Below, piece after piece: positions 1-64,000 of a stretch of 64,000 nt of DNA. Below the pieces are notes generated by a model. It did no database searches. It saw nothing but the letters and a program-made list of their open reading frames with translations, and had not been told where the DNA came from. This DNA comes from Pirellulaceae bacterium (lineage in GTDB: Bacteria; Planctomycetota; Planctomycetia; Pirellulales; Pirellulaceae). The translations under genes were made by a program, and so were the position numbers. Each line of letters begins with the position of its first letter. Positions within the stretch are counted from its first letter, which is position 1. Where the stretch lies: NCBI GenBank assembly GCA_026004775.1, contig BPJU01000004.1, positions 124,001 through 188,000 on the forward strand, given 5' to 3'.

Positions 1-3000
1 GGGCAGCGGTTGGTAGTGACCCAAAGTGGTCGGCCCAGCGAGCCGGTGGAAGTACCGATAGAGCTTCCGGAAAACACGGCTGGTGTCATGCGGGTAATGG
101 TATTCGATATAGAACGAGAGGCGCGGCTGGTTGCTTCGCGATTGGTTTTCCGCCGGCCCTCGCAATACTGGATCGTCAGTCGCACTCGGGTCGATCCGCC
201 GGCCCGAGGCGTGGAATCGCAAGACCAGCTTGCCGTGGCCGACGAACGATCTCGGCCCGCTCAAGCCCGGGCCGTTGTGACCATCGAGGAACAATCCCGA
301 TCGGGCGCGATGTTTGCCAGCCTGGTCAACGACTTGTTATTGGCCGACGGCAGGCCGCTGTTGTCGGATATGGAATCCCCTATTGGTCTTTTCCAGCAGC
401 CGAACGAGCAGCTTTTCCGCCGGCTCGACCTGCTGCTCGTGCTGCGCGATCCGGAAGTGACCTCCGGGGACCGGGACGATCTTTCGCGCGAAACATTGGC
501 AGCGGGCAGGGTGGCGAGTGCCGAATCGCTGGCCGAGAACCGCGGGCTGGGCCCGGAATCAATTCCTGGTGCCACGGCCGGCCTGTTGCAAGTCGCCGAC
601 AACTACTCCTCGGTCAGGTCAATAACATCGACTCTCGAAATGCCTGCGGGAACGGCTCGGGCAAGTCGAATTCCTGGTGGGTGGCGACTGTGGCCGGTCG
701 CGGTTGCGGTGCTCTTCATGGTTGTGTTGTTGGCTCTCACTTTATGGCAACAGCTCTCCTATTGGGCCTCTGGCTTTGGTTGGGTAGTGGCTGCACTTGT
801 GCTGGTGGCTGGTTTGCTGTTGCCGCCGCGGCCTGCCGCGATTCGCACTATCGAGTTAGCCGCGGCGAGAAAAGCACCGCAGGTCGAATTGAGAAAACCG
901 GAGGGAGATGTCGCAGCAGAAAGCCCGGTCCACGATGCCGCTGCGGCCGCCAGTCGAGTGCCGGTTGAGCAAGCATCCAGGGAAAGCTTCCTTCCAGAAC
1001 CGCCTTCCGCTCCTTTGGCTCCGGCCACTGCCGCGCCGCGGGCGCCTGTGCCGCTGCCAGAGCAAACTTCTGCCGGCGGCGTTACACAACAAGCCGATAT
1101 GGCGAGTGCCCGTTCCGTGCAGCCGCAGGTAATCAGAGACAGAATGCAACGCCCGGAACTTCCCGAAACGGGTGATTCATCCGCTGCCGCTGGCATGCAG
1201 GTGGAAGCGTTCGGTGCGACTGGTTATGAACGCTCGGCCTGGCAGAGGCAGTGGTTCCAGCAACAACTGATACCCGTGACCGAGCGGGGCGATCTACAGT
1301 TAACCGACAAACTGTTTGCCGCACTTCAACCAACTGCACCTCTGCCGGGATTGGCTGGTGGGCGGGGCGGCGCCGTGCGCCGAGCCGGCCCGAACGTGGG
1401 AGAGGCCTCTCGAATGCAGGCTGCTCGCCAGGCCGCTCTCTCCTTCGATGGCGGTCTGTGGGAGCCCGATCGGACGATTACTGGGGGACAACTTGCTTAC
1501 ACATGGTCGGTTCCGGATAAAGTGACTACTTATCAGGCCGCCGCGATGGTACATGGCCAGGGACGACTAGGAGAATTGCATTGGCAGATCGTTCCGGTGG
1601 CACCGGTAGGCGTGCACTTAGAATTGCCGCAGTCTCCTGCTTTTTTCACGTATGGGGACTATTTGCAATTGAGCGCCGAGGTGCGCAACCGAAGGCCGGA
1701 TGTCTTGCAAAACTTGAAAGCGGCAACAGATAGTCCGAACATCGACATGGTATTCGATCCATCGCGGATCGATATACCGCCCGGTGGTCGCTTGATGAGA
1801 ACGGTAAAGCTGCATGTCGATCCGCCTCATAAGGTAGATCCCGAGTCGTTGGGTGTTCCATCCGAATCGTTGCTGTGGATGTGGCCGCACGAACCGGGCT
1901 GCTGGCCCGTACGATGGTATTGGACCAGCAATGACCAAACATGGGACGAGCCTCAGCTCGGATATGCAGTTCCTGGGGGATTTCCTGTATTTGTAGAAAA
2001 GGTTTTTCTGGAAAACGAAGAACCGATCTTGTATCTGGAAGAACAGGCCAAAGAAGAAAGTTGGCACTATTATATCGTACGGTTCTATCCCTCGACGGCC
2101 GCTGAGGTGCTGGATGCGGCACGTTGGCTGGGCCAACAATCGACCGTGCCCCTTCGCCGATGGGTTGCCAGTCGACTGCTCGACTGGACGGATACTTATC
2201 AAGTAGTCTCTCCGCAGGACAAGCGTCTTTGGAAAAATTGGTTTACCGATGTAACGGTTTCCTGGCAGAGTTTGACGCCGGCTGAAAGGATGTGGTTTCA
2301 GGTTGAGTACACCGTGCTCGATGGCGGACAGCCGGACCCAGCGGTGGTTGAGCAGCTACTGGGCCAGATGGAGGAGTTGCAGGTGAATGTGGCAATCCGT
2401 GCTCGGGTAGCCTCGCTCGCTCGGGATTCGCGGCTCGAACAACTGTTCGAACAGCTTCGCTCAGCCCAGCGGGACGATGGTGCGATCGTGCCGGAATCGC
2501 AGCCCGGCGGCCGGAATCCTGATCGGATTAGCCTCGTCGAGACAACGGCGACAGCCTTATTGGCCTGGGCCGAACCGGCTTGGCGGGATCGATATGCGCA
2601 AGAGCGGCAGCGGGCGTTGACTTGGTTGCGGCGGCAACGACAATGGGACGGCAGTTTTGGATCAGTGCATGCGACAACGCTGGCCTTGGCAGCGCTGACG
2701 ACCGAGCCACTTATAACGGTGGCTGGCGCCGGGGAATCGCGAACGGTGGAAGTTACCGTCGGGGGAGCTAGCGTGGAGACCATTCCGTACGAAATGGGCC
2801 AGAGCGAGCCGTATATAAGGGTGTATCGGGTCAAGGCTGATTCGCCTCTGGAGTTGCGACTGGTATGGCCGGACGAGCAACGGTTGGAAGCATCGTGTCT
2901 GACGGCTGCCGTGCGGTGGTCGGATAAAGTTCCGGATACGAACGGGCCGTATGCGCTGCAAGTTCAGATCGAGCCGCAGCAGGCGCGTCGTAACGACCGA

Positions 3001-3321
3001 GGAGAGCTCAAAGTCCGTTTGACCGGGGTTGCTGATTCGGCGGCCGTAGTGGGCGTGGCACTGCCGGTGGGCGTCGAACCGCAATGGAGTGATTTGCCTG
3101 CCGAAGCGCAGTTGGTCGGCCGGCGAATCTGGTTGCGTTTCGAATCACCTTTCCGCACGCCGCCCGAATGGGTCGTGGGACCGGATCGGCTCGAGCTTTC
3201 GATACCGGTGCGGTTCATCGCGGCTGGGCAGATGAGCAGTTTGCCGTCGGTGGTCTTTCCGGAACGAAATCCGCCGGCTCGGTCATGGGCTCCGCCCATA
3301 CGCGTCACAGTCAATCCATGA
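1..3321 (+). CDS. alpha-2-macroglobulin-like protein, C-terminal part (5' end outside window)
   Basis: The frame is open from base 1, so the true start lies upstream. The TTG at 10 is only the first possible start codon inside the window, and residue numbers here count from it. The N-terminal part has the look of a macroglobulin (MG) domain (PENTAGVMRVMVFD). Two hydrophobic segments follow at about residues 227-247 and 254-271, then an Ala/Pro-rich linker, a further MG-like beta region at about 510-620 and a helical section. The stretch WLRRQRQWDGSFGSVHATT near residue 872 matches the alpha-toroid (thioester-domain) fold of A2M proteins. I see no CxEQ thioester motif, so it is probably a non-thioester member. 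The two central membrane segments are unusual for the family. Its stop overlaps the next start as ATGA, which suggests translational coupling. The family assignment rests on pattern recognition. Confidence 0.6.
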   Translation, partial: GQRLVVTQSGRPSEPVEVPIELPENTAGVMRVMVFDIEREARLVASRLVFRRPSQYWIVSRTRVDPPARGVESQDQLAVADERSRPAQARAVVTIEEQSRSGAMFASLVNDLLLADGRPLLSDMESPIGLFQQPNEQLFRRLDLLLVLRDPEVTSGDRDDLSRETLAAGRVASAESLAENRGLGPESIPGATAGLLQVADNYSSVRSITSTLEMPAGTARASRIPGGWRLWPVAVAVLFMVVLLALTLWQQLSYWASGFGWVVAALVLVAGLLLPPRPAAIRTIELAAARKAPQVELRKPEGDVAAESPVHDAAAAASRVPVEQASRESFLPEPPSAPLAPATAAPRAPVPLPEQTSAGGVTQQADMASARSVQPQVIRDRMQRPELPETGDSSAAAGMQVEAFGATGYERSAWQRQWFQQQLIPVTERGDLQLTDKLFAALQPTAPLPGLAGGRGGAVRRAGPNVGEASRMQAARQAALSFDGGLWEPDRTITGGQLAYTWSVPDKVTTYQAAAMVHGQGRLGELHWQIVPVAPVGVHLELPQSPAFFTYGDYLQLSAEVRNRRPDVLQNLKAATDSPNIDMVFDPSRIDIPPGGRLMRTVKLHVDPPHKVDPESLGVPSESLLWMWPHEPGCWPVRWYWTSNDQTWDEPQLGYAVPGGFPVFVEKVFLENEEPILYLEEQAKEESWHYYIVRFYPSTAAEVLDAARWLGQQSTVPLRRWVASRLLDWTDTYQVVSPQDKRLWKNWFTDVTVSWQSLTPAERMWFQVEYTVLDGGQPDPAVVEQLLGQMEELQVNVAIRARVASLARDSRLEQLFEQLRSAQRDDGAIVPESQPGGRNPDRISLVETTATALLAWAEPAWRDRYAQERQRALTWLRRQRQWDGSFGSVHATTLALAALTTEPLITVAGAGESRTVEVTVGGASVETIPYEMGQSEPYIRVYRVKADSPLELRLVWPDEQRLEASCLTAAVRWSDKVPDTNGPYALQVQIEPQQARRNDRGELKVRLTGVADSAAVVGVALPVGVEPQWSDLPAEAQLVGRRIWLRFESPFRTPPEWVVGPDRLELSIPVRFIAAGQMSSLPSVVFPERNPPARSWAPPIRVTVNP

Positions 3322-4379
3322 GGTGCACGTGGATGGATCGGCGGCCCGACGTGGATGACGACTGGCGTGACGTGGCGGCTCAGTGGACCTTGCGCCCGGA
3401 CGTTACCTATTTGAATCACGGTTCGTTTGGACCGCCACCTCGTCCCGTACAAAAGGCTCATCACGATTGGCAAAAGCGCTTGTGGGAAGAGCCGATGGAT
3501 TTTTATGTGCGGCAGTTGCCCCAGGCCTGGCGGCAGGCGCGCCGATCGGTGGCGGAGTTTCTCAATACGCTGGACGAGAACCTGATCTTCGTCGAAAACG
3601 CGACTGCCGGGATGAATCTGGTAGCCCATTCCTTTCCGCTGGAAGCCGGTGACGAGGTGTTATTGACGGACCATGAGTACGGCGCGGTTCGGCGGATTTG
3701 GGAAAAGCGGGCGGTCCAATGCGGCGCCACGGTTTCGACCGTGCGGCTGGAACTCCCGTTTACGACGGCTGCGGCGGTTGTGGAGCAGTTGAGCAACGCG
3801 GTGACGCCACGCACACGACTTGCGGTCGTCAGCCATATCACGTCGCCTACGGCTGTCATTTTGCCGGTAGGAGAAATCGCCAGGGCGCTGCACCGGCTTG
3901 GTGTTACGGTAGTGGTCGACGGGCCTCACGCTCTCGCTCAAGTTCCAGTCGACCTGGAAGCAATCGGTTGCGATTTTTATACGGCCAGTTGCCACAAATG
4001 GCTTTCGGCGCCCTTCGGGTCTGGCCTGCTCTACGTAGCCCCTGCGTGGCATGCACACGTCCGCCCGCTGCTGTGGAGTTGGGGCGTATTACCGCCTGAC
4101 GTGCCTGCTCAGTGGTGGCAAGAGTTTGTGTGGATGGGCACGCGAGATCCATCGGCTTTCCTGGCGGTACCGGCTGCCATTGAGTGGATGAAGCAAATTG
4201 GTCTGGAGGCTTTCCGGACTCGTACGCATTACCTGGCTCAGCAGGCGCGCAAGGCGCTGGTGGCTCGTTTCGGTCGCGAGCCGCTCGTGCCGGACGATCC
4301 ATCCTGGTACGGTTCGATGGCGCACATCCCGCTGCCCACTGCCGCCCCGCCCGAATCTTCAAAAACTACTATGGCATGA
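3318..4379 (+). CDS. class V aminotransferase (isopenicillin-N epimerase-like), frameshifted near its C-terminus
   Basis: This is a PLP-dependent fold-type I enzyme of the class V aminotransferase/cysteine desulfurase superfamily. The N-terminus has the typical YLNHGSFGPPPRPV stretch. The PLP lysine is K227 in SCHKWLSAPFGSG, and the cofactor-binding Asp-Gly-Pro-His is in VVVDGPHALAQ. The ATG at 3318 overlaps the upstream stop (ATGA); an ATG at 3333 is an alternative. Near 4350 the frame shifts: the current frame ends in a foreign tail (PESSKTTMA), while the expected C-terminal domain continues one frame over to 4512. One extra base in the C-rich stretch 4340-4353 explains it. Either the gene is recently inactivated or the sequence has an error. 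The substrate cannot be told from sequence. Confidence 0.8.
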   Translation: MRCTWMDRRPDVDDDWRDVAAQWTLRPDVTYLNHGSFGPPPRPVQKAHHDWQKRLWEEPMDFYVRQLPQAWRQARRSVAEFLNTLDENLIFVENATAGMNLVAHSFPLEAGDEVLLTDHEYGAVRRIWEKRAVQCGATVSTVRLELPFTTAAAVVEQLSNAVTPRTRLAVVSHITSPTAVILPVGEIARALHRLGVTVVVDGPHALAQVPVDLEAIGCDFYTASCHKWLSAPFGSGLLYVAPAWHAHVRPLLWSWGVLPPDVPAQWWQEFVWMGTRDPSAFLAVPAAIEWMKQIGLEAFRTRTHYLAQQARKALVARFGREPLVPDDPSWYGSMAHIPLPTAAPPESSKTTMA

Positions 4380-4512
4380 ATATCGCATAGAAGTTCCTGT
4401 AGTAGAATGGAGCGGCGATCGGTACCTGCGAATATCTTTTCACCTTTATAACACTGCGGCAGATCTGGAACGTCTGGAACAAGCAGTTGTGGGGTTGGGA
4501 TTTTCCCAGTAA
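4354..4512 (+). pseudogene. displaced C-terminal end of the class V aminotransferase
   Basis: In the +1 frame relative to the gene upstream, this stretch reads NLQKLLWHEYRIEVPVVEW and continues through a conserved-looking RISFHLYNT to GLGFSQ. That is the normal small C-terminal domain of class V aminotransferases: partner recognition, then an Arg for the substrate carboxylate, then an NT helix. Joined to the upstream frame it gives a full-length enzyme of about 397 residues. The stop codon TAA lies inside a degenerate copy of the transposon end sequence found at 4532. Confidence 0.7.
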
Positions 4513-4531
4513 CCGCTCAGGGTCGGGCGAG

Positions 4532-4742
4532 GTAACCGTTCACGGTTAGCAAATGAAGAACACGATATTGGCTTATGGGGTAGCGGAAGTCGCCAGGCGG
4601 ACGCGGTAGCGGCCGCCGCAAGACTTCCGCAACGAAAAAATCTTCGCGAAGCGTCCACATTCCGTATGCGGAACACGCAAGTGTTCCGCGCCTGTGGAAG
4701 CGAGGCCCCGAAACAGCTTGTGATTCAACCGTGAACGGTTAC
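4532..4742. mobile_element. MITE-like element, copy 1 (IS66-type ends)
   Basis: A 211-bp non-coding element. Its ends are inverted repeats, GTAACCGTTCACGGTT at the left and AACCGTGAACGGTTAC at the right. The flanks are CGGGCGAG (4524-4531) and CGAGCGAG (4743-4750), an 8-bp target duplication with one mismatch. Ends beginning GTAA together with 8-bp duplications are the established signature of the IS66 family, so I infer mobilisation by an IS66-type transposase; none is encoded here. Inside are two hairpins: an outer stem pairing 4583-4591 with 4622-4630, and a 9-bp stem with a GCAA loop at 4668-4689. A closely related copy lies at 53835 and a longer relative at 7249. A weaker end-like sequence, GTAACCGCTCAGGGT, sits 23 bp upstream at 4509. 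Confidence 0.8.
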
Positions 4743-4879
4743 CGAGCGAGAAATGGTTTCGATGAACGATGGTGACCGGATGCCGTAGCGCGCCAGCTCT
4801 GTGTGCAAAAAGCGGTATGCCCTTCCTCCAACACACGGCCGCGGCATCAAGAAACCGTAACGCTCATCGACAAAATACT

Positions 4880-5365
4880 CTATGGATGATAGAGCTCGAT
4901 GGACCGGCGAAACGCCACTTGCAATTCGTCCTGTGCGATCAGATATGCGGTTACAGTGTATCGACCAGGGGTACGGACCCGAAGTTCTTGAGCGAACTGA
5001 GCTGTTTTGTTGGGACCCGGAAGGACGCCCTGTCCGATCGAGTCAACAACGACACCATCCGTCCTACTTAGCTGGATGGAAAGGTAACCTGGTCCGGGAA
5101 GCTGGATGTGGCCGGAAATCTTCAGTACATCCTCCAGCGGAACGCGAATGGCTGGGCGTTGCATGTTGTCGGGCGTGGGACTTTCCGTGTCGCCGGGAAT
5201 CGGGACGCCGTTCAATGAGACAGCGACGTGTCCCGAGAATACCTTTTCGGCGCCTTTTTTAGCCGGGGCCACGCTAATCTGCTGCGTGTTGTGGCGGCAA
5301 CTCAGGAAGAGCGTGGCGATGAGTACTACCAGTCTTATGGTAAGCTGTTCATGATAACGCATCAT
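4880..5365 (-). CDS. putative lipoprotein, unknown function
   Basis: 161 residues. The N-terminus is a lipoprotein signal: MMRYHEQLTIRLVVLIATLF followed by LSC, with Cys23 as the likely lipidated residue. The mature part is predicted beta-rich (GHVAVSLNGVPIPGD, PGPGYLSIQLSRTDG, RTPGRYTVTAYLIA), like the small carboxypeptidase-regulatory/transthyretin-like lipoproteins found beside DUF1559 genes in planctomycetes. It lies directly downstream of the DUF1559 gene at 5442 on the same strand (76-bp gap), so co-transcription is likely. The family comparison is from memory; no catalytic motif is visible. Confidence 0.6.
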   Translation of the reverse strand: MMRYHEQLTIRLVVLIATLFLSCRHNTQQISVAPAKKGAEKVFSGHVAVSLNGVPIPGDTESPTPDNMQRPAIRVPLEDVLKISGHIQLPGPGYLSIQLSRTDGVVVDSIGQGVLPGPNKTAQFAQELRVRTPGRYTVTAYLIAQDELQVAFRRSIELYHP

Positions 5366-5441
5366 AGTCCGCCCTTTATATCGGATCCAAGTCGCGCTTT
5401 GTTTTCGAACATAACGATATTGAGTATGGCAGGCCGATCGA

Positions 5442-6428
5442 TCAGTCCCGTCCCTGGCGGGTACCGAGGGCGTACCAGGCCTGCCTTTCTATTCGGTCCG
5501 CAACGAAGGCGACTCGCCCATCCGCATAAAGCGCGTTCACTCCGCTTGGATGATAGCTGCCAGCGGTAACAGCCGCTGCTGGGGTAACGCTACCAGTCCG
5601 CTTCCGTCCTGCATTGCAGGTATTTCGATTAGGGGGCAGAAGGTGATTGTAGGCGGGACCGCGCCACGTATAGCCTGCCCAATACAGGTGTACGTAACCT
5701 ACTTTCTCGGCGTTGGACCAGCTTAAACTGTCACAAACGCCGATAAATTCTTCCTTGGAGTCCGCACCGGTGAATAGGCGAGGCGGAGTGAGTACTCCTT
5801 TGCCGGGACGGTAAGCGTCACTCTTCGGGACCACCTCGCACACCATGACGGTATTACTCAGGCCATCTCGGATATCTACGAGCCGAGCAGAGGGGCGGAG
5901 CGCCCAAACATTGCCGAACTTGAACGCCAGATTCGGGCTTGGAGCAAATACCCCGAAAACGCCCTCGTAATGGAACCATGGCTGTCCCGTTCCTTCGTTT
6001 CCGGCGTAATGTACTTCAGAGGCTTGTAGTAACCACGTTGAGGGACAATGAAAGAGGGGAGGCGTATCCAGCTCAAATGACGTGAAACTAACGTAAAAAG
6101 ATCGTGGCGCTGCATCTACTTGCCGTAATACATCTTCGTAGAGTGGCTCTTGCTCCAAATAGGGCAGCAGCGGGACGTAGAAACTACCTCCGCCAAAGGC
6201 CAGGCTGGGTGGGAGAGATTTCCAGGCGTCGATGTATGCATAGAGTGCCGTACCTATCTGCCGCAACTGTGAAGCGCACTGCGTGCGCCGGACGGACTCA
6301 CGAGCCGCCTGAATGGCAGGCAGCAGCAAAGCTACCAACAGCGCGATCACCGCCAGGGCTGCCGCCAGTTCCACGAGCGTGAGCCCCCGCGCGACAGTTC
6401 GGCCCCGCTTGTCCCCTAGGCTCACCAT
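5442..6428 (-). CDS. DUF1559 prepilin-like protein
   Basis: The N-terminus carries a type IV prepilin-like leader and helix: ARGLTLVELAAALAVIALLV followed by LLPAIQAARESVRRTQC. The LPAIQAARE block is diagnostic for DUF1559, one of the most expanded families in Planctomycetota. The C-terminal HPSGVNALYADGRVAFVADR, often called the H-X9-DG motif, is also present. About 328 residues, usual for the family. I chose the ATG at 6428, which has a GGGGTGG ribosome site; a GTG at 6482 would add 18 residues. Export and assembly as a pseudopilin-like surface component is the family inference; the molecular role is unknown. The lipoprotein gene at 4880 probably follows it in one transcript. Confidence 0.85.
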   Translation of the reverse strand: MVSLGDKRGRTVARGLTLVELAAALAVIALLVALLLPAIQAARESVRRTQCASQLRQIGTALYAYIDAWKSLPPSLAFGGGSFYVPLLPYLEQEPLYEDVLRQVDAAPRSFYVSFTSFELDTPPLFHCPSTWLLQASEVHYAGNEGTGQPWFHYEGVFGVFAPSPNLAFKFGNVWALRPSARLVDIRDGLSNTVMVCEVVPKSDAYRPGKGVLTPPRLFTGADSKEEFIGVCDSLSWSNAEKVGYVHLYWAGYTWRGPAYNHLLPPNRNTCNAGRKRTGSVTPAAAVTAGSYHPSGVNALYADGRVAFVADRIERQAWYALGTRQGRD

Positions 6429-6565
6429 AGCCACCCCGCGAAAAACAAGCCACAAACCTCGTGTATGCCACAATCCGTGCACTCCACCGAATTATAGCTA
6501 CTTTTGCCTGCGATCCAAAATTCTTTTCACTTCTCTGTATCGTGTGTCCAGTCGCCACCACGATG

Positions 6566-7045
6566 TTACTGTATGACAATACTCACTGCATCGAATGCCA
6601 CCACACCTGTGGCGTCGATAAGCGATGCCTCAATCCGGGCGTTGCCGACCTTCCATCCGCTAGGCCCAGGTTCCAGACTGGCTCCCCAAGTAGTGTACCG
6701 AGCCCAGGTACCTACGCTGTCCATGACGGGCCCGTCTTGCTGGCCGGCGGGAATGTGCTTTACTTCGATATGCACGAAAAGGTTGGCTGGCCAACAGGAT
6801 CCACCCACGTCAATGCGAGATTCCGTCGTAAAGACGGTCCCGGCTTGTGGGGCATGGATTGTGATCTGTTGCCCCTGGAGCTGGGATGAGGCAAGGAAAT
6901 GTGGCAACCACACGAGCGTTACGACAAGAAAGACGCGGACAACCTGCGTAATGACTCGCGCGGAGTAGGATCTTAAGCAATCGCAGGGATAAGTACCGCT
7001 GCTCAGCCTACCTAAGCGGGCTGAAAACCGACGTAATTGAAACAT
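6566..7045 (-). CDS. secreted hypothetical protein
   Basis: About 159 residues. The start at 7045 is supported by a strong GGAGGG ribosome site at 7052-7057; upstream in-frame starts lack one. A basic N-terminus precedes a hydrophobic stretch (VVRVFLVVTLVWLPHFLASS, ending LQGQQ), consistent with Sec export. The mature part contains ITIHAPQAGTVFTTESRIDV and looks like a single Ig-like beta-sandwich, ending with a strand (VVAFDAVSIVIQ). I do not recognise the family. It stands alone, in the same direction as the DUF1559 gene downstream, with the longer transposon relic about 200 bp upstream. Confidence 0.5.
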   Translation of the reverse strand: MFQLRRFSARLGRLSSGTYPCDCLRSYSARVITQVVRVFLVVTLVWLPHFLASSQLQGQQITIHAPQAGTVFTTESRIDVGGSCWPANLFVHIEVKHIPAGQQDGPVMDSVGTWARYTTWGASLEPGPSGWKVGNARIEASLIDATGVVAFDAVSIVIQ

Positions 7046-7248
7046 GATTAACCCTCCTGCAAAATCCGATATCATATTTTCGGGTCACCGCGTGAAGCCT
7101 TTTAAACCTTGCCGCTTGGCAGCACGCTAGGGCCACATCGTAGCTAAAAAAAAAACGCAATAGGCAGTGTGGGTATTTTGTATAGCTCATCTGGGGGGTG
7201 CGCGCGGCAAATCGCGCCAGTATCCCTGCAAAAGAATATCCGCAGCCG

Positions 7249-7710
7249 GTAACCGTTCACGGTCACAGAACGACCGGAAACGTATGAACTCGTCAGGTGG
7301 CTACACGCACCACGAGGCAATCCGCCGTACGGTTTCCGCCACCCACGCCGTTGGCCTGGGCTAGACAAAACGCGATTTATCAGTCCGCTGGTTGCTAGCT
7401 TCGATAACGAACGACTACAGCATCGTGCGTCGTAGTTGTACTGTATAACGGCACCGACCGCAGCACCGGTGCATGCGGTACAGTAGAAAGGTTCCGGCAT
7501 GAGCTCGTGATCGCAGTCACGGCGCGCACAATCTTGGCAACGAACGAAAAGATAATTCTGGCAAAAAAAAATCTATATTTCCGGCACACTCGTCTGTCTT
7601 CCGGTATTACGGGACTTGAGCAACAAGGTAGGAAGCGGCCATACCGAGCTGTTGGGGGTTTAAAACGGTCGCCGGTAAAGGTTGCTGGCTAACCAACCGT
7701 GAATGGTTAC
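7249..7710. mobile_element. non-autonomous transposon relic, copy 2 (IS66-type ends, 462 bp)
   Basis: The left end is GTAACCGTTCACGGTC and the right end, on the opposite strand, is GTAACCATTCACGGTT. Both flanks read CGCAGCCG (7241-7248 and 7711-7718), a perfect 8-bp target duplication that fixes the borders. GTAA ends with an 8-bp duplication match the known IS66 pattern. The interior is AT-richer than its surroundings, includes an A9 run near 7564, and encodes no recognisable protein. It shares the ends but not the hairpin interior of the 211-212 bp copies at 4532 and 53835, so it may be a decayed longer element that uses the same transposase. Confidence 0.75.
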
Positions 7711-7812
7711 CGCAGCCGAGAGCTTTACCGGCATCCGTACCGCTGCACCGGTCAACGGTTGCGCAGCATCCTCCGGCGGAAAAGACCGCTCGGGCGCGAC
7801 CGCCCGCGTTTG

Positions 7813-8235
<423 letters not shown>

Positions 8236-8278
8236 CAACCGCATCCTCCCGTGTCCGGCGGCTTGCCTGGCCAAAGAT

Positions 8279-9583
8279 TCAGCTTCCGGAAGGCCGCCGG
8301 ATATCGTAACAGAGCAAAACGTCCTGGTCGCGAAGGTACAGGTGTCCGTTGGCGATCACCGGATGCGGCCAGCTTTCGCCCAAGCGGGAAGGAAGGGGGA
8401 AACTTCCTTTGAGGCGGTATTCGGTGGGAGTGGCTTCGATCAAAGCCATCGTACCATCCTGATAGCGGAAATAGAGATGTCCGTCGGCATAGGCGATGGC
8501 GGCCGAGCCACTGCCGGGCCCGCGTCCGGGCCGCCACATCTCTTTGCCCGTGAGCCATTCAATGCACAGAGGAAACCCGTTGTTGTGTCCGTGTCCCAGA
8601 TAAAGGTAATCCCCCAGCAAAATCATACCACCGTGGTGGTTTTGCAGTTGCCGCCCGGGCAAATAGTAGACTTCTTGAGCGCGGAGACTACCATCGTTGT
8701 TGCGCTGGATCCGCAATAAGACAGCACCGCTGTCGTAGCCGCACGAGCCAAAGACATAATCATCTCGAACAACGGGTGTGGGAATGTTGGCGGTGCCATT
8801 GGCGATCCGATTGTAGTGCCACAATAGCTTGCCGGTGGCGGCTTCCACTCCCACCAAACCTCGTCCTACTAGTTGCACATATTGTTTGACTCCGGCCGCG
8901 TGGCTGAGGACGATCGAAGAGTAAGCGGCACCATCTGCGCCGTTGGGGCCGAGGTCGCCGGTAACCGCGCAATTCCATACGACTGCTCCGGTTTTCTTGT
9001 CCAGGGCCGCCAGCAGCGCTTGTTTGCCTCCGGGAGTGCATACGAGGAGGTCTCCATCGACCAGGGGTGATTCGCTGTAACCCCAACCAGACATCATCTG
9101 TCCATCAAAATCGCGGCGAAAATTTTTTTGCCAGAGAATTTGTCCGTGCATCGTGCTACAGCAGACCAACTGCCCGCGGTGCGTGATCACATACAGCCGA
9201 TCACCGTCAACCGTCGGAGTACTGTTGGGCGGTTCCTCGCGCTCGGCGATCGGCGTTTGCCACACAATGTGGCCATGAAGGTCCAGAGCGGTGAGGACAG
9301 CTTGGCCTCCAGCGACGAGGCCAGCGGTGTAAATCCGATTGCCCACCACCGCCACGCTCGAATAGCCTCGACCAAGTCCGGTGGCTTTCCAAACAAGCGG
9401 CGGTCCTCCCTGGGGCCACTGACCGAGCAACCCTCGTTCAGCGCTTTGTCCATCCCGCGCAGGCCCGCGCCATTGAGGCCAGTCCGCGGCTAACCCGCCG
9501 GTACACAGCCGGCCATAGGTGGTTAACCAGACGATCAAGACGGCCGAGGACGCCCGCCACGTGTTGCTGGCGGTTCTACGCAT
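8279..9583 (-). CDS. secreted PQQ-like beta-propeller repeat protein
   Basis: 434 residues from the ATG at 9583, which begins a signal peptide ([20 protein letters not shown]). The mature protein opens with [11 protein letters not shown], the standard entry into planctomycete PQQ-like (pyrrolo-quinoline quinone) propellers. Propeller-blade repeats follow, for example VYALD-like [32 protein letters not shown] and [17 protein letters not shown]. The frame is open well upstream of 9583, but that part has no signal and overlaps the neighbouring gene, so I excluded it. These proteins are usually periplasmic and mostly not enzymes; no dehydrogenase active-site residues are evident. The FAD oxidoreductase gene ends 110 bp upstream on the same strand. 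Confidence 0.85.
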
Positions 9584-9692
9584 GATGATCGACTCCTCTG
9601 TTACACGGCCACGACGAAGTGGAGGTTCTTGAGCTTTCCGTTTGTTGGCTGGCTCTGTGCGGTGCAGGATATTTTCCTGACACGGGCGGCTG

Positions 9693-11777
9693 TCAGCGAG
9701 GCACGAACTGGACGGCGTCCGCCACCACATAGCCGTCGGTGTCTCGATTGAAAACCCATACTTCGGCCGCATCGCCGAACGCAAATTCACCCAGGCTGAC
9801 ATAGTTCTGGTTTTCCGGGAGTGTGCGTTGATTGACACGGCGTTCCGTGCGCCCCTCGGCGTGCACCACCACAACGGGCACCTGCGTGGCACGGTTGGCA
9901 TGGGGAGTATACCAGAAACGGACCTGGTAGCGACCCGGTTTCAATTCAGTTCGGAACCGTAGTGCGCAACGGCCTTTGCTTTGGTTGTTGTCGTGAAGGT
10001 AGCCAATCCCGACGAAACCTCCCACCGAACTGCTGTTCAGCCAGGTTCCTTCTTTTTCAGCCTGGAGATCGTCGACCACGATGCCGGGCAATTCCCCTGG
10101 CGAACGCCCGAGTGGCGGTCGGGGGCCGGTCCATTGGAGTATCTGGTTTTCGGCCACCAAGCGCTCTCGTAACAGTTCATAAGGTACCTGTTGCACGTCG
10201 CAGTTGCGTTCGATGGCCAGGCATGCCGCCACGCCGGCCGATTGACCCAGCACCATAAATACCGGTTCCATGCGAATGGAGCCATACGCGATATGGCTGG
10301 CCGAAAGAGCTACTGGCACCAAGAGGTTGCGGCACTCTTCGGCTCGCGGCCGGATCGCGCGATACGAAATTGGATACGGAGGGAAGCCTCCTACTTGTAC
10401 ATCGCCTTCATTACGGACAAAACCGTTTTGATCCACATACCGCTGTACGTTGTGCGAATCCATCGTATAAGCCGCCAGTCCCACGGAATCCTCCGCCACT
10501 GCTCGACCCTGGCAGTGGTGTTGGGTCATGACGAAATCGGAGACCATGCGGCGGGCTTCGCGGACATAGAGCTGATGCGGCCATCCACCGTTATCGGTAA
10601 ACTCATCCTTGCACAACCCCCATCGGCTCACCTCGCGGCGCACATTCTCCGGCACGCGAGGGTGGTGGGCCAATGTCCAGAGCAACCCGTGGATATAGGA
10701 AAGATGTTCCTGATAGAGTTGCCGGCGGCGTTCGTAGCTTGCCGAGGGCCAGTCGTAATTCATGCCGATGTAGTCGGTCGACACACCATGATTGTTGTTG
10801 ATGTCGGTCTTGCGGTTAGGCATGGGTATCAACGACCACGGCACGCGAGTTTCTCCTGCCTCGAAATTCCGCAATAACAGCTCGTATCGTTCCTCATCGT
10901 AATCTGCTGGTTTTTCAATCGGTATTTGGTTTTCTGCCACATCCGTCAGGCACAATCTCAAGTTGTACGCTTGCACTCGATGATCCCCGGAGCCGTCTTC
11001 ACCTGGAGGGTCGGCATGGATGCCGGGCAACAGACCACTGGACGGATCACCTTTTCTGCGGTACGGATCGACTCCGGGCATCAACTGGTGATGAATGGCC
11101 AGGCGGGTCTGAACTCCGTTGAGCGTTTCGCTATAGACGCTGTTGGCTTCGCGGCCGACATGGAACGAAACGCCGGCGGCGGCCATCAGATCGCCTTCAT
11201 ACGTAGCGTCGATGAACACTTTGCCACGAAAGCTGTGGCCGTTCGTCATGCGGATGCAGACGATCTGGCCATCGCGCTTCTCGACTCCGCCTTCTCGGTC
11301 CAAGCGATGTTCGAACAGGACAGGCACCGCGGCTTCTTCGAGCATCTGCCGAAAAATCTGTTCCGCCACGTGTGGCTCAAACGTCCACATGGCGTCGTCT
11401 TGAGGACTCTGCCGGCCACTGCGATATTGCTCGGGCCGTTCGTATTTCCATGCCTGCGGCTGTTGGTAATGTTGTTTGATGCGTCGATAAAACTGCCGGG
11501 CCAGACCGCCGATGGCCCCTTTGTTGCCGATATCGGTTGCTCCCAGACCACCGCTGGTCATGCCACCCACGTGCCGCTCGGGTTCCAGCAGCACGCAGCT
11601 TTTTCCTTCTCGCCGCGCTTGAATTGCGGCGGTGATCCCGGCGGGGGTAGCTCCGTAAATGACGATGTCGTAATCGTGCTGAGCGGCTGCGGGAACAACG
11701 GCTACGCCCAGGAGAAAGATACCGCAGAAAAAACGAATAACCGAGCTGCTGCCGGCCACAGTAGTGCTCCGCATCAT
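9693..11777 (-). CDS. secreted FAD-dependent oxidoreductase with C-terminal golvesin/Xly-CBD-like domain
   Basis: 694 residues with a signal peptide ending near AAAQ (about residue 32). A Rossmann FAD site follows directly (YDIVIYGATPAGITAAIQA), with GGMTSGGLGATDIG downstream. This is typical of the FAD_oxidored family (PF12831) common in planctomycete exported oxidoreductases. A second FAD-contact region is SASHIAYGSIRMEPVFMVLG. From about residue 565 the protein becomes beta-rich (GIVVDDLQAEKEGTWLNSS through AVQFVPR), matching the golvesin C-terminal/xanthan-lyase CBD-like module. The role is probably oxidation or handling of a polysaccharide-derived substrate outside the cytoplasm; this is inference. 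It precedes the PQQ propeller gene on the same strand. Confidence 0.85.
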   Translation of the reverse strand: MMRSTTVAGSSSVIRFFCGIFLLGVAVVPAAAQHDYDIVIYGATPAGITAAIQARREGKSCVLLEPERHVGGMTSGGLGATDIGNKGAIGGLARQFYRRIKQHYQQPQAWKYERPEQYRSGRQSPQDDAMWTFEPHVAEQIFRQMLEEAAVPVLFEHRLDREGGVEKRDGQIVCIRMTNGHSFRGKVFIDATYEGDLMAAAGVSFHVGREANSVYSETLNGVQTRLAIHHQLMPGVDPYRRKGDPSSGLLPGIHADPPGEDGSGDHRVQAYNLRLCLTDVAENQIPIEKPADYDEERYELLLRNFEAGETRVPWSLIPMPNRKTDINNNHGVSTDYIGMNYDWPSASYERRRQLYQEHLSYIHGLLWTLAHHPRVPENVRREVSRWGLCKDEFTDNGGWPHQLYVREARRMVSDFVMTQHHCQGRAVAEDSVGLAAYTMDSHNVQRYVDQNGFVRNEGDVQVGGFPPYPISYRAIRPRAEECRNLLVPVALSASHIAYGSIRMEPVFMVLGQSAGVAACLAIERNCDVQQVPYELLRERLVAENQILQWTGPRPPLGRSPGELPGIVVDDLQAEKEGTWLNSSSVGGFVGIGYLHDNNQSKGRCALRFRTELKPGRYQVRFWYTPHANRATQVPVVVVHAEGRTERRVNQRTLPENQNYVSLGEFAFGDAAEVWVFNRDTDGYVVADAVQFVPR

Positions 11778-12059
11778 GGCGTTACCCTGTTTGGGTTTCT
11801 GGGGCGAGAACTGTGACCCTTATTAAAACGGAAAGCGGGGCGTTGAGCAAAGGCCGGGGGGCGTGCCGGTCGGCTGCGCTGGGGTGACAGGGGAGCTTGT
11901 CGACAAGCGGTCGGTACCGGTTCGGCCACGATGGGCCACGCGGAAACAGCCTTTCCACCAAAAATCGCTAGACTTTCGGTTCGGGGCGCGTTGTAATTAA
12001 AAGGACGAGGGTTGGCTGGTGGATCGTACTCCGTCTGCATATTCCAAGGAGACCGGACC

Positions 12060-13505
12060 ATGGCACGATTGTCGCGACGAGACATTCTGAAAGCAGCCGC
12101 TGCGTCGACCGCGTTTCCGCTTTTTACGATCGCCGGAACGAAAGCGTCCGGAAAGGTTCTGGGGGCCAATGAAACGATCCGCGTGGCGGTGGCCGGAATC
12201 AACGGGCGGGGCACGGCACACATCAGCGAGTTCGCTGGCATTGAAGGCGTTGAGGTGGCTTATCTGGTCGATCCGGATTCGCGGCTTTTCGAATCGCGGA
12301 GCAAACAAGTACGCGACCGCACGGGCAAAGATCCTCAATGCGTGCAGGACATTCGCCGAGTGCTCGAGGACAAATCGGTCGACGTGGTCTCGATCGCCAC
12401 GTGCAATCACTGGCATTCGCTCATGACCATCTGGGCCTGCCAGGCCGGCAAAGATGTCTATGTCGAAAAACCGATCAGCCACAACGTGTTCGAGGGCCGC
12501 AAGTGCGTCGAGGCGGCTCGCAAGTACGGGCGGATCGTGCAGCATGGCACCCAGCAGCGCAGCAGCAATTCGCGAGCTGCCGAGATTGCCGCCGTGCAAT
12601 CCGGCAAATATGGGAAACTGCTGGTCTCGAAAGGCTATTGCTGCAAACCGCGCTGGAGTATCGGTGTAAAACCGATTTCGGCTCCACCGTCGGGATTCGA
12701 CTTTAATCTCTGGTTGGGACCGGCGCCGGAACAACCGTTCCACGGCAATCTGCATCCCTATAACTGGCACTGGTTCTGGGACACCGGCAACGGAGACATC
12801 GGCAATCAGGGCGTCCATGAGATGGACGTGGCTCGTTGGGCCATCAAGGGAGCGACGCTCCCGACACGAGTCTGGAGTCTGGGGGGACGCTTCTTGCCCG
12901 GAGAAAAAGACCAAGGCCAGACGCCCAACATGCAGATGGCGGTGTTCGAATTCGGAGACGTGATTCTGCTTTTCGAAGTGCGAGGACTGGTGGATCGAGA
13001 AGGAGCGCCGCCTCGTAATGTCAGCAATGAATACTATACGACTGAGGGAATGATTAGGGACGGAAAGTTCTATCCGAAAAATAGTAAGGAGGGGATTCCT
13101 CTTGAAATAGAAAAGAAGCAGTATGTCGCACCTGGTGGACCGTTTGGCAGTTTTATCAATGCCGTGCGCAGCCGCGATTTTGCGGCCGTCAATGGCGACG
13201 CCGAAGTGGCTCATTACAGCGCAGCCCTTTGCCACCTGGCCAACATTTCCTATCGGCTTGGTACCGTCGTGCCGTTTGACAAGCCGTCCAAGCGGCTGGG
13301 TGACAATGCTCGTGTCGTCGAGTCGTTCGAGGCGATTCGTGAAAACTTGGAAGCTGTAAAAATACGGCTGGCGGAAACTCAGTATGTGCTGGGCCGGGAG
13401 TTGACGTTCAATCCGAAGACGGAGCGTTTCGTGGGCGATGAGGAAGCCAACGCTTTGTTGACTCGGCCTTATCGAGCTCCGTTTGTGGTTCCGGAACAGG
13501 TGTGA
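12060..13505 (+). CDS. Gfo/Idh/MocA family oxidoreductase with Tat-type leader
   Basis: 481 residues. The ATG at 12060 follows an AAGGAGA ribosome site and opens a twin-arginine leader (LSRRDILKAAAAS). The NAD(P)-binding fold follows (IRVAVAGINGRGTAHISEFA), with the family EKP motif in VEKPISHNVF and the substrate-side stretch NWHWFWDTGNGDIGNQGVHE. The C-terminal alpha/beta domain is complete. Exported Gfo/Idh/MocA proteins are strongly expanded in planctomycetes and are thought to act on sugars or polyols; the substrate cannot be read here. The stop overlaps the next gene (GTGA at 13502), which suggests translational coupling. Confidence 0.9.
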   Translation: MARLSRRDILKAAAASTAFPLFTIAGTKASGKVLGANETIRVAVAGINGRGTAHISEFAGIEGVEVAYLVDPDSRLFESRSKQVRDRTGKDPQCVQDIRRVLEDKSVDVVSIATCNHWHSLMTIWACQAGKDVYVEKPISHNVFEGRKCVEAARKYGRIVQHGTQQRSSNSRAAEIAAVQSGKYGKLLVSKGYCCKPRWSIGVKPISAPPSGFDFNLWLGPAPEQPFHGNLHPYNWHWFWDTGNGDIGNQGVHEMDVARWAIKGATLPTRVWSLGGRFLPGEKDQGQTPNMQMAVFEFGDVILLFEVRGLVDREGAPPRNVSNEYYTTEGMIRDGKFYPKNSKEGIPLEIEKKQYVAPGGPFGSFINAVRSRDFAAVNGDAEVAHYSAALCHLANISYRLGTVVPFDKPSKRLGDNARVVESFEAIRENLEAVKIRLAETQYVLGRELTFNPKTERFVGDEEANALLTRPYRAPFVVPEQV

Positions 13506-14689
13506 GCGGCAAGGGGGAGCGAAATCGGTTGGAATCGTTCGATCCATACGAGCAGTGGCTGGGGATCCCGCCATCGTTGCGGCCGATTGATTATTACACG
13601 CTGCTGGGTATCGAAAAGTTTTGCGACGACCGCCAAAAAATAGCCGAAGCTGCCGAGAAGCGGATGCGTTTGCTGCGCCGCTACCAGACCGGGCCGCGCG
13701 GCGTATACACTCAGCCGCTGCTCAACGAAATCGCTCAAGCCAAACTGCGCTTACTGGATCCAAAGCGCAAAGCCGAGTATGACGAGCGGCTGCGGCAGTC
13801 GGCTCAATGGGCCGCGGAATTGGCGTCTCAAGATGACAGCCTGCGGCTGCCTCCCGAATTCCAAGCCGCTTTTACCAGTGGTGTCTGGTATCCGCATCCA
13901 TCCGGATCAGCGCCAGTGGCTTCGACAGTACCGCCCGGAGCGCCACCAGCTTTTCCTGTGAACCCCAACATGGCGGTTTCACCTCCTCGTGGCGCTGTTC
14001 CTTGCGTTCCTCCGCAGGTAATGCCGTCACCTTCGGCAGCAACACCCGGCGGCCAACCCCCTGTCGTCGTAACGCCGCCGGTGCGCCTGGCGCGTCCGCC
14101 TAAACGCCGCACGCACTGGCTGGATTACCTGTGGGTGGGTTCACTGTTCCTGTTGACATTACTGTTGGCAGCCGTGCTGGTGATTGCTTTGCGCAGCGGC
14201 TGGTTCGATCGCCGCCATCCAGAAATATCCCCGTCAAGCGATCATGTTGTCACGCCGGATATTCCCACGACAGTTTCCGATGATGGAAAAACCGTGGTAT
14301 TGCCGAATGCTCAAGGGATTATTCGCCTGGTTCCCGAAATGGCCAACCGAGACAGTAAGTCGGGCGAAAAAGGAGGTAGGGGACAGCAACCGGTAGAGTG
14401 GCTGTTTGCTGTGGTAGGTACGAACACATATCGGCTTCAGTTGGTCTACACGGTTCAAGGAGAGATACAAGGAGCTCAGTGGCAGATAGAGCTGGACGGC
14501 CAGTCAAAAACGCTCGATCTGCTGCCGGCCGAAGGCAACGAATCGGCGAAAGTCGAGACCATGATAACCGTGCGCGGAGCCGGCCAGCACCGTCTGGCCC
14601 TGCGCTTGGCCAATTCTCGCCAAGACTTGGTTGTCCAACTTCACGAAGTGGTGCTTGTCCCGATAAGGGCGCGAAAGGCAGCGTTGTGA
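13502..14689 (+). CDS. J-domain-like membrane protein, function unknown
   Basis: 395 residues starting at a GTG that overlaps the upstream stop. Residues 13-100 (FDPYEQWLGIPPSLRPIDYY, then LLNEIAQAKLRLLDPKRKAEY) match the J-like N-terminal module often seen in planctomycete multidomain proteins. The catalytic HPD loop of true DnaJ is not visible, so DnaK activation is unlikely. A Pro-rich linker spans about 130-200 and a single membrane helix about 208-228 (LWVGSLFLLTLLLAAVLVIA). A beta-rich C-terminal domain follows (250-395), ending in a jelly-roll-like region (HRLALRLANSRQDLVVQLHE). With the helix oriented N-in, the J-like part would be cytoplasmic and the C-domain periplasmic. Role unknown. 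Confidence 0.7.
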   Translation: MSGKGERNRLESFDPYEQWLGIPPSLRPIDYYTLLGIEKFCDDRQKIAEAAEKRMRLLRRYQTGPRGVYTQPLLNEIAQAKLRLLDPKRKAEYDERLRQSAQWAAELASQDDSLRLPPEFQAAFTSGVWYPHPSGSAPVASTVPPGAPPAFPVNPNMAVSPPRGAVPCVPPQVMPSPSAATPGGQPPVVVTPPVRLARPPKRRTHWLDYLWVGSLFLLTLLLAAVLVIALRSGWFDRRHPEISPSSDHVVTPDIPTTVSDDGKTVVLPNAQGIIRLVPEMANRDSKSGEKGGRGQQPVEWLFAVVGTNTYRLQLVYTVQGEIQGAQWQIELDGQSKTLDLLPAEGNESAKVETMITVRGAGQHRLALRLANSRQDLVVQLHEVVLVPIRARKAAL

Positions 14690-15102
14690 TGTGCGGCACT
14701 CCTTTGCCGCTTCGGTGTTTTTCAATTGGGCAGCACTATCGTAGGAAATAGGTAAAACGGCTCATTATCCACTTCAGGGCTTACGCCGGACAAGCCTTGC
14801 GTAGTTTGTCAAAATGGCGCTTTCCCATCAAGAGCCGCAGCGGACTGCCTCTCGCCCCATCCCCGCGGTATTCGGGTTACCAATGGTGGGCTTCGCCCAG
14901 GCCAGGGTGCGAGCCGCTTGACAAGCCTACCGCGTCGGGTAGAGTAAGGGAGCCATGGCGGGTGGGAACCGAGTGATGGGGAGGGGTGGACTTTTTGGAT
15001 CGTAGCCCGTCGTGATGGGGGTGGTGCCATGGCGGCGCAGCAGAGAGTAATCACGGGGGGGGCGCTTTTGGGGGCCCAGTCCCGAGAAGATGGCTCTGGC
15101 CC
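14690..15102. other. gene-free stretch before cassette locus A
   Basis: No reading frame with protein-like composition. A G-rich tract (GGGGGGGGCGC) near 15054-15066 lies just upstream of the first gene of locus A. I see no convincing promoter or terminator hairpin. Confidence 0.4.
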
Positions 15103-15648
15103 GTGTTCAGTCGACTTCTCGCGCTTGTGCTGCTGACAGCGGCTTATCTTAAATGGCAGGCAGTTATGGCGGGTATGGTCTATGCCCTGCCGTGGTTAGC
15201 CTATCCCCGAGTGGTGCTTGCGATCGGTGTGTCGGAAATAATCTTGGCCGTTTGGCTACTGGCGGGAGCGGTGGCCGAAGCGGCATGGTGCGCGTCGGTT
15301 GTATTCTTCTCTGGCGCCAGTGTCACGGCGGCGTACATGTGGTGGGTGGGAGTTTCGCACTGCCCCTGTTTCGGAGCTTGGCAGATCGCCCCCGGGCGTG
15401 TGATCTGGTTGGACTTGGTGCTGGTGGGTCTGCTGTGGGTCATAAGACCGACGAAGGATTCGATTGCTGCTATTCTTTGGAATGCGCTATCGGGCTGGCC
15501 GGGCCGCCTGATGTTGGTTTTTTGGTGTATGCCGGGGTTGCTGGCGGTGTGGGCCACCGTGACGTCCGGCAATTCTGGTCAGAGCACCGCCGGTAGCCAG
15601 AAGTTGACGTTGCTGCCGGAGGTAAGCTCGCTGGGTACGGAACCTTAG
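15103..15648 (+). CDS. MauE-like four-helix membrane protein, locus A (M-A), cut by an in-frame TAG
   Basis: 181 residues with about four hydrophobic segments. Between helices 3 and 4 lies the Cys pair in SHCPCFGAW, followed by IWLDLVLVGLLWV. The CxCFG loop followed by W...D is the MauE/DoxX-type signature; MauE itself is needed for disulfide-rich methylamine dehydrogenase. The reading frame stops at TAG 15646-15648, but the same frame resumes directly and encodes a DUF1573 domain to 15951. The paralogue at 32427 has both parts fused, so the ancestral gene was 15103-15951 and this copy carries a nonsense codon. It heads locus A and probably shares a transcript with the P and S genes. GTG start; no strong ribosome site. 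Confidence 0.65.
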   Translation: MFSRLLALVLLTAAYLKWQAVMAGMVYALPWLAYPRVVLAIGVSEIILAVWLLAGAVAEAAWCASVVFFSGASVTAAYMWWVGVSHCPCFGAWQIAPGRVIWLDLVLVGLLWVIRPTKDSIAAILWNALSGWPGRLMLVFWCMPGLLAVWATVTSGNSGQSTAGSQKLTLLPEVSSLGTEP

Positions 15649-15678
15649 GGGACTTGGAAAACGTTCGAAGTTCGACTG

Positions 15679-15951
15679 GTGAACAGAACTGCTCGACAGG
15701 TCCGGGTCTATGGAGGAACGTCTGACTGTAGTTGTGTTGCGATTGAGGATTTGCCGTTAGCGCTGGCACCTGGCCAGACGCGGAGCATCCACGTGCGGGT
15801 ACGTTATAGCGGAAAGGGCGGATACTTTTCACGCCGTTATTTTCTGTGGACAGACTGTCCGGAGCAACCGTTGCTGAGCGGGATTGTGGTGGGTCGCGTG
15901 GTGCGACCGCCCGGTGGCAACGCGCCCCGGCAAGCGGTAAAGGGAGGCTAG
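15679..15951 (+). CDS. DUF1573 domain, in frame after the amber codon (second half of M-A)
   Basis: This stretch has the same frame as the MauE-like half. It reads FEVRLVNRTARQVRVYGGTS, then DCSCVAIEDLPLALAPGQTR and a terminal beta region. The Cys-x-Cys within a beta-sandwich followed by L.PG is the DUF1573 hallmark. The paralogue in locus B has the equivalent VTGVQTSCGLQKLTRLPQRI. If TAG is not read through, a separate product would need the GTG/ATG-poor start region near 15679, so this half is probably untranslated. The stop lies 3 bp before the ATG of the first Cys-rich peptide gene. Confidence 0.5.
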   Translation: MNRTARQVRVYGGTSDCSCVAIEDLPLALAPGQTRSIHVRVRYSGKGGYFSRRYFLWTDCPEQPLLSGIVVGRVVRPPGGNAPRQAVKGG

Positions 15952-15954
15952 GCC

Positions 15955-16443
15955 ATGAGGCAGTGGGTAGTGGTTGTTGCCATGATGTTCATAGGTGTGG
16001 GCATGGCGCTGGTGAGTTTGTCGGTGCTGTTTATGCCCAGTGCGACGTTTGCCCAAGAAGAGGAACAGCAGGGGATTGGAGGTGGAGGCGGTGGTGGCGC
16101 AGGGGCGCTTTGCTCGGGACGTGTTCGGTGCGACCGATCCTATCCGAATTGGAACGTGACACCATGTTGCAGCCTGAGCGCGGGACAGTGTTTGCCGCAA
16201 CGATTTCCGTATTGCCTCAACGACCAAGGGCAAGTTGACGCGTGCGGTAATCCGAACCCGGGTTTGGATAGCTCAGGACTGCCGCTCAATTGTATCGGCT
16301 GTGGCTGCCGAGACGTTTCAGCTAATCCGACCTTCCCCATCTTGCGAGTGCAGTCCCTGAGGGTCACAAATAGGGACAAGCCGCTGCGTTTTGTAAGGAA
16401 CCGGGGAAAGGGATGCGTATGCGAACCGACGCACTGCTCGTAA
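15955..16443 (+). pseudogene. Cys-rich secreted peptide P1, frameshifted copy
   Basis: Identical to P2 (17571) up to the final residues. One extra T near 16343 shifts the frame, so the conserved C-terminal CECSP is replaced by a read-through tail that overlaps the S1 start. The signal peptide, Gly-rich segment and first ten cysteines are unchanged. The ribosome site GGGAGG and the ATG at 15955 match P2. It may still be exported as an aberrant peptide, but the last C-x-C is lost. Confidence 0.8.
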
Positions 16444-17524
16444 TTCTAGTTGCTGTAAGCCAGGTTGCTGCGGAATATCGTCAAGCAGCTGCCGAAACAC
16501 CTGCCGGACGGGCTGTCGAAGAGTATGCCGGTTCATCAGTATCTCCAGAGGATGTGCTTAAGGCCGCTAAGGCAGGGTGGCGTCGCGTGCGAGAGCGCTA
16601 TCACTACTTTAGTGCAACAGTCTCCTGGCACCTGGTACTGGACAACGTATTGGACGGATTAGTGGACAGCCAGACGATTTCTAGGGAAGGGGTAATAAAA
16701 AAATACGACGACAGGGTTTGGCTGGCCGTTGGACAGCATCAGGAGAGAAAAAGAACTGGTAAGACCGCAACTTTGGCGCGGGGGGCCTGCGTAAACGACC
16801 GCTACGTCTTCGCGGTAGAAGGCCAATCGCTTACGTGGACCGTACCGGCTTGTCGAACAGCGCCGTGCGACCCAGGATGTCGTGGCCGAAAAGCGTCAGG
16901 TAAATCCGATGATCCCGCCAGAATTGCAGCTTGATATGAAGTATACCGTGGGTGTGGACGAGGTGCTGGTGGACGATGCGACAAGCATAATCAGCGCGCG
17001 TCGGCTTACGGGACAAGGGGGCGACCTTAGTGGTTTTAAAGGTAACCCGAACCCCAACTGCCGCCCAGGTGCGGCAAAACATCGTTCAGCGGCGCTACCT
17101 GCCGCAGGGGACATTCGAATTGGTATTGGATCCGAATTGCGATTATCGCGTCGTTAGGTTCCAGGACGACGAAACTGTGCCCGCGCCTGATGGAAAGAAT
17201 ATGCTAACCGTGAAATCGAAGGTAACCCGGCGATACGAACAACCGAGTGAGCGGCAATTGATAGCGGTAACGGAGAAAACACTCCACGACAAGTCGGGCG
17301 AAATTATTTGGACAAGCATCGAACAGGAAAACTTTACGTTTGAGCGCCCAAAGCGTGAGGAATTTTATTTGACTGCTTTTGGCTTGCCAGAACCGCCTGA
17401 CTATCAAGCCAAGCGCACGGGGTCGGTTTACTGGTGGCTGATGGCGGTCGGCTTCACCTTTGTAGTGATAGGCTTTGTGCTATGGCGGTGGAGCGAAGGC
17501 TGGCACCAGAAAAACAATCGTTGA
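16413..17524 (+). pseudogene. membrane-anchored partner protein S1, broken by two frameshifts
   Basis: A near-identical copy of S2 (18028-19137). An extra G at 16829 and an extra A at 17024 shift the frame twice, splitting the product into a 5' frame that ends at 16934 and a 3' frame that is open from 17030 to 17524. The 3' frame still encodes the C-terminal anchor. One substitution region turns WYS into WTS near 17311. No intact product is expected. Confidence 0.85.
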
Positions 17525-17570
17525 TTTGCCCGGCCACGCGCCCCGGCAAGCGGTAAAGGGAGGCTAGGCC

Positions 17571-17975
17571 ATGAGGCAGTGGGTAGTGGTTGTTGCCATG
17601 ATGTTCATAGGTGTGGGCATGGCGCTGGTGAGTTTGTCGGTGCTGTTTATGCCCAGTGCGACGTTTGCCCAAGAAGAGGAACAGCAGGGGATTGGAGGTG
17701 GAGGCGGTGGTGGCGCAGGGGCGCTTTGCTCGGGACGTGTTCGGTGCGACCGATCCTATCCGAATTGGAACGTGACACCATGTTGCAGCCTGAGCGCGGG
17801 ACAGTGTTTGCCGCAACGATTTCCGTATTGCCTCAACGACCAAGGGCAAGTTGACGCGTGCGGTAATCCGAACCCGGGTTTGGATAGCTCAGGACTGCCG
17901 CTCAATTGTATCGGCTGTGGCTGCCGAGACGTTTCAGCTAATCCGACCTTCCCCATCTGCGAGTGCAGTCCCTGA
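17571..17975 (+). CDS. Cys-rich secreted peptide P2 (intact)
   Basis: 134 residues. A Sec signal runs to about residue 33, with cleavage after ATFA. The mature peptide starts QEEEQQG, continues with an oligo-Gly run and carries 12 cysteines, including a CC pair and a final CGC...CEC-S-P. The C-x-C(6-10)C-x-C-x-x ending recurs in P3, P-B and P-C. The even Cys number and a MauE-like gene at the head of the locus suggest a disulfide-bonded exported peptide. A GGGAGG ribosome site lies 8 bp before the ATG. S2 starts 53 bp downstream. I do not recognise a named family, and the function is unknown. Confidence 0.75.
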   Translation: MRQWVVVVAMMFIGVGMALVSLSVLFMPSATFAQEEEQQGIGGGGGGGAGALCSGRVRCDRSYPNWNVTPCCSLSAGQCLPQRFPYCLNDQGQVDACGNPNPGLDSSGLPLNCIGCGCRDVSANPTFPICECSP

Positions 17976-18027
17976 GGGTCACAAATAGGGACAAGCCGCT
18001 GCGTTTTGTAAGGAACCGGGGAAAGGG

Positions 18028-19137
18028 ATGCGTATGCGAACCGACGCACTGCTCGTAATTCTAGTTGCTGTAAGCCAGGTTGCTGCGGAATATCGTCAAG
18101 CAGCTGCCGAAACACCTGCCGGACGGGCTGTCGAAGAGTATGCCGGTTCATCAGTATCTCCAGAGGATGTGCTTAAGGCCGCTAAGGCAGGGTGGCGTCG
18201 CGTGCGAGAGCGCTATCACTACTTTAGTGCAACAGTCTCCTGGCACCTGGTACTGGACAACGTATTGGACGGATTAGTGGACAGCCAGACGATTTCTAGG
18301 GAAGGGGTAATAAAAAAATACGACGACAGGGTTTGGCTGGCCGTTGGACAGCATCAGGAGAGAAAAAGAACTGGTAAGACCGCAACTTTGGCGCGGGGGG
18401 CCTGCGTAAACGACCGCTACGTCTTCGCGGTAGAAGGCCAATCCTTACGTGGACCGTACCGGCTTGTCGAACAGCGCCGTGCGACCCAGGATGTCGTGGC
18501 CGAAAAGCGTCAGGTAAATCCGATGATCCCGCCAGAATTGCAGCTTGATATGAAGTATACCGTGGGTGTGGACGAGGTGCTGGTGGACGATGCGACAAGC
18601 ATAATCAGCGCGCGTCGGCTTACGGGACAAGGGGGCGCCTTAGTGGTTTTAAAGGTAACCCGAACCCCAACTGCCGCCCAGGTGCGGCAAAACATCGTTC
18701 AGCGGCGCTACCTGCCGCAGGGGACATTCGAATTGGTATTGGATCCGAATTGCGATTATCGCGTCGTTAGGTTCCAGGACGACGAAACTGTGCCCGCGCC
18801 TGATGGAAAGAATATGCTAACCGTGAAATCGAAGGTAACCCGGCGATACGAACAACCGAGTGAGCGGCAATTGATAGCGGTAACGGAGAAAACACTCCAC
18901 GACAAGTCGGGCGAAATTATTTGGTACAGCATCGAACAGGAAAACTTTACGTTTGAGCGCCCAAAGCGTGAGGAATTTTATTTGACTGCTTTTGGCTTGC
19001 CAGAACCGCCTGACTATCAAGCCAAGCGCACGGGGTCGGTTTACTGGTGGCTGATGGCGGTCGGCTTCACCTTTGTAGTGATAGGCTTTGTGCTATGGCG
19101 GTGGAGCGAAGGCTGGCACCAGAAAAACAATCGTTGA
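18028..19137 (+). CDS. secreted, C-terminally anchored partner protein S2 (intact)
   Basis: 369 residues. A signal peptide is at 1-21 (MRMRTDALLVILVAVSQVAA). It is followed by a helical start (DVLKAAKAGWRRVRERYHYF), a beta-rich middle (LELVLDPNCDY-type strands, YRVVRFQDDETVPAPDG) and then EFYLTAFGLPEPPDYQ. A single membrane helix near residues 339-360 (SVYWWLMAVGFTFVVIGFVL) ends in a basic tail (WRWSEGWHQKNNR). The FxLxAFGLPEPP-helix-basic ending recurs in S3 and, as TEFTPAALGIATP, in S-B and S-C, and is familiar from unnamed planctomycete proteins. The topology places the bulk in the periplasm. Always adjacent to a P gene, so it probably handles or binds the peptide; this is inference. Confidence 0.7.
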   Translation: MRMRTDALLVILVAVSQVAAEYRQAAAETPAGRAVEEYAGSSVSPEDVLKAAKAGWRRVRERYHYFSATVSWHLVLDNVLDGLVDSQTISREGVIKKYDDRVWLAVGQHQERKRTGKTATLARGACVNDRYVFAVEGQSLRGPYRLVEQRRATQDVVAEKRQVNPMIPPELQLDMKYTVGVDEVLVDDATSIISARRLTGQGGALVVLKVTRTPTAAQVRQNIVQRRYLPQGTFELVLDPNCDYRVVRFQDDETVPAPDGKNMLTVKSKVTRRYEQPSERQLIAVTEKTLHDKSGEIIWYSIEQENFTFERPKREEFYLTAFGLPEPPDYQAKRTGSVYWWLMAVGFTFVVIGFVLWRWSEGWHQKNNR

Positions 19138-19183
19138 TTTGCCCGGCCACGCGCCCCGGCAAGCGGTAAAGGGAGGCTAGGCC

Positions 19184-19557
19184 ATGAGGCAGTGGGTTGC
19201 GGTTGTTGCCATGATGCTCGTAGGTGGGGGGTGATACTGGTGGCCAGTCCAGTGCTGGTGTTGCCGTCGTTGGCGCTGGCCCAAGAAGAGGAAGCCGGAC
19301 AAGGGATTGCCCCATGTACTGGAGGAAACGGTTGTGATCGAGGGACTTTGGAGCGATGCTGTATTTGGTACGCGCCGCAGGCGCAGTGCATCAACAGGTT
19401 TGTTATTAACCCTGGCCTGTATTGGCATTGCCATAATCCGAACGTGCCCTATCCACATGATGCCTGCTCCAACCCAAACCCGCCGCCGGGAACAAGCTGC
19501 AACGGATGTTATTGTACAAGAGATGGTCGCGAAAATGACTGCGATTGCGGACCATGA
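19184..19557 (+). pseudogene. Cys-rich secreted peptide P3, frameshifted in a G run inside the leader
   Basis: It starts like P1/P2 (MRQWVAVVAMMLVGG), then meets TGA. Restoring one G in the G6 run at 19226-19231 joins it to the frame that continues VILVASPVLVLPSLALAQEE. That continuation has a normal cleavage site and a mature peptide of 12 cysteines ending CYCTRDGRENDCDCGP. Cys order and spacing match P2 although most other residues differ, so it is a diverged paralogue. The homopolymer position makes slipped-strand on/off switching possible, but simple decay or a base-call error is equally possible. Confidence 0.7.
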
Positions 19558-19707
19558 TAAAGTGGTGACCGATTTCGGTTTGCAAGCTCGGCGTACTACG
19601 CGTGGAAGACGCTGGCTACGTATCAAAAATGTGCTCGAGTCGCAGTTCCTTATCCAGTGGGTTAGTGACTAAGTGCGTTATGAGATTGACTTTTGGAGTC
19701 TTATGGT

Positions 19708-20859
19708 ATGTGGGGGATACTATACAATGCTTCCTTATATGCCGGCGTGTTGATTGTGTTGGAATCCATTGTCTCGGTATTGGGTGCTCGAGTTGCCTTG
19801 GCAGATGAGTCTATCCAACCAGTCGTCGAGGAGGAGATGCCCACACTTGTAGAGACGATAAAACACGCCTGGTCAAGGGCGGTTGAGCAACAAAAGTATG
19901 TTTCGTGCAGGCGGGTCTTCACGGAGTTTGCTATCGAGAATAACGAACCAAAGATTACTCGATTGATCGAGAGTCACTACCGTAGCTGCAATGATAACTG
20001 TGTGTTGATTACGTTCGTCATAAAGGTTGTTGATGTGATGATGAGCCGAGATCCAAGCGTCTTCCGGTGCGGGTCCTGGGACGTAATGACCGATACTACT
20101 TCGAACTAGAAGCCAGTCAACCAGACGGGCCTTTTCGTTTAGTGAGCCTCCAGCGGCTGAAGCCCGGCGATGCCGTCTTGAACGTGAAGCTCGACAAACT
20201 TGAAAAGTACAGGTCAGCGTTTACCCATCGAGGCTTCACCGTTGAATCGGTACCGCTGCCGGAGATGCTCAAGGACGGCACGTTGAAAATAACCGGCGGC
20301 GCTTACCGTACCGAGAACGGGCGCCGACTGCTGGAGTTGACTATGCAGCCGGACATTCCGCGACGCGGGGCCGCGTCGTACGTGCTTCCGAAGGGGCAGC
20401 GGGGTGGCAGTGGGATAAAGGCGGTGTTTCTGCCGTACATAGACCACCAACAAGGCGAGCATCTTCCATTTAAGGTGACGGTCGCGCCCGATCGGGAATA
20501 CCGGTTGGTACGCGTTGAGGGGAAAGGAAGAGGCTTGGAGTGGTATACAGAGATTCTTGATTATGAAGTAAATGAACGGGGCAAAACGCGAGTTATTGCA
20601 ACTGTCGAAACTGGCAGTAAGACCGTCGCGTACGGTCGGTACGATTGTCGAGTGTGTAGTGACTTCTGAAGAGCGTCCAGCACAATCGGGGTTCTACTTG
20701 AGTGCTTTCGGACTGCCGGAGCCGCCGGAATTGCAGGCTCGGCCGAACCGGTGGATGTATTGGCTGTTGGCCGCCGGAGTGACATGTATTATGGTGGGGC
20801 TGCTGCTTTGGCGGCGCTATGAAAAGGGCCGCAAGACGGTGGGCAACGGGAATTCCTAA
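19708..20859 (+). pseudogene. membrane-anchored partner protein S3, two frameshifts
   Basis: A diverged paralogue of S2. It begins at the ATG at 19708 with a GGAG ribosome site and a signal peptide ending near ARVALADE. The frame changes near 20080, where the next frame carries RNDRYYFELEASQPDGPFRL, matching VNDRYVFAVEGQSLRGPYRL of S2. It changes again near 20630, where the third frame supplies SGFYLSAFGLPEPPEL, a membrane helix and the basic end RRYEKGRKTVGNGNS. The anchor-end homology and adjacency to P3 identify the gene. The last 149 bp are also present as a stray fragment at 25811. Confidence 0.75.
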
Positions 20860-21437
20860 CCTTCAATCGGGGATTCGGCATTAGCAGGGTTGGCTCGCTG
20901 GCACCACATCGGGGGCTCTACCGACATCCGGCAAAATGAGCAGCTCGATTTCGCAAGGCAGTCGTCCCATTTTGTATTATGTTCGGACTTCAAAGGTAAG
21001 CGTGCATCGGCACCATTCTTGACGGGGTTGGTAGGCTGATGGCGTGGTCTCGGAACACGCCTGTTTTTGAGCAAAGTAGCCCCCCGTGAACCAAAGTGCT
21101 CGTGGCTAATCCCCAACGCTGCCCGCGGCAACTGCGAACCTGGCCAGTACGTTGTGCTCAACGGCTCCCGACGAACCCGAGTTTCGCCCGGTCCAGGTCA
21201 GTTTTGCAACCAAGGCAGCCGTGCTGGTTGTTCGACTTCCCGGTGATGTGGAACTACGCATGGAAGACGAGCCGCACCCGGCAGAAAAACTGGCCGGCCA
21301 AATCCTGCAGCTTACCCTGGCACCGCAGGAGGCTCGATGATGCTTGGCTTAGCATCTTACTTTTTGGTTAGAATAAGCCGTTACGGGAAAGCAACGTTAT
21401 TCGTTCCGCATTTCGTTTGATCGACTCAATGCTTGCT

Positions 21438-21502
21438 GCCTATCCGAAAACCACTCTTGGTCCGCTGTATCGATAGGCTCTCGAAACGGTTTTCGGATAG
21501 GC
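21438..21502. repeat. perfect 15-bp inverted repeat (copy 1)
   Basis: GCCTATCCGAAAACC at 21438-21452 is matched by its exact reverse complement GGTTTTCGGATAGGC at 21488-21502, with a 35-bp spacer. The same structure lies at 26538-26602 in the duplicated segment. It could be the paired ends of a deleted mobile element or an RNA hairpin. No target duplication is evident and it is not followed by a T tract. Confidence 0.7.
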
Positions 21503-21653
21503 TCTTAGTGTGCGGCGTCATAGCGCTAGCGCGAATGCGAGGTTGGTCTAGTTCCACGCTCACAAGGCTTTGGAACGCGTACTTGACAGTCTTCATGGGA
21601 GGGTGGGGTGAGGGGGGCAGGGATAGCTAACCCCCTCACCCCGGCCCTCTCCC

Positions 21654-21851
21654 CCTAAAGGGGGAGAGGGAGTAGGGTTTGTGCGGCCTAAAGGGGGAGA
21701 GGGAGTAGGGTTTGCACGTCCTAAAGGGGGAGAGGGAGTAGGGTTTGTACGGCCTAAAGGGGGAGAGGGAGTAGGGTTTGCACGTCCTAAAGGGGGAGAG
21801 GGAGTAGGGTTTGTACGTCCTAAAGGGGGAGAGGGAGTAGGGTTTGTACGT
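21654..21851. repeat. 33-bp minisatellite, six units
   Basis: Six head-to-tail units, each CCTAAAGGGGGAGAGGG followed by a 16-bp AGTAGGGTTTG... end that alternates between TACGT, CACGT and CGGC variants. The first unit is preceded by CCCTCTCCCCC, which pairs with GGGGGAGAGGG as a hairpin. There are no spacers, so it is not CRISPR. The 33-bp period keeps frames open on both strands, giving artificial 11-residue peptide repeats. Confidence 0.95.
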
Positions 21852-22675
21852 CATCTCTTCCACTTGGCACCAGCTAGGGCATTCGACTATTTATCCCAGA
21901 CGGTGAGCAACCGGTTTGGCGAACGCCCGGCGCCTTCTCTGCTGCGGCTAGTCCTAACACTCGGCAGAAAGGATCTATTATTCTGACACCTCTTGTCTTT
22001 TCGCTATTACATGGAAGTTGAACATGTCTCGGTTCAGCCAGAGATGGACAAACGGAACAAGGGTATAAAGTAGAAACAGTTCATGACGACGGATTCCTTG
22101 TCTCTATTCTAGGGGTATTATCAGGACTGACCAAGGTAGGTGCAAATGTTTCGGCCAGGGATCGAGCCCCGGAGGGAAGGTCGAGGTTGTGGCAGGTAGC
22201 CCACAGGTCAAGGACAGTGCCTTGGCACTGGCATTGGCGATGAAAGCACCGGAAGATGCCGTGTGGCACATGGGCAAAGAAGTAGCGTTAGTTTTCACCG
22301 TCGGGATGTTGATGGATAGGACACGGCCCGCAGCGTTGCGGTTTGCTTCCACGATAGTGTTTCAGGCCGGGGTGTGCCTCGACGCGATCAGCCATGCGGA
22401 CCTTGTGTCGCAGTACGGCAAAACGGGTACAGTTATCTTGTGGTTTGGTTGCTTGTCGAGCAGCTTGGCGTCGTTGACGGCGAGGCTCAGGTGCCTCCTG
22501 GAGCTTTTCATCGCGCTTGTGGTAAATGATTGCATCCGGACCATAGAACACTTTCACAGGATCGTTCTGTTGTGCCTTTGGACTGTGGATAGTAGGGTGA
22601 TGTCGTAATATGATGAAGGTAGTAAGGAGTGTCGATATGAGTTCGACGCGACTGGCGCGTACCGATAATCTGGCA

Positions 22676-23785
22676 TTACATGTGCGAGGGTTTGCGTGAG
22701 GTATTTGGATTTGCGGTACTGGTAGGGCAGCGCAAAAGTAGTGGCTTGAAAAGGCTGCCACTGTTCACCGCCATTGTTCGGCACAACTCTATCATGTAAC
22801 CGAGGCCGTAGCCGAGATGGAGTGCCAGGGCATACGCGATCACGGCCGGAAAGGCAGATGGTCGTTTCAAAGCGCGAGCCCCTTGAGCTCCCAGGAGCAG
22901 TAGGCTGACGGCATAGATCAGCGCTGGAACCAGCCACAAGGTGCTCGCCCAGCCGAGTACTCCCATGATGAAGGGCAGGGCGAGGAGGTAAAGGTATAGC
23001 AGGGCTGGTAGCACGTGTAGCCACTGATGCTGTCCATGACGCCGAGCCAGCCGGACACGTGCGGCACCTTTGCCTGCGGCCTGGATAAAGGCTTGCTGCA
23101 AACTGCGTCGTTCATGGTGGACAACCTTGGCGCCGGGACAATACCGGATTTCCGCTCCTAACAACTCGATCTGTCTGCCGAAAGCCAGGTCTTCACCAAA
23201 CGCTGCAAGAGGAAATCCGCCGGCTCGGCGGGCCAGTTCTGCTCGCACCGCCATATTACCCGCTCGGGGATAGTATTTCATATGGAGCATCGCCCGGGGA
23301 TTGCGAGCCCCGGCGGCACCTAACGATGACGACATAAGGAAATTGAGGCACTGTCCGGAAAGGTATCGGCTTTGGCGCCCCTCAATGGCACCTCCGACCA
23401 ATCCGATCCTTTGATCTTGAAACTCGGCAACGATCGTTTCCAGCCAGCCTTCCAGCGGTTCGCAGTCCGAGTCCGTGAACAGCAGCAGTTCTCCTCGGGC
23501 GTGGGCGATACCCAGATTGCGGGCACTGGCTGCCCCGCCGTGGAGCTGCCGCATATAGCGAACGATTGCTCCGTGAGAAGCCATGAACTGCTCAATCGTT
23601 GAGCCAATATCGTCGGTCGATCCGTCGTCGCAAATCAGTATTTCTACGTTGGAAAACTGTTCCGCCTGTCTGATGATGGCTGCCAGGGCCACTGCCAAGT
23701 CTTGGGCGCGGTTAAATACCGGGATGATGATGCTGATGCCGGGTGACGGCAATAAGCAAGCTTGGCTGGGAGCAGCGTCGCACAT
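22676..23785 (-). CDS. family 2 glycosyltransferase with C-terminal membrane helices (copy 1)
   Basis: 369 residues from the ATG at 23785; longer upstream frames would run into the preceding gene. The GT-A fold starts with PGISIIIPVFNRAQDLAVAL, then ILICDDGSTDD, then the metal-binding LLLFTDSDCEPLEGWLE (DSD in place of DxD). The acceptor-side FGEDLAFGRQIELLG (ED motif) follows. Two or three C-terminal membrane segments (LPALLYLYLLALPFIMGVLG and later) place the enzyme at the inner membrane, catalytic side in the cytoplasm. It likely transfers a sugar to a lipid carrier or polysaccharide; donor and acceptor are unknown. It follows the GT39-like gene by 55 bp, so the two form an operon. Copy 2 encodes the identical protein. 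Confidence 0.85.
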   Translation of the reverse strand: MCDAAPSQACLLPSPGISIIIPVFNRAQDLAVALAAIIRQAEQFSNVEILICDDGSTDDIGSTIEQFMASHGAIVRYMRQLHGGAASARNLGIAHARGELLLFTDSDCEPLEGWLETIVAEFQDQRIGLVGGAIEGRQSRYLSGQCLNFLMSSSLGAAGARNPRAMLHMKYYPRAGNMAVRAELARRAGGFPLAAFGEDLAFGRQIELLGAEIRYCPGAKVVHHERRSLQQAFIQAAGKGAARVRLARRHGQHQWLHVLPALLYLYLLALPFIMGVLGWASTLWLVPALIYAVSLLLLGAQGARALKRPSAFPAVIAYALALHLGYGLGYMIELCRTMAVNSGSLFKPLLLRCPTSTANPNTSRKPSHM

Positions 23786-23840
23786 AATTATTTGTCCCGG
23801 CGTAGTGCAACTCTTTTTGACCCGGGCTACTGTGTCGGCG

Positions 23841-25661
23841 TCACCGCGGCTGGGTGACCATTTGGCCGACGCCGGTAGCCGGACTGCTTTCCAAACCCTG
23901 ACTGTCATGACGACTGTCCGGTTGTGGTTTAGGCGCATCGTTGGCTCCAGCAGTTGCCCGATAGTAGAGGACGACCGTGGGAGTTTCCCAGCGGGTGTGT
24001 AATTCCGGAGAAAAGGACCATCGCCGGATAACGGAAATCTCCGGTTGGGCAAGGAATCCGTTTTTTTCGAGGTCGAAGGGTGAGTACGTTACAATCCAGG
24101 CGCTTGGCCCAAGCCGGCTGGCCACCTGTTGCGGGGTAATGACCTCTTCGTCCTGTAATTGAGCAAATAGTTTTTGAGCGGGGCGAGCCGGCTCGTCCGT
24201 TACGTACAACGGTCGATCCGCCTCATGCCGCATGTAGTAGGCGACAGGGAACAAAAGCCTTGGTGAGAGCACGAACACAGGTTCGGCACCGCGACGCGAG
24301 TGCAGGATATGAGCCACGGCTGCTCGAATCCCTGGCCGGCTGGTGGAACCGAGAATGTGCCGGTTATCCCAAATCCCCCAGACTGAGCACCCGATCAAGA
24401 ATATTTGGAGCAGCCAACGTTCCGCTGCATGGTAAATTCGCGCCACAAGAATTGCAGCCGCCATCAACCAAAATATTTGCGCGAATACCAAATAGCGGGC
24501 ATCGAAGATACTGCGGATGGAATGGGCCGAATAGGCGATCAATAGCAGTACGGGGAGCATGCCCCCGACCGTGCAGAACCACCCGGGCCATCCTTGGCGC
24601 AACGGTGCGAGGAGCAGCACCGCGATCACCAACGCCACACAGCACCAATCAACGGCAGATGGTTCGCTACCGGGAGTGACTGGTGTTGCCAGGAGTGCCG
24701 CGTAAACCTGGCGGGCTGCATCCTGTGCTTGTAAGGGGCGCGACCAGGACGAGCGCAAGTTCTCCGATTGGCCCCATAGATGTGGTACCCAGGGCAGGTA
24801 TAGCAGCCCTACGACAAGAAGTGCAGCAACTGCGGCAACAGGGGTTCGTGTTGCCATACCCGTTCGACTTCCGAACGGGCTTTGGGCATTCCACCGGCCA
24901 GAAGAGGGAGCAACGGTGAGTGCTGGCTGTTTCGCGGAATTGCGCCGAAACCGCGGAGACAGCCATAGATAAGAGAATAGGAATAGGGTGTGGGCCGCAA
25001 CAAACAGCAGCAATAGATGATGCGTATAGCATGCCGTAACAGTGATCAGGACGTACATAGACCAGAGTATGAAACATGACCGGTTATCGCGTGCCGTTAC
25101 GGCGCGTACCAAGAAGAAGCTGCCGGCGCACAGCAGGAACGTAGCGAATGTGTAACCTCGCACCTGTTTAGCAAGTTGAATATGTAATGGTGACAGTGCT
25201 AGAAGAATGGCGGCCAGGTCCGACGCGCGAGCCCAGACGGCCGCAGGCGATACCGGACGGTTTTCCTCCCCCCGTTCGTTTGGCTCGTACTTTTCGCGGA
25301 ACGGAATTTCCGTTGCCTTATTCTTTGGCTGGTCGGTTTCGTGAGTAGCTAGCCGTTGCAGGGCACGCACAGCCACCCAGGCAGCTGGGATCGTAAGCAC
25401 TCCGGCCACTGCCGAGAGTGCGCGCATGGTGAATTCGCTGTCACCGAAGCATTGGATCCACCATCGCAAGAGAAGGAAATATGCGGGCGGATGGGCCGTG
25501 GTCGGTTCCCCAGTACGCCGGATCAGTTCCCAGGCCGGGAATTGGCTCAGCCGCCAGGAAAGCGCCTCGTCCAACCACAGGCCTTTGGCTCCGAGTGCAT
25601 AGCCGCGCAAAGCGGCTCCCAATATCGTGGCTAATATGAGTATTCTAATACCACGTAGCAT
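23841..25661 (-). CDS. GT39/PMT-like membrane glycosyltransferase (copy 1)
   Basis: 606 residues with about ten or more hydrophobic segments and a C-terminal soluble domain. Near the N-terminus is GLWLDEALSWRLSQFPAWEL, in which the Asp-Glu pair sits in the first periplasmic loop as in ArnT/PMT_2 enzymes. HPPAYFLLLRWW follows. Such enzymes move sugars from polyprenyl-phosphate carriers to lipid A, proteins or glycans on the outer face of the membrane. A loop at about residues 110-135 is charged and low-complexity. It is the first gene of a two-gene operon with the GT2 gene. Copy 2 differs by one residue (Val to Ala in RLLFPVAYYMRH, base 24244). Confidence 0.85.
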   Translation of the reverse strand: MLRGIRILILATILGAALRGYALGAKGLWLDEALSWRLSQFPAWELIRRTGEPTTAHPPAYFLLLRWWIQCFGDSEFTMRALSAVAGVLTIPAAWVAVRALQRLATHETDQPKNKATEIPFREKYEPNERGEENRPVSPAAVWARASDLAAILLALSPLHIQLAKQVRGYTFATFLLCAGSFFLVRAVTARDNRSCFILWSMYVLITVTACYTHHLLLLFVAAHTLFLFSYLWLSPRFRRNSAKQPALTVAPSSGRWNAQSPFGSRTGMATRTPVAAVAALLVVGLLYLPWVPHLWGQSENLRSSWSRPLQAQDAARQVYAALLATPVTPGSEPSAVDWCCVALVIAVLLLAPLRQGWPGWFCTVGGMLPVLLLIAYSAHSIRSIFDARYLVFAQIFWLMAAAILVARIYHAAERWLLQIFLIGCSVWGIWDNRHILGSTSRPGIRAAVAHILHSRRGAEPVFVLSPRLLFPVAYYMRHEADRPLYVTDEPARPAQKLFAQLQDEEVITPQQVASRLGPSAWIVTYSPFDLEKNGFLAQPEISVIRRWSFSPELHTRWETPTVVLYYRATAGANDAPKPQPDSRHDSQGLESSPATGVGQMVTQPR

Positions 25662-25810
25662 AAAGGTTTTCTTACTCCGTCCCGCCGTTTACAACCGATT
25701 GGGTAGTGGCGCACTGGCAATAAGACCGTCGAGGCGATAATTCTCACAATAAAGCTCGGAGGCGAACCACACGGAGTTATTTCCCAGCAGCAAATTGACG
25801 CCGAGCCATC

Positions 25811-25959
25811 GACTGCCGGAGCCGCCGGAATTGCAGGCTCGGCCGAACCGGTGGATGTATTGGCTGTTGGCCGCCGGAGTGACATGTATTATGGTGGGGC
25901 TGCTGCTTTGGCGGCGCTATGAAAAGGGCCGCAAGACGGTGGGCAACGGGAATTCCTAA
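25811..25959 (+). pseudogene. C-terminal fragment of S3 created by the duplication joint
   Basis: These 149 bp encode the last 49 residues of S3, starting inside GLPEPPELQ and running through the membrane helix to GNGNS. They are fused at their left side to the upstream region of the GT39-like gene. No start codon or ribosome site serves them. They mark the exact novel joint of the tandem duplication. Confidence 0.9.
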
Positions 25960-27677
25960 CCTTCAATCGGGGATTCGGCATTAGCAGGGTTGGCTCGCTG
26001 GCACCACATCGGGGGCTCTACCGACATCCGGCAAAATGAGCAGCTCGATTTCGCAAGGCAGTCGTCCCATTTTGTATTATGTTCGGACTTCAAAGGTAAG
26101 CGTGCATCGGCACCATTCTTGACGGGGTTGGTAGGCTGATGGCGTGGTCTCGGAACACGCCTGTTTTTGAGCAAAGTAGCCCCCCGTGAACCAAAGTGCT
26201 CGTGGCTAATCCCCAACGCTGCCCGCGGCAACTGCGAACCTGGCCAGTACGTTGTGCTCAACGGCTCCCGACGAACCCGAGTTTCGCCCGGTCCAGGTCA
26301 GTTTTGCAACCAAGGCAGCCGTGCTGGTTGTTCGACTTCCCGGTGATGTGGAACTACGCATGGAAGACGAGCCGCACCCGGCAGAAAAACTGGCCGGCCA
26401 AATCCTGCAGCTTACCCTGGCACCGCAGGAGGCTCGATGATGCTTGGCTTAGCATCTTACTTTTTGGTTAGAATAAGCCGTTACGGGAAAGCAACGTTAT
26501 TCGTTCCGCATTTCGTTTGATCGACTCAATGCTTGCTGCCTATCCGAAAACCACTCTTGGTCCGCTGTATCGATAGGCTCTCGAAACGGTTTTCGGATAG
26601 GCTCTTAGTGTGCGGCGTCATAGCGCTAGCGCGAATGCGAGGTTGGTCTAGTTCCACGCTCACAAGGCTTTGGAACGCGTACTTGACAGTCTTCATGGGA
26701 GGGTGGGGTGAGGGGGGCAGGGATAGCTAACCCCCTCACCCCGGCCCTCTCCCCCTAAAGGGGGAGAGGGAGTAGGGTTTGTCACGTCCTAAAGGGGGAG
26801 AGGGAGTAGGGTTTGCACGTCCTAAAGGGGGAGAGGGAGTAGGGTTTGTACGTCATCTCTTCCACTTGGCACCAGCTAGGGCATTCGACTATTTATCCCA
26901 GACGGTGAGCAACCGGTTTGGCGAACGCCCGGCGCCTTCTCTGCTGCGGCTAGTCCTAACACTCGGCAGAAAGGATCTATTATTCTGACACCTCTTGTCT
27001 TTTCGCTATTACATGGAAGTTGAACATGTCTCGGTTCAGCCAGAGATGGACAAACGGAACAAGGGTATAAAGTAGAAACAGTTCATGACGACGGATTCCT
27101 TGTCTCTATTCTAGGGGTATTATCAGGACTGACCAAGGTAGGTGCAAATGTTTCGGCCAGGGATCGAGCCCCGGAGGGAAGGTCGAGGTTGTGGCAGGTA
27201 GCCCACAGGTCAAGGACAGTGCCTTGGCACTGGCATTGGCGATGAAAGCACCGGAAGATGCCGTGTGGCACATGGGCAAAGAAGTAGCGTTAGTTTTCAC
27301 CGTCGGGATGTTGATGGATAGGACACGGCCCGCAGCGTTGCGGTTTGCTTCCACGATAGTGTTTCAGGCCGGGGTGTGCCTCGACGCGATCAGCCATGCG
27401 GACCTTGTGTCGCAGTACGGCAAAACGGGTACAGTTATCTTGTGGTTTGGTTGCTTGTCGAGCAGCTTGGCGTCGTTGACGGCGAGGCTCAGGTGCCTCC
27501 TGGAGCTTTTCATCGCGCTTGTGGTAAATGATTGCATCCGGACCATAGAACACTTTCACAGGATCGTTCTGTTGTGCCTTTGGACTGTGGATAGTAGGGT
27601 GATGTCGTAATATGATGAAGGTAGTAAGGAGTGTCGATATGAGTTCGACGCGACTGGCGCGTACCGATAATCTGGCA
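25960..27677. other. region without recognised genes (copy 2)
   Basis: Repeats 20860-22675 with a shorter minisatellite. The inverted repeat is at 26538-26552 and 26588-26602. The overlapping small frames seen in copy 1 recur unchanged and have no recognisable domains. Confidence 0.5.
26754..26853. repeat. 33-bp minisatellite, three units
   Basis: Three units (34, 33 and 33 bp) of the same repeat as at 21654. The first carries one extra base (GTTTGTCACGT). The loss or gain of three units relative to copy 1 shows slippage since the duplication. Confidence 0.95.
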
Positions 27678-28787
27678 TTACATGTGCGAGGGTTTGCGTG
27701 AGGTATTTGGATTTGCGGTACTGGTAGGGCAGCGCAAAAGTAGTGGCTTGAAAAGGCTGCCACTGTTCACCGCCATTGTTCGGCACAACTCTATCATGTA
27801 ACCGAGGCCGTAGCCGAGATGGAGTGCCAGGGCATACGCGATCACGGCCGGAAAGGCAGATGGTCGTTTCAAAGCGCGAGCCCCTTGAGCTCCCAGGAGC
27901 AGTAGGCTGACGGCATAGATCAGCGCTGGAACCAGCCACAAGGTGCTCGCCCAGCCGAGTACTCCCATGATGAAGGGCAGGGCGAGGAGGTAAAGGTATA
28001 GCAGGGCTGGTAGCACGTGTAGCCACTGATGCTGTCCATGACGCCGAGCCAGCCGGACACGTGCGGCACCTTTGCCTGCGGCCTGGATAAAGGCTTGCTG
28101 CAAACTGCGTCGTTCATGGTGGACAACCTTGGCGCCGGGACAATACCGGATTTCCGCTCCTAACAACTCGATCTGTCTGCCGAAAGCCAGGTCTTCACCA
28201 AACGCTGCAAGAGGAAATCCGCCGGCTCGGCGGGCCAGTTCTGCTCGCACCGCCATATTACCCGCTCGGGGATAGTATTTCATATGGAGCATCGCCCGGG
28301 GATTGCGAGCCCCGGCGGCACCTAACGATGACGACATAAGGAAATTGAGGCACTGTCCGGAAAGGTATCGGCTTTGGCGCCCCTCAATGGCGCCTCCGAC
28401 CAATCCGATCCTTTGATCTTGAAACTCGGCAACGATCGTTTCCAGCCAGCCTTCCAGCGGTTCGCAGTCCGAGTCCGTGAACAGCAGCAGTTCTCCTCGG
28501 GCGTGGGCGATACCCAGATTGCGGGCACTGGCTGCCCCGCCGTGGAGCTGCCGCATATAGCGAACGATTGCTCCGTGAGAAGCCATGAACTGCTCAATCG
28601 TTGAGCCAATATCGTCGGTCGATCCGTCGTCGCAAATCAGTATTTCTACGTTGGAAAACTGTTCCGCCTGTCTGATGATGGCTGCCAGGGCCACTGCCAA
28701 GTCTTGGGCGCGGTTAAATACCGGGATGATGATGCTGATGCCGGGTGACGGCAATAAGCAAGCTTGGCTGGGAGCAGCGTCGCACAT
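27678..28787 (-). CDS. family 2 glycosyltransferase (copy 2)
   Basis: The protein is identical to the GT2 at 22676-23785, including the DSD metal site and the C-terminal membrane helices. The only nearby base change (28392) is silent. It lies 55 bp after copy 2 of the GT39-like gene in the same operon arrangement, so both copies look functional. Confidence 0.85.
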   Translation of the reverse strand: MCDAAPSQACLLPSPGISIIIPVFNRAQDLAVALAAIIRQAEQFSNVEILICDDGSTDDIGSTIEQFMASHGAIVRYMRQLHGGAASARNLGIAHARGELLLFTDSDCEPLEGWLETIVAEFQDQRIGLVGGAIEGRQSRYLSGQCLNFLMSSSLGAAGARNPRAMLHMKYYPRAGNMAVRAELARRAGGFPLAAFGEDLAFGRQIELLGAEIRYCPGAKVVHHERRSLQQAFIQAAGKGAARVRLARRHGQHQWLHVLPALLYLYLLALPFIMGVLGWASTLWLVPALIYAVSLLLLGAQGARALKRPSAFPAVIAYALALHLGYGLGYMIELCRTMAVNSGSLFKPLLLRCPTSTANPNTSRKPSHM

Positions 28788-28842
28788 AATTATTTGTCCC
28801 GGCGTAGTGCAACTCTTTTTGACCCGGGCTACTGTGTCGGCG

Positions 28843-30663
28843 TCACCGCGGCTGGGTGACCATTTGGCCGACGCCGGTAGCCGGACTGCTTTCCAAACCC
28901 TGACTGTCATGACGACTGTCCGGTTGTGGTTTAGGCGCATCGTTGGCTCCAGCAGTTGCCCGATAGTAGAGGACGACCGTGGGAGTTTCCCAGCGGGTGT
29001 GTAATTCCGGAGAAAAGGACCATCGCCGGATAACGGAAATCTCCGGTTGGGCAAGGAATCCGTTTTTTTCGAGGTCGAAGGGTGAGTACGTTACAATCCA
29101 GGCGCTTGGCCCAAGCCGGCTGGCCACCTGTTGCGGGGTAATGACCTCTTCGTCCTGTAATTGAGCAAATAGTTTTTGAGCGGGGCGAGCCGGCTCGTCC
29201 GTTACGTACAACGGTCGATCCGCCTCATGCCGCATGTAGTAGGCGGCAGGGAACAAAAGCCTTGGTGAGAGCACGAACACAGGTTCGGCACCGCGACGCG
29301 AGTGCAGGATATGAGCCACGGCTGCTCGAATCCCTGGCCGGCTGGTGGAACCGAGAATGTGCCGGTTATCCCAAATCCCCCAGACTGAGCACCCGATCAA
29401 GAATATTTGGAGCAGCCAACGTTCCGCTGCATGGTAAATTCGCGCCACAAGAATTGCAGCCGCCATCAACCAAAATATTTGCGCGAATACCAAATAGCGG
29501 GCATCGAAGATACTGCGGATGGAATGGGCCGAATAGGCGATCAATAGCAGTACGGGGAGCATGCCCCCGACCGTGCAGAACCACCCGGGCCATCCTTGGC
29601 GCAACGGTGCGAGGAGCAGCACCGCGATCACCAACGCCACACAGCACCAATCAACGGCAGATGGTTCGCTACCGGGAGTGACTGGTGTTGCCAGGAGTGC
29701 CGCGTAAACCTGGCGGGCTGCATCCTGTGCTTGTAAGGGGCGCGACCAGGACGAGCGCAAGTTCTCCGATTGGCCCCATAGATGTGGTACCCAGGGCAGG
29801 TATAGCAGCCCTACGACAAGAAGTGCAGCAACTGCGGCAACAGGGGTTCGTGTTGCCATACCCGTTCGACTTCCGAACGGGCTTTGGGCATTCCACCGGC
29901 CAGAAGAGGGAGCAACGGTGAGTGCTGGCTGTTTCGCGGAATTGCGCCGAAACCGCGGAGACAGCCATAGATAAGAGAATAGGAATAGGGTGTGGGCCGC
30001 AACAAACAGCAGCAATAGATGATGCGTATAGCATGCCGTAACAGTGATCAGGACGTACATAGACCAGAGTATGAAACATGACCGGTTATCGCGTGCCGTT
30101 ACGGCGCGTACCAAGAAGAAGCTGCCGGCGCACAGCAGGAACGTAGCGAATGTGTAACCTCGCACCTGTTTAGCAAGTTGAATATGTAATGGTGACAGTG
30201 CTAGAAGAATGGCGGCCAGGTCCGACGCGCGAGCCCAGACGGCCGCAGGCGATACCGGACGGTTTTCCTCCCCCCGTTCGTTTGGCTCGTACTTTTCGCG
30301 GAACGGAATTTCCGTTGCCTTATTCTTTGGCTGGTCGGTTTCGTGAGTAGCTAGCCGTTGCAGGGCACGCACAGCCACCCAGGCAGCTGGGATCGTAAGC
30401 ACTCCGGCCACTGCCGAGAGTGCGCGCATGGTGAATTCGCTGTCACCGAAGCATTGGATCCACCATCGCAAGAGAAGGAAATATGCGGGCGGATGGGCCG
30501 TGGTCGGTTCCCCAGTACGCCGGATCAGTTCCCAGGCCGGGAATTGGCTCAGCCGCCAGGAAAGCGCCTCGTCCAACCACAGGCCTTTGGCTCCGAGTGC
30601 ATAGCCGCGCAAAGCGGCTCCCAATATCGTGGCTAATATGAGTATTCTAATACCACGTAGCAT
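28843..30663 (-). CDS. GT39/PMT-like membrane glycosyltransferase (copy 2)
   Basis: 606 residues, identical to the copy at 23841 except Ala for Val in RLLFPAAYYMRH, within the C-terminal soluble domain. Its upstream region (30664-30812) is the end of the duplicated segment, so both copies keep the same 149 bp of 5' sequence and probably the same promoter. Confidence 0.85.
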   Translation of the reverse strand: MLRGIRILILATILGAALRGYALGAKGLWLDEALSWRLSQFPAWELIRRTGEPTTAHPPAYFLLLRWWIQCFGDSEFTMRALSAVAGVLTIPAAWVAVRALQRLATHETDQPKNKATEIPFREKYEPNERGEENRPVSPAAVWARASDLAAILLALSPLHIQLAKQVRGYTFATFLLCAGSFFLVRAVTARDNRSCFILWSMYVLITVTACYTHHLLLLFVAAHTLFLFSYLWLSPRFRRNSAKQPALTVAPSSGRWNAQSPFGSRTGMATRTPVAAVAALLVVGLLYLPWVPHLWGQSENLRSSWSRPLQAQDAARQVYAALLATPVTPGSEPSAVDWCCVALVIAVLLLAPLRQGWPGWFCTVGGMLPVLLLIAYSAHSIRSIFDARYLVFAQIFWLMAAAILVARIYHAAERWLLQIFLIGCSVWGIWDNRHILGSTSRPGIRAAVAHILHSRRGAEPVFVLSPRLLFPAAYYMRHEADRPLYVTDEPARPAQKLFAQLQDEEVITPQQVASRLGPSAWIVTYSPFDLEKNGFLAQPEISVIRRWSFSPELHTRWETPTVVLYYRATAGANDAPKPQPDSRHDSQGLESSPATGVGQMVTQPR

Positions 30664-30828
30664 AAAGGTTTTCTTACTCCGTCCCGCCGTTTACAACCGA
30701 TTGGGTAGTGGCGCACTGGCAATAAGACCGTCGAGGCGATAATTCTCACAATAAAGCTCGGAGGCGAACCACACGGAGTTATTTCCCAGCAGCAAATTGA
30801 CGCCGAGCCATCGACTGGGAATGTGTTC

Positions 30829-31324
30829 AGCCGGTGGGGCACGGGGCACTGGCCTGGAGCGAGTCGGGCCGTCCGCAAATGCCCCCAACGGCGATCGGCT
30901 GGCCACCCGCGATCGCCCCCGTTCGGGGACAGCTCAGGTTCTGGAACGTATCGTGCGGGCCAGGTACACGGCGATCAGCAGACATAGCACGCCTCCGGCA
31001 AAGAGCGCCAGAAACCAATAGCCATTATGAACCTCCCGCGGCGTGGCAATTCCCAAAGCGGCGGGCGTAAATTCCGTGTCGGGAATGGTGCCAAACTGTA
31101 TGCTTTCCACCTCGGTTGTTTCACTCATGCTTACCTTTTTTTCCGGCCCTTCCTCGATCCACCACCGATACCGCTTCATGATGGGAACGCCGTTGTGCTC
31201 TCCTTCATAGTCGACTTGGCCTCGTGATGCCCTGTAGTCCGCCGCCGTGGGAAGTTTCCCCCTTTCCCACACGGCCCATTCGCGTATGGCCCAGTGGCGA
31301 TCCGGCATCAGACGGATCCAACCC
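30829..31324. repeat. 496-bp block shared by loci B and C (S C-terminal half)
   Basis: Identical to 33964-34459 at a fixed offset of 3135. It covers the last 127 or so codons of S-B, including the TEFTPAALGIATP region and membrane anchor, plus about 105 bp downstream. Identity ends abruptly inside GWIRLMPDRHW on the N-terminal side. Confidence 0.93.
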
Positions 31325-31950
31325 TGACTGCGGAATTCCGAGCCCGGTGCGTCTGCCCAATTGACTTGCACAATCCTTTCACCGTCGGACATCAGTTCCT
31401 GAACGTCGGTGACGTGGATCGACGGATCTCGAATGAAATCTGCCACCGGGATGCCCTGGATGGCCAACGCACCTGCAATAATCCGGAATTCGCTGTAGAT
31501 CCTACCCGGCAGGTTTTCTGTGGAGGAATAAATTCGCGATAATTCAAAGGCTGATTGTGGCATCTGGCGATCTGCCCGGAAGGCAAGTTTTGGCCCGATG
31601 CATAGAACGGTGCAACGCGATTCCACCGGCTGACCATCATTCTCCTGCAATAAAGCCTCGTCAACGCGGACAAAAGAGTCCTTCCTCCGCACGATTAGCC
31701 GCGCAGTTCTTTTGCCCTCCGTCTCTTTATAGGCTGGCCAGTTCTCGCGCCGATATACTGCCGTGATCGTACACCGGCTGTATCCGGATCGCAACAACTG
31801 CGAACCGCTCTCGTAACGCGACAGAAGATCCCCTTTCACGTCGGCCGCAGACACGCCCAAGCATAGCGCTAGCCCGAACGCGGCCGCAATTGCACAATAT
31901 AACGTCGGGAAAATGGACGGTTTAGCGTGCGCAGGCTCTAATGGTACCAT
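30934..31950 (-). CDS. secreted, C-terminally anchored partner protein S-B
   Basis: 338 residues from the ATG at 31950; earlier TTG/ATG starts at 32001 and 31977 lack better ribosome sites. A signal peptide ends near GVSAADVKGD. The N-terminal half (about 35-205) is helical then beta-rich, with two cysteines in SRCTVLCIGP. The C-terminal half contains WIRLMPDRHWAIREWAVWER, the TEFTPAALGIATP motif, a membrane helix (NGYWFLALFAGGVLCLLIAV) and the basic end ARTIRSRT. S2 has the same plan. The strand order resembles LolA-like periplasmic proteins, but this is weak. The C-terminal 127 residues are identical to S-C; the N-terminal half is only moderately similar. Third gene of locus B. Confidence 0.7.
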   Translation of the reverse strand: MVPLEPAHAKPSIFPTLYCAIAAAFGLALCLGVSAADVKGDLLSRYESGSQLLRSGYSRCTITAVYRRENWPAYKETEGKRTARLIVRRKDSFVRVDEALLQENDGQPVESRCTVLCIGPKLAFRADRQMPQSAFELSRIYSSTENLPGRIYSEFRIIAGALAIQGIPVADFIRDPSIHVTDVQELMSDGERIVQVNWADAPGSEFRSQGWIRLMPDRHWAIREWAVWERGKLPTAADYRASRGQVDYEGEHNGVPIMKRYRWWIEEGPEKKVSMSETTEVESIQFGTIPDTEFTPAALGIATPREVHNGYWFLALFAGGVLCLLIAVYLARTIRSRT

Positions 31951-32082
31951 CCGTACACCTTGCCGTGGAGGAAGCATCCAAGGCCACGGAATTGATAGCA
32001 AATGTCGGGGATGTTTTTTCCGGCGGCAAACGTCGTTGAAACGTGCCGGATCTCCGGTAGTGCACGGCCGCCAGATGCACCC

Positions 32083-32355
32083 TTAATTGGCGCAAACGCA
32101 CTTTCGCAAGTTGGGTACACACGTGCAAGCAATGTTGGCTGCGTCACAGTTTCTGCCGGCAGTATTTTGGGTACACGTCCACGTTACCGGATCAGTGGTG
32201 CACACCGTTGCTCCACCACCACCGTTGGCGCAGCCCTGATAACAATTGGGACACTCGGCATAAGCCGCATTGGTCCACAGAAGCACGAAGGCCAACAGTA
32301 GCGAGACAAAGCCTGTTGCCGCCAGCACGTCGACTGCTACTATCCGCATCTTCAT
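32083..32355 (-). CDS. Cys-rich secreted peptide P-B
   Basis: 90 residues. The leader MKMRIVAVDVLAATGFVSLL continues to a cleavage site after NAAYA (residue 33). The mature 57 residues hold ten cysteines (ECPNCYQGC...) and end CTCVPNLRKCVCAN, the C-x-C...C-x-C-x-x pattern shared with P2, P3 and P-C. The ribosome site AAAGGAGC stands 5 bp before the ATG at 32355. The leader is identical at DNA level to that of P-C, while the mature parts differ at most non-Cys positions. It lies between M-B and S-B in one transcript. Function unknown; disulfide-stabilised exported peptide is the inference. Confidence 0.75.
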   Translation of the reverse strand: MKMRIVAVDVLAATGFVSLLLAFVLLWTNAAYAECPNCYQGCANGGGGATVCTTDPVTWTCTQNTAGRNCDAANIACTCVPNLRKCVCAN

Positions 32356-32722
32356 GTTTTGCTCCTTTCGTGTTTAAGGACGCGGTACGCTAACATTTTA
32401 CTTTGTAGCAGTTGCGATAACGTCTGCTAAGTCCCCGCGTGAATCGCCAGAACAATCGGTGGGCTGGGCACATCGACGAACACCCGAACTGCATAGGCCT
32501 TACGCCCCGATTGATTGGCAGACGCTGCTACGTTGAATTGTAACCGGCATGCCCCGTGCGGGGGTATCCGCTGCGGCAGGCGCGTCAGCTTTTGTAGCCC
32601 ACAGGATGTCTGTACTCCCGTAACGGTCACTGGCGTAGGTGTATAGTTACGTAATGTGAATGTAACGACACCGCTGCCTGCATCCAAACGAACACGCCAG
32701 GCATCCGGGATTACGCGGTAGC
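32279..32722. repeat. 444-bp block shared by loci B and C (P leader and DUF1573 region)
   Basis: Identical to 35452-35895 at offset 3173. It spans the P leader codons, the P ribosome site, the M-P intergenic region and the DUF1573 half of M. It stops within three codons of the leader cleavage site, so leader DNA is constant and mature-peptide DNA is not. Confidence 0.93.
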
Positions 32723-33323
32723 CTTGAAAAGCGTAAACCGCGTGAGCGACGGAGCCAAAGCGGAGCGTTCCGGCTGTAATCAAAAGCACACAGACCCCCA
32801 GTACTAGGCCGGCGAGTCGCAAGGCTCGTCGTCCCGGACGATTGATCCGTACCGACGCAGTGCATGCCGCGAACAAGGATGTCTGCTGCCTGGCTCGGCT
32901 GGCAACCGGACGCGTTAGTAAAAGCGCTAGAACACAGGCCATGTCCAGTGTTAAGGTCCACCACGGACTAACGGATACTGGGCCAAAACAGGCACACCGG
33001 GAGCGGCCCGTTATTCCGAGAGCGAACGACACCACAGCGAAAGCTAGGAACAGTCCAATGGTTATGACACGAAGCGGATGGGGACGCCAGTTCGCTAGTA
33101 AAGCAACACCAAGCGATGTCTCAAGCACCACCAGCGCCAAATATGGCCAAGGGAATAGCCATCCGCCGACGCCGGCCGTACTCCCTGGCAGCCACTGAGA
33201 CGCATCGGTGACCAGGTGATAGCCTTTCAAGGAGCTTGCTACAAGCAGCAACAAGCCAATCGTGACTCGGGCTATTGAGGAGGTGGTGCCCTTAAGCTGG
33301 CCCGATTGTTCTGTGACATGCAT
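32427..33323 (-). CDS. MauE-like membrane protein fused to DUF1573 (M-B, intact)
   Basis: 298 residues from the ATG at 33323, preceded by AGGGG. Residues 15-160 hold four hydrophobic segments with GRSRCACFGPVSVSPWWTL, the MauE/DoxX-type CxCFG loop followed by W..TLDM. A fifth helix (about 185-205) leads to a periplasmic DUF1573 domain (FTLRNYTPTPVTVTGVQTSC, then LPQRIPPHGACRLQF). MauE is known to be needed for forming disulfide-rich methylamine dehydrogenase. By analogy M-B may supply oxidising or reducing equivalents to cysteines of the exported P-B peptide, whose gene follows 71 bp downstream. This is inference; no thioredoxin partner is encoded here. Confidence 0.75.
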   Translation of the reverse strand: MHVTEQSGQLKGTTSSIARVTIGLLLLVASSLKGYHLVTDASQWLPGSTAGVGGWLFPWPYLALVVLETSLGVALLANWRPHPLRVITIGLFLAFAVVSFALGITGRSRCACFGPVSVSPWWTLTLDMACVLALLLTRPVASRARQQTSLFAACTASVRINRPGRRALRLAGLVLGVCVLLITAGTLRFGSVAHAVYAFQGYRVIPDAWRVRLDAGSGVVTFTLRNYTPTPVTVTGVQTSCGLQKLTRLPQRIPPHGACRLQFNVAASANQSGRKAYAVRVFVDVPSPPIVLAIHAGT

Positions 33324-33395
33324 GTTTCTGCCCCTGTAATCGACATGCTCTACGGTAATCTGCCACAACCGTGATCCAGCTAGCAGCTAAAGCCT

Positions 33396-33440
33396 AAATC
33401 TCGAGATTTTGCTCCTTGTATGCAATAGATTTTCGTCTAA
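33396..33440 (-). promoter_or_regulatory. conserved upstream element with 14-bp palindrome before M-B
   Basis: AAATCTCGAGATTT (33396-33409) is a perfect palindrome 73 bp upstream of the M-B start. The flanking 30 bp (GCTCCTTGTATGCAATAGAT and on) recur with few changes upstream of the broken M in locus C (36024-36068), where the palindrome is imperfect. Conservation outside coding sequence, together with the adjacent HTH gene, suggests an operator. Confidence 0.4.
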
Positions 33441-33748
33441 TGGTTCCTCGGCAGGTCCGGCCCATCATCGCGGCGAGGCGTGTTGTAACGTACGTTGCAA
33501 TATGTTTCCATAATGGCAAATGCCAATTCCATTCGATTCCGTGCGCCAAAGCGTCTTAGCAACCGACCCACATGATTGCGAATAGTCGATACGGAAACTC
33601 CCAGTTGGCGGGCTACCCACTTGTCGGAACGAAATGCTAACAATAACCACAGAACTTCAGCTTCCCGTCTGCCGGGTTCCAGCCCAGCCTTTTCCAGAAT
33701 CGCCTGCCAATAGGGCAACAATACAAACCGACGGTCGCTTTGTCTCAT
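33437..33748 (-). CDS. LuxR/GerE-type HTH regulator at the head of locus B
   Basis: 103 residues, essentially only a GerE-type DNA-binding domain: LEPGRREAEVLWLLLAFRSD, then KWVARQLGVSVSTIRNHVGR and LLRRFGARNRMELAFAIME. The conserved T-[IV]-x-x-H-V recognition helix is clear. No receiver or ligand-binding domain is present, so activity may depend on amount or on a partner protein. It is the first gene on the minus strand and M-B begins about 114 bp downstream, consistent with local control of locus B. Loci A and C have no equivalent, which suggests it may act in trans on all. Confidence 0.8.
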   Translation of the reverse strand: MRQSDRRFVLLPYWQAILEKAGLEPGRREAEVLWLLLAFRSDKWVARQLGVSVSTIRNHVGRLLRRFGARNRMELAFAIMETYCNVRYNTPRRDDGPDLPRNH

Positions 33749-33963
33749 TGTGTCGTAAGTACTATGCCCCGCTACCGCTGTCCCTGCGGTGCCTTACGGT
33801 GCCTGCGATACGCATAGAAGCTCCTTGCTATGCCATTGCCCGACGCGTTTGGAAATGGCCCGGCGGACAAAGCCCGCGGTAGGTCTATCGCCGCCGCATC
33901 CGCACACGGTAGCCCGGCCGACCTGAGCGTATCACACTGGGGCGATCGAGTCGGAACGTGCCG

Positions 33964-34459
33964 AGCCGGTGGGGCACGGGGCACTGGCCTGGAGCGAGTC
34001 GGGCCGTCCGCAAATGCCCCCAACGGCGATCGGCTGGCCACCCGCGATCGCCCCCGTTCGGGGACAGCTCAGGTTCTGGAACGTATCGTGCGGGCCAGGT
34101 ACACGGCGATCAGCAGACATAGCACGCCTCCGGCAAAGAGCGCCAGAAACCAATAGCCATTATGAACCTCCCGCGGCGTGGCAATTCCCAAAGCGGCGGG
34201 CGTAAATTCCGTGTCGGGAATGGTGCCAAACTGTATGCTTTCCACCTCGGTTGTTTCACTCATGCTTACCTTTTTTTCCGGCCCTTCCTCGATCCACCAC
34301 CGATACCGCTTCATGATGGGAACGCCGTTGTGCTCTCCTTCATAGTCGACTTGGCCTCGTGATGCCCTGTAGTCCGCCGCCGTGGGAAGTTTCCCCCTTT
34401 CCCACACGGCCCATTCGCGTATGGCCCAGTGGCGATCCGGCATCAGACGGATCCAACCC
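33964..34459. repeat. 496-bp shared block, locus C copy
   Basis: The counterpart of 30829-31324, covering the 3' half of S-C and about 105 bp downstream. The shared piece extends beyond the stop codon, so the identity is not due to protein-level selection. Confidence 0.93.
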
Positions 34460-35079
34460 GCACCTCGAAACTCGGACTGCGGTGCATCTTCCCACCGAAT
34501 CTCAACAAATCGCTCGCCATGCAGGTTGACTTCCGATAAGCCGGTTACCTTTACCGCGCGATAGCGTAGTAAATCCTTAAGAGTCGACGCCATGACAACA
34601 AACGGTCCGTTGACAAAACGAAACTCCCCACAGATCAATCCATGGGGGTCATCAGTAGCCGCATAGACGTACGACAGCTCAAAGGGCGCGTCAACCCCCT
34701 CGCGGTCTGCCCGGAACGCCATCTGGGGGCCTGCACATCGAACTACGCAGCCTGCGTCCACCTGGCCGGCACGATCGTCGCGCAATACGGTTGCGTCAAC
34801 GCGGATATATGCGTCCTTCCGCCGGGATACAATCCGCAGATTTCTCTTACCACCCGTCTCTTTGTAGGCGGGCCAGTTTTCGCGGCGACACACTACCGTC
34901 ATCATGCATCGACTGTATTCCGCCAGCAAAGCCTGCGAACCAACCTCATAGCGCAGTAAAAAATCGTCCTTCAGATCGGCCGCCGCCCGTCCGCAGCACA
35001 GCAGCATACCGGCCACCAGGATGGTCAGTAACACCCGGACCGTCGCATGTTTGAACCACGAAAACCTTGCTACTTTCAT
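34069..35079 (-). CDS. secreted, C-terminally anchored partner protein S-C
   Basis: 336 residues from the ATG at 35079. A signal peptide runs through AGMLLCCGRAAADLKDD; its CC pair could also be read as a lipobox-like site, but no strict lipobox is present. The N-terminal half aligns with S-B throughout (for example RRENWPAYKET in both, SRCMMTVVC versus SRCTITAVY) yet differs at roughly half the positions. From GWIRLMPDRHW onward it is identical to S-B through the membrane anchor. It lies 185 bp after P-C on the same strand. Probable partner of P-C. Confidence 0.7.
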   Translation of the reverse strand: MKVARFSWFKHATVRVLLTILVAGMLLCCGRAAADLKDDFLLRYEVGSQALLAEYSRCMMTVVCRRENWPAYKETGGKRNLRIVSRRKDAYIRVDATVLRDDRAGQVDAGCVVRCAGPQMAFRADREGVDAPFELSYVYAATDDPHGLICGEFRFVNGPFVVMASTLKDLLRYRAVKVTGLSEVNLHGERFVEIRWEDAPQSEFRGAGWIRLMPDRHWAIREWAVWERGKLPTAADYRASRGQVDYEGEHNGVPIMKRYRWWIEEGPEKKVSMSETTEVESIQFGTIPDTEFTPAALGIATPREVHNGYWFLALFAGGVLCLLIAVYLARTIRSRT

Positions 35080-35264
35080 GGTGTTGCACTCATGGTAACC
35101 CCTGGTTTTTCCAGATAAGCGTGTACAACACTTCCTTTCTAGGCGAATACTTTGGTGATGGAATACTCGATCTGCCGTTTGCCTTTCGCGGTTTTTGATT
35201 CATCTAGAGTTACAACGTGGCCATCAGACACAACCGGCAACTATGTCTGTGCTTTCCGTAATCA

Positions 35265-35528
35265 TCACGGGGCGCACACGCACTTATTGCGGTTATTAAC
35301 TTTACACGTGCACTGAGCATGGATGGTATCACAGTTCTGACCTTCGGTGGCCAACGTGCACCCGCCCATGGGATCTGTGACACAGGCAATAGCACCAGCG
35401 CCGCGCCCGTTCACACACGGGGCGTACTGGGCGTAGGCGGCGTTTGTAAAGAGAAGCACGAAGGCCAACAGTAGCGAGACAAAGCCTGTTGCCGCCAGCA
35501 CGTCGACTGCTACTATCCGCATCTTCAT
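35265..35528 (-). CDS. Cys-rich secreted peptide P-C
   Basis: 87 residues. The leader is the same as P-B except Phe for Trp at residue 27, with cleavage after NAAYA. The mature 54 residues carry eight cysteines and end CTCKVNNRNKCVCAP. Relative to P-B it lacks two N-terminal cysteines and keeps C-V-TDP...C...C...C-T-C...C-V-C. The ribosome site AAAGGAGC is conserved. Upstream lies the broken M-C; downstream is S-C. Confidence 0.75.
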   Translation of the reverse strand: MKMRIVAVDVLAATGFVSLLLAFVLLFTNAAYAQYAPCVNGRGAGAIACVTDPMGGCTLATEGQNCDTIHAQCTCKVNNRNKCVCAP

Positions 35529-35895
35529 GTTTTGCTCCTTTCGTGTTTAAGGACGCGGTACGCTAACATTTTACTTTGTAGCAGTTGCGATAACGTCTGC
35601 TAAGTCCCCGCGTGAATCGCCAGAACAATCGGTGGGCTGGGCACATCGACGAACACCCGAACTGCATAGGCCTTACGCCCCGATTGATTGGCAGACGCTG
35701 CTACGTTGAATTGTAACCGGCATGCCCCGTGCGGGGGTATCCGCTGCGGCAGGCGCGTCAGCTTTTGTAGCCCACAGGATGTCTGTACTCCCGTAACGGT
35801 CACTGGCGTAGGTGTATAGTTACGTAATGTGAATGTAACGACACCGCTGCCTGCATCCAAACGAACACGCCAGGCATCCGGGATTACGCGGTAGC
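35452..35895. repeat. 444-bp shared block, locus C copy
   Basis: The counterpart of 32279-32722. Its right end (35895) coincides with the deletion joint in M-C, next to a short tandem repeat of GCGGTAGCGGAC. Confidence 0.93.
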
Positions 35896-35953
35896 GGACG
35901 CGGTAGCGGACGCGGTGCCGTTAAGCTGGTCCGGTTTTTCCCCTACACGCCGG
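35600..35953 (-). pseudogene. remnant of MauE-DUF1573 gene in locus C (membrane part deleted)
   Basis: The DUF1573 half (35600-35860) is identical to M-B. Before it, about 590 bp that encode all membrane helices in M-B are missing. The left remnant (around 35920-35953) still matches the M-B 5' end (CAGCTTAA.GGCACC) but its ATG has become CGG. At the joint lie about 2.5 copies of GCGGTAGCGGAC (35888-35919), which suggests slippage or a repeat-mediated deletion. An internal ATG at 35860 could give an 86-residue DUF1573 fragment without a signal peptide. Confidence 0.8.
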
Positions 35954-36072
35954 TTTCTGCCGCTGTGATCGCCAGTCGTTACCGTAGTTGACCGCAACCG
36001 CCGCCCCACCACTATCTAGAGCCAGAATCTGGAGACTTTGCTCCTTGCACGCAATAGATTTTCGTCTAGCCC

Positions 36073-36664
36073 CGCTCGGCAGCCACTTGGGGCTTCGTGG
36101 GGTAGACGAAGGCCCTCCACCGCCGGACGCTGTGCCCCTGCCGGATGGCAGCCGACGCAATAGCCCGGTCGACCTTGCACGAAAACGAAAGTAGGCCAGC
36201 CCGGGAGTACTTTTCGCTCCAGGATAACGGTAGAGCTCAACATTTTTCCTTGCACCATTGCGATAACAGGCAGTAAACTAAAGATAGTTTCGCAATGCCG
36301 ACCCTTTACTTTGCGGCAGGCGAGCCTAAGATACGCGGTGGGGAGGATTGCCGAAGCTGTTGGGTTACGGCGGCGGTGACAACGCTGGCTCCAAGATCTG
36401 CCATTACGTGAACGGGTTGAATTGTTCAAACTCGACACTCGCGGACATGGCAACAGTTGAACAATTTTCGCATTGCGTCTTTTGTGTATGGGGGAAGCTT
36501 AGGTGCGTTAAACATGTTCGGGTACCCACAACGCTAGATCCGGCAGCGGCTATTGTACGGACGGGGAGAAGACTTGTTAGTTTCGTTGAGCCAGTTACGC
36601 ATGGCGACGGCGGTTGGTGGGTGGTGCAGAAACTCAAACAAGTGGATTGGATGTGAGGTGCGCA
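36073..36664. other. gene-free stretch between locus C and the DUF1559 gene
   Basis: No credible frame. The right part precedes the DUF1559 gene and probably holds its promoter, but I see no clear -35/-10 pair. A minus-strand 145-codon frame (36016-36453) has no family-like features. Confidence 0.4.
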
Positions 36665-37846
36665 ATGTTTTGGGGCGATGGAAGAGGAAATCGCGATTGT
36701 TTGAAGATCTATTGTGTGGGTCAAGCTGGGGAGTTGAAACTTGGTACGTTCCGCGCTTGTCGTCTGCACCATGCTCAGTGGCGAGGGCGAGCGGGGGATT
36801 TGGTTGGGAGAGCGTGCCGCGGCCTGGTTGCTGTGTCACGGTTTGACCGCGGTATGACACTGATCGAGCTGCTGGTGGTGATTGCGGTGATTGGGTTACT
36901 GGTCGCCATTCTCTTGCCAGCCGTCCAAGCGGCTCGGGAAACGTCGCGCCGGGCGCAGTGCCTGAACAATCTGCGGCAGATCGGCTTGGCACTGCACCAG
37001 TATCACGAGCAGAACCGAGTGCTTCCGTATGGTTGCGGTCCGGATGACGATCAAGTTGTTTCATCCATGGGCACGTTAAACGCGCGTCGCTATTCGGCAC
37101 ATTCGCAGTTTTTGCCGTTTTTGGAGCAGACGGCTGTCTTTGAACGTATCAATTTCCGTGTGGCTCCCTTTCATCCGTACGTGAATGCTGCGATGATGGA
37201 TGCGGCGGTGTACGCCGATCCTGAACGGCTGGTGGTCAATGGCTCGGCGGCGGTCGTAAAGATTCCGGTCTTTTTGTGTCCCTCGGACAGCCAGTTCCAG
37301 CAATCTCCTTGGGGACCGAATAATTATCGCGCCTGCAACGGCAGTACCTGGTCCGGCAGAAAAGGTAACGGGATGTTCGGGCAGAATACATTCACCCGTT
37401 TTGCCGACGTGCGCGACGGGCTGTCGAATACGGCGATGTTCAGTGAGCGCGTAAAAGGAACGTGGGATCCGGTGGGGCAGGAGCTTCGCGCCGACGTATA
37501 TGACTTGTCGGGTGGATGGACGGAAACGGCATTTCGGCAGGCATGTGCGTCCTTGACGCTGGCGCAGGCGGCGGCCTACCCACACGACTATGACGGCGGC
37601 CAGACGTGGTTGGAAGGAAACATGAACTGGACGCGCTATAATCATCTGCTCCCGCCGAACCGCATCGCCTGCAAGAACGGCCTTACCTGGGACGGCACGG
37701 CGATGCCGGCTTCCAGTTGGCACCGTGGGGGCGTCAATCTGCTTCTGGGGGACGGCGCCGTGCGTTTCGTATCGGATACGATCGACGAAAACGTGTGGAT
37801 GGCCGTTGGCACGATCAACGGTCATGAAGGGGCGACACTGCCCTGA
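36665..37846 (+). CDS. DUF1559 prepilin-like protein
   Basis: About 393 residues from the ATG at 36665. The prepilin core RGMTLIELLVVIAVIGLLVA followed by ILLPAVQAARETSRRAQCLN lies about 60 residues in, so the true start may be a later GTG/TTG just before VSRFDRGMT (about 36830). NLRQIGLALHQYHE, DGLSNTAMFSE and the C-terminal WHRGGVNLLLGDGAVRFVSD (H-x9-DG) complete the DUF1559 pattern. Full family length. It is followed 67 bp downstream by the gene at 37914, probably in one operon. The role as an exported pseudopilin-like protein is the family inference. Confidence 0.88.
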   Translation: MFWGDGRGNRDCLKIYCVGQAGELKLGTFRACRLHHAQWRGRAGDLVGRACRGLVAVSRFDRGMTLIELLVVIAVIGLLVAILLPAVQAARETSRRAQCLNNLRQIGLALHQYHEQNRVLPYGCGPDDDQVVSSMGTLNARRYSAHSQFLPFLEQTAVFERINFRVAPFHPYVNAAMMDAAVYADPERLVVNGSAAVVKIPVFLCPSDSQFQQSPWGPNNYRACNGSTWSGRKGNGMFGQNTFTRFADVRDGLSNTAMFSERVKGTWDPVGQELRADVYDLSGGWTETAFRQACASLTLAQAAAYPHDYDGGQTWLEGNMNWTRYNHLLPPNRIACKNGLTWDGTAMPASSWHRGGVNLLLGDGAVRFVSDTIDENVWMAVGTINGHEGATLP

Positions 37847-37913
37847 ACCGGCCCGGTTGGCTACGAGGTGTCGAACAGTGGCGCGAGGAAAGGCTGTGTG
37901 GTACGCACTTGGT

Positions 37914-38798
37914 ATGCCGGGGCGATGGGCTTCACGGCACGCTAAGTCGAGTCAGTTCAATGGGCCGGCCAGTTTCGTCGGCCACTCGGTCGCACTACGG
38001 CCGATGTGCGGAATAGGGCCGATCCTGCTGCTGGTGTGCGGCTGCGTGCCGTCGGATTTCGGCGACCCGAATCAACGGATATTTGATTTTCAGAATTCGC
38101 AATACGATCGGATGCAGCTACGCCCATTGGTGGCGGGCATGGCGCGGCTGGTGGAACCGACTCCCAAGGGACTGCGCATGCATCTTCCTGCCGGTCCCGG
38201 CCCCGAGCGAGTCGGTATCAAGCCGGTGTTTTCGATACAAGGCGACTTCGAAATCACTGCATCATTCGAAGTAGTTCGGTTGGAGCAACCGAAGAGTGGT
38301 TCGGGAGTGGGGCCGGCAATCCACCTGGTATTCCAATCACCCCTGGAGCCAACGGCCGTGCTGTCACGGTTGCAGCGCCAAGAAGGTCGACAGGTCTTCT
38401 CTTCCTACTACGCGGTGTGGGATGATGCCCAAAAGAAAAGTGATCGACAAAAAAGATTACAGTTTCGCGCTGCCAGGGATAAATTGGGAAAGCTACGAGT
38501 GGTCCGTACGGGAGAAACACTTGAGTTCTATGTAGTGGATGGCCTGAGTGACAATTTCGAGTTGGTCGATCGAGTTCCGGCCGTTCCCTACGACGTGAGG
38601 GAGATTTGGCTGGTATTGAATCGACACGGCGATTCAGCCGCCGGCGAAGTGATCTGGAAAGATGTGACCATCCGGGCGGCCGGCTTCAGCACGCCGCAGC
38701 CGAGGCCGCGTGGCAACTGGCTGGTGCGAGCGGTCCCAGCCGTCGTGGTGATTCTCGCAGCCACAGCGGCCGTGTGGTTGTGGTGGCGCAGGCGGTGA
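37914..38798 (+). CDS. exported or membrane-anchored protein, possibly DUF1583-like
   Basis: 294 residues from the ATG at 37914. An ATG at 38004 would give a short lipoprotein-type leader (MCGIGPILLLVCGCVPSDFG), which I find equally plausible. The body is a beta-sandwich: a concanavalin-like core with GDFEITASFEVVRLEQPKSG, then YYAVWDDAQKK, then LEFYVVDGLSDNFELV. This resembles planctomycete DUF1583 proteins, a loose match from memory. A C-terminal membrane helix (LVRAVPAVVVILAATAAVWL) ends in WWRRR. It lies just downstream of the DUF1559 gene on the same strand. Confidence 0.6.
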   Translation: MPGRWASRHAKSSQFNGPASFVGHSVALRPMCGIGPILLLVCGCVPSDFGDPNQRIFDFQNSQYDRMQLRPLVAGMARLVEPTPKGLRMHLPAGPGPERVGIKPVFSIQGDFEITASFEVVRLEQPKSGSGVGPAIHLVFQSPLEPTAVLSRLQRQEGRQVFSSYYAVWDDAQKKSDRQKRLQFRAARDKLGKLRVVRTGETLEFYVVDGLSDNFELVDRVPAVPYDVREIWLVLNRHGDSAAGEVIWKDVTIRAAGFSTPQPRPRGNWLVRAVPAVVVILAATAAVWLWWRRR

Positions 38799-39622
38799 AA
38801 AAGCTCCAACGCCTAGCTCAGTCATCGGCTCTGCGATCGTCTTTGTTGCGGGATGGATACTCTCATTACCTCCCAAGTTGCATTAATATCGTCAATTGCG
38901 AAATGGGCGCCGGTGGAGCGCTCGCGGAATATTGTGGTTTTTCCGGTTAAATACTCAATTGCGCAAGCTTTCACGTTGAGTGAGGTGTGACAAAACCGTT
39001 TTCTAATACGTTTATGCACAAAATATCACAAGAATAGAAACTCCATCCCACTGTACCTGGTCCCCGGACAAACCGGGCCAACTGCGTCTTCCCCGCAAGC
39101 CGACGCCGCACTCTTACACCACTCCCCGTCGCTTGCGGAAGGAGAGTGAAGGGGTGAAGCGGGAAACTGGCAGCTAAAGATGCATGGGCTAACTTGTCAG
39201 TGTTATGACCTGAAGGAGTGTTATTTCGTGTTAGGTCTTGTAGCAGTGCCGCGGAGTATGTTGGGGGCCAAAACCGGATGGTTTTGCGGTTAGGCTCCAG
39301 GCTACGCTGCTGGCCGGGGCCGGCACGAGGGTGGTGCCATAGCCTGCAAGCACGTTCTTGACAGCAACCTAATCATCGTTCAGGGCCATTCCTTCGAGCC
39401 ACCGGGGCAGTGCATTTGTAATCCCCATCTGATGATCGGTGTCGCCCGACGAATCCCAAAGCTTGATTCCGACGATTGACTATGCTAGACAGTTACCAAG
39501 GCGTAGATCCGGGCGCAAAGGGGTCGACAAGGCTCCGTCAAGGACGCGCCGAGTTTATGTTCGACGACTAGGTGACCGAACACGATTTCCCAGGAGACAG
39601 GTCTCTTGTGGGAGTGGGGCTT
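38799..39622. other. long intergenic stretch, nothing recognised
   Basis: About 820 bp without a credible frame. It contains ATAAATCTCATTAC-like AT-rich parts (38860-39040) and the GAGAGTGAAGGGGTGAAGCGGG stretch near 39141. I see no repeat shared with the rest of the window. Confidence 0.4.
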
Positions 39623-41020
39623 ATGGCTGGCATGCCCCGGTCAACGGTTGGTTGTACGCGGCGCAGGTTTTTGCAGTGTGCCGGTGGCGGGGCAGGGTGG
39701 CTGGCTCTGCTGGAGCTGTGGGCCAGGGAAAGTTCCATGGCGTCGGCCGCTCGTCGCTCGACTCGCCGCGTCATCTGGATCTTTCTGCACGGGGGCCCAA
39801 GTCACGTCGATCTTTTTGATCCAAAGCCCGAACTGGAGCGGCTGTCGGGCCAGCCACTTCCGGAATCGTTTGGCCCCGTGATGACTCGGCGTAATGTGGC
39901 TCGTAACCCCCTGCTGGGTCCTGTGGCCCGGTTCCGCCGGCACGGCCAATCCGGACTGGAACTAAGTGACCTGTTGCCCTGCCTTGCGCGTCATGCCGAC
40001 GACTTGTGCCTTATTCGCGGCATGCACGGGGACAGTGTCAATCATCCTCAATCCGTCTATCAAATGAATACCGGTAGTATTCTGATGGGCCGGCCCAGTG
40101 TCGGAAGTTGGATCGCGTATGGTTTGGGGAGCGAGAACGAGAATCTGCCGGCATTCGTGGTGTTGCCGGATCCAGGGGGAGGCGTCAAGGGTGGACCGCC
40201 GGCCTGGGGAAGCGGTTTCTTGCCGGGCCAGTATCAGGGAGTTGCCTTCCGCGCCGGGCGTCATCCGATTCTGAACATCAGTCGTCCCGATTCCTACTCG
40301 GAAAATCAGCAGCGTGCCGTACTGGAACTGGCTGGCGAGTTGAATGCCGAACATGCTCGGCAACGTTCTGACGATGATCGGCTGCACGCGCGCATTGCCG
40401 CCTATGAGCTGGCATTTCGCATGCAGGCTGCCGCGCCGGAGCTGGTGGATCTTTCCGAAGAGACGGCCGAGACGCTTCGGCTTTATGGCGCCGATCAAGA
40501 ACCAACAGCCGAGTTTGCTCGGCGGTGTCTCTTGGCACGCCGCCTGGTAGAACGCGGCGTTCGCTTTGTTCAGGTCTACTGTGGCGACACCAATGGGTGG
40601 GATGCGCACAACGACGTCCGCAAGAACCATGGTGAGTGGTGCGCCAAGTCGGATCAGCCCATTGCCGCACTGTTGACGGACTTGAAACGCCGCGGGCTTT
40701 GGGACGATACGCTGGTGATTTGCGGCGGCGAGTTCGGGCGAATGCCGATGAGCGAACAAGGCAAGGGACGTGATCACAACCCGTGGGGATATACGGTCTG
40801 GTTGGCCGGAGGCGGGGTGCGTGGGGGGATGGCATACGGCGCGACGGACGAAGTAGGACTGCGAGCCGTGGAAAAACCTGTGGCCATACGAGACCTGCAC
40901 GCCACCATTCTGCACCTGGTCGGTTTGGATCACGAACAGTTGACGTTCACGCGCCACGGCCTGGAAGAGCGGTTGACTGGGCCGCAAGAAGCAAGAGTCA
41001 TTCATGAGATCCTGGCTTAA
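39623..41020 (+). CDS. DUF1501 protein with Tat-type leader
   Basis: 465 residues from the ATG at 39623, preceded by GGGAG; a GTG at 39572 would add 17 residues. The leader CTRRRFLQCAGGG is a twin-arginine type. IWIFLHGGPSHVDLFDPKPE is the DUF1501 entry motif, followed by LIRGMHGDSVNHPQSVYQMN and the metal-site-like GGEFGRMPMSEQGKGRDHNP. The fold belongs to the alkaline-phosphatase/sulfatase superfamily, but the physiological reaction is not established. Its stop overlaps the start of the DUF1549/DUF1553 gene, the classic planctomycete pair. Confidence 0.92.
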   Translation: MAGMPRSTVGCTRRRFLQCAGGGAGWLALLELWARESSMASAARRSTRRVIWIFLHGGPSHVDLFDPKPELERLSGQPLPESFGPVMTRRNVARNPLLGPVARFRRHGQSGLELSDLLPCLARHADDLCLIRGMHGDSVNHPQSVYQMNTGSILMGRPSVGSWIAYGLGSENENLPAFVVLPDPGGGVKGGPPAWGSGFLPGQYQGVAFRAGRHPILNISRPDSYSENQQRAVLELAGELNAEHARQRSDDDRLHARIAAYELAFRMQAAAPELVDLSEETAETLRLYGADQEPTAEFARRCLLARRLVERGVRFVQVYCGDTNGWDAHNDVRKNHGEWCAKSDQPIAALLTDLKRRGLWDDTLVICGGEFGRMPMSEQGKGRDHNPWGYTVWLAGGGVRGGMAYGATDEVGLRAVEKPVAIRDLHATILHLVGLDHEQLTFTRHGLEERLTGPQEARVIHEILA

Positions 41021-42971
41021 TTTGCCGCGACTTGGTAGCGGCTACGACTGCCGACCCAGCCAAAGCCGGCGTGCGGTGGGATGTTGTTTCTGTACCAGCG
41101 CCCTGGCCTGCGGGGCACGCGTCTTGCTCCTGCTCGTTCTGCTATCGGCAATCCTCTGGGCAGAGGAACCCCCAGAACCGATCTTGCTTCAGGAAGAGCC
41201 GCTCGTTCCGTCGGTCTCCCAGCACTGGGCTTTCCGCCCGCTGCTGCGACCTGAACTGCCCGAGGTGAAGCATCGTGACTGGTGTCGCCAACCGCTAGAC
41301 CGGTTCGTGCTGGCCGAGTGGGAGAAGCGCGGGATCGTGCCGCTTCCGCGTGCCGCACGAGCGACGCTGCTTCGCCGAGTGTCGTTCGACTTGATTGGTT
41401 TACCACCGTCCGCCGACCTGGTGCTGGAAGGGGATGAGCTGTCGGATAGGGAGTGGCAAGCCGAAGTCGATCGGCTGTTGGCGTCGCCTCACTACGGCCC
41501 GCGGTGGGCACAATTCTGGTTGGATCTTGCTCGGTTCGCTGAAACGGACGGATTCGAGCACGACAAGGCTCGACCCGATGCCTGGAAATACCGTGATTGG
41601 GTCATTCAGGCTGCTGACCAAGACATGCCGTACGATCGGTTCGTGGCTGAACAAGTCGCGGGTGATCTTTTGCATCCGAACGATCCGGATGCGGCCTTGC
41701 CGACGGCGTTTTGTCTGAGCGGCCCGGACATGCCGGATTTGAATGATCAGCAGGAGCGCCGCCACGTTTTACTCAACGAGATGACCGCCACGGTGGCTTC
41801 CGTCTTCTTGGGCTTGCAGCTTGGTTGTGCCCAGTGTCATGATCACAAGTTCGACCCGATAAGTCAGGCTGAGTTTTATCGGCTGCGTGCGTTTTTCGAG
41901 AATACCATCGAGCCGAAGCGTGACGAGCCGTTGTTCGTGTTGGGGGATCGAGATCTACCGCTAGTTGGGCATGTGTATGCTCGAGGGGACTTTCGCCGTC
42001 CGGTGGGCCGTGTGGTGCCCGATGTGCCGCGGGTGGCGCAATTGTCTGCTGGAGCGTTACCGGAAGAAACTACCAACCGGAACCGACGGACGTTGGCCCA
42101 GTGGTTGACCAGCTCGCGGAACGCACTGGCGGCGCGCGTGATCGCCAACCGCGTCTGGCAGTTCCACTTCGGGCAAGGTCTGTGTGCCAGCGAAAGCGAT
42201 TTCGGGTTTGCCGGGGATGAACCTCGGTTGGCGCCGTTGTTGGACTGGCTGGCTTGTGAACTGATCGAGAGCGGCTGGAGTCTGAAACATTTGCACCGGT
42301 TGATCGTCACTTCCAGCGTCTACCAGCAGTTGTCGTGGCCGGAAGGCGGGCAGGAAGAGCTATGGCATGAGCGGGTGCGGCTGGATCCGGAGAATCGGCT
42401 GTGGAGTCGCTTTCCGAGGCGGCGGTTGGACGGGGAAGCGATTCGGGATGCGATGCTCGTTTGTGCCGGTCTTTTGAACGAGGAGCGTGGCGGACGGGGC
42501 GTCCGGCCGCCGCTTGACCCGCTTTTGGCTGAAACCTTGCTCAAAGGCCAGTGGGAAGTCACGCCGCGCCTAGCCGATCACTACCGCCGTTCGATTTATC
42601 TTTTTGCCCGCCGCAATTTGCGATGGCCGCTGTTCGAAGCGTTTGATCGACCGCCGGCCAATGAAAGTTGCCCGCGACGACATGAATCGATCACGGCTCT
42701 TCAGGCACTTCAGTTGCTCAACTCACCGTTCACGCACGAAATGGCTCGCCATGCCGCTCGGCAAACTCTGCGAACTTGCAAATCCCATCCCCAGGCGGTC
42801 CGTTTCGCGGTGGCTTGTGTGTGGGGAAGGGCACCGACGGGAGCGGAAACCGAGCGGCTGATTCGGTTCATCGAGCAACAACAGGAACAGTTGGGGTTAT
42901 CGCCTGTTGAGGCATACGGTCAGCTTTATCTAGCACTCTTCAATACGAATGCGTTTCTGTACGTCGATTGA
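41004..42971 (+). CDS. DUF1549/DUF1553 protein (PSCyt2-PSD1 architecture)
   Basis: 655 residues, starting inside the upstream gene (17-bp overlap). A basic N-terminus and hydrophobic stretch (ARVLLLLVLLSAILWAEE) suggest export. DUF1549 follows: LDRFVLAEWEKRGIVPLPRA, then RRVSFDLIGLPPSADLV, HYGPRWAQFWLDLARFAET and the Cys-containing GLQLGCAQCHDHKFDPIS. The CAQCH is a CxxCH heme-type motif. DUF1553 occupies the C-terminal half (NRVWQFHFGQGLCASESDFG through NSPFTHEMARHAARQ). No separate N-terminal cytochrome domain is present. Coupled with the DUF1501 gene it likely forms an exported two-protein system of undefined function. Confidence 0.92.
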   Translation: MRSWLNLPRLGSGYDCRPSQSRRAVGCCFCTSALACGARVLLLLVLLSAILWAEEPPEPILLQEEPLVPSVSQHWAFRPLLRPELPEVKHRDWCRQPLDRFVLAEWEKRGIVPLPRAARATLLRRVSFDLIGLPPSADLVLEGDELSDREWQAEVDRLLASPHYGPRWAQFWLDLARFAETDGFEHDKARPDAWKYRDWVIQAADQDMPYDRFVAEQVAGDLLHPNDPDAALPTAFCLSGPDMPDLNDQQERRHVLLNEMTATVASVFLGLQLGCAQCHDHKFDPISQAEFYRLRAFFENTIEPKRDEPLFVLGDRDLPLVGHVYARGDFRRPVGRVVPDVPRVAQLSAGALPEETTNRNRRTLAQWLTSSRNALAARVIANRVWQFHFGQGLCASESDFGFAGDEPRLAPLLDWLACELIESGWSLKHLHRLIVTSSVYQQLSWPEGGQEELWHERVRLDPENRLWSRFPRRRLDGEAIRDAMLVCAGLLNEERGGRGVRPPLDPLLAETLLKGQWEVTPRLADHYRRSIYLFARRNLRWPLFEAFDRPPANESCPRRHESITALQALQLLNSPFTHEMARHAARQTLRTCKSHPQAVRFAVACVWGRAPTGAETERLIRFIEQQQEQLGLSPVEAYGQLYLALFNTNAFLYVD

Positions 42972-43033
42972 CTCTGACCCGTTGAAGCCGGCCATGCCAG
43001 GCGTGAAGCACCGTATCGGCGCAGCTTGAACGA

Positions 43034-44170
43034 CTACTCGACACCGAACTTGTAGAGCGTCACTTCATGGAACTTTTGACCGGGTCTCAACACGGTACTG
43101 GGAAAGTGCGGATGATGGGGTGAGTCGGGATAGTGTTGTGTCTCCAGGCAAAAACCGCCGTATTGAGGAAAGCCGCCGTCGGATGGGCCTCCGGAGAGGA
43201 AGTTGCCGGTGTAAAACTGGATACCCGGCTGCGTCGTATGGACTTCCAACACCCGCCCGGACTGCCGTTCCCGCACCCTGGCGGCACGCCGCAATGTGCC
43301 GGGTTCACCTCGGATGACAAAACAGTGGTCGTAACCTTTCGGGTCGGCGGGAATCTGGTCGATACGCGCTCCGATGCGATGATAGTTCCGGAAATCCAAG
43401 GGCGTACCCTCGACCGGGGCCACTTTTCCGGTCGGGATCAATGTGGCATCCACCGGCAGATAATAGTCGGCCTCCAGAAGCAGCTCATGATCCAGAATCG
43501 TGCCGTTGCCGGCGCCGCGCAGGTTCCAATAGTTGTGGTTGGTCAGATTGAGGATCGTGGGACGATCCGTTTCGGCACGAAATTCCACTCGTAACTCGTT
43601 GCGATCCGTCAGCGCATAGACGGCCGTGACCTCCAGGTTTCCCGGGTACCCCTCGTCCCCGTCCGGGCTGCGCAGCGTAAACTCCACGCCCTGTTCCTCC
43701 TCGCTCTGGTAAGGCCGAGCATGCCACAGGCGGCGGTCAAAACCATGGATTCCTCCGTGGAGGTGATGCGGCCCGTTGTTGGTGGCCAATGTATACGTGC
43801 GCCCGTCAAGTTCGAACTTGCCGAAGGCAATCCGGTTACAGAACCGTCCCACCGTCGCGCCGAAATACGGATGACGCTCTAGGTAGCCTTCCAGATTGGG
43901 GAACCCCAAGTTGATGTTCGCTCGCTGCCCGTTCTTGTCGAAGGTTTCGACGCTCGTGACGATCGCACCGTAGTCGGTAAGCTGCACACGGGTACCGTGA
44001 CGATTGGACAGGGTATAGCGGTGCACGGTACGCCCGTCCGGTAATTGGCCGAATGTTTCCGTAATCACGTGCATAGCGGGTGGCTCTGCTTGCTGAGTGT
44101 GTTGGGCGAACGTCCAACCGGGGAGGCTACAAAGGCCGATGATTGCCAGACAACCGACGAACCACTTCAT
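43034..44170 (-). CDS. galM: aldose 1-epimerase (galactose mutarotase), exported
   Basis: 378 residues from the ATG at 44170, which has a GGAGGT ribosome site. A signal peptide (MKWFVGCLAIIGLCSLPGWT) indicates periplasmic location. It interconverts alpha and beta anomers of aldohexoses. Family motifs: LTDYGAIVTSVETFDKNG, GRFCNRIAFGKFELDG, NNGPHHLHGGIHGFDRRLW (His of the active site), ILNLTNHNYWNLRG (catalytic His), TTQPGIQFYTGN and CLETQHYPDSPHHPHFPS (catalytic Glu). All key residues are in place. It is followed upstream on the same strand by a sugar isomerase-like gene 123 bp away, consistent with a carbohydrate role. Confidence 0.92.
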   Translation of the reverse strand: MKWFVGCLAIIGLCSLPGWTFAQHTQQAEPPAMHVITETFGQLPDGRTVHRYTLSNRHGTRVQLTDYGAIVTSVETFDKNGQRANINLGFPNLEGYLERHPYFGATVGRFCNRIAFGKFELDGRTYTLATNNGPHHLHGGIHGFDRRLWHARPYQSEEEQGVEFTLRSPDGDEGYPGNLEVTAVYALTDRNELRVEFRAETDRPTILNLTNHNYWNLRGAGNGTILDHELLLEADYYLPVDATLIPTGKVAPVEGTPLDFRNYHRIGARIDQIPADPKGYDHCFVIRGEPGTLRRAARVRERQSGRVLEVHTTQPGIQFYTGNFLSGGPSDGGFPQYGGFCLETQHYPDSPHHPHFPSTVLRPGQKFHEVTLYKFGVE

Positions 44171-44292
44171 CAGGTACCTCCAGCATCCCCGACACGACCG
44201 GCTTACCTGGGTACGGGCCGTAAGGTGGCCGGTGGTAATTATGGGCGAAGCGGGGAGAGGAGAAAAGATGGCGCGGCGGGCCAAATGATGGA

Positions 44293-45042
44293 TCACAGCA
44301 GGGTTTCCAGCAAGAGCCGTGTCTTGCGCAACTCGCCGTTCTGATCGACTCCCTCCATCTCCCGAATATTGACGCTGAGGGCTCGGGTATATCCGACGCG
44401 CCGCAAATTGTTGATCAACTTGCCGTATTCGATTTCCCCCTGTCCGACGCGTACTTGGAGTTTGTCTTTGGTTGAGTCGCGGAGGTGGACGTGGTAGACG
44501 AACTTGTACAGTTTATTCATATTGCGCATGCCGTGCGGCCCGCACAGGTAGTGGCTCGGATCGAGTGTCACACCGAGTCCGTCGACATTGTTGCACAGGA
44601 CGACGACCGTATCCGGGTCTTCCGAAAGCGTACCGATCTGGCTCTTGAGGCTGATACGGGCCCCATGTAATTGGGCGATGGCCGACAAAGCTCGCAATCG
44701 GTCGACTTCTTCGTTGAACGGTGTGCCGAGTGGGCTGGCCGGGACGGTAATCGTCACGACTTTCGTTTTTTTGGCTAGTTCGCAAATGGCCCGGAATTGT
44801 TCGTAATATTCGGGGCCTTCAGCTTGCTGGATGACGTCATAGGCCACCACATCCAAGCGGTGGGTGTAGCGGCACAGGTCGACTGCGCGTGCCAAGTCGG
44901 CCTGCACCTCAGAGGGTTTCAATTGCTGGCCGTGTTCGTGCAGAGCGATTTCGACGCTGGTGAATTCCAGATCGTCCAGCCGCTCGATCGCCTGGACCAG
45001 CGGCAGCGAAGCAAAACACTCAGTGGATGCCGCGACAAACAC
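44293..45042 (-). CDS. sugar phosphate isomerase/epimerase-like TIM-barrel protein
   Basis: 249 residues starting at GTG 45042 behind AAAGGAGT. An AP-endonuclease-2 type TIM barrel: LEFTSVEIALHEHGQQLKPS, then VVAYDVIQQAEGPEYYEQF, then VTITVPASPLGTPFNEEVDR. VTLDPSHYLCGPHGM and FVYHVHLRDSTKDKLQVRVG (metal-ligand His and Asp) follow, with GQGEIEYGKLINNLRRVGY near the end. The full set of Xyl-isomerase-like barrel motifs is visible. Substrate unknown. Same strand as galM and probably co-transcribed. Confidence 0.82.
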   Translation of the reverse strand: MFVAASTECFASLPLVQAIERLDDLEFTSVEIALHEHGQQLKPSEVQADLARAVDLCRYTHRLDVVAYDVIQQAEGPEYYEQFRAICELAKKTKVVTITVPASPLGTPFNEEVDRLRALSAIAQLHGARISLKSQIGTLSEDPDTVVVLCNNVDGLGVTLDPSHYLCGPHGMRNMNKLYKFVYHVHLRDSTKDKLQVRVGQGEIEYGKLINNLRRVGYTRALSVNIREMEGVDQNGELRKTRLLLETLL

Positions 45043-45296
45043 GCTCCCGACTCCTTTCCAAACAACACGAGAGCAACCCCTACCCGGTCACCGTCATCGC
45101 TTGTGTCGTGCAGAGCTTACCGCCAACCGCGGACTTTGGGCAACATCAACCGGGCCAAGTTGTGCGGGTTTCGGGTTGAGTGACGGTTCGAGGTGGGAAG
45201 TTGATTGATGAAGATCGAACCAAGAACCAGGCTTTTGCTCACCGTTCGACTGCCTTCGGGCGAAGTCTTGGGCAACCACCGAGAGTCGGTAAACCG

Positions 45297-46385
45297 TTAC
45301 GGCGAAAGTTGGTGGGTAGTCAACAGCGGCGGCCAATAGCTCCACAAATAATACGGGCGTGGTACGGTCCATTCCAAAGCAGCCATCCAACCCGGCATCG
45401 GGTCTCGGGCAGCACGGCTCTGGAGGTTACCCAGCAAGATATCGGTCAGTGAGCCGAAGCGCCGGTAGCGCACCACGCGTACCTGGTCGGTGGTAGTACC
45501 GGCCAATGCTGCGGCTCGTGCGATGGCGTCTTCCAGGAACCCGATCTGGTCGACCAATCCGTATTGGAGCGCTTGTTGTGCGGTAAAGACTTCGCCGGTA
45601 GCCAGGTCCACACCGTTGTGTGTCAGCGTATTGTCATCACCCTGCCGCAGGGCAGGGCGCCCGTAGCGGACGATCTCTTTGAACCGCGCGAACAGCTCGT
45701 CAATTTGCCGCTCCAGCAACTGGCGGTGGTCGTCGGGCATTGGTCGTGTCATGCTGAGCATCAGTTTCCGCGGGTGGCTGGCCAGAGAATCGTCGGTGAT
45801 GTCGAATCGTTGCAGCAGGCCGCTGATGTCATAGTGGGGGATCATCACACCGATGGAGCCGGTCATGGTGGTGGGTTCGGCGAAAATGGATTGAGGTTGA
45901 TCGCCGACGGCCATGGCCACGTAATAGCCACCGCTGGCTGCCGTTGAGCCCATACTCACCACCAGCGGCACGTGCCGCTCTTCGCGCAGCTTTTTCAAAT
46001 AGTGGAACAAATAATCGGCTCCCGACACCGTGCCGCCCGGCGAATCGATCCGCACCACCACCGCCTTTACTTTTTCGTCTTTCATGACGCGGTCGATCTG
46101 TTTCTTGGCGAAACCTTCGCCTTCCACGATCAATCCACTGATCTCGATAATGGCGATCTTGTCACTGGCCGTTTGCGAACCGCTGTGGAACTTTTCTTGA
46201 ATTCCGCCGGTGGTATCCAGATAGTCATGGGCTGCTGTACCGAGGTGGAAAACGGCCAGAAGGAGCACAATCACGAGCGACCAGTAAAAAAAGCGGCTCC
46301 ATCGCCGGGCCGGCTGGCCGACCAATTGCACCTGGATGCGAGCCGGCAGAGGCGGCGGTCCACTGGTGGTCTGCGCAGTACTCAT
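45297..46385 (-). CDS. sppA: signal peptide peptidase SppA-type protease
   Basis: 362 residues from the ATG at 46385, with a GGAGG ribosome site. One N-terminal membrane helix (FFYWSLVIVLLLAVFHLG) precedes the S49 peptidase domain. VKAVVVRIDSPGGTVSGADY contains the oxyanion strand. The nucleophile Ser lies in MGSTAASGGYYVAMAVGDQP. ANPTTMTGSIGV is here AEPTTMTGSIGVMIPHYDIS, and the general-base Lys is expected in SHPRKLMLSM or the following helix. Size fits the short bacterial SppA form (one catalytic repeat). It cleaves remnant signal peptides at the inner membrane. It follows the ECF/anti-sigma genes by the small gap 46386-46447. Confidence 0.9.
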   Translation of the reverse strand: MSTAQTTSGPPPLPARIQVQLVGQPARRWSRFFYWSLVIVLLLAVFHLGTAAHDYLDTTGGIQEKFHSGSQTASDKIAIIEISGLIVEGEGFAKKQIDRVMKDEKVKAVVVRIDSPGGTVSGADYLFHYLKKLREERHVPLVVSMGSTAASGGYYVAMAVGDQPQSIFAEPTTMTGSIGVMIPHYDISGLLQRFDITDDSLASHPRKLMLSMTRPMPDDHRQLLERQIDELFARFKEIVRYGRPALRQGDDNTLTHNGVDLATGEVFTAQQALQYGLVDQIGFLEDAIARAAALAGTTTDQVRVVRYRRFGSLTDILLGNLQSRAARDPMPGWMAALEWTVPRPYYLWSYWPPLLTTHQLSP

Positions 46386-46447
46386 AGCGGATTCCTCCCG
46401 GGAAAACTCGTGACAATGCGATTTTAACAGGCGAGCAGGCCAACGAA

Positions 46448-47410
46448 CTATCGGGGCGGGGTCTTATCGCCCTCGGGTGTTCCTCCCCGTCGTCCTGGAG
46501 GGAACGGTCCCCGCCCTCGGCCTCGCCCGGGGCCCCCTTCGCGATACTTATAATAATAATAGAGCCTTTCGGCTTCGCGGCGGAATGCCTCAGCCGGCAG
46601 GCCTTCCAGATAAGCCCGATCACGATCGCTCAGCTCCTTTTCGACGAAGTGCGTCAGTTCGTCTTGGCTGACAGAGCTGCGCGGACCGCGGGGGAAAAGA
46701 CTCACCAGCGCCACATCGATCCATGCCCGGATGAGTCGATTGCGTTGCTGCGGATCGGTTTCCGGGGGCAGCAGCTTGCGGGCCGGAGGCGAGAGCCGGC
46801 TCAGCAGGTCGGCCACCTCCTCGGAGGAAATGCGTAGCTGGGTGACGTCCTGCTCCAGAAGAGTGCTGGTAAGCAGCCATCCGCGGTAGCGCAAATCATC
46901 GGATCGCTCCTCGTACGACTTGCGCCGTTCCGCCGGCATGATGGCCAGCAGTTCCTTTTCGTGAGTTTTGGTATATTCGCGCAGCCAATCAAATATCTGA
47001 CGGATGTCGTTGTCGTTGAACGTGGCTTTGGTCAGTTGCCGGAAGCGATGCAATTCTTGGGCTTCCAGCAACTGCTTGATGCGTTCGATCCGGCGTTCCG
47101 GTGGCAGGCTGAGCAACTCGGCGCGCTCGCCCGGCTGCAAGGTCTTCAGCCATTGGTGGTAGCGGTGGAGTACCTGCTCCAACTCACGGCAATCCGGCGC
47201 TTCGGTGATCTCCCGGTGCAATTGCCGTAACTTCTGCTGTTGCTCTTCGGGCAAAGCGTAGAAGCGTTGCTGTTTGCGAAGGAATTCTTCTTTTTCTTGA
47301 GGGGACAATTTGGCCAGGTGTTCGCGCAAAGTGGCAACGTCCTGGCCGCAGGCGATGCCAGCCAACCAAAGCGCGCCGAGCCAACCGAAGCGGGCGAGCC
47401 TAAGGTGCAT
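46448..47410 (-). CDS. exported helical protein linked to sigma/anti-sigma pair, unknown family
   Basis: 320 residues from the ATG at 47410 with a GAGGAGG ribosome site; this start overlaps the end of the anti-sigma gene by 11 bp. A signal peptide (LARFGWLGALWLAGIACGQ) is followed by charged, helical sequence with repeats of the LSPQEKEEFLRKQQ and LSLPPERRIERIKQLLEA type. This is like DUF3106-type periplasmic proteins that often follow ECF sigma and anti-sigma genes. The C-terminus is Gly/Arg/Pro-rich (GPGRGRGRGPFPPGRRGG). Possible periplasmic stress sensor or effector; inference from position. Confidence 0.6.
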   Translation of the reverse strand: MHLRLARFGWLGALWLAGIACGQDVATLREHLAKLSPQEKEEFLRKQQRFYALPEEQQQKLRQLHREITEAPDCRELEQVLHRYHQWLKTLQPGERAELLSLPPERRIERIKQLLEAQELHRFRQLTKATFNDNDIRQIFDWLREYTKTHEKELLAIMPAERRKSYEERSDDLRYRGWLLTSTLLEQDVTQLRISSEEVADLLSRLSPPARKLLPPETDPQQRNRLIRAWIDVALVSLFPRGPRSSVSQDELTHFVEKELSDRDRAYLEGLPAEAFRREAERLYYYYKYREGGPGRGRGRGPFPPGRRGGTPEGDKTPPR

Positions 47411-47900
47411 GGGTCGCCTCCTCATCAAAGAGGCGTTCGCCGGCAAGTTGCCGCAGAAAATCGACGCTGTCGGCTACCAGATACAGATCGAGACGTTCGA
47501 TGACCGGCAGATCTTTGGCCAATTGTCGTTCCGGTGCCGAAAGATGGTAATTCACGGTGAAATAGCCGGCTGCGGTGGCCGCCATCAGTGCTGCTGCGGC
47601 AGCCGAGGCCCACAGCCATTGGCGGCGGCGCACCGTGCTTTCTTTCTTGGTGCGCAGAGCCACCATCGACACGGTCGTCTGGGTGAACTGGGCATCAGCT
47701 TCAGCGCTGGGCAAGCTATCGAGCAGATCCCAGGTGGCCTGCAACTGGACCAGGCGCTCGCGGAGCTGCTGGTCGTGCTCCAGACGCTCTTCCAGGCGCC
47801 GTGTCGATTCGGCGTCCAGTTCGCCGTCCAGGTAGGCCACCAGTTCTTCGTCCAGAGGGTCGGCGGCGAATTCGTCAGGTGTTGTCGGCGTCTGACTCAT
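47400..47900 (-). CDS. anti-sigma factor-like membrane protein
   Basis: 166 residues. The N-terminal DEELVAYLDGELDAESTRRL and the following helix form the typical anti-sigma start (zinc-less, no HxxxCxxC). One membrane helix lies at about residues 95-115 (WLWASAAAAALMAATAAGYF) and a short periplasmic tail follows. Its start overlaps the end of the ECF sigma gene by 26 bp, the usual arrangement for a sigma factor and its antagonist. It would hold the sigma factor at the membrane until a signal arrives. Confidence 0.75.
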   Translation of the reverse strand: MSQTPTTPDEFAADPLDEELVAYLDGELDAESTRRLEERLEHDQQLRERLVQLQATWDLLDSLPSAEADAQFTQTTVSMVALRTKKESTVRRRQWLWASAAAAALMAATAAGYFTVNYHLSAPERQLAKDLPVIERLDLYLVADSVDFLRQLAGERLFDEEATHAP

Positions 47901-48504
47901 CGTCCGGTTTCCTTAAGGTGCCTTTTCCTTCGAGGATATACGGTTCCAGGGCGGCGCGCAGGTTTTGGCGAGCGCGTGCCAGCAGGCTTTTGACGGCTTT
48001 TTCGCTCAGCCCCATGATCTGGCCGATCTCGGCATAGCTGAGTCCTTCGAATTTGCACAGCATCAGCGCCATGCGCTGGCGGTCGCTCAATTGGTTGATG
48101 GCAGCCCGTACAAACTCGGCCCGCTCCGCCTTGTCCAACTGCCGTGCCGGCATGAAGCCGCTTTTGGCCACGGCCATTTCATCGAGCGAGGCGGAGTTGC
48201 CGTTGCCGGGGCTGTCGACCTGCACCTCGCGTCGCCGCGATTGCCGCCGCACCGCGTTACTGGCGACGTTATGGGCAATCGTGAATAGGAAGGTAGAAAA
48301 CCGAGCCCCCGGCTGGTAGCGCCGCCGAGCACGGAACAGGCGCAAGAAGACTTCTTGAGCCAAATCTTCCGCCTGGTCACGGGATGCCGTCACATGCTCC
48401 AGCAGCGTCAGCAAGCGGTTCTGGTACCGCTTGACCAGCTCTTCGAACGCCAATACATCGCCGTCCCGAACGCGCAGCATCAGCCGCACGTCCGGATCCG
48501 CCAT
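47875..48504 (-). CDS. ECF-type RNA polymerase sigma factor
   Basis: 209 residues from the ATG at 48504; the frame is open further upstream and a TTG/GTG start about 14 codons earlier cannot be excluded. Region 2: FEELVKRYQNRLLTLLEHVT, then DQAEDLAQEVFLRLFRARRR and FSTFLFTIAHNVASNAVRR. Region 4: LSDRQRMALMLCKFEGLSYA, then EIGQIMGLSEKAVKSLLARA. All core ECF features are present. It is the first gene of a cluster with its probable anti-sigma factor, an exported helical protein and SppA, which suggests control of an envelope response. Confidence 0.9.
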   Translation of the reverse strand: MADPDVRLMLRVRDGDVLAFEELVKRYQNRLLTLLEHVTASRDQAEDLAQEVFLRLFRARRRYQPGARFSTFLFTIAHNVASNAVRRQSRRREVQVDSPGNGNSASLDEMAVAKSGFMPARQLDKAERAEFVRAAINQLSDRQRMALMLCKFEGLSYAEIGQIMGLSEKAVKSLLARARQNLRAALEPYILEGKGTLRKPDDESDADNT

Positions 48505-48771
48505 CTGATAGCGTTGGGCCGTCGAATCGCTGACCGACAATCGTTGCCCCCCACTGCCCCTTGCCTGGCACGTCACCCGGCCATGCTCTCGTCTCGAACG
48601 CCGGCCCACGAAAGGCACGAAGTCCGACCCGACCGGTAACCGAAAGCACTCTTACACTTTCATTGTAGCGTAACGTGCTGCCGGATACCTGGCCAGCCCG
48701 CCGGGAGCCTGCGGATTCACGGGCCGACCGGTCGCGGCTACCTTCCCCTCACATTTAACCCCTGGGCGGCA

Positions 48772-49998
48772 TCAGCGGTTTCGCCCAGGCGGGCGCCACA
48801 GAGCCAAGGCCAGAGCAATGCGGCAAGCTCGCAGGTACTCTCGAATATCGAGCTGTTCCTGGGGAGTGTGCGGGTGGATCTGTCCACAGCCCAGCGTTAT
48901 GGTCGGCAGTCCGTGACGTACCAGCCAATTGGCATCCAGCCCGCCACGTGCCACCGCCAATTGGGGCTCACCACCCAGGTGTCGCACGGCTTCCACAGCG
49001 GTTTGTACCACTACCTCGTCCTTGTCCAGCAAGAACGACTCGTAATCCAGTCGCTCTTTCCAGCGAATACGCGCCCGGCGTCCGTCGGCGGATTGAACGG
49101 CTTGGGCTGCCTGGCGGAAGGCTTGCCGGAATTGGCGCACGATCTTGCGGCGGAAGCGAGGGTCATGGCTGCGTGCTTCGGCCGAGAGTCGAGCGTAGGG
49201 CGCGACGACGTTCGTGGCTTCTCCGGCCTGCAAGACCCCGATGTTACTCGTGCCTTCCCCGTCTTGCTGTACGATCTTTCCGTGCCAGCCGCTGTGGGCC
49301 AATTGGGCAATCGCCTGGCCGGCGACCACCAGAGCGCTAACGCCCTTTTCGGGCGCATTTCCGGCGTGGCTGGCACGGCCGAGAATTTCGATTTCCATGC
49401 GGTAAGCTCCGGTGGCTCCGATCGTCAGTTTTTCGGCCGAGCCGCCGTCCCAGTTGAAGGCAAGCCGCGGGCGCCGCAGCGTGGCCAGACTCACGTGCCG
49501 CGAGCCTTCCAGCCCGACCTCCTCTTGTACGAACCAGCAGAAGCTCAGCGGCATTGTCCTGAGGTTGTGGCGGGCCAGTGTGCGGGCGACGGTCAGCAGC
49601 ACGGCCACGCCCGACCGGTTGTCGGCTCCCAGAGCACGTCCGGCCACGGCCGAGCGGAACCGCCCGCCGCGCCGTTCGGGGCGCGAGCCTTCGCACAGAG
49701 GTACGGTATCCAAGTGAGCGGCGAAGAGCCGGCGAGGACCGGCGAGGCTTGCCGGCCAATGGCAGATCAGATTGCCGCATTGGCCACCCAGCCGCGAGCG
49801 GCGGTGCACTTGATCAAAAAGCACGGCCTTCTCCGGAACACCCACTTCCTGTAATCGTTCCCGTACACGCTCAGCCACCTGAAGCTCTTCGCCGCTTTTT
49901 CCCGGGATCGCCATCAATTCCTCGACCAGTGCCAACGCTTCGCCGTCGTCAATCCAGCGATCGATTTCGCCGGGAGCCGGAAAAATCCCCGTCATCAT
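48772..49998 (-). CDS. M20 family metallopeptidase (tripeptidase/peptidase T-like)
   Basis: 408 residues. Start at 49998 (ATGATG; 49995 is the alternative) behind AAAGGAGG. M20 di-zinc site: RLFAAHLDTVPLCEGSRPE (His, Asp), GRALGADNRSGVAVLLTV (bridging Asp), CWFVQEEVGLEGSRHV (catalytic and ligand Glu), RGGLDANWLVRHGLPTITLG (Asp) and the final QIHPHTPQEQLDI (His). The lid-domain His is in LGRASHAGNAPEKGVSALVV. A cytoplasmic aminopeptidase or amidohydrolase acting on short peptides is likely. It stands alone. Confidence 0.88.
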   Translation of the reverse strand: MMTGIFPAPGEIDRWIDDGEALALVEELMAIPGKSGEELQVAERVRERLQEVGVPEKAVLFDQVHRRSRLGGQCGNLICHWPASLAGPRRLFAAHLDTVPLCEGSRPERRGGRFRSAVAGRALGADNRSGVAVLLTVARTLARHNLRTMPLSFCWFVQEEVGLEGSRHVSLATLRRPRLAFNWDGGSAEKLTIGATGAYRMEIEILGRASHAGNAPEKGVSALVVAGQAIAQLAHSGWHGKIVQQDGEGTSNIGVLQAGEATNVVAPYARLSAEARSHDPRFRRKIVRQFRQAFRQAAQAVQSADGRRARIRWKERLDYESFLLDKDEVVVQTAVEAVRHLGGEPQLAVARGGLDANWLVRHGLPTITLGCGQIHPHTPQEQLDIREYLRACRIALALALWRPPGRNR

Positions 49999-50233
49999 TG
50001 CCTCCTTTCGTTGCGGTGCGATTTGCCCGCTGCTTGTGCGATCGCGGAAAGCGGCGCAACGCCTGCGCCGCAGATGACAGGCCCTCGCCGACCACCTTTA
50101 CCGGAAGGCGACATGTTACTATAAGTGCCGCATGGGACAGTTTCGATAGTCCGGCATGCAGGTAGGCCGTTTAGCCGATTGGGTGCTCGATCGTTCCGGC
50201 TCGTTTTGCGTTGCGTTTCGGAGTCGCCTGGCG

Positions 50234-50692
50234 ATGAAGATTTTTCTGGCTGGCATCATGCAAGGTTCGCTCAGCACCCACGCCGTCCACAACCAGAGCT
50301 ATCGGCGATTGGTGGTTGAGCAGTTGCGGAAGTATCTCCCGCAGGCGGAAATCTACGATCCGTGGTCCGACCACCAGAACTCTCTGGACTACGACGATGA
50401 CCATGCACGCCAGGTTTTTTTGTATCACAATCGGCTGTGCGGGCAGGTGGATCTGGTTTTGGCCTACGTACCTCAGGCGTCAATGGGGACGGCGATCGAA
50501 ATGTGGGAGGCGTTCCGGCACGGGAAGTTGGTCGTGACGGTCAGTCCCCTGGAGCACAATTGGTCGGTAAAATTCTTATCAGACAGGGTTTATCCGAACT
50601 GGGACGCGTTTTTTGCGGAGTTGGCTGGCGGTGACTTCCTGCGGTGGTTCCAGGCGGCACGCGCGGCGAAGGCAGAGAGGGCCGGTAGCTGA
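50234..50692 (+). CDS. nucleoside 2-deoxyribosyltransferase-like protein
   Basis: 152 residues from the ATG at 50234; upstream in-frame codons lack family features. The start MKIFLAGIMQGSLSTHAVHN and the motif ASMGTAIEMWEAFRHGKLVV (GTA-[FI]-E-[LM] nucleotide-binding type, with the catalytic-Glu position) match the NDT/DRT-like superfamily. It also has DLVLAYVPQ, the usual Asp-x-hydrophobic strand. The C-terminus (KFLSDRVYPNWDAFFAELAG) is a helix. These enzymes exchange or hydrolyse nucleobases from nucleosides; this divergent group is mostly uncharacterised. Located 62 bp before rlmN on the same strand. Confidence 0.65.
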   Translation: MKIFLAGIMQGSLSTHAVHNQSYRRLVVEQLRKYLPQAEIYDPWSDHQNSLDYDDDHARQVFLYHNRLCGQVDLVLAYVPQASMGTAIEMWEAFRHGKLVVTVSPLEHNWSVKFLSDRVYPNWDAFFAELAGGDFLRWFQAARAAKAERAGS

Positions 50693-50754
50693 GCGTTCTT
50701 TTCGATGCGGGGCGCTGCCGGCCGGAAGGGCGGCGGGGGACGAGGTGAAGCCGT

Positions 50755-51810
50755 ATGGCGCAGCATATTCTGGAACATCTCGACCGTCGATTACTGGCAT
50801 GGTTGGCTGAGCAAGGCGAGCCGGGATTTCGCGCGCGGCAGATTCGGCATTGGCTGTTCGATCGGCGAGCCGAGTCGTTCGACGAGATGAACGAACTTCC
50901 CAAGAAACTGCGTGAGGCACTGGCGCGGGATTATGTCATCTGGTCGGGCGAAGTGGAACGGGTGCGGCAGGCCGAGGATGGTACGGAGAAGCTGCTGCTG
51001 CGGCTGGAGGATGGAGAACGGATCGAATGCGTGTTGTTGCGTGACGGTGACCGACGCTCGATCTGCATCAGTACTCAGGTCGGCTGTGCCATGGGATGTG
51101 TCTTCTGTGCCAGCGGCCTGGACGGGGTGAAACGCAATTTGCGGCGAGGCGAGATTCTGGAGCAGATGTTGCGGCTCCAGCAACGGTTGCCGCCGCGGGA
51201 GAGGATCAGCCACATTGTGGTGATGGGTATGGGCGAGCCGCTGGCCAATTTGGACAATCTGTTGGCCGCCTTGGCCGAAGCGACGTCGCGCGAGGGACTA
51301 CGAATCAGCGCCCGCCGCATCACGATCTCGACCGTGGGGCTGCCGGCAGCCATCGACCGCTTGGCGGCTCTTGGCATCCCGTACCATTTGGCGGTGTCGC
51401 TGCATGCGCCGGACAACGCGCTGCGCAGCAGGTTGGTTCCGGTGAATCGGAAAATCGGGATGGAAGCGATTTTGGCGGCTGCCGACCGGTATTTTCACAG
51501 AACAGGCCGCAAGTTGACATTCGAGTACGTGTTGCTCCGGGGAATCAACGACACGCCGAACCACGCGCGCAAGCTGGCGGCATTGCTGCGCGGACGCACC
51601 GCATTGCTGAACGTGATTCCCTATAACCCGGTGGCGGGGCTCCCGTACCAAACTCCCGATGAACGGACGCAACGTCGCTTCGAGTACATCCTGAGGCGGG
51701 AGGGGATCAACGTCTATTTCCGCGAACGGAAAGGGGATGCCATCGACGCGGCGTGCGGGCAACTGCGGCGTATCAGCGAGGCGAGCCACGATCAGCAGGG
51801 CGCCGGCTGA
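50755..51810 (+). CDS. rlmN: 23S rRNA (adenine(2503)-C(2))-methyltransferase / dual-specificity RNA methyltransferase
   Basis: 351 residues from the ATG at 50755. The radical-SAM cysteines lie in STQVGCAMGCVFCASGLDG (C-x3-C-x2-C, about residues 111-118). The methyl-carrying/resolving Cys is in DAACGQLR near the C-terminus, as in RlmN. Other family blocks: IVVMGMGEPLANLDNLLAAL, RITISTVGLPAAIDRLAAL, LAVSLHAPDNALRSRLVPVN, and YVLLRGINDTPNHARKLAAL. It methylates C2 of A2503 in 23S rRNA (and A37 of some tRNAs) in the cytoplasm. The N-terminal FRARQIRHWLFDRRAESFDE is typical. The 3' end overlaps a convergent gene at 51773. Confidence 0.95.
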   Translation: MAQHILEHLDRRLLAWLAEQGEPGFRARQIRHWLFDRRAESFDEMNELPKKLREALARDYVIWSGEVERVRQAEDGTEKLLLRLEDGERIECVLLRDGDRRSICISTQVGCAMGCVFCASGLDGVKRNLRRGEILEQMLRLQQRLPPRERISHIVVMGMGEPLANLDNLLAALAEATSREGLRISARRITISTVGLPAAIDRLAALGIPYHLAVSLHAPDNALRSRLVPVNRKIGMEAILAAADRYFHRTGRKLTFEYVLLRGINDTPNHARKLAALLRGRTALLNVIPYNPVAGLPYQTPDERTQRRFEYILRREGINVYFRERKGDAIDAACGQLRRISEASHDQQGAG

Positions 51811-52189
51811 ATTCCTGGTCGGCCGGGCTACAGGCACCGGCAAAAACCCCTGCTCCGATGCAAGCAAAAGCCCACAGTGTCATGGGACTGCCAGCATGCT
51901 CGATCCAACCTTGACTGATCGCCGCACTGAGGCTGCCGGTGGCCGCGATTGCTAAAAGCCGTGTAGCTCCCTGTCCCGAAACGACTCGACCCACCGCCCA
52001 ACTAACTACCAGCAGAAGACTCGCCACCAATACGCCGGGTAAACTGAACGCCGCACTGGGATGGCGCCACGCCGAAAAGGCGACCGCCACCATCGCCAAG
52101 CTCGTCGGAACAGCCCAATGCCATAACTGCCACGGTGATTCGATCACCGACCGGGCCGGCGATTTGTACGGATTGACTGGTTCGCTCAT
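51773..52189 (-). CDS. small membrane protein, unknown function
   Basis: 138 residues. The N-terminus MSEPVNPYKSPARSVIES is the NPYxSP start seen in many small planctomycete membrane proteins. Four hydrophobic stretches follow (WAVPTSLAMVAVAFSAW, LPGVLVASLLLVVSWAVG, LLAIAATGSLSAAISQG and MTLWAFACIGAGVFAGAC). The 3' end overlaps rlmN by 38 bp in convergent orientation. No catalytic residues are evident; the family is known mainly as hypothetical. Confidence 0.65.
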   Translation of the reverse strand: MSEPVNPYKSPARSVIESPWQLWHWAVPTSLAMVAVAFSAWRHPSAAFSLPGVLVASLLLVVSWAVGRVVSGQGATRLLAIAATGSLSAAISQGWIEHAGSPMTLWAFACIGAGVFAGACSPADQEFSRRPADRGSPR

Positions 52190-52603
52190 GGTCCAAGCGA
52201 GTCCCTAAAACCCATGGAAAACCGGATCGTGAACCGTCTTAAATTGGTCCAAATCGGATCTCTTGGCAAGCTCCGAAATGGCGAGCCGCGCCGGAACTTT
52301 CCCGACGGACCTGCGTTACGACTGGCAGCGTCGATTTCCGGAAGGTTTGACAAACCCTCTGCCCGCAAACCGTCCGATAGTATACACTAAGCTTGGAAGC
52401 AACGGTCTATCGAGGACCTCGGGTTGACAGCACCGGAACGGTGGCACGTCACCTATCTGCGGAGTTTTGATCGCCCCCGGCTGGCACGTTCATTCCGCAG
52501 TAGTCTTTCGGTTCGGGTGGAAAGTCGGTTGTTTCGGCCGCCCCGTAACCGGTGCCGCACATTTGTTCGTTCCAGCACCAAGCCGTTCAGGGAGTAAATC
52601 GCA
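52190..52603. other. intergenic stretch before the acidic protein gene
   Basis: Divergent promoter region for the genes at 51773 and 52604. TTGGTCCAAATCGG near 52246 resembles no defined box. I see no terminator or repeat here. Confidence 0.35.
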
Positions 52604-53365
52604 ATGGCACGCCATCGCCATTGGGACGAGGGAGACGACGAATTCCGCACGGAAGATATCGACTTCGGAGATGACGAACCTGGCGACCAGGTCGATGACG
52701 AGCAATTCGACCAAGAGTTGCGGGAAGATTCGGGCGAAGAAAGTGCGGAAGGGGCGGAGCAGGACCAGGAGCAAATCGCGGAAGGTGCGGAGCCAGCGCC
52801 TTCACGAAAAGGCCGCCGCCGCTCAACCGGCAGGTCGTCTAACCGAAAATCCAATTCCGGCAGCTCCAGCTCTCGCCGAACTCGGAAGACCAGTTCCACA
52901 CGCCGCAAGAAGTCCGAGGACGACGAAGAAGATCGAACGGAGCGACTGGAAATAGAGGCCGCGGCAGAGCCGGACGAGGATTCGGCGCCGGAGTACGAAG
53001 AACCGGAGCCTGTCGAGACGGAGGCGGTCGGTACGGATGAGTCGGATGAAGGAGCCGACGAGGTGCTGGCCGAGGCAGAAGAGACGGTTCACGCGGGTGC
53101 GACCGAGCCGAAGGATTGTGCCGATCTACCTCCCGACAACAACGACCAGATTCAGGCGCTGCGCAAGCTGGGTTGTCGCGTGGATCTGGATGCTCATGGC
53201 CACGTGTGGCGCATTTTTCTGTACGAGCGCAACAAAGACAACGCACTGGCGATGATTCATGACTTTCCTTGCCTGAAGGAGGTATGGTTATTCGGCGCTC
53301 GAGTTTCGGCGCCGATGGTCGAGAAGTTCCGAGAACTTCATCCTCACGTGAACGTGTATATTTAG
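52604..53365 (+). CDS. acidic low-complexity protein with C-terminal leucine-rich-repeat-like module
   Basis: 253 residues from the ATG at 52604 with a GGGAG site. The first 160 residues are highly charged and low-complexity: acidic (FRTEDIDFGDDEPGDQVDDE), then a basic patch (GRRRSTGRSSNRKSNSGSSS), then acidic again. The final 85 residues are ordered (NDQIQALRKLGCRVDLDAHG, ALAMIHDFPCLKEVWLFGAR) and resemble an LRR repeat as in planctomycete LRR proteins. No signal peptide, so cytoplasmic. The basic patch may bind nucleic acid. I do not recognise a named family. Confidence 0.6.
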   Translation: MARHRHWDEGDDEFRTEDIDFGDDEPGDQVDDEQFDQELREDSGEESAEGAEQDQEQIAEGAEPAPSRKGRRRSTGRSSNRKSNSGSSSSRRTRKTSSTRRKKSEDDEEDRTERLEIEAAAEPDEDSAPEYEEPEPVETEAVGTDESDEGADEVLAEAEETVHAGATEPKDCADLPPDNNDQIQALRKLGCRVDLDAHGHVWRIFLYERNKDNALAMIHDFPCLKEVWLFGARVSAPMVEKFRELHPHVNVYI

Positions 53366-53834
53366 AGCCGATCCGAAAGGTGGTGGCGAACTTTTGCGGA
53401 TTGTTTTCAAGACGGGTTTTTGGGTGGTGCTGGGACGTGGCACGGCCGTCCCGGCCGTGTGGGTTACCCAAGATGCCAGTAAAGAGCGGTGCATAACGTC
53501 TGACGTGGCACGGCCGTCCCGGCCGTGTGGGTCACCCAAGACGCAGGTTGACAGCGGTGCATAGCGTGTGCTGCGCAGCCCCGACGGCCTTTTGATGGAA
53601 GCTCAACTCTCCACGGGCGAGACGCCCGTGCCACGCCGAGCAGCCCAAACTTCTTCCTGATGAAAGATCTTCTCTCTACGCCCTACAACGACCAGGAATT
53701 AATGCCATTTTGCCAAAAGAAGGTACCTGATAGGCCGCCAGACATTGATGAATTTTGTTCTGTCGCGGCATGGGAAAATTGGGTGAAGAGCCGGCTGGTA
53801 GAATTCTTACACATACGTTCCGGGTTACCTGCTC
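53366..53834. other. repeat-rich intergenic stretch with a possible truncated frame
   Basis: It holds the 68-bp direct repeats (53434-53569) and a second hairpin (CACGGGCGAGACGCCCGTG, 53616-53634). A frame from 53660 (MKDLLSTPYNDQELMPFCQK, 72 codons) runs into the MITE and ends inside it. It may be the start of a gene cut by the insertion, but no family is recognisable. Confidence 0.4.
53434..53569. repeat. two 68-bp direct repeats with a palindromic core
   Basis: Units start at 53434 and 53502 with GACGTGGCACGGCCGTCCCG and continue to GTGCATA.CGT. The core CACGGCCG-TCC-CGGCCGTG is an 8-bp stem hairpin. Such REP-like palindromes are dispersed in many GC-rich genomes. Their place just after the stop at 53365 would let them act as transcript 3' ends. 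Confidence 0.85.
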
Positions 53835-54046
53835 GTACCGTTCACGGTTGGCAAATAAAGAAAACGATATTGGTTTAGGGGGTAGCGGAAGTCGCAAGGC
53901 GGAACGCGCCAGCGTTCCGCCGTAAGACTTCCGCATTGAAAAAATCCTCGCGAAGCGTCTACTTTCCGTATGCGGAACACGCAAGTGTTCCGCACTATCA
54001 ATGGTGAGGCACCGAACGACCCTCGAATTCAACCGTGAACGGTTAC
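53835..54046. mobile_element. MITE-like element, copy 3 (IS66-type ends)
   Basis: A 212-bp copy of the element at 4532. The left end is GTACCGTTCACGGTTG (one A lost) and the right end AACCGTGAACGGTTAC. Both flanks read ACCTGCTC (53827-53834 and 54047-54054), a perfect 8-bp target duplication. The internal hairpins are preserved: outer stem 53885-53893 with 53926-53934, inner GGCGGAACGC-GCCA-GCGTTCCGCC, and the GCAA-loop hairpin at 53972-53993. Confidence 0.88.
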
Positions 54047-54803
54047 ACCTGCTCTGGACTTTTAGTGCGACGAGTAAAGCTATAACACCCTGCAAAATAG
54101 TATGATTTTCGATGTTTGCTGAAAATTTATTGTCAGACGCAACATGTATATCCATGCGTTATCTTCAAGTATGATAAGTTCCCCTAGACCCTTCTTCTTC
54201 CCGGTAGAGAGCAATACTTTGTGGCACGCTGGGCCTTGAATGGCAATGATATGAATCTAAAAACAGCTTTTTTCGGTACTGGCGAGGTGCCTTACAATAG
54301 TCAGGAGCGCCGAAAAATTTATGCAACATGGCGGGTTATGCAGAAGGTAGTGGAAAAGCATGTCGCCTGTTTGGGGTTTTTGGGGGCCGTCACACTTTTG
54401 GCGCAAGTCGGAAACGTCTCGGAAGATCGACCTTGCCGGGTGGTGGGCGCGGGTAGCCAGATGGGATTGCCAAAACAACCTGGCTGGCTTATGCTTGTCG
54501 GTCCCCAGTAACCCATCCTTGGGCATGGAGGCCCTTTTGACTTCATGGGCGAAGAAGTGGACGCCGGTATTGCCATTGGCCGGTCAAGTATTGCCCCTGG
54601 TGGCTTGTTCTTGATATAGTAAAGCGAGGGTGTACCCCGAGCACAGTAAGACAGTGTGTTGCCTGCCTCGAAACGTACCTGCCCCAATCGGGTTTCATGG
54701 ATAAAGGACCATGAAACTCCCACCGGGAAAGCCGCTAAGTGTCCGAACCGTGTGACGTGTAAACCGACCGCAAATACGTGCAAGGGGCTAAAACAGGGTG
54801 GAT
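54047..54803. other. gene-poor stretch upstream of the DUF1592-type gene
   Basis: No convincing gene. Short frames (54221-54511 +, 54319-54783 -) overlap each other and have no signal or domain. The sequence has a lower GC content near 54090-54200. Promoter for the 54804 gene presumably lies in the last 200 bp. Confidence 0.4.
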
Positions 54804-57188
54804 ATGGCGGAGAAGAGGTGGCTGCTATCGGTGCCTTCCGATCGAACGGGCTGGGCGTGGGTCGCGCTACCCGCGTTGTGGATTGTATGGCTGGCGGGCC
54901 CGGTTTGGAGCCAGAGTGCCGATCGAGTGCAACTGGCCGAACAGTTCGATCAGATCGTTCCCGGTTTGTTGCGGTCTCACTGTGGTGACTGTCACAGTGG
55001 CGAAGAGGCCGAAGCGGGTATGCGGTTCGACGTGCCGATCCGGTTCGACGCTGTGCACGCCGAACACGGCAAGTGGCAAAAGGTGGTGAACATGCTCGCT
55101 TCCGGCGCCATGCCGCCGGACGATCAGGCGCAACTGGAAGCCGGCCAGCGCCGACAACTGGTACAGTTGTTGCGGGCGGCTCTGGATGAATTGGACTGTA
55201 GCCAGGGCCAGGATCCGGGACGGGTCACGGTTCGCCGGCTCAATCGCAACGAATACGACAACACGATCCGCGATCTTTTTGGAATTGATCTTAAGCTGGC
55301 TCGGGAGTTTCCCAGCGACGATGTGGGCCATGGTTTTGACAACATTGGCGACGTGCTGGCCATCTCGCCGTTGTTGTTCGAAAAGTACCTGGCGGCTGCC
55401 GAGAAAATCGCCGAGACGGTGGTGCAGGACCCGGAGACGCTCCGCGTCCATTTTCGCCGCGAGGGGCGGGAATTGCGGCCCGCGGGAGAGCTTTCGCTGA
55501 ACGATGATGGCTTGTGGGGACTGTTCTCCAGCAGCGGCCACGTTGCCACTCGATTCGAAGTCCCTCGGGATGGGCGGTACCATGTTCGAGTCGTCGCGAC
55601 GGCTGATCAGGCCGGCCCGGAACCGGCTCGCATGGAACTGCTTGTCGATGGCAAACCAGCCGGCACGATCGACGTGACTATCCGGGCACCGCGAACGGAC
55701 ACGTTTGAGCAAGTCGTGGAACTGGGGAAAGGTTCTCGCCAGATTGCCGTCCGCTTTGTGAACGATTACTACCGGCCTGAAGAGCCAGACCCGCAGCAGC
55801 GAGACCGAAACCTGTATGTCGGGGCGGTCAGCTTGCACGGGCCGCTGGACTTGCGGGACGAGGATTTTACGGAACTGCACCGGCGGTTCGTGATGGCTCG
55901 GCCGGCCGACTCGACCAGCCGCCGCGACGTGCGGCGGGCTGCTCGCCAAGTGCTGGAGCGCTTCCTGGTCCGAGCTTTCCGCCGGCCGGTATCCGAAGAC
56001 GAGTTGCGAAGTTACATCGATCTGGTCGATTTGGCTGTCCAGAACGGCGACTCCTACGAGATGGGACTGCGGGTGGCGGTGGCCGCCGCCCTGGTATCGC
56101 CTCACTTCTTATTCCGCATCGAGGCCGATCCGGACAATTTGGCGGCCGGGACCATCCGGACGTTGAACGATTACGAATTGGCCAGCCGGATGTCGTATTT
56201 TTTGTGGAGCAGCATGCCGGATGAAGAGCTGTTCCAGTTGGCAGCCGCCAACAAGCTCCACGAGCCCCAAGTGCTGGAACAGCAGGTCCGCCGCATGCTC
56301 AAAGACCCGAAAAGCTGGGCGCTGGCCGAGAATTTTGCGGCCCAGTGGCTCAACCTACGCAACTTGAACGAAGCTCAGCCCGATCCCCAGCAGTTTCCCG
56401 GTTTCGATGATGCGCTGCGGCAGGCGATGCTCCGCGAAACACTCGAGCTTTTCATGCATGTGGTCCAGAACGACCGTCCCATCACGGAATTGTTGACGGC
56501 CGACTACTCGTTCCTCAACCGCCGGCTGGCTCAGTGGTACGGCGTTCCAGCGGATAAGCTTGACGACGAGCACTTCCAGCAGGTTTCACTTGTCGATACG
56601 CCTCGCCGGGGCGTTCTTACGCATGGCTCAATCCTGACGCTCACCTCCAATCCGCGCCGCACCAGCCCCGTGAAACGCGGCAAGTGGATTATGGAAAACA
56701 TCTTGGGCACACCGCCGCCCGAACCACCGGCCAACGTGCCGCTGCTGGAAGAAACCGAAAAAATCTCGCCTGAACTGTCACTTCGCCAACAGTTGGAAAT
56801 CCACCGTAAGGATCCCAACTGTGCGGCTTGTCACCGGCAAATGGATACGCTGGGGTTTGGGTTCGAGAATTTCGACGCAGTTGGACGGTGGCGAACCCTA
56901 GACAAGGGTAAGCCTATTGACGTATCTGGCGTTTTACCAGACGGGGGGAAATTCGACGGTGTCGGGCAATTAATCGAACTTTTGGCGAGCCAAAAACGGG
57001 ATTTCGCCCGGGTCTTGACCGAAAAAATGCTTACCTTTGCCCTCGGACGGGGTTTAGAATATGCGGATACCTGTACGGTCAAGGAGGTGGTGCGGCGGTT
57101 GGAAGAGAACGAGTATCGGTTTTCGGAACTGGTACTAGGGATTGTCCAAAGCGAGCCGTTTCGAAAGCGGCGTGTGGAGCACCCTTAG
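54804..57188 (+). CDS. heme-motif DUF1587/DUF1595/DUF1592/DUF1588/DUF1585 protein
   Basis: 794 residues from the ATG at 54804; a GTG at 54798 is the alternative. The N-terminal membrane segment (VALPALWIVWLAGPVWSQ) exports it. The PSCyt1-like heme motif CGDCH is at about residue 60. Then come DUF1587 (VRRLNRNEYDNTIRDLFGID), a beta-rich carbohydrate-binding-like part (MELLVDGKPAGTIDVTIRAP), DUF1595, DUF1592 (LASRMSYFLWSSMPDEELFQ), DUF1588 (THGSILTLTSNPRRTSPVKR, with CAACHRQMD as a second CxxCH) and DUF1585 (LTFALGRGLEYADTCTVKEV). Domain order is the canonical planctomycete one. The DUF1552 gene follows 9 bp after it, the standard partner. Suggested role in exported redox or polysaccharide processing is unproven. 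Confidence 0.93.
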   Translation: MAEKRWLLSVPSDRTGWAWVALPALWIVWLAGPVWSQSADRVQLAEQFDQIVPGLLRSHCGDCHSGEEAEAGMRFDVPIRFDAVHAEHGKWQKVVNMLASGAMPPDDQAQLEAGQRRQLVQLLRAALDELDCSQGQDPGRVTVRRLNRNEYDNTIRDLFGIDLKLAREFPSDDVGHGFDNIGDVLAISPLLFEKYLAAAEKIAETVVQDPETLRVHFRREGRELRPAGELSLNDDGLWGLFSSSGHVATRFEVPRDGRYHVRVVATADQAGPEPARMELLVDGKPAGTIDVTIRAPRTDTFEQVVELGKGSRQIAVRFVNDYYRPEEPDPQQRDRNLYVGAVSLHGPLDLRDEDFTELHRRFVMARPADSTSRRDVRRAARQVLERFLVRAFRRPVSEDELRSYIDLVDLAVQNGDSYEMGLRVAVAAALVSPHFLFRIEADPDNLAAGTIRTLNDYELASRMSYFLWSSMPDEELFQLAAANKLHEPQVLEQQVRRMLKDPKSWALAENFAAQWLNLRNLNEAQPDPQQFPGFDDALRQAMLRETLELFMHVVQNDRPITELLTADYSFLNRRLAQWYGVPADKLDDEHFQQVSLVDTPRRGVLTHGSILTLTSNPRRTSPVKRGKWIMENILGTPPPEPPANVPLLEETEKISPELSLRQQLEIHRKDPNCAACHRQMDTLGFGFENFDAVGRWRTLDKGKPIDVSGVLPDGGKFDGVGQLIELLASQKRDFARVLTEKMLTFALGRGLEYADTCTVKEVVRRLEENEYRFSELVLGIVQSEPFRKRRVEHP

Positions 57189-57197
57189 AGGAGAGGC

Positions 57198-58535
57198 ATG
57201 ATGAATCGCATTCCGCGGCGTACGTTTTTGAAGGGAGTAGGGCTGTCGGTCGGTTTGCCGATGTTGGATGCGATGTCGGCGGGCCGGTTGTTGGCCGGGT
57301 CGGCATCGAGCAAGCCGCCGGTGCGGATGGCGTTCGTGTTTTTCCCCAACGGGTGCATAATGCCCGCTTGGCGGCCGGCCGAGGAAGGGGCGGATTATCG
57401 GATGCCGGAGACGCTGGAAGTTTTGAGCCATTTGCGGTCGGACTTCAACGTGCTGACGGGTTTGACTCAGGACAACGGCCGCGCCAAGGGTGACGGCCCG
57501 GGGGATCATGCGCGCAGTGCTGCTTCGTTTCTCACCGGAGCTCATCCGGTCAAGACGGCCGGGACGGATATTCGGGTGGGGGTTTCTGTCGACCAGGTGG
57601 CGGCGGCTCGCATCGGCCATTTGACAAAACTGCCGTCGCTGGAGTTGGGCATCGAGCCGGGCCGAAATGCAGGAAGCTGCGATTCGGGCTATAGCTGTGC
57701 TTATTCGAACAATATCTCCTGGAAGACAGAATCCACGCCGATGGCCAAAGAAATCCGGCCTCGATTGGTGTTCGAGCGGCTTTTTGGCGATCAGAACCCG
57801 GGACAGTCCAGCCAGGGGCTGCGGGCCTACTACCGCAAGAGCATTTTGGACCTTGTGGCGGAGGATGCGGCACGGCTGCAAAAGCGTCTGGGTCAAAACG
57901 ACCGCCGCAAGTTGGACGAGTATTTTACCAGCGTGCGGGAATTAGAGCAGCGGATCGAGCGGGTCGAGCAGCAACATGCGTCGGTGGCTCCGGAGCTGGA
58001 AGTGCCTGCCGGCATCCCTCCGGACCTGGTCGAGCACATCCGGTTGATGTTCGATCTGTTGGTGCTCGCCTTCCGCACCGATACGACGCGCATCGCCACC
58101 TTCATGCTCGCCAATGAAGGAAGCAATCGGGCCTATCGGATGGTGGGCGTGACGGACGGCCATCATGAATTGTCTCACCATCAGAATCGGCCCGAGAAGA
58201 TCGAGCAGATCAAGAAGATCGATCGCTTCTTGCTGAGCCAGTTCGGGTATTTCCTGGAACAGTTGAAGGCGATACCGGAAGGTGAGGGGACGCTATTGGA
58301 CAACTGTATGATCGTGTACGGAGGCGGCTTGGCGGATGGCAATCGGCACGAGCACCACGACCTGCCGATTCTGCTGGCCGGACGAGGTGGCGGCACGATC
58401 CAGACCGGGCGGCATATTCGCTACCCGCGCGAAACCCCGTTGAACAACCTGTTCTTGTCGATGTTGGATCGTGCCGGAGCGCCGACGGATCAATTGGGAG
58501 ACAGCACGGGGAGGCTGCCGCGGCTGGACGGCTGA
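57198..58535 (+). CDS. DUF1552 protein with Tat-type leader
   Basis: 445 residues starting ATGATG at 57198 behind GAGGAGAG. The leader IPRRTFLKGVGLSVGLPMLD is a twin-arginine type and the DUF1552 block starts at PPVRMAFVFFPNGCIMPAWR. Characteristic parts follow: RSAASFLTGAHPVKTAGTD, SLELGIEPGRNAGSCDSGYS, YRKSILDLVAEDAARLQKRL, and GGGLADGNRHEHHDLPILLA. Usual length. It forms the typical pair with the preceding DUF1592-type gene; reaction unknown. Its 3' end is overlapped by an antisense frame from the neighbouring minus-strand gene. Confidence 0.92.
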   Translation: MMNRIPRRTFLKGVGLSVGLPMLDAMSAGRLLAGSASSKPPVRMAFVFFPNGCIMPAWRPAEEGADYRMPETLEVLSHLRSDFNVLTGLTQDNGRAKGDGPGDHARSAASFLTGAHPVKTAGTDIRVGVSVDQVAAARIGHLTKLPSLELGIEPGRNAGSCDSGYSCAYSNNISWKTESTPMAKEIRPRLVFERLFGDQNPGQSSQGLRAYYRKSILDLVAEDAARLQKRLGQNDRRKLDEYFTSVRELEQRIERVEQQHASVAPELEVPAGIPPDLVEHIRLMFDLLVLAFRTDTTRIATFMLANEGSNRAYRMVGVTDGHHELSHHQNRPEKIEQIKKIDRFLLSQFGYFLEQLKAIPEGEGTLLDNCMIVYGGGLADGNRHEHHDLPILLAGRGGGTIQTGRHIRYPRETPLNNLFLSMLDRAGAPTDQLGDSTGRLPRLDG

Positions 58536-59870
58536 GAGCCGGCAGACCACGGTCCGTGTCTTAAGGGAGAAGAACCAGCGGGCAGGGGCGGCCGATGCGT
58601 CGCCCCTGTTTTTCATCAACTGCCAGTCGCTGGGCGTCGCGTTCCAAAGCGGGGGCGGCAACTCGGCCAGCGCTCGTACCCGGACGCATTTTGTTCTAAC
58701 CAGACGTAGAGCCGGCCGATCACGGTTGGTCGGGACTTGACGTGTCGACCGAGCCGGCGGCATGGTCGCTGTGCGGTTGTGCGGCAACGGCCGCATCGCC
58801 GGCTGGCGGCGGTTCTCGCCAGAGGATTCGGGCAGCACGCGGTCCTCGTCGGTCGGGTCAATATTCAGCCATTTTTTGCGGATCTCTTCCGGGACCGATT
58901 CGCGCCAGATCGCCAGCACTTCGCGCACATCGACGTACGGGTTGCCGCGTTCATTGCCGGGTTGTCCGCCCTGGACCGGCTTCAGGGGAGCCCACAGCAT
59001 GTCGATGCGGTTACTGTCCGAGTAGTAGCGGCCGCCAATGATATGCCCTTCGCTATCCAGGTCCAGCAGATAGTGGAAGTACATGTTTCGGGACAGGCGC
59101 GGCCCTTTATCGTATTCGCGAGGCGTGTTTACGGCATAGGTGACGGTCATTTTCACTTCGCGGGTGTTCGGTGAGGGTTTCGTGACGGTCGACTTGTAGG
59201 CGTAGACCGGATAATTGATGACGACTTGGCCTATAGCCGTTTCCATGCCGATCGGATGCTCACCGCGACCGATCCAGTTGGTGATCGACAAATGGAAAAT
59301 GGCCGGGTGGATTACCGCATCATTGCCGCCGAGGAATTCACTGTCGGTATACATGTAGATTTCCGCCAGCAGACCTTTGATGTCGGCCGGGGTAAAGACG
59401 ACACCATTTCGTACCACACTACGCTGTGGTTCGGCGTGGCGGATGGCGGCTGCGGTCCAGCCGTTACAGTGGCCGTACCAACTGGGGACTCGGCCCGCCA
59501 GCAGGGCTTCCCGCAAGCGGGGGAACAGAACGGGCCGTTCCGGATCGAGCATACCTCGGTGGCCTCGCACATCACGCCTTTCCCATTCGCTGGCCAGGGG
59601 CCGGCCGCCGTGGAAGGCCAAATCATACTTGCGCAATGCCGCAATCGTCCCACCGCCGCGATCCGGGTAGTCATGACCGCAGTACGGAATGCGAAAATCG
59701 GGTACCGAGCCGGACTCGGGAAGCAGATCGGCCCGCGTTTCCAGCTCGGCTTCCCACCACAGGCGGAATACTTCTTTCTGGTAGTTCAGTTCCTGAGCGA
59801 AGCCCCGTGGGGGGCCGCTTACCTGCATCAGTGCCGCTGCCATCACCATCCAAGCCACTGAACTGCCCAT
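58293..59870 (-). CDS. exported transglutaminase-elicitor-like protein
   Basis: From the ATG at 59870, which has a GGGGAGGA site and opens a signal peptide (VAWMVMAAALMQVSGPPRGF). The core has the block VPSWYGHCNGWTAAAIRHAE, resembling the catalytic Cys region of the bacterial TGase_elicitor family (PF16683), and NYPVYAYKSTVTKP further on. The open frame runs to 58293, antisense over 243 bp of the DUF1552 gene. The last 170 or so residues look non-native (Arg/Pro-rich). A one-base shift near 58815 would give a natural end at 58720 (PAGDAAVAAQPHSDHAAGSV...DQP). So either the gene is frameshifted or the true end is 58720. The transglutaminase activity is inferred from the motif only. Confidence 0.7.
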   Translation of the reverse strand: MGSSVAWMVMAAALMQVSGPPRGFAQELNYQKEVFRLWWEAELETRADLLPESGSVPDFRIPYCGHDYPDRGGGTIAALRKYDLAFHGGRPLASEWERRDVRGHRGMLDPERPVLFPRLREALLAGRVPSWYGHCNGWTAAAIRHAEPQRSVVRNGVVFTPADIKGLLAEIYMYTDSEFLGGNDAVIHPAIFHLSITNWIGRGEHPIGMETAIGQVVINYPVYAYKSTVTKPSPNTREVKMTVTYAVNTPREYDKGPRLSRNMYFHYLLDLDSEGHIIGGRYYSDSNRIDMLWAPLKPVQGGQPGNERGNPYVDVREVLAIWRESVPEEIRKKWLNIDPTDEDRVLPESSGENRRQPAMRPLPHNRTATMPPARSTRQVPTNRDRPALRLVRTKCVRVRALAELPPPLWNATPSDWQLMKNRGDASAAPARWFFSLKTRTVVCRLSAVQPRQPPRAVSQLIRRRSGTIQHRQEQVVQRGFARVANMPPGLDRAATSSGQQNRQVVVLVPIAIRQAASVHDHTVVQ

Positions 59871-60049
59871 GAATGTTCCTCCCCTGGGTCTGGTGTCGAT
59901 GCTGTCAATCCCGCCGGCAGATTCGGCTGCGTTTCGCTGAGGTGGGCGGCCCACTACCGCCTGCCCTTTCGGTAAAGTTTACCTCATTTACAGTCACGTA
60001 TGGTGCTGTCGCACGGTAGTACCCGATTTGAGCCGAAAACAGGCCGAGG

Positions 60050-60088
60050 AAAAAAGCGACCTCCTTGCTGCTGGTAGCAAGGAGGTCG
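60050..60088 (-). terminator. rho-independent terminator for the Gln/Lys-repeat gene
   Basis: On the minus strand, CGACCTCCTTGCTACCAGCAG and its pairing arm CAAGGAGGTCG form a long GC-rich hairpin followed by a run of six T. It lies 39 bp after the stop at 60127 and separates that gene from the transglutaminase-like gene downstream. Confidence 0.85.
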
Positions 60089-60126
60089 TCGGCGTTTAGT
60101 TATTGCCGTTGCTTATCCCACGGCGT

Positions 60127-60405
60127 CTAGCCACGGCGCAGCAAGCCCAAGCGAGCCTGGCGAGCTCCCTTCTGAGTCGGCTTCTGGCACTGTTTCTGGC
60201 AGTGCTTCTGCGTCGGAGCCTGCGCGGCCTTCTGGGCCGGCGTCACTTTCTGCGTGGGAGCCTGTACGGCCTTCTGAGTCGGCTCAACCTTCTGCGTGGG
60301 AGCCTGCTTCTCGGCTTGCTTCTCCGCCTGTTCCTGAGCCAGCGCCCATGTGGGGCTCACCAACAACAGGCCGCATGCCACCAGTGAGATCATGCGTCGC
60401 ATCAT
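60127..60405 (-). CDS. small secreted Gln/Lys-repeat protein
   Basis: 92 residues with a clear Sec signal (MRRMISLVACGLLLVSPTWA, cleavage near LA/QEQ). The mature 67 residues consist largely of QK-containing repeats: APTQK, EPTQK, TPAQK and PTQK, eight QK pairs in all, plus HCQKQC with two cysteines. No stable fold is expected. A strong terminator follows. The next gene downstream on the same strand is transglutaminase-elicitor-like. The product would be an extended, basic periplasmic or extracellular peptide; function unknown. Confidence 0.75.
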   Translation of the reverse strand: MMRRMISLVACGLLLVSPTWALAQEQAEKQAEKQAPTQKVEPTQKAVQAPTQKVTPAQKAAQAPTQKHCQKQCQKPTQKGARQARLGLLRRG

Positions 60406-60943
60406 CTGGGTCTCCTGCTCTAAGTGGCTTTCCTACTCCACCCAACCGTTAAGATTTCGCTCACCGAAATCTGTCACGTATCTTACGTAATCTAGAACGC
60501 GTTTACCAGGAGGGGTAGCGTCGGGAACCAAAAATTTTTTGGCGATTCGGCAACGGCCGGCCCGGCGGCCAACCAGGTTGCACGCTCCGAAGAATCGGAC
60601 CAACCGCCTGCATCCGGGCTGCCAGTACCCCTGCTAGCGGGTAGGACCTGCACACCTAAACGATGATTTGACCATATTGCTTGCAAGCCGGTGGGCGATC
60701 TGCCAGAATCAGAAACTGGCAGGCCCGTGCCTGACCAGTTTTCCCATCCGATTCAGGAGCCGGTTTTCCGACAACATAAGCGACTTCTTGATTATACGAT
60801 TACGATTGGGGTGCGTGCTTGGTAAGAGTGGTGCCAGAGACGGCGGGTATTTTCTCAATTGGCGGGTGGGTCAGGCTGTTTGCACGGCGAGCCACAGCAG
60901 CGGTAGACCGGCGGGCGTCTGGTTGGGTGGGAGAGTGTCGCTG
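60406..60943. other. divergent intergenic region before the MoxR gene
   Basis: It separates the minus-strand secreted gene from the plus-strand MoxR gene. The frame of the latter is open from 60668, but the part before 60944 has no MoxR similarity. I see no repeats or hairpins of note. Confidence 0.4.
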
Positions 60944-61954
60944 ATGAACGTGTCGCGTCCCGACGAAACCCAATGGGTGCGGGTCATCGAGCGATTGCCC
61001 GAGCAAGTATCGTTTGTGCGTCGGGAGATTGCTAAAGCGATCGTCGGCCAGCGGCAGGCCGTGGACGCCGTATTGTATGCACTATTGGCTCGAGGCCACT
61101 GTTTGCTGGAAGGCGTGCCGGGTTTGGGAAAGACGCTTCTGGTGCGGGCCCTGGGCAAAGTACTTCAGTTGAACTTTCGCCGGGTGCAGTTCACACCCGA
61201 TCTGATGCCGGCCGACATTACCGGTACGACGATTCTCCAAGAACAGGATGGGCATCGCACGTTTGTCTTCAGTCCCGGCCCGATCTTTACGCACCTGTTG
61301 CTGGCCGACGAAATCAACCGCACTCCTCCCAAGACGCAAGCCGCGCTGTTGGAAGCGATGCAGGAACGATCCGTTACGGTGGCCGGTAACACGACACCTC
61401 TGGAAGAGCCGTTCGTGGTGATGGCCACTCAGAACCCGATCGAACAGGAAGGGACGTATCCGTTACCGGAAGCGCAGTTGGACCGGTTCTTGTTCTTGTT
61501 GCGGATCGAGTATCCGTCGCTGGAAGAAGAACGGCGTATCGTTGCCCAGCACTCGTTCACGCCTCTGGAAGATCTCCAGCCGGTGTGGAGTCGCGAGCAG
61601 ATCCTTCAGATGCGGGAGGCGGTGGCGCGTCTGCCGGCGGCTCCCAACGTGATCGACTATGCCGTGCGGCTGGTACGGGCGACGCGGCCGGCAGATCCGA
61701 CCGCTCCGGAATTTGTAAAACGCTGGGTGCGGTGGGGGGCCAGCCCTCGTGCCAGTCAGTTTTTGATTCTGGCCGGACGAGCTCGGGCGGCGTGCGAGGG
61801 GCGGTTCAACGTGGCCATGGAAGACGTGGCGGCTCTGGCCGTCTGGGTCCTGCGGCACCGCGTGATCCGTAGTTTCCATGCGGATGCCGAAGGAGTATCG
61901 ACGGATCAAATTATCGAGCGACTGTTGGCAACGGTGCCTCAAGATCTTTCGTAA
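60944..61954 (+). CDS. MoxR-family AAA+ ATPase
   Basis: 336 residues from the ATG at 60944; the frame is open upstream, but family similarity starts here. Walker A is [18 protein letters not shown] (about residue 57) and Walker [21 protein letters not shown]. Also present are GPIFTHLL (sensor region), the [20 protein letters not shown] stretch typical of MoxR/RavA-type AAA_3, and [13 protein letters not shown]. These ATPases act as chaperones for the maturation of VWA-domain proteins in the cytoplasm. The DUF58 gene follows at 62069 and a BatA-like gene after it, the standard cluster. Confidence 0.93.
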
Positions 61955-62068
61955 TACGGGCCGGGAGATCGAGGCGACTACGGTGCGACGGATCCATGGG
62001 GTGCCGCGGCTTTTTTTGCGGATACGAGGGCTCGGTAAGCCCGGTAGGCTGTGGCAGGAGTTTCTTTG

Positions 62069-63028
62069 ATGAGCGGCCTTTGGGGCTTGATGACCGAAGA
62101 AGTCCGGCGTCCCGAGCAGCCGGCAGCGACCTTGTGGGAACGATTTGACCCGCAGGTTCTGGCGGCTTTGGGGAGCTTGGAACTCAAAGCGCGCTATCTG
62201 GTTGAAGGATTCCTGACGGGGCTGCACCGCAGCCCGTTTCACGGTTTTAGTGTGGAGTTCAGCGAGTACCGCGAGTACTACCCCGGAGACGATTTGCGCC
62301 ACTTGGATTGGCGAGTCTATGCCCGGTGTGACCGCCTGTATGTCAAACAATACACGCAGGAAACCAATGTCCGGTTCTATCTTCTGTGCGATGCCAGTGG
62401 CTCGATGGCCTATCGCGGTAGGCGTGCTTGGGAAAGCAAGTTGGAGGTGGCGAAACTGCTGGCGGCCGCTTTCACCTGGATTCTGTTACGCCAGAACGAT
62501 GCCGCCGGAATGTTGACGCTCCACGGCCTGGAGGATCGGCCGGAACTGGTGCGTCCTTCGCAAAGGCCCAGTCAATTAGGCGAGATTCTCCGACGACTGG
62601 CCCGCTTGGAAGCGGCCAAGGACGTGCGACTGGCAACACTGCTGGATTATGCCGGGCGACTTTTTCACCGCCGGAGTATCGTGCTGGTTTTTACGGATTT
62701 GTTGGAGGATTGTGCCGAACTGGAACCGGCTTGGAAAAAGTTGCGGTTTCAGGGCCACGAGTGTCTGGTGTTTCAAATACTGGATGCTGACGAGATCGAA
62801 TTTCCCTTCGATCACCCTGCGGTATTCGAGGATCTGGAAACCGGCCAGCGCCGTCGGGTCCGGCCCGCTGCCGTGCGCGATCGGTATCGGGAACGCTTCG
62901 AGCGTTTTATGCAGGAGCATCGCCGGCTGTTGGAAGGATTGGAAATCCCGCTGTGCCTGGTACGTACGGATCAGAGTCCCTGGCAAACGCTGGGTGAGTT
63001 TCTTTCGTGGCGGCGTCGCTGGTTATGA
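62069..63028 (+). CDS. DUF58 domain protein
   Basis: 319 residues from the ATG at 62069 with a CAGGAG site 9 bp before it; the GTG at 62051 would add six residues. The DUF58 hallmark VEFSEYREYYPGDDLRHLDW is followed by RVYARCDRLYVKQYTQETNV. The VWA-like strand FYLLCDASGSMAYRGR contains the MIDAS-type D-x-S-G-S. No membrane segment is present. DUF58 proteins work with MoxR ATPases; exact role unsettled. Its stop overlaps the next start (ATGA at 63025), indicating coupling. Confidence 0.93.
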   Translation: MSGLWGLMTEEVRRPEQPAATLWERFDPQVLAALGSLELKARYLVEGFLTGLHRSPFHGFSVEFSEYREYYPGDDLRHLDWRVYARCDRLYVKQYTQETNVRFYLLCDASGSMAYRGRRAWESKLEVAKLLAAAFTWILLRQNDAAGMLTLHGLEDRPELVRPSQRPSQLGEILRRLARLEAAKDVRLATLLDYAGRLFHRRSIVLVFTDLLEDCAELEPAWKKLRFQGHECLVFQILDADEIEFPFDHPAVFEDLETGQRRRVRPAAVRDRYRERFERFMQEHRRLLEGLEIPLCLVRTDQSPWQTLGEFLSWRRRWL

Positions 63029-64000
63029 ACGTGGCTTTCTATTATCCGTGGATCTGGTGGGCAGCCTTGGCTGTGGGGGTGCCTATCTGGTTGCACTTGG
63101 TGCGGCGGCGCGAAGCCGACCTGGTGTTGTTTTCGGCACTGCGCTTTCTGGATGATCAGCCGGTGGCGCGAGCCCGGCCGCTTTGGCCTCGCGACCTGCC
63201 TCTGCTCCTGGTACGGGTGCTGGCCGTGCTGTTGCTGGTGGCGGCATTTGCCTGGCCGTATCTGCCCCAGAGCCAGCCGCCCCCGGAGGTGGTCCAAAGT
63301 GTGGTTTACGTACTGGATCGAACGCTCAGCCATCAAGCGCAGGACGGCTGGCAAGCATCCCTGGGGCAGCTCGTGCGAGCCGTCGACTCACTGCCGGCCC
63401 ATGCACAGGCCGGTATCGTGCTGGTCGACACCGTGCCTCGTGTGCTTCTTGATCTGGACGAATCGCCGCGCGAGGCACGATCTCGCCTGGAGAACCTCAA
63501 GCCCGGCTTCGGTCGTGGCAGTTATGCGGCGGCCCTGACTCTGGCCGCAGCAATGCTCCAGAAGGCTATCGGGGAGCAGCACCGCATCGTGCTGTTCGTC
63601 GATAACCAGGCCAACCAGTGGCAGGAGGATGCTCAAACGATCCCGTTTCTGAAGAACGTCAGCATTGAGTCTGCGGTGCGTCCAACGCCCCCGGTGCTCC
63701 CCAATGTGGCGCTTTTCGGCCCACGGGCGGAACGCCTGCGGACCGCACAGGGAAGTCATGTGCTGTGCACCGCCCAATTGTACCGGCTGGGAGATGTTCC
63801 GCAGGCATCGGTCGAGTGGCGCGTCGATGGCAAGCTACTGAAGCAAGAACAGGTGGCATTTACGGGTGATACTTCCTTGACACTTCTCTCTGCTGAATTC
63901 GACTTGCCCGAAGATCGTTGGCTGACTGGTGAAGTGGTGGTAACGGCTTCGCCCGATGCTCTTGCGGCCGACAATCGTCTGTTTTGGGCACTGCCCCCTC
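63025..64000 (+). CDS. BatA/VWA-type membrane protein, 3' end outside window
   Basis: The first 325 codons are visible. The N-terminus (FYYPWIWWAALAVGVPIWLH, then LVRRREADLVLFSALRFL) matches the BatA aerotolerance N-terminal domain. A second helix (PLLLVRVLAVLLLVAAFAWP) follows, then a VWA-like part (VVYVLDRTLSHQAQDGW, in which the MIDAS D-x-S-x-S reads DRTLS and is degenerate). Start by ATGA overlap with DUF58. It is a typical third member of the moxR-DUF58-bat clusters, an inner-membrane protein with a periplasmic or cytoplasmic VWA module. Confidence 0.85.
   Translation, partial: MNVAFYYPWIWWAALAVGVPIWLHLVRRREADLVLFSALRFLDDQPVARARPLWPRDLPLLLVRVLAVLLLVAAFAWPYLPQSQPPPEVVQSVVYVLDRTLSHQAQDGWQASLGQLVRAVDSLPAHAQAGIVLVDTVPRVLLDLDESPREARSRLENLKPGFGRGSYAAALTLAAAMLQKAIGEQHRIVLFVDNQANQWQEDAQTIPFLKNVSIESAVRPTPPVLPNVALFGPRAERLRTAQGSHVLCTAQLYRLGDVPQASVEWRVDGKLLKQEQVAFTGDTSLTLLSAEFDLPEDRWLTGEVVVTASPDALAADNRLFWALPP

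What the first reader, a model, noticed from the sequence alone, without database searches (positions are those of the whole stretch)
15103..35953. Candidate new system: MauE-DUF1573 protein, Cys-rich exported peptide and anchored partner, five peptide/partner pairs in three loci
Every P gene (15955, 17571, 19184, 32083, 35265) is directly followed by an S gene on the same strand. Each locus begins with a MauE-like/DUF1573 gene or its remnant. P proteins are signal-peptide-bearing with 8-12 cysteines. S proteins share a signal peptide, a beta-rich body and a conserved (F/T)-x-x-A-(F/L)-G-(L/I)-x-x-P end before a membrane helix and basic tail. MauE is known to be required for disulfide-rich methylamine dehydrogenase. 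This suggests a membrane redox protein (M) that helps fold an exported peptide (P) acting with a membrane-held partner (S). It could be a toxin/immunity pair, a signal with its receptor, or a surface scaffold. I know of no described system with this composition.
Basis: partly seen in the sequence, partly recalled or inferred. Interest (0 to 1): 0.88.

Follow-up and report, generated by a model that had tools for sequence, protein, structure and literature searches.

The report
Planctomycete cysteine-rich peptide export cassette
Planctomycete bacteria carry a recurring, apparently undescribed gene cassette: a membrane redox protein, a small exported cysteine-rich peptide and a membrane-held carrier-like protein. 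Together they look like a dedicated line for folding and exporting the peptide.

Summary
Three loci carry five P-S pairs. Two of the three locus A pairs have broken reading frames, and loci B and C are duplicates. The cassette recurs across Planctomycetota: Pirellulales, Gemmataceae, Isosphaera and other lineages. The order M (MauE/DUF1573), P (signal peptide plus 6-23 Cys), S is mostly kept. P is a real family: 35 of 39 copies have C-x-C in the last 14 residues (8.0 +/- 2.5 if shuffled), and duplicate copies show purifying selection. S matches no Pfam family. Its AlphaFold2 model (pLDDT 86) matches the LolA superfamily, with a C-terminal anchor. New partners appeared: catalytically intact Lnt-like acyltransferases directly downstream in several Pirellulales loci, and DUF1559 prepilin-like genes after S in other lineages. 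S is fused to DUF1573 in two genomes. The link is loose: about half of S loci have no P, 26% no DUF1573 and 65% no MauE. Loci with MauE nearly always have P. Best explanation: M oxidises and folds exported P, and S escorts it, sometimes with acylation, toward the surface. The role of M and the escort step are inferred. I found no description in the open-access literature searched. Toxin/immunity is not supported but not excluded.

The parts
15103..15648 (+). M-A, MauE-like half (ends at in-frame TAG)
   Evidence: Pfam MauE E 8e-6; CxCFG motif; order-wide M profile hits it
15679..15951 (+). M-A, DUF1573 half, separated by the stop
   Evidence: Pfam DUF1573 E 6.5e-4, below cut-off; CSC motif
15955..16443 (+). 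P-A1, Cys-rich exported peptide; 3' end frameshifted relative to A2
16413..17524 (+). S-A1, split into 16413-16934 and 17030-17524
   Evidence: S profile hits both halves
17571..17975 (+). P-A2, intact, 134 aa, 12 Cys
18028..19137 (+). S-A2, intact, 369 aa, motif EFYLTAFGLPEP + TM + basic tail
19184..19557 (+). P-A3; frame broken near its start, mature part with 12 Cys in ORF 19192-19557
19693..20859 (+). S-A3, broken into three ORFs (19693-20109, 20067-20669, 20572-20859)
32427..33368 (-). M-B: MauE-type membrane domain (CACFG) + periplasmic DUF1573 domain, 313 aa
   Evidence: Pfam; AlphaFold2 model pLDDT 76; conserved CxCFG in 17-member alignment
32083..32355 (-). P-B: signal peptide + 10 Cys, ends CTC..CVCAN
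30934..32001 (-). S-B: signal peptide + LolA-like ectodomain + EFTPAALGIATP + TM + basic tail
   Evidence: AlphaFold2 pLDDT 85.8; Foldseek LolA superfamily E 1e-7
35600..35860 (-). M-C remnant: DUF1573 domain only
   Evidence: near-identical to the end of M-B
35265..35528 (-). P-C: signal peptide nearly identical to P-B, mature part diverged, 8 Cys
34069..35079 (-). S-C: C-terminal 110 aa identical to S-B, ectodomain diverged
33437..33748 (-). LuxR/GerE-type HTH gene directly upstream of M-B, possible regulator
   Evidence: Pfam GerE E 8e-10
36614..37846 (+). DUF1559 prepilin-like gene beside locus C (possible partner)
   Evidence: DUF1559 profile hit at C4:160926-161789; such genes directly follow S in other lineages

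Best explanation
The cassette is a dedicated maturation and export line for a small disulfide-rich peptide (P). P is exported by its signal peptide. M, a MauE-type membrane domain with a periplasmic-side C-x-C plus a periplasmic DUF1573 domain that usually has its own C-x-C, oxidises or isomerises the P cysteines. S, a LolA-like ectodomain tethered by a C-terminal helix, binds folded P, or a lipid or acyl group on it, and escorts it. In some lineages a dedicated Lnt-like acyltransferase adds an acyl group to a cassette protein. In others a DUF1559 prepilin-like protein suggests the product joins a pseudopilus-type surface structure. Shown here: gene order and linkage, the P signature and purifying selection, the LolA-like fold of S (predicted model), intact Lnt triads, fusion of S to DUF1573. 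Inferred: that M acts on P, that S carries P, acylation, and the surface destination.
For: M-P-S order in the window, further copies in the same genome and many other planctomycetes. With M/DUF1573 upstream, 34/45 S genes have P; without, 3/21 (p 3e-6). In S-anchored loci P occurs in 9/11 with MauE and 7/20 without (p 0.02). All 11 MauE matches of this genome were located; nearly all whose surroundings were read have an exported Cys-rich protein nearby. P signature: CxC in last 14 aa in 35/39 versus 8.0 +/- 2.5 shuffled. S-B matches LolA-superfamily 3bk5 and 3buu, Foldseek E 1e-7, probability 1.00. S fused to DUF1573 in L156 and L157. Lnt-like genes in 7 loci, 5 co-directional just downstream of S, with E-K-C triad kept. 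DUF1559 directly after S. M sits between T2SS F and G genes in Phycisphaeraceae and Planctomycetes bacterium syqfu.
Against: No assay. Several P-bearing loci lack the MauE half and have only an anchored DUF1573 (L049, L051, L056, L114, L115). About half of S-anchored loci have no recognised P. DUF1573 of M-B has lost one Cys of its C-x-C. P has no clear lipobox, so the Lnt substrate is unknown. Lnt is single-copy and unlinked in this genome. Best LolA TM-scores are modest (0.41 by query, 0.57 by target). LolA-like folds also occur in proteins with other roles.
Confidence: 0.4

Rival explanations
1. Surface-structure cassette: P and DUF1559 are structural (minor) subunits of a pseudopilus or surface fibre, S is a periplasmic assembly chaperone, M only stabilises it. 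The target is the filament, not a free peptide.
For: DUF1559 prepilin-like gene directly follows S in L121, L123, L125, L128, L137, L159 and lies near L120, L130, L154; 10/68 S genes versus 11/393 background, p 2e-4; S' in L013/L136 carries a prepilin signal in place of its own; M inside a T2SS operon in L131-L133; DUF1573 domain of M resembles PapD/MSP-type Ig folds.
Against: DUF1559 genes are abundant in these genomes (52 hits in this one) and are absent next to many M-P-S loci. The prepilin signal on S' looks like a recombination product with the neighbouring gene.
Confidence: 0.25
2. Secreted antagonistic peptide with its protection: P is a disulfide-rich toxin or bacteriocin, S is the immunity or sequestering protein, M its folding factor.
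For: Small variable Cys-rich exported peptide with an adjacent membrane protein, local tandem duplication, mosaic B/C copies; MauE homologues reported in candidate RiPP clusters of Streptomyces (PMC7794033).
Against: Purifying selection on P and S (P_B/P_C dN 0.26, dS 1.19; S ectodomain 0.40/1.46); no peptide ABC exporter or modifying enzyme recurs; S often occurs without P and in runs of up to six copies (L063).
Confidence: 0.1
3. Metal (copper) handling: P is an exported metallothionein-like peptide with C-x-C pairs, and M/DUF1573 a redox or metal-transfer partner.
For: C-x-C..C-x-C signature of P; C-x-C in M; DUF1573 model also resembles Cu(I) chaperone PCuAC folds.
Against: The fold match is to a generic beta-sandwich; no copper transporter, oxidase or regulator recurs beside the loci; LolA-like S and Lnt have no place in it.
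Confidence: 0.08
4. S plus DUF1573 is the core envelope system (lipoprotein or lipid related), and MauE and P are accessories added in some loci.
For: DUF1573 in 23/31 S-anchored loci but MauE in 11 and P in 16; S-DUF1573 fusions; Lnt beside S even without P (L055).
Against: P adjacency is far above background and tracks MauE.
Confidence: 0.17

Closest known systems
MauE/MauD and methylamine dehydrogenase maturation (mau operon)
   Same: MauE-type membrane domain encoded beside a Cys-rich exported protein; proposed disulfide role (literature reviewed in PMC7794033)
   Different: No methylamine dehydrogenase or other mau gene was seen in the loci read; M carries a fused DUF1573; P is a small peptide of no known family; S has no counterpart
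LolA/LppX/RseB superfamily (lipoprotein and lipid carriers)
   Same: S ectodomain fold; Lnt-like enzyme next to S in several loci
   Different: S is held by a C-terminal helix with a conserved EFxLxAFGLPEP motif, sequence similarity is undetectable, no LolB/LolCDE seen beside it
Dedicated thiol-oxidase systems for exported peptides (e.g. BdbA/BdbB with sublancin; from memory, not tested)
   Same: Redox protein encoded next to a small exported Cys-containing peptide
   Different: No peptide ABC exporter, no thioredoxin-like partner, added LolA-like S
DUF1559 prepilin-like proteins and T2SS pseudopilus of planctomycetes
   Same: Gene neighbours of S or of M in several lineages
   Different: Neighbour only in part of the loci; no secretion motor genes seen at the M-P-S loci of this genome
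MauE homologues in Streptomyces candidate RiPP clusters (decRiPPter, PMC7794033)
   Same: MauE next to a predicted small precursor peptide
   Different: Different phylum, no DUF1573/LolA-like partner described, P has a Sec-type signal peptide

Membership tests
MauE (PF07291) | MauE profile match above cut-off | tested here: met
   M-B 41.4 bits against cut-off 27; M-A 26.7 bits, just below
MauE (PF07291) | Works on disulfides of its neighbour protein | not testable with these tools
   needs experiment
mau (methylamine dehydrogenase) operon | Presence of methylamine dehydrogenase genes | tested here: not met
   none seen among the window ORFs and related loci read; no dedicated profile search was run
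LolA superfamily | LolA fold | tested here: met
   S-B model to 3bk5/3buu, E 1e-7, probability 1.00, TM by target 0.54-0.57
LolA superfamily | Sequence family match | tested here: not met
   no relevant Pfam match for 20 S proteins, no PDB sequence match
LolA superfamily | Binds and moves lipoprotein or lipid | not testable with these tools
   needs experiment
Lnt apolipoprotein N-acyltransferase (neighbour genes in relatives) | LNT_N domain and E-K-C catalytic triad | tested here: met
   LNT_N match in the five scanned, two more by a profile of those; triad kept in all seven
RiPP biosynthetic cluster | Modifying enzyme and leader peptidase/ABC exporter beside the precursor | tested here: not met
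   no such gene recurs at the loci as far as read; P has a signal peptide
Toxin-immunity pair | One-to-one pairing of P and S | tested here: not met
   S without P in about half of loci, several S per P
Toxin-immunity pair | Toxicity neutralised by partner | not testable with these tools
   needs experiment
Known defence systems (PADLOC) | Match to a defence protein model | tested here: not met
   no match for M, P or S

The most novel reading that the evidence does not exclude
A previously unknown envelope pathway of Planctomycetota. A dedicated oxidase (M) folds a secreted disulfide-rich microprotein, a dedicated Lnt-like enzyme acylates it, and a membrane-tethered LolA-like carrier (S) hands it to a DUF1559 pseudopilus-type surface structure.
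Probability: 0.15. Interest if true: 0.88.

Novelty: categorically new. Interest (0 to 1): 0.68.

Why it matters
Planctomycete envelopes are unusual and their abundant DUF1559 and DUF1573 proteins have no settled function. A conserved cassette that links a redox protein, a new family of exported Cys-rich peptides and a new LolA-like family gives a concrete handle on both. It makes testable predictions on disulfide formation, peptide export and acyl modification in this phylum. It also defines two protein families (P and S) with no current Pfam entry.

Tried and rejected
Positive selection as sign of an arms race: rejected, dN below dS in every duplicate pair, with dS partly saturated. S C-terminal motif as a general sorting signal shared by other proteins: the few profile hits in P' loci share only the membrane helix, not the motif. 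Known defence system: no PADLOC match. Plasmid spread: none found. RNA elements: none above threshold. P as EGF-like domain: only a weak PDB match (E 0.04), not pursued. First profile of seven M sequences was too diverse for a pattern search; three were used instead. Copper hypothesis kept only as a rival.
Full report
WHAT WAS CHECKED. The window lies on contig C4 (124001-188000) of a 6.14 Mb planctomycete genome. The order is probably Pirellulales: a same-order genome in the search tool (G056) holds the same locus as a record named Pirellulales bacterium (L136). Locus B (minus strand) is complete: M-B 33368-32427, P-B 32355-32083, S-B 32001-30934. Locus C repeats it (P-C, S-C) behind a DUF1573 remnant. 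Locus A (plus strand) has M-A cut by an in-frame TAG and three P-S pairs. Only the middle pair is intact. Pair A1 differs from A2 over 1,567 bp by single-base indels alone, with no isolated substitution, so its frameshifts may be sequence errors or very recent damage.

M. Pfam finds MauE in M-B (41 bits, cut-off 27) and DUF1573 just under its cut-off. The AlphaFold2 model (pLDDT 76) has a membrane bundle, a further membrane helix and a C-terminal beta-sandwich. Counting helices with that sandwich on the periplasmic side puts the conserved S-C-G-C-F-G loop there too (inference from the model). The best fold matches for M are PapD/MSP-like and copper-chaperone-like beta-sandwiches, presumably to the DUF1573 part. 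DUF1573 includes selenoproteins with a UGC motif (PMC9312934), which fits a redox C-x-C.

P. No Pfam or NCBIfam family. Aligned copies from several orders share a C-terminal C-x-C..C-x-C pattern: 27 of 39 have C-x-C-x(3-16)-C-x-C against 3.1 +/- 1.6 after shuffling, and 35 of 39 have C-x-C in the last 14 residues against 8.0 +/- 2.5. P-B versus P-C gives dN 0.26 and dS 1.19, so P is under purifying selection and is very likely translated.

S. No Pfam family for any of 20 members except an N_methyl prepilin motif in one. The S-B model (pLDDT 85.8) matches LolA-superfamily structures 3bk5 and 3buu (E 1e-7, probability 1.00), then EPDR1 and LprF. The conserved end, E-F-x-L-x-A-F-G-L-P-E-P, directly precedes the anchor helix.

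CONSERVATION AND LINKAGE. The S profile hits 27 of 247 genomes of the order, with only a few candidates scored per genome, and 6 genomes of another family of the class. A pattern search of 84,980 species with M returned 22 loci, every one planctomycete: Pirellulales, Gemmataceae, Isosphaera, Fimbriiglobus, Phycisphaeraceae, Sedimentisphaerales, Planctomycetes bacterium syqfu and unplaced Planctomycetota. M-P-S order was read in L013/L136, L015 (twice), L058/L117, L066, L097, L118, L120, L121, L122, L123, L125, L130, L137 and L159. In L052 the order is P-M-S. Of 66 S genes, 37 have a Cys-rich signal-peptide ORF upstream against 11 of 330 background genes (p 2e-24). With M or DUF1573 upstream it is 34 of 45, without 3 of 21 (p 3e-6). 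That sample mixes loci found through M and through S. In the 31 loci found through S alone, P is recognised in 16, DUF1573 in 23 and MauE in 11. P is in 9 of the 11 with MauE and 7 of the 20 without (p 0.02). None of these tests corrects for shared ancestry.

THIS GENOME. It has 11 MauE matches, against at most 8 in the other genomes of the order listed. Besides loci A-C there are M-P-S copies on C27 (two), C1 (contig-edge copy of the same repeat) and C21. Other MauE genes (C2, C5, C10) sit near larger Cys-rich exported proteins (140-180 aa, 9-18 Cys) and other anchored proteins, a related M-P'-S' form. Not every one was resolved: none stood out near C5:57k, and at C2:274k only a Cys-rich ORF overlapping M in another frame was seen.

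NEW PARTNERS. Lnt-like genes (PF20154, PF00795) lie in seven loci of several Pirellulales families. Five are co-directional and directly downstream of S, and two genomes (G214, G065) have one at each of two loci. The E-K-C triad is kept in all seven. In this genome Lnt is single-copy and unlinked. DUF1559 prepilin-like genes directly follow S in Gemmataceae and other planctomycete loci and in another Planctomycetia family (L159; near in L154, L158). Four or five MauE loci of this genome, including locus C, have one within about 5 kb (p about 0.004 with independent loci counted by hand). In two genomes S is fused to DUF1573 (L156, L157). In L131-L133 M lies between T2SS F and G genes.

MECHANISM. 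Most likely a dedicated maturation and export line for P: M oxidises it, S (LolA-like, tethered) escorts it or a lipidic group on it, and some lineages add acylation (Lnt-like) or deliver it to a DUF1559 pseudopilus-type structure. The gene linkage, P family, S fold (as a predicted model) and Lnt triads are shown; every functional step is inferred. Confidence 0.4.

RIVALS. A surface fibre cassette (0.25), S-DUF1573 as the true core with P as accessory (0.17), toxin/immunity (0.1) and copper handling (0.08). Purifying selection and the absence of one-to-one pairing argue against toxin/immunity.

NOVELTY. Seven literature searches of an open-access library found no description of the composition. 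The nearest statement is that MauE homologues occur in candidate Streptomyces RiPP clusters with a speculated disulfide role (PMC7794033). Subscription literature was not searchable, so this is not proof of absence. The composition fits no known kind I could test, hence the label categorically new, although its domains are individually known.

LIMITS. Profiles were built from the loci themselves. Many genomes are fragmented MAGs. Structure models used 17-20 sequences. No complex could be predicted.

Noticed in passing
window 20711-25810 and 25811-30806: Tandem duplication of about 5 kb holding the tail of S-A3, a family 2 glycosyltransferase and a weakly PMT-like (GT39-type) membrane protein, lying between loci A and B.
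   Followed up: partly
window 21621-21883 and 26755-26885: Tandem array of a 33-bp G-rich repeat (CCTAAAGGGGGAGAGGGAGTAGGGTTTGTGCG) inside the duplicated segment.
   Followed up: no
window 15955-17524 versus 17571-19137: Adjacent 1.6-kb copies differ by single-base indels but no isolated substitutions, suggesting assembly or sequencing error in copy A1.
   Followed up: yes
L013 8726-9745 (= L136 10254-11273): An S protein whose N-terminus has been replaced by a prepilin-type signal nearly identical to that of the neighbouring DUF1559 gene.
   Followed up: partly
L131-L133, about 5010-13520: MauE-type gene inside a type II secretion operon, between T2SS F and G, in Phycisphaeraceae and Planctomycetes bacterium syqfu; L132 also has a Cys-rich exported protein and a DUF1573 protein upstream.
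   Followed up: partly
L099, L172, L173, L174, L175 (same genome, contigs C2, C5, C10): Related M-P'-S' modules with larger exported Cys-rich proteins (9-18 Cys) and other anchored proteins; the one on C5:21k and the one on C10:96k look like copies of one another.
   Followed up: partly
L156 4566-7274, L157 6057-7355: S ectodomain fused to a DUF1573 domain in one protein.
   Followed up: partly
L063 4873-13080: Run of six S genes in tandem without any recognised P.
   Followed up: no
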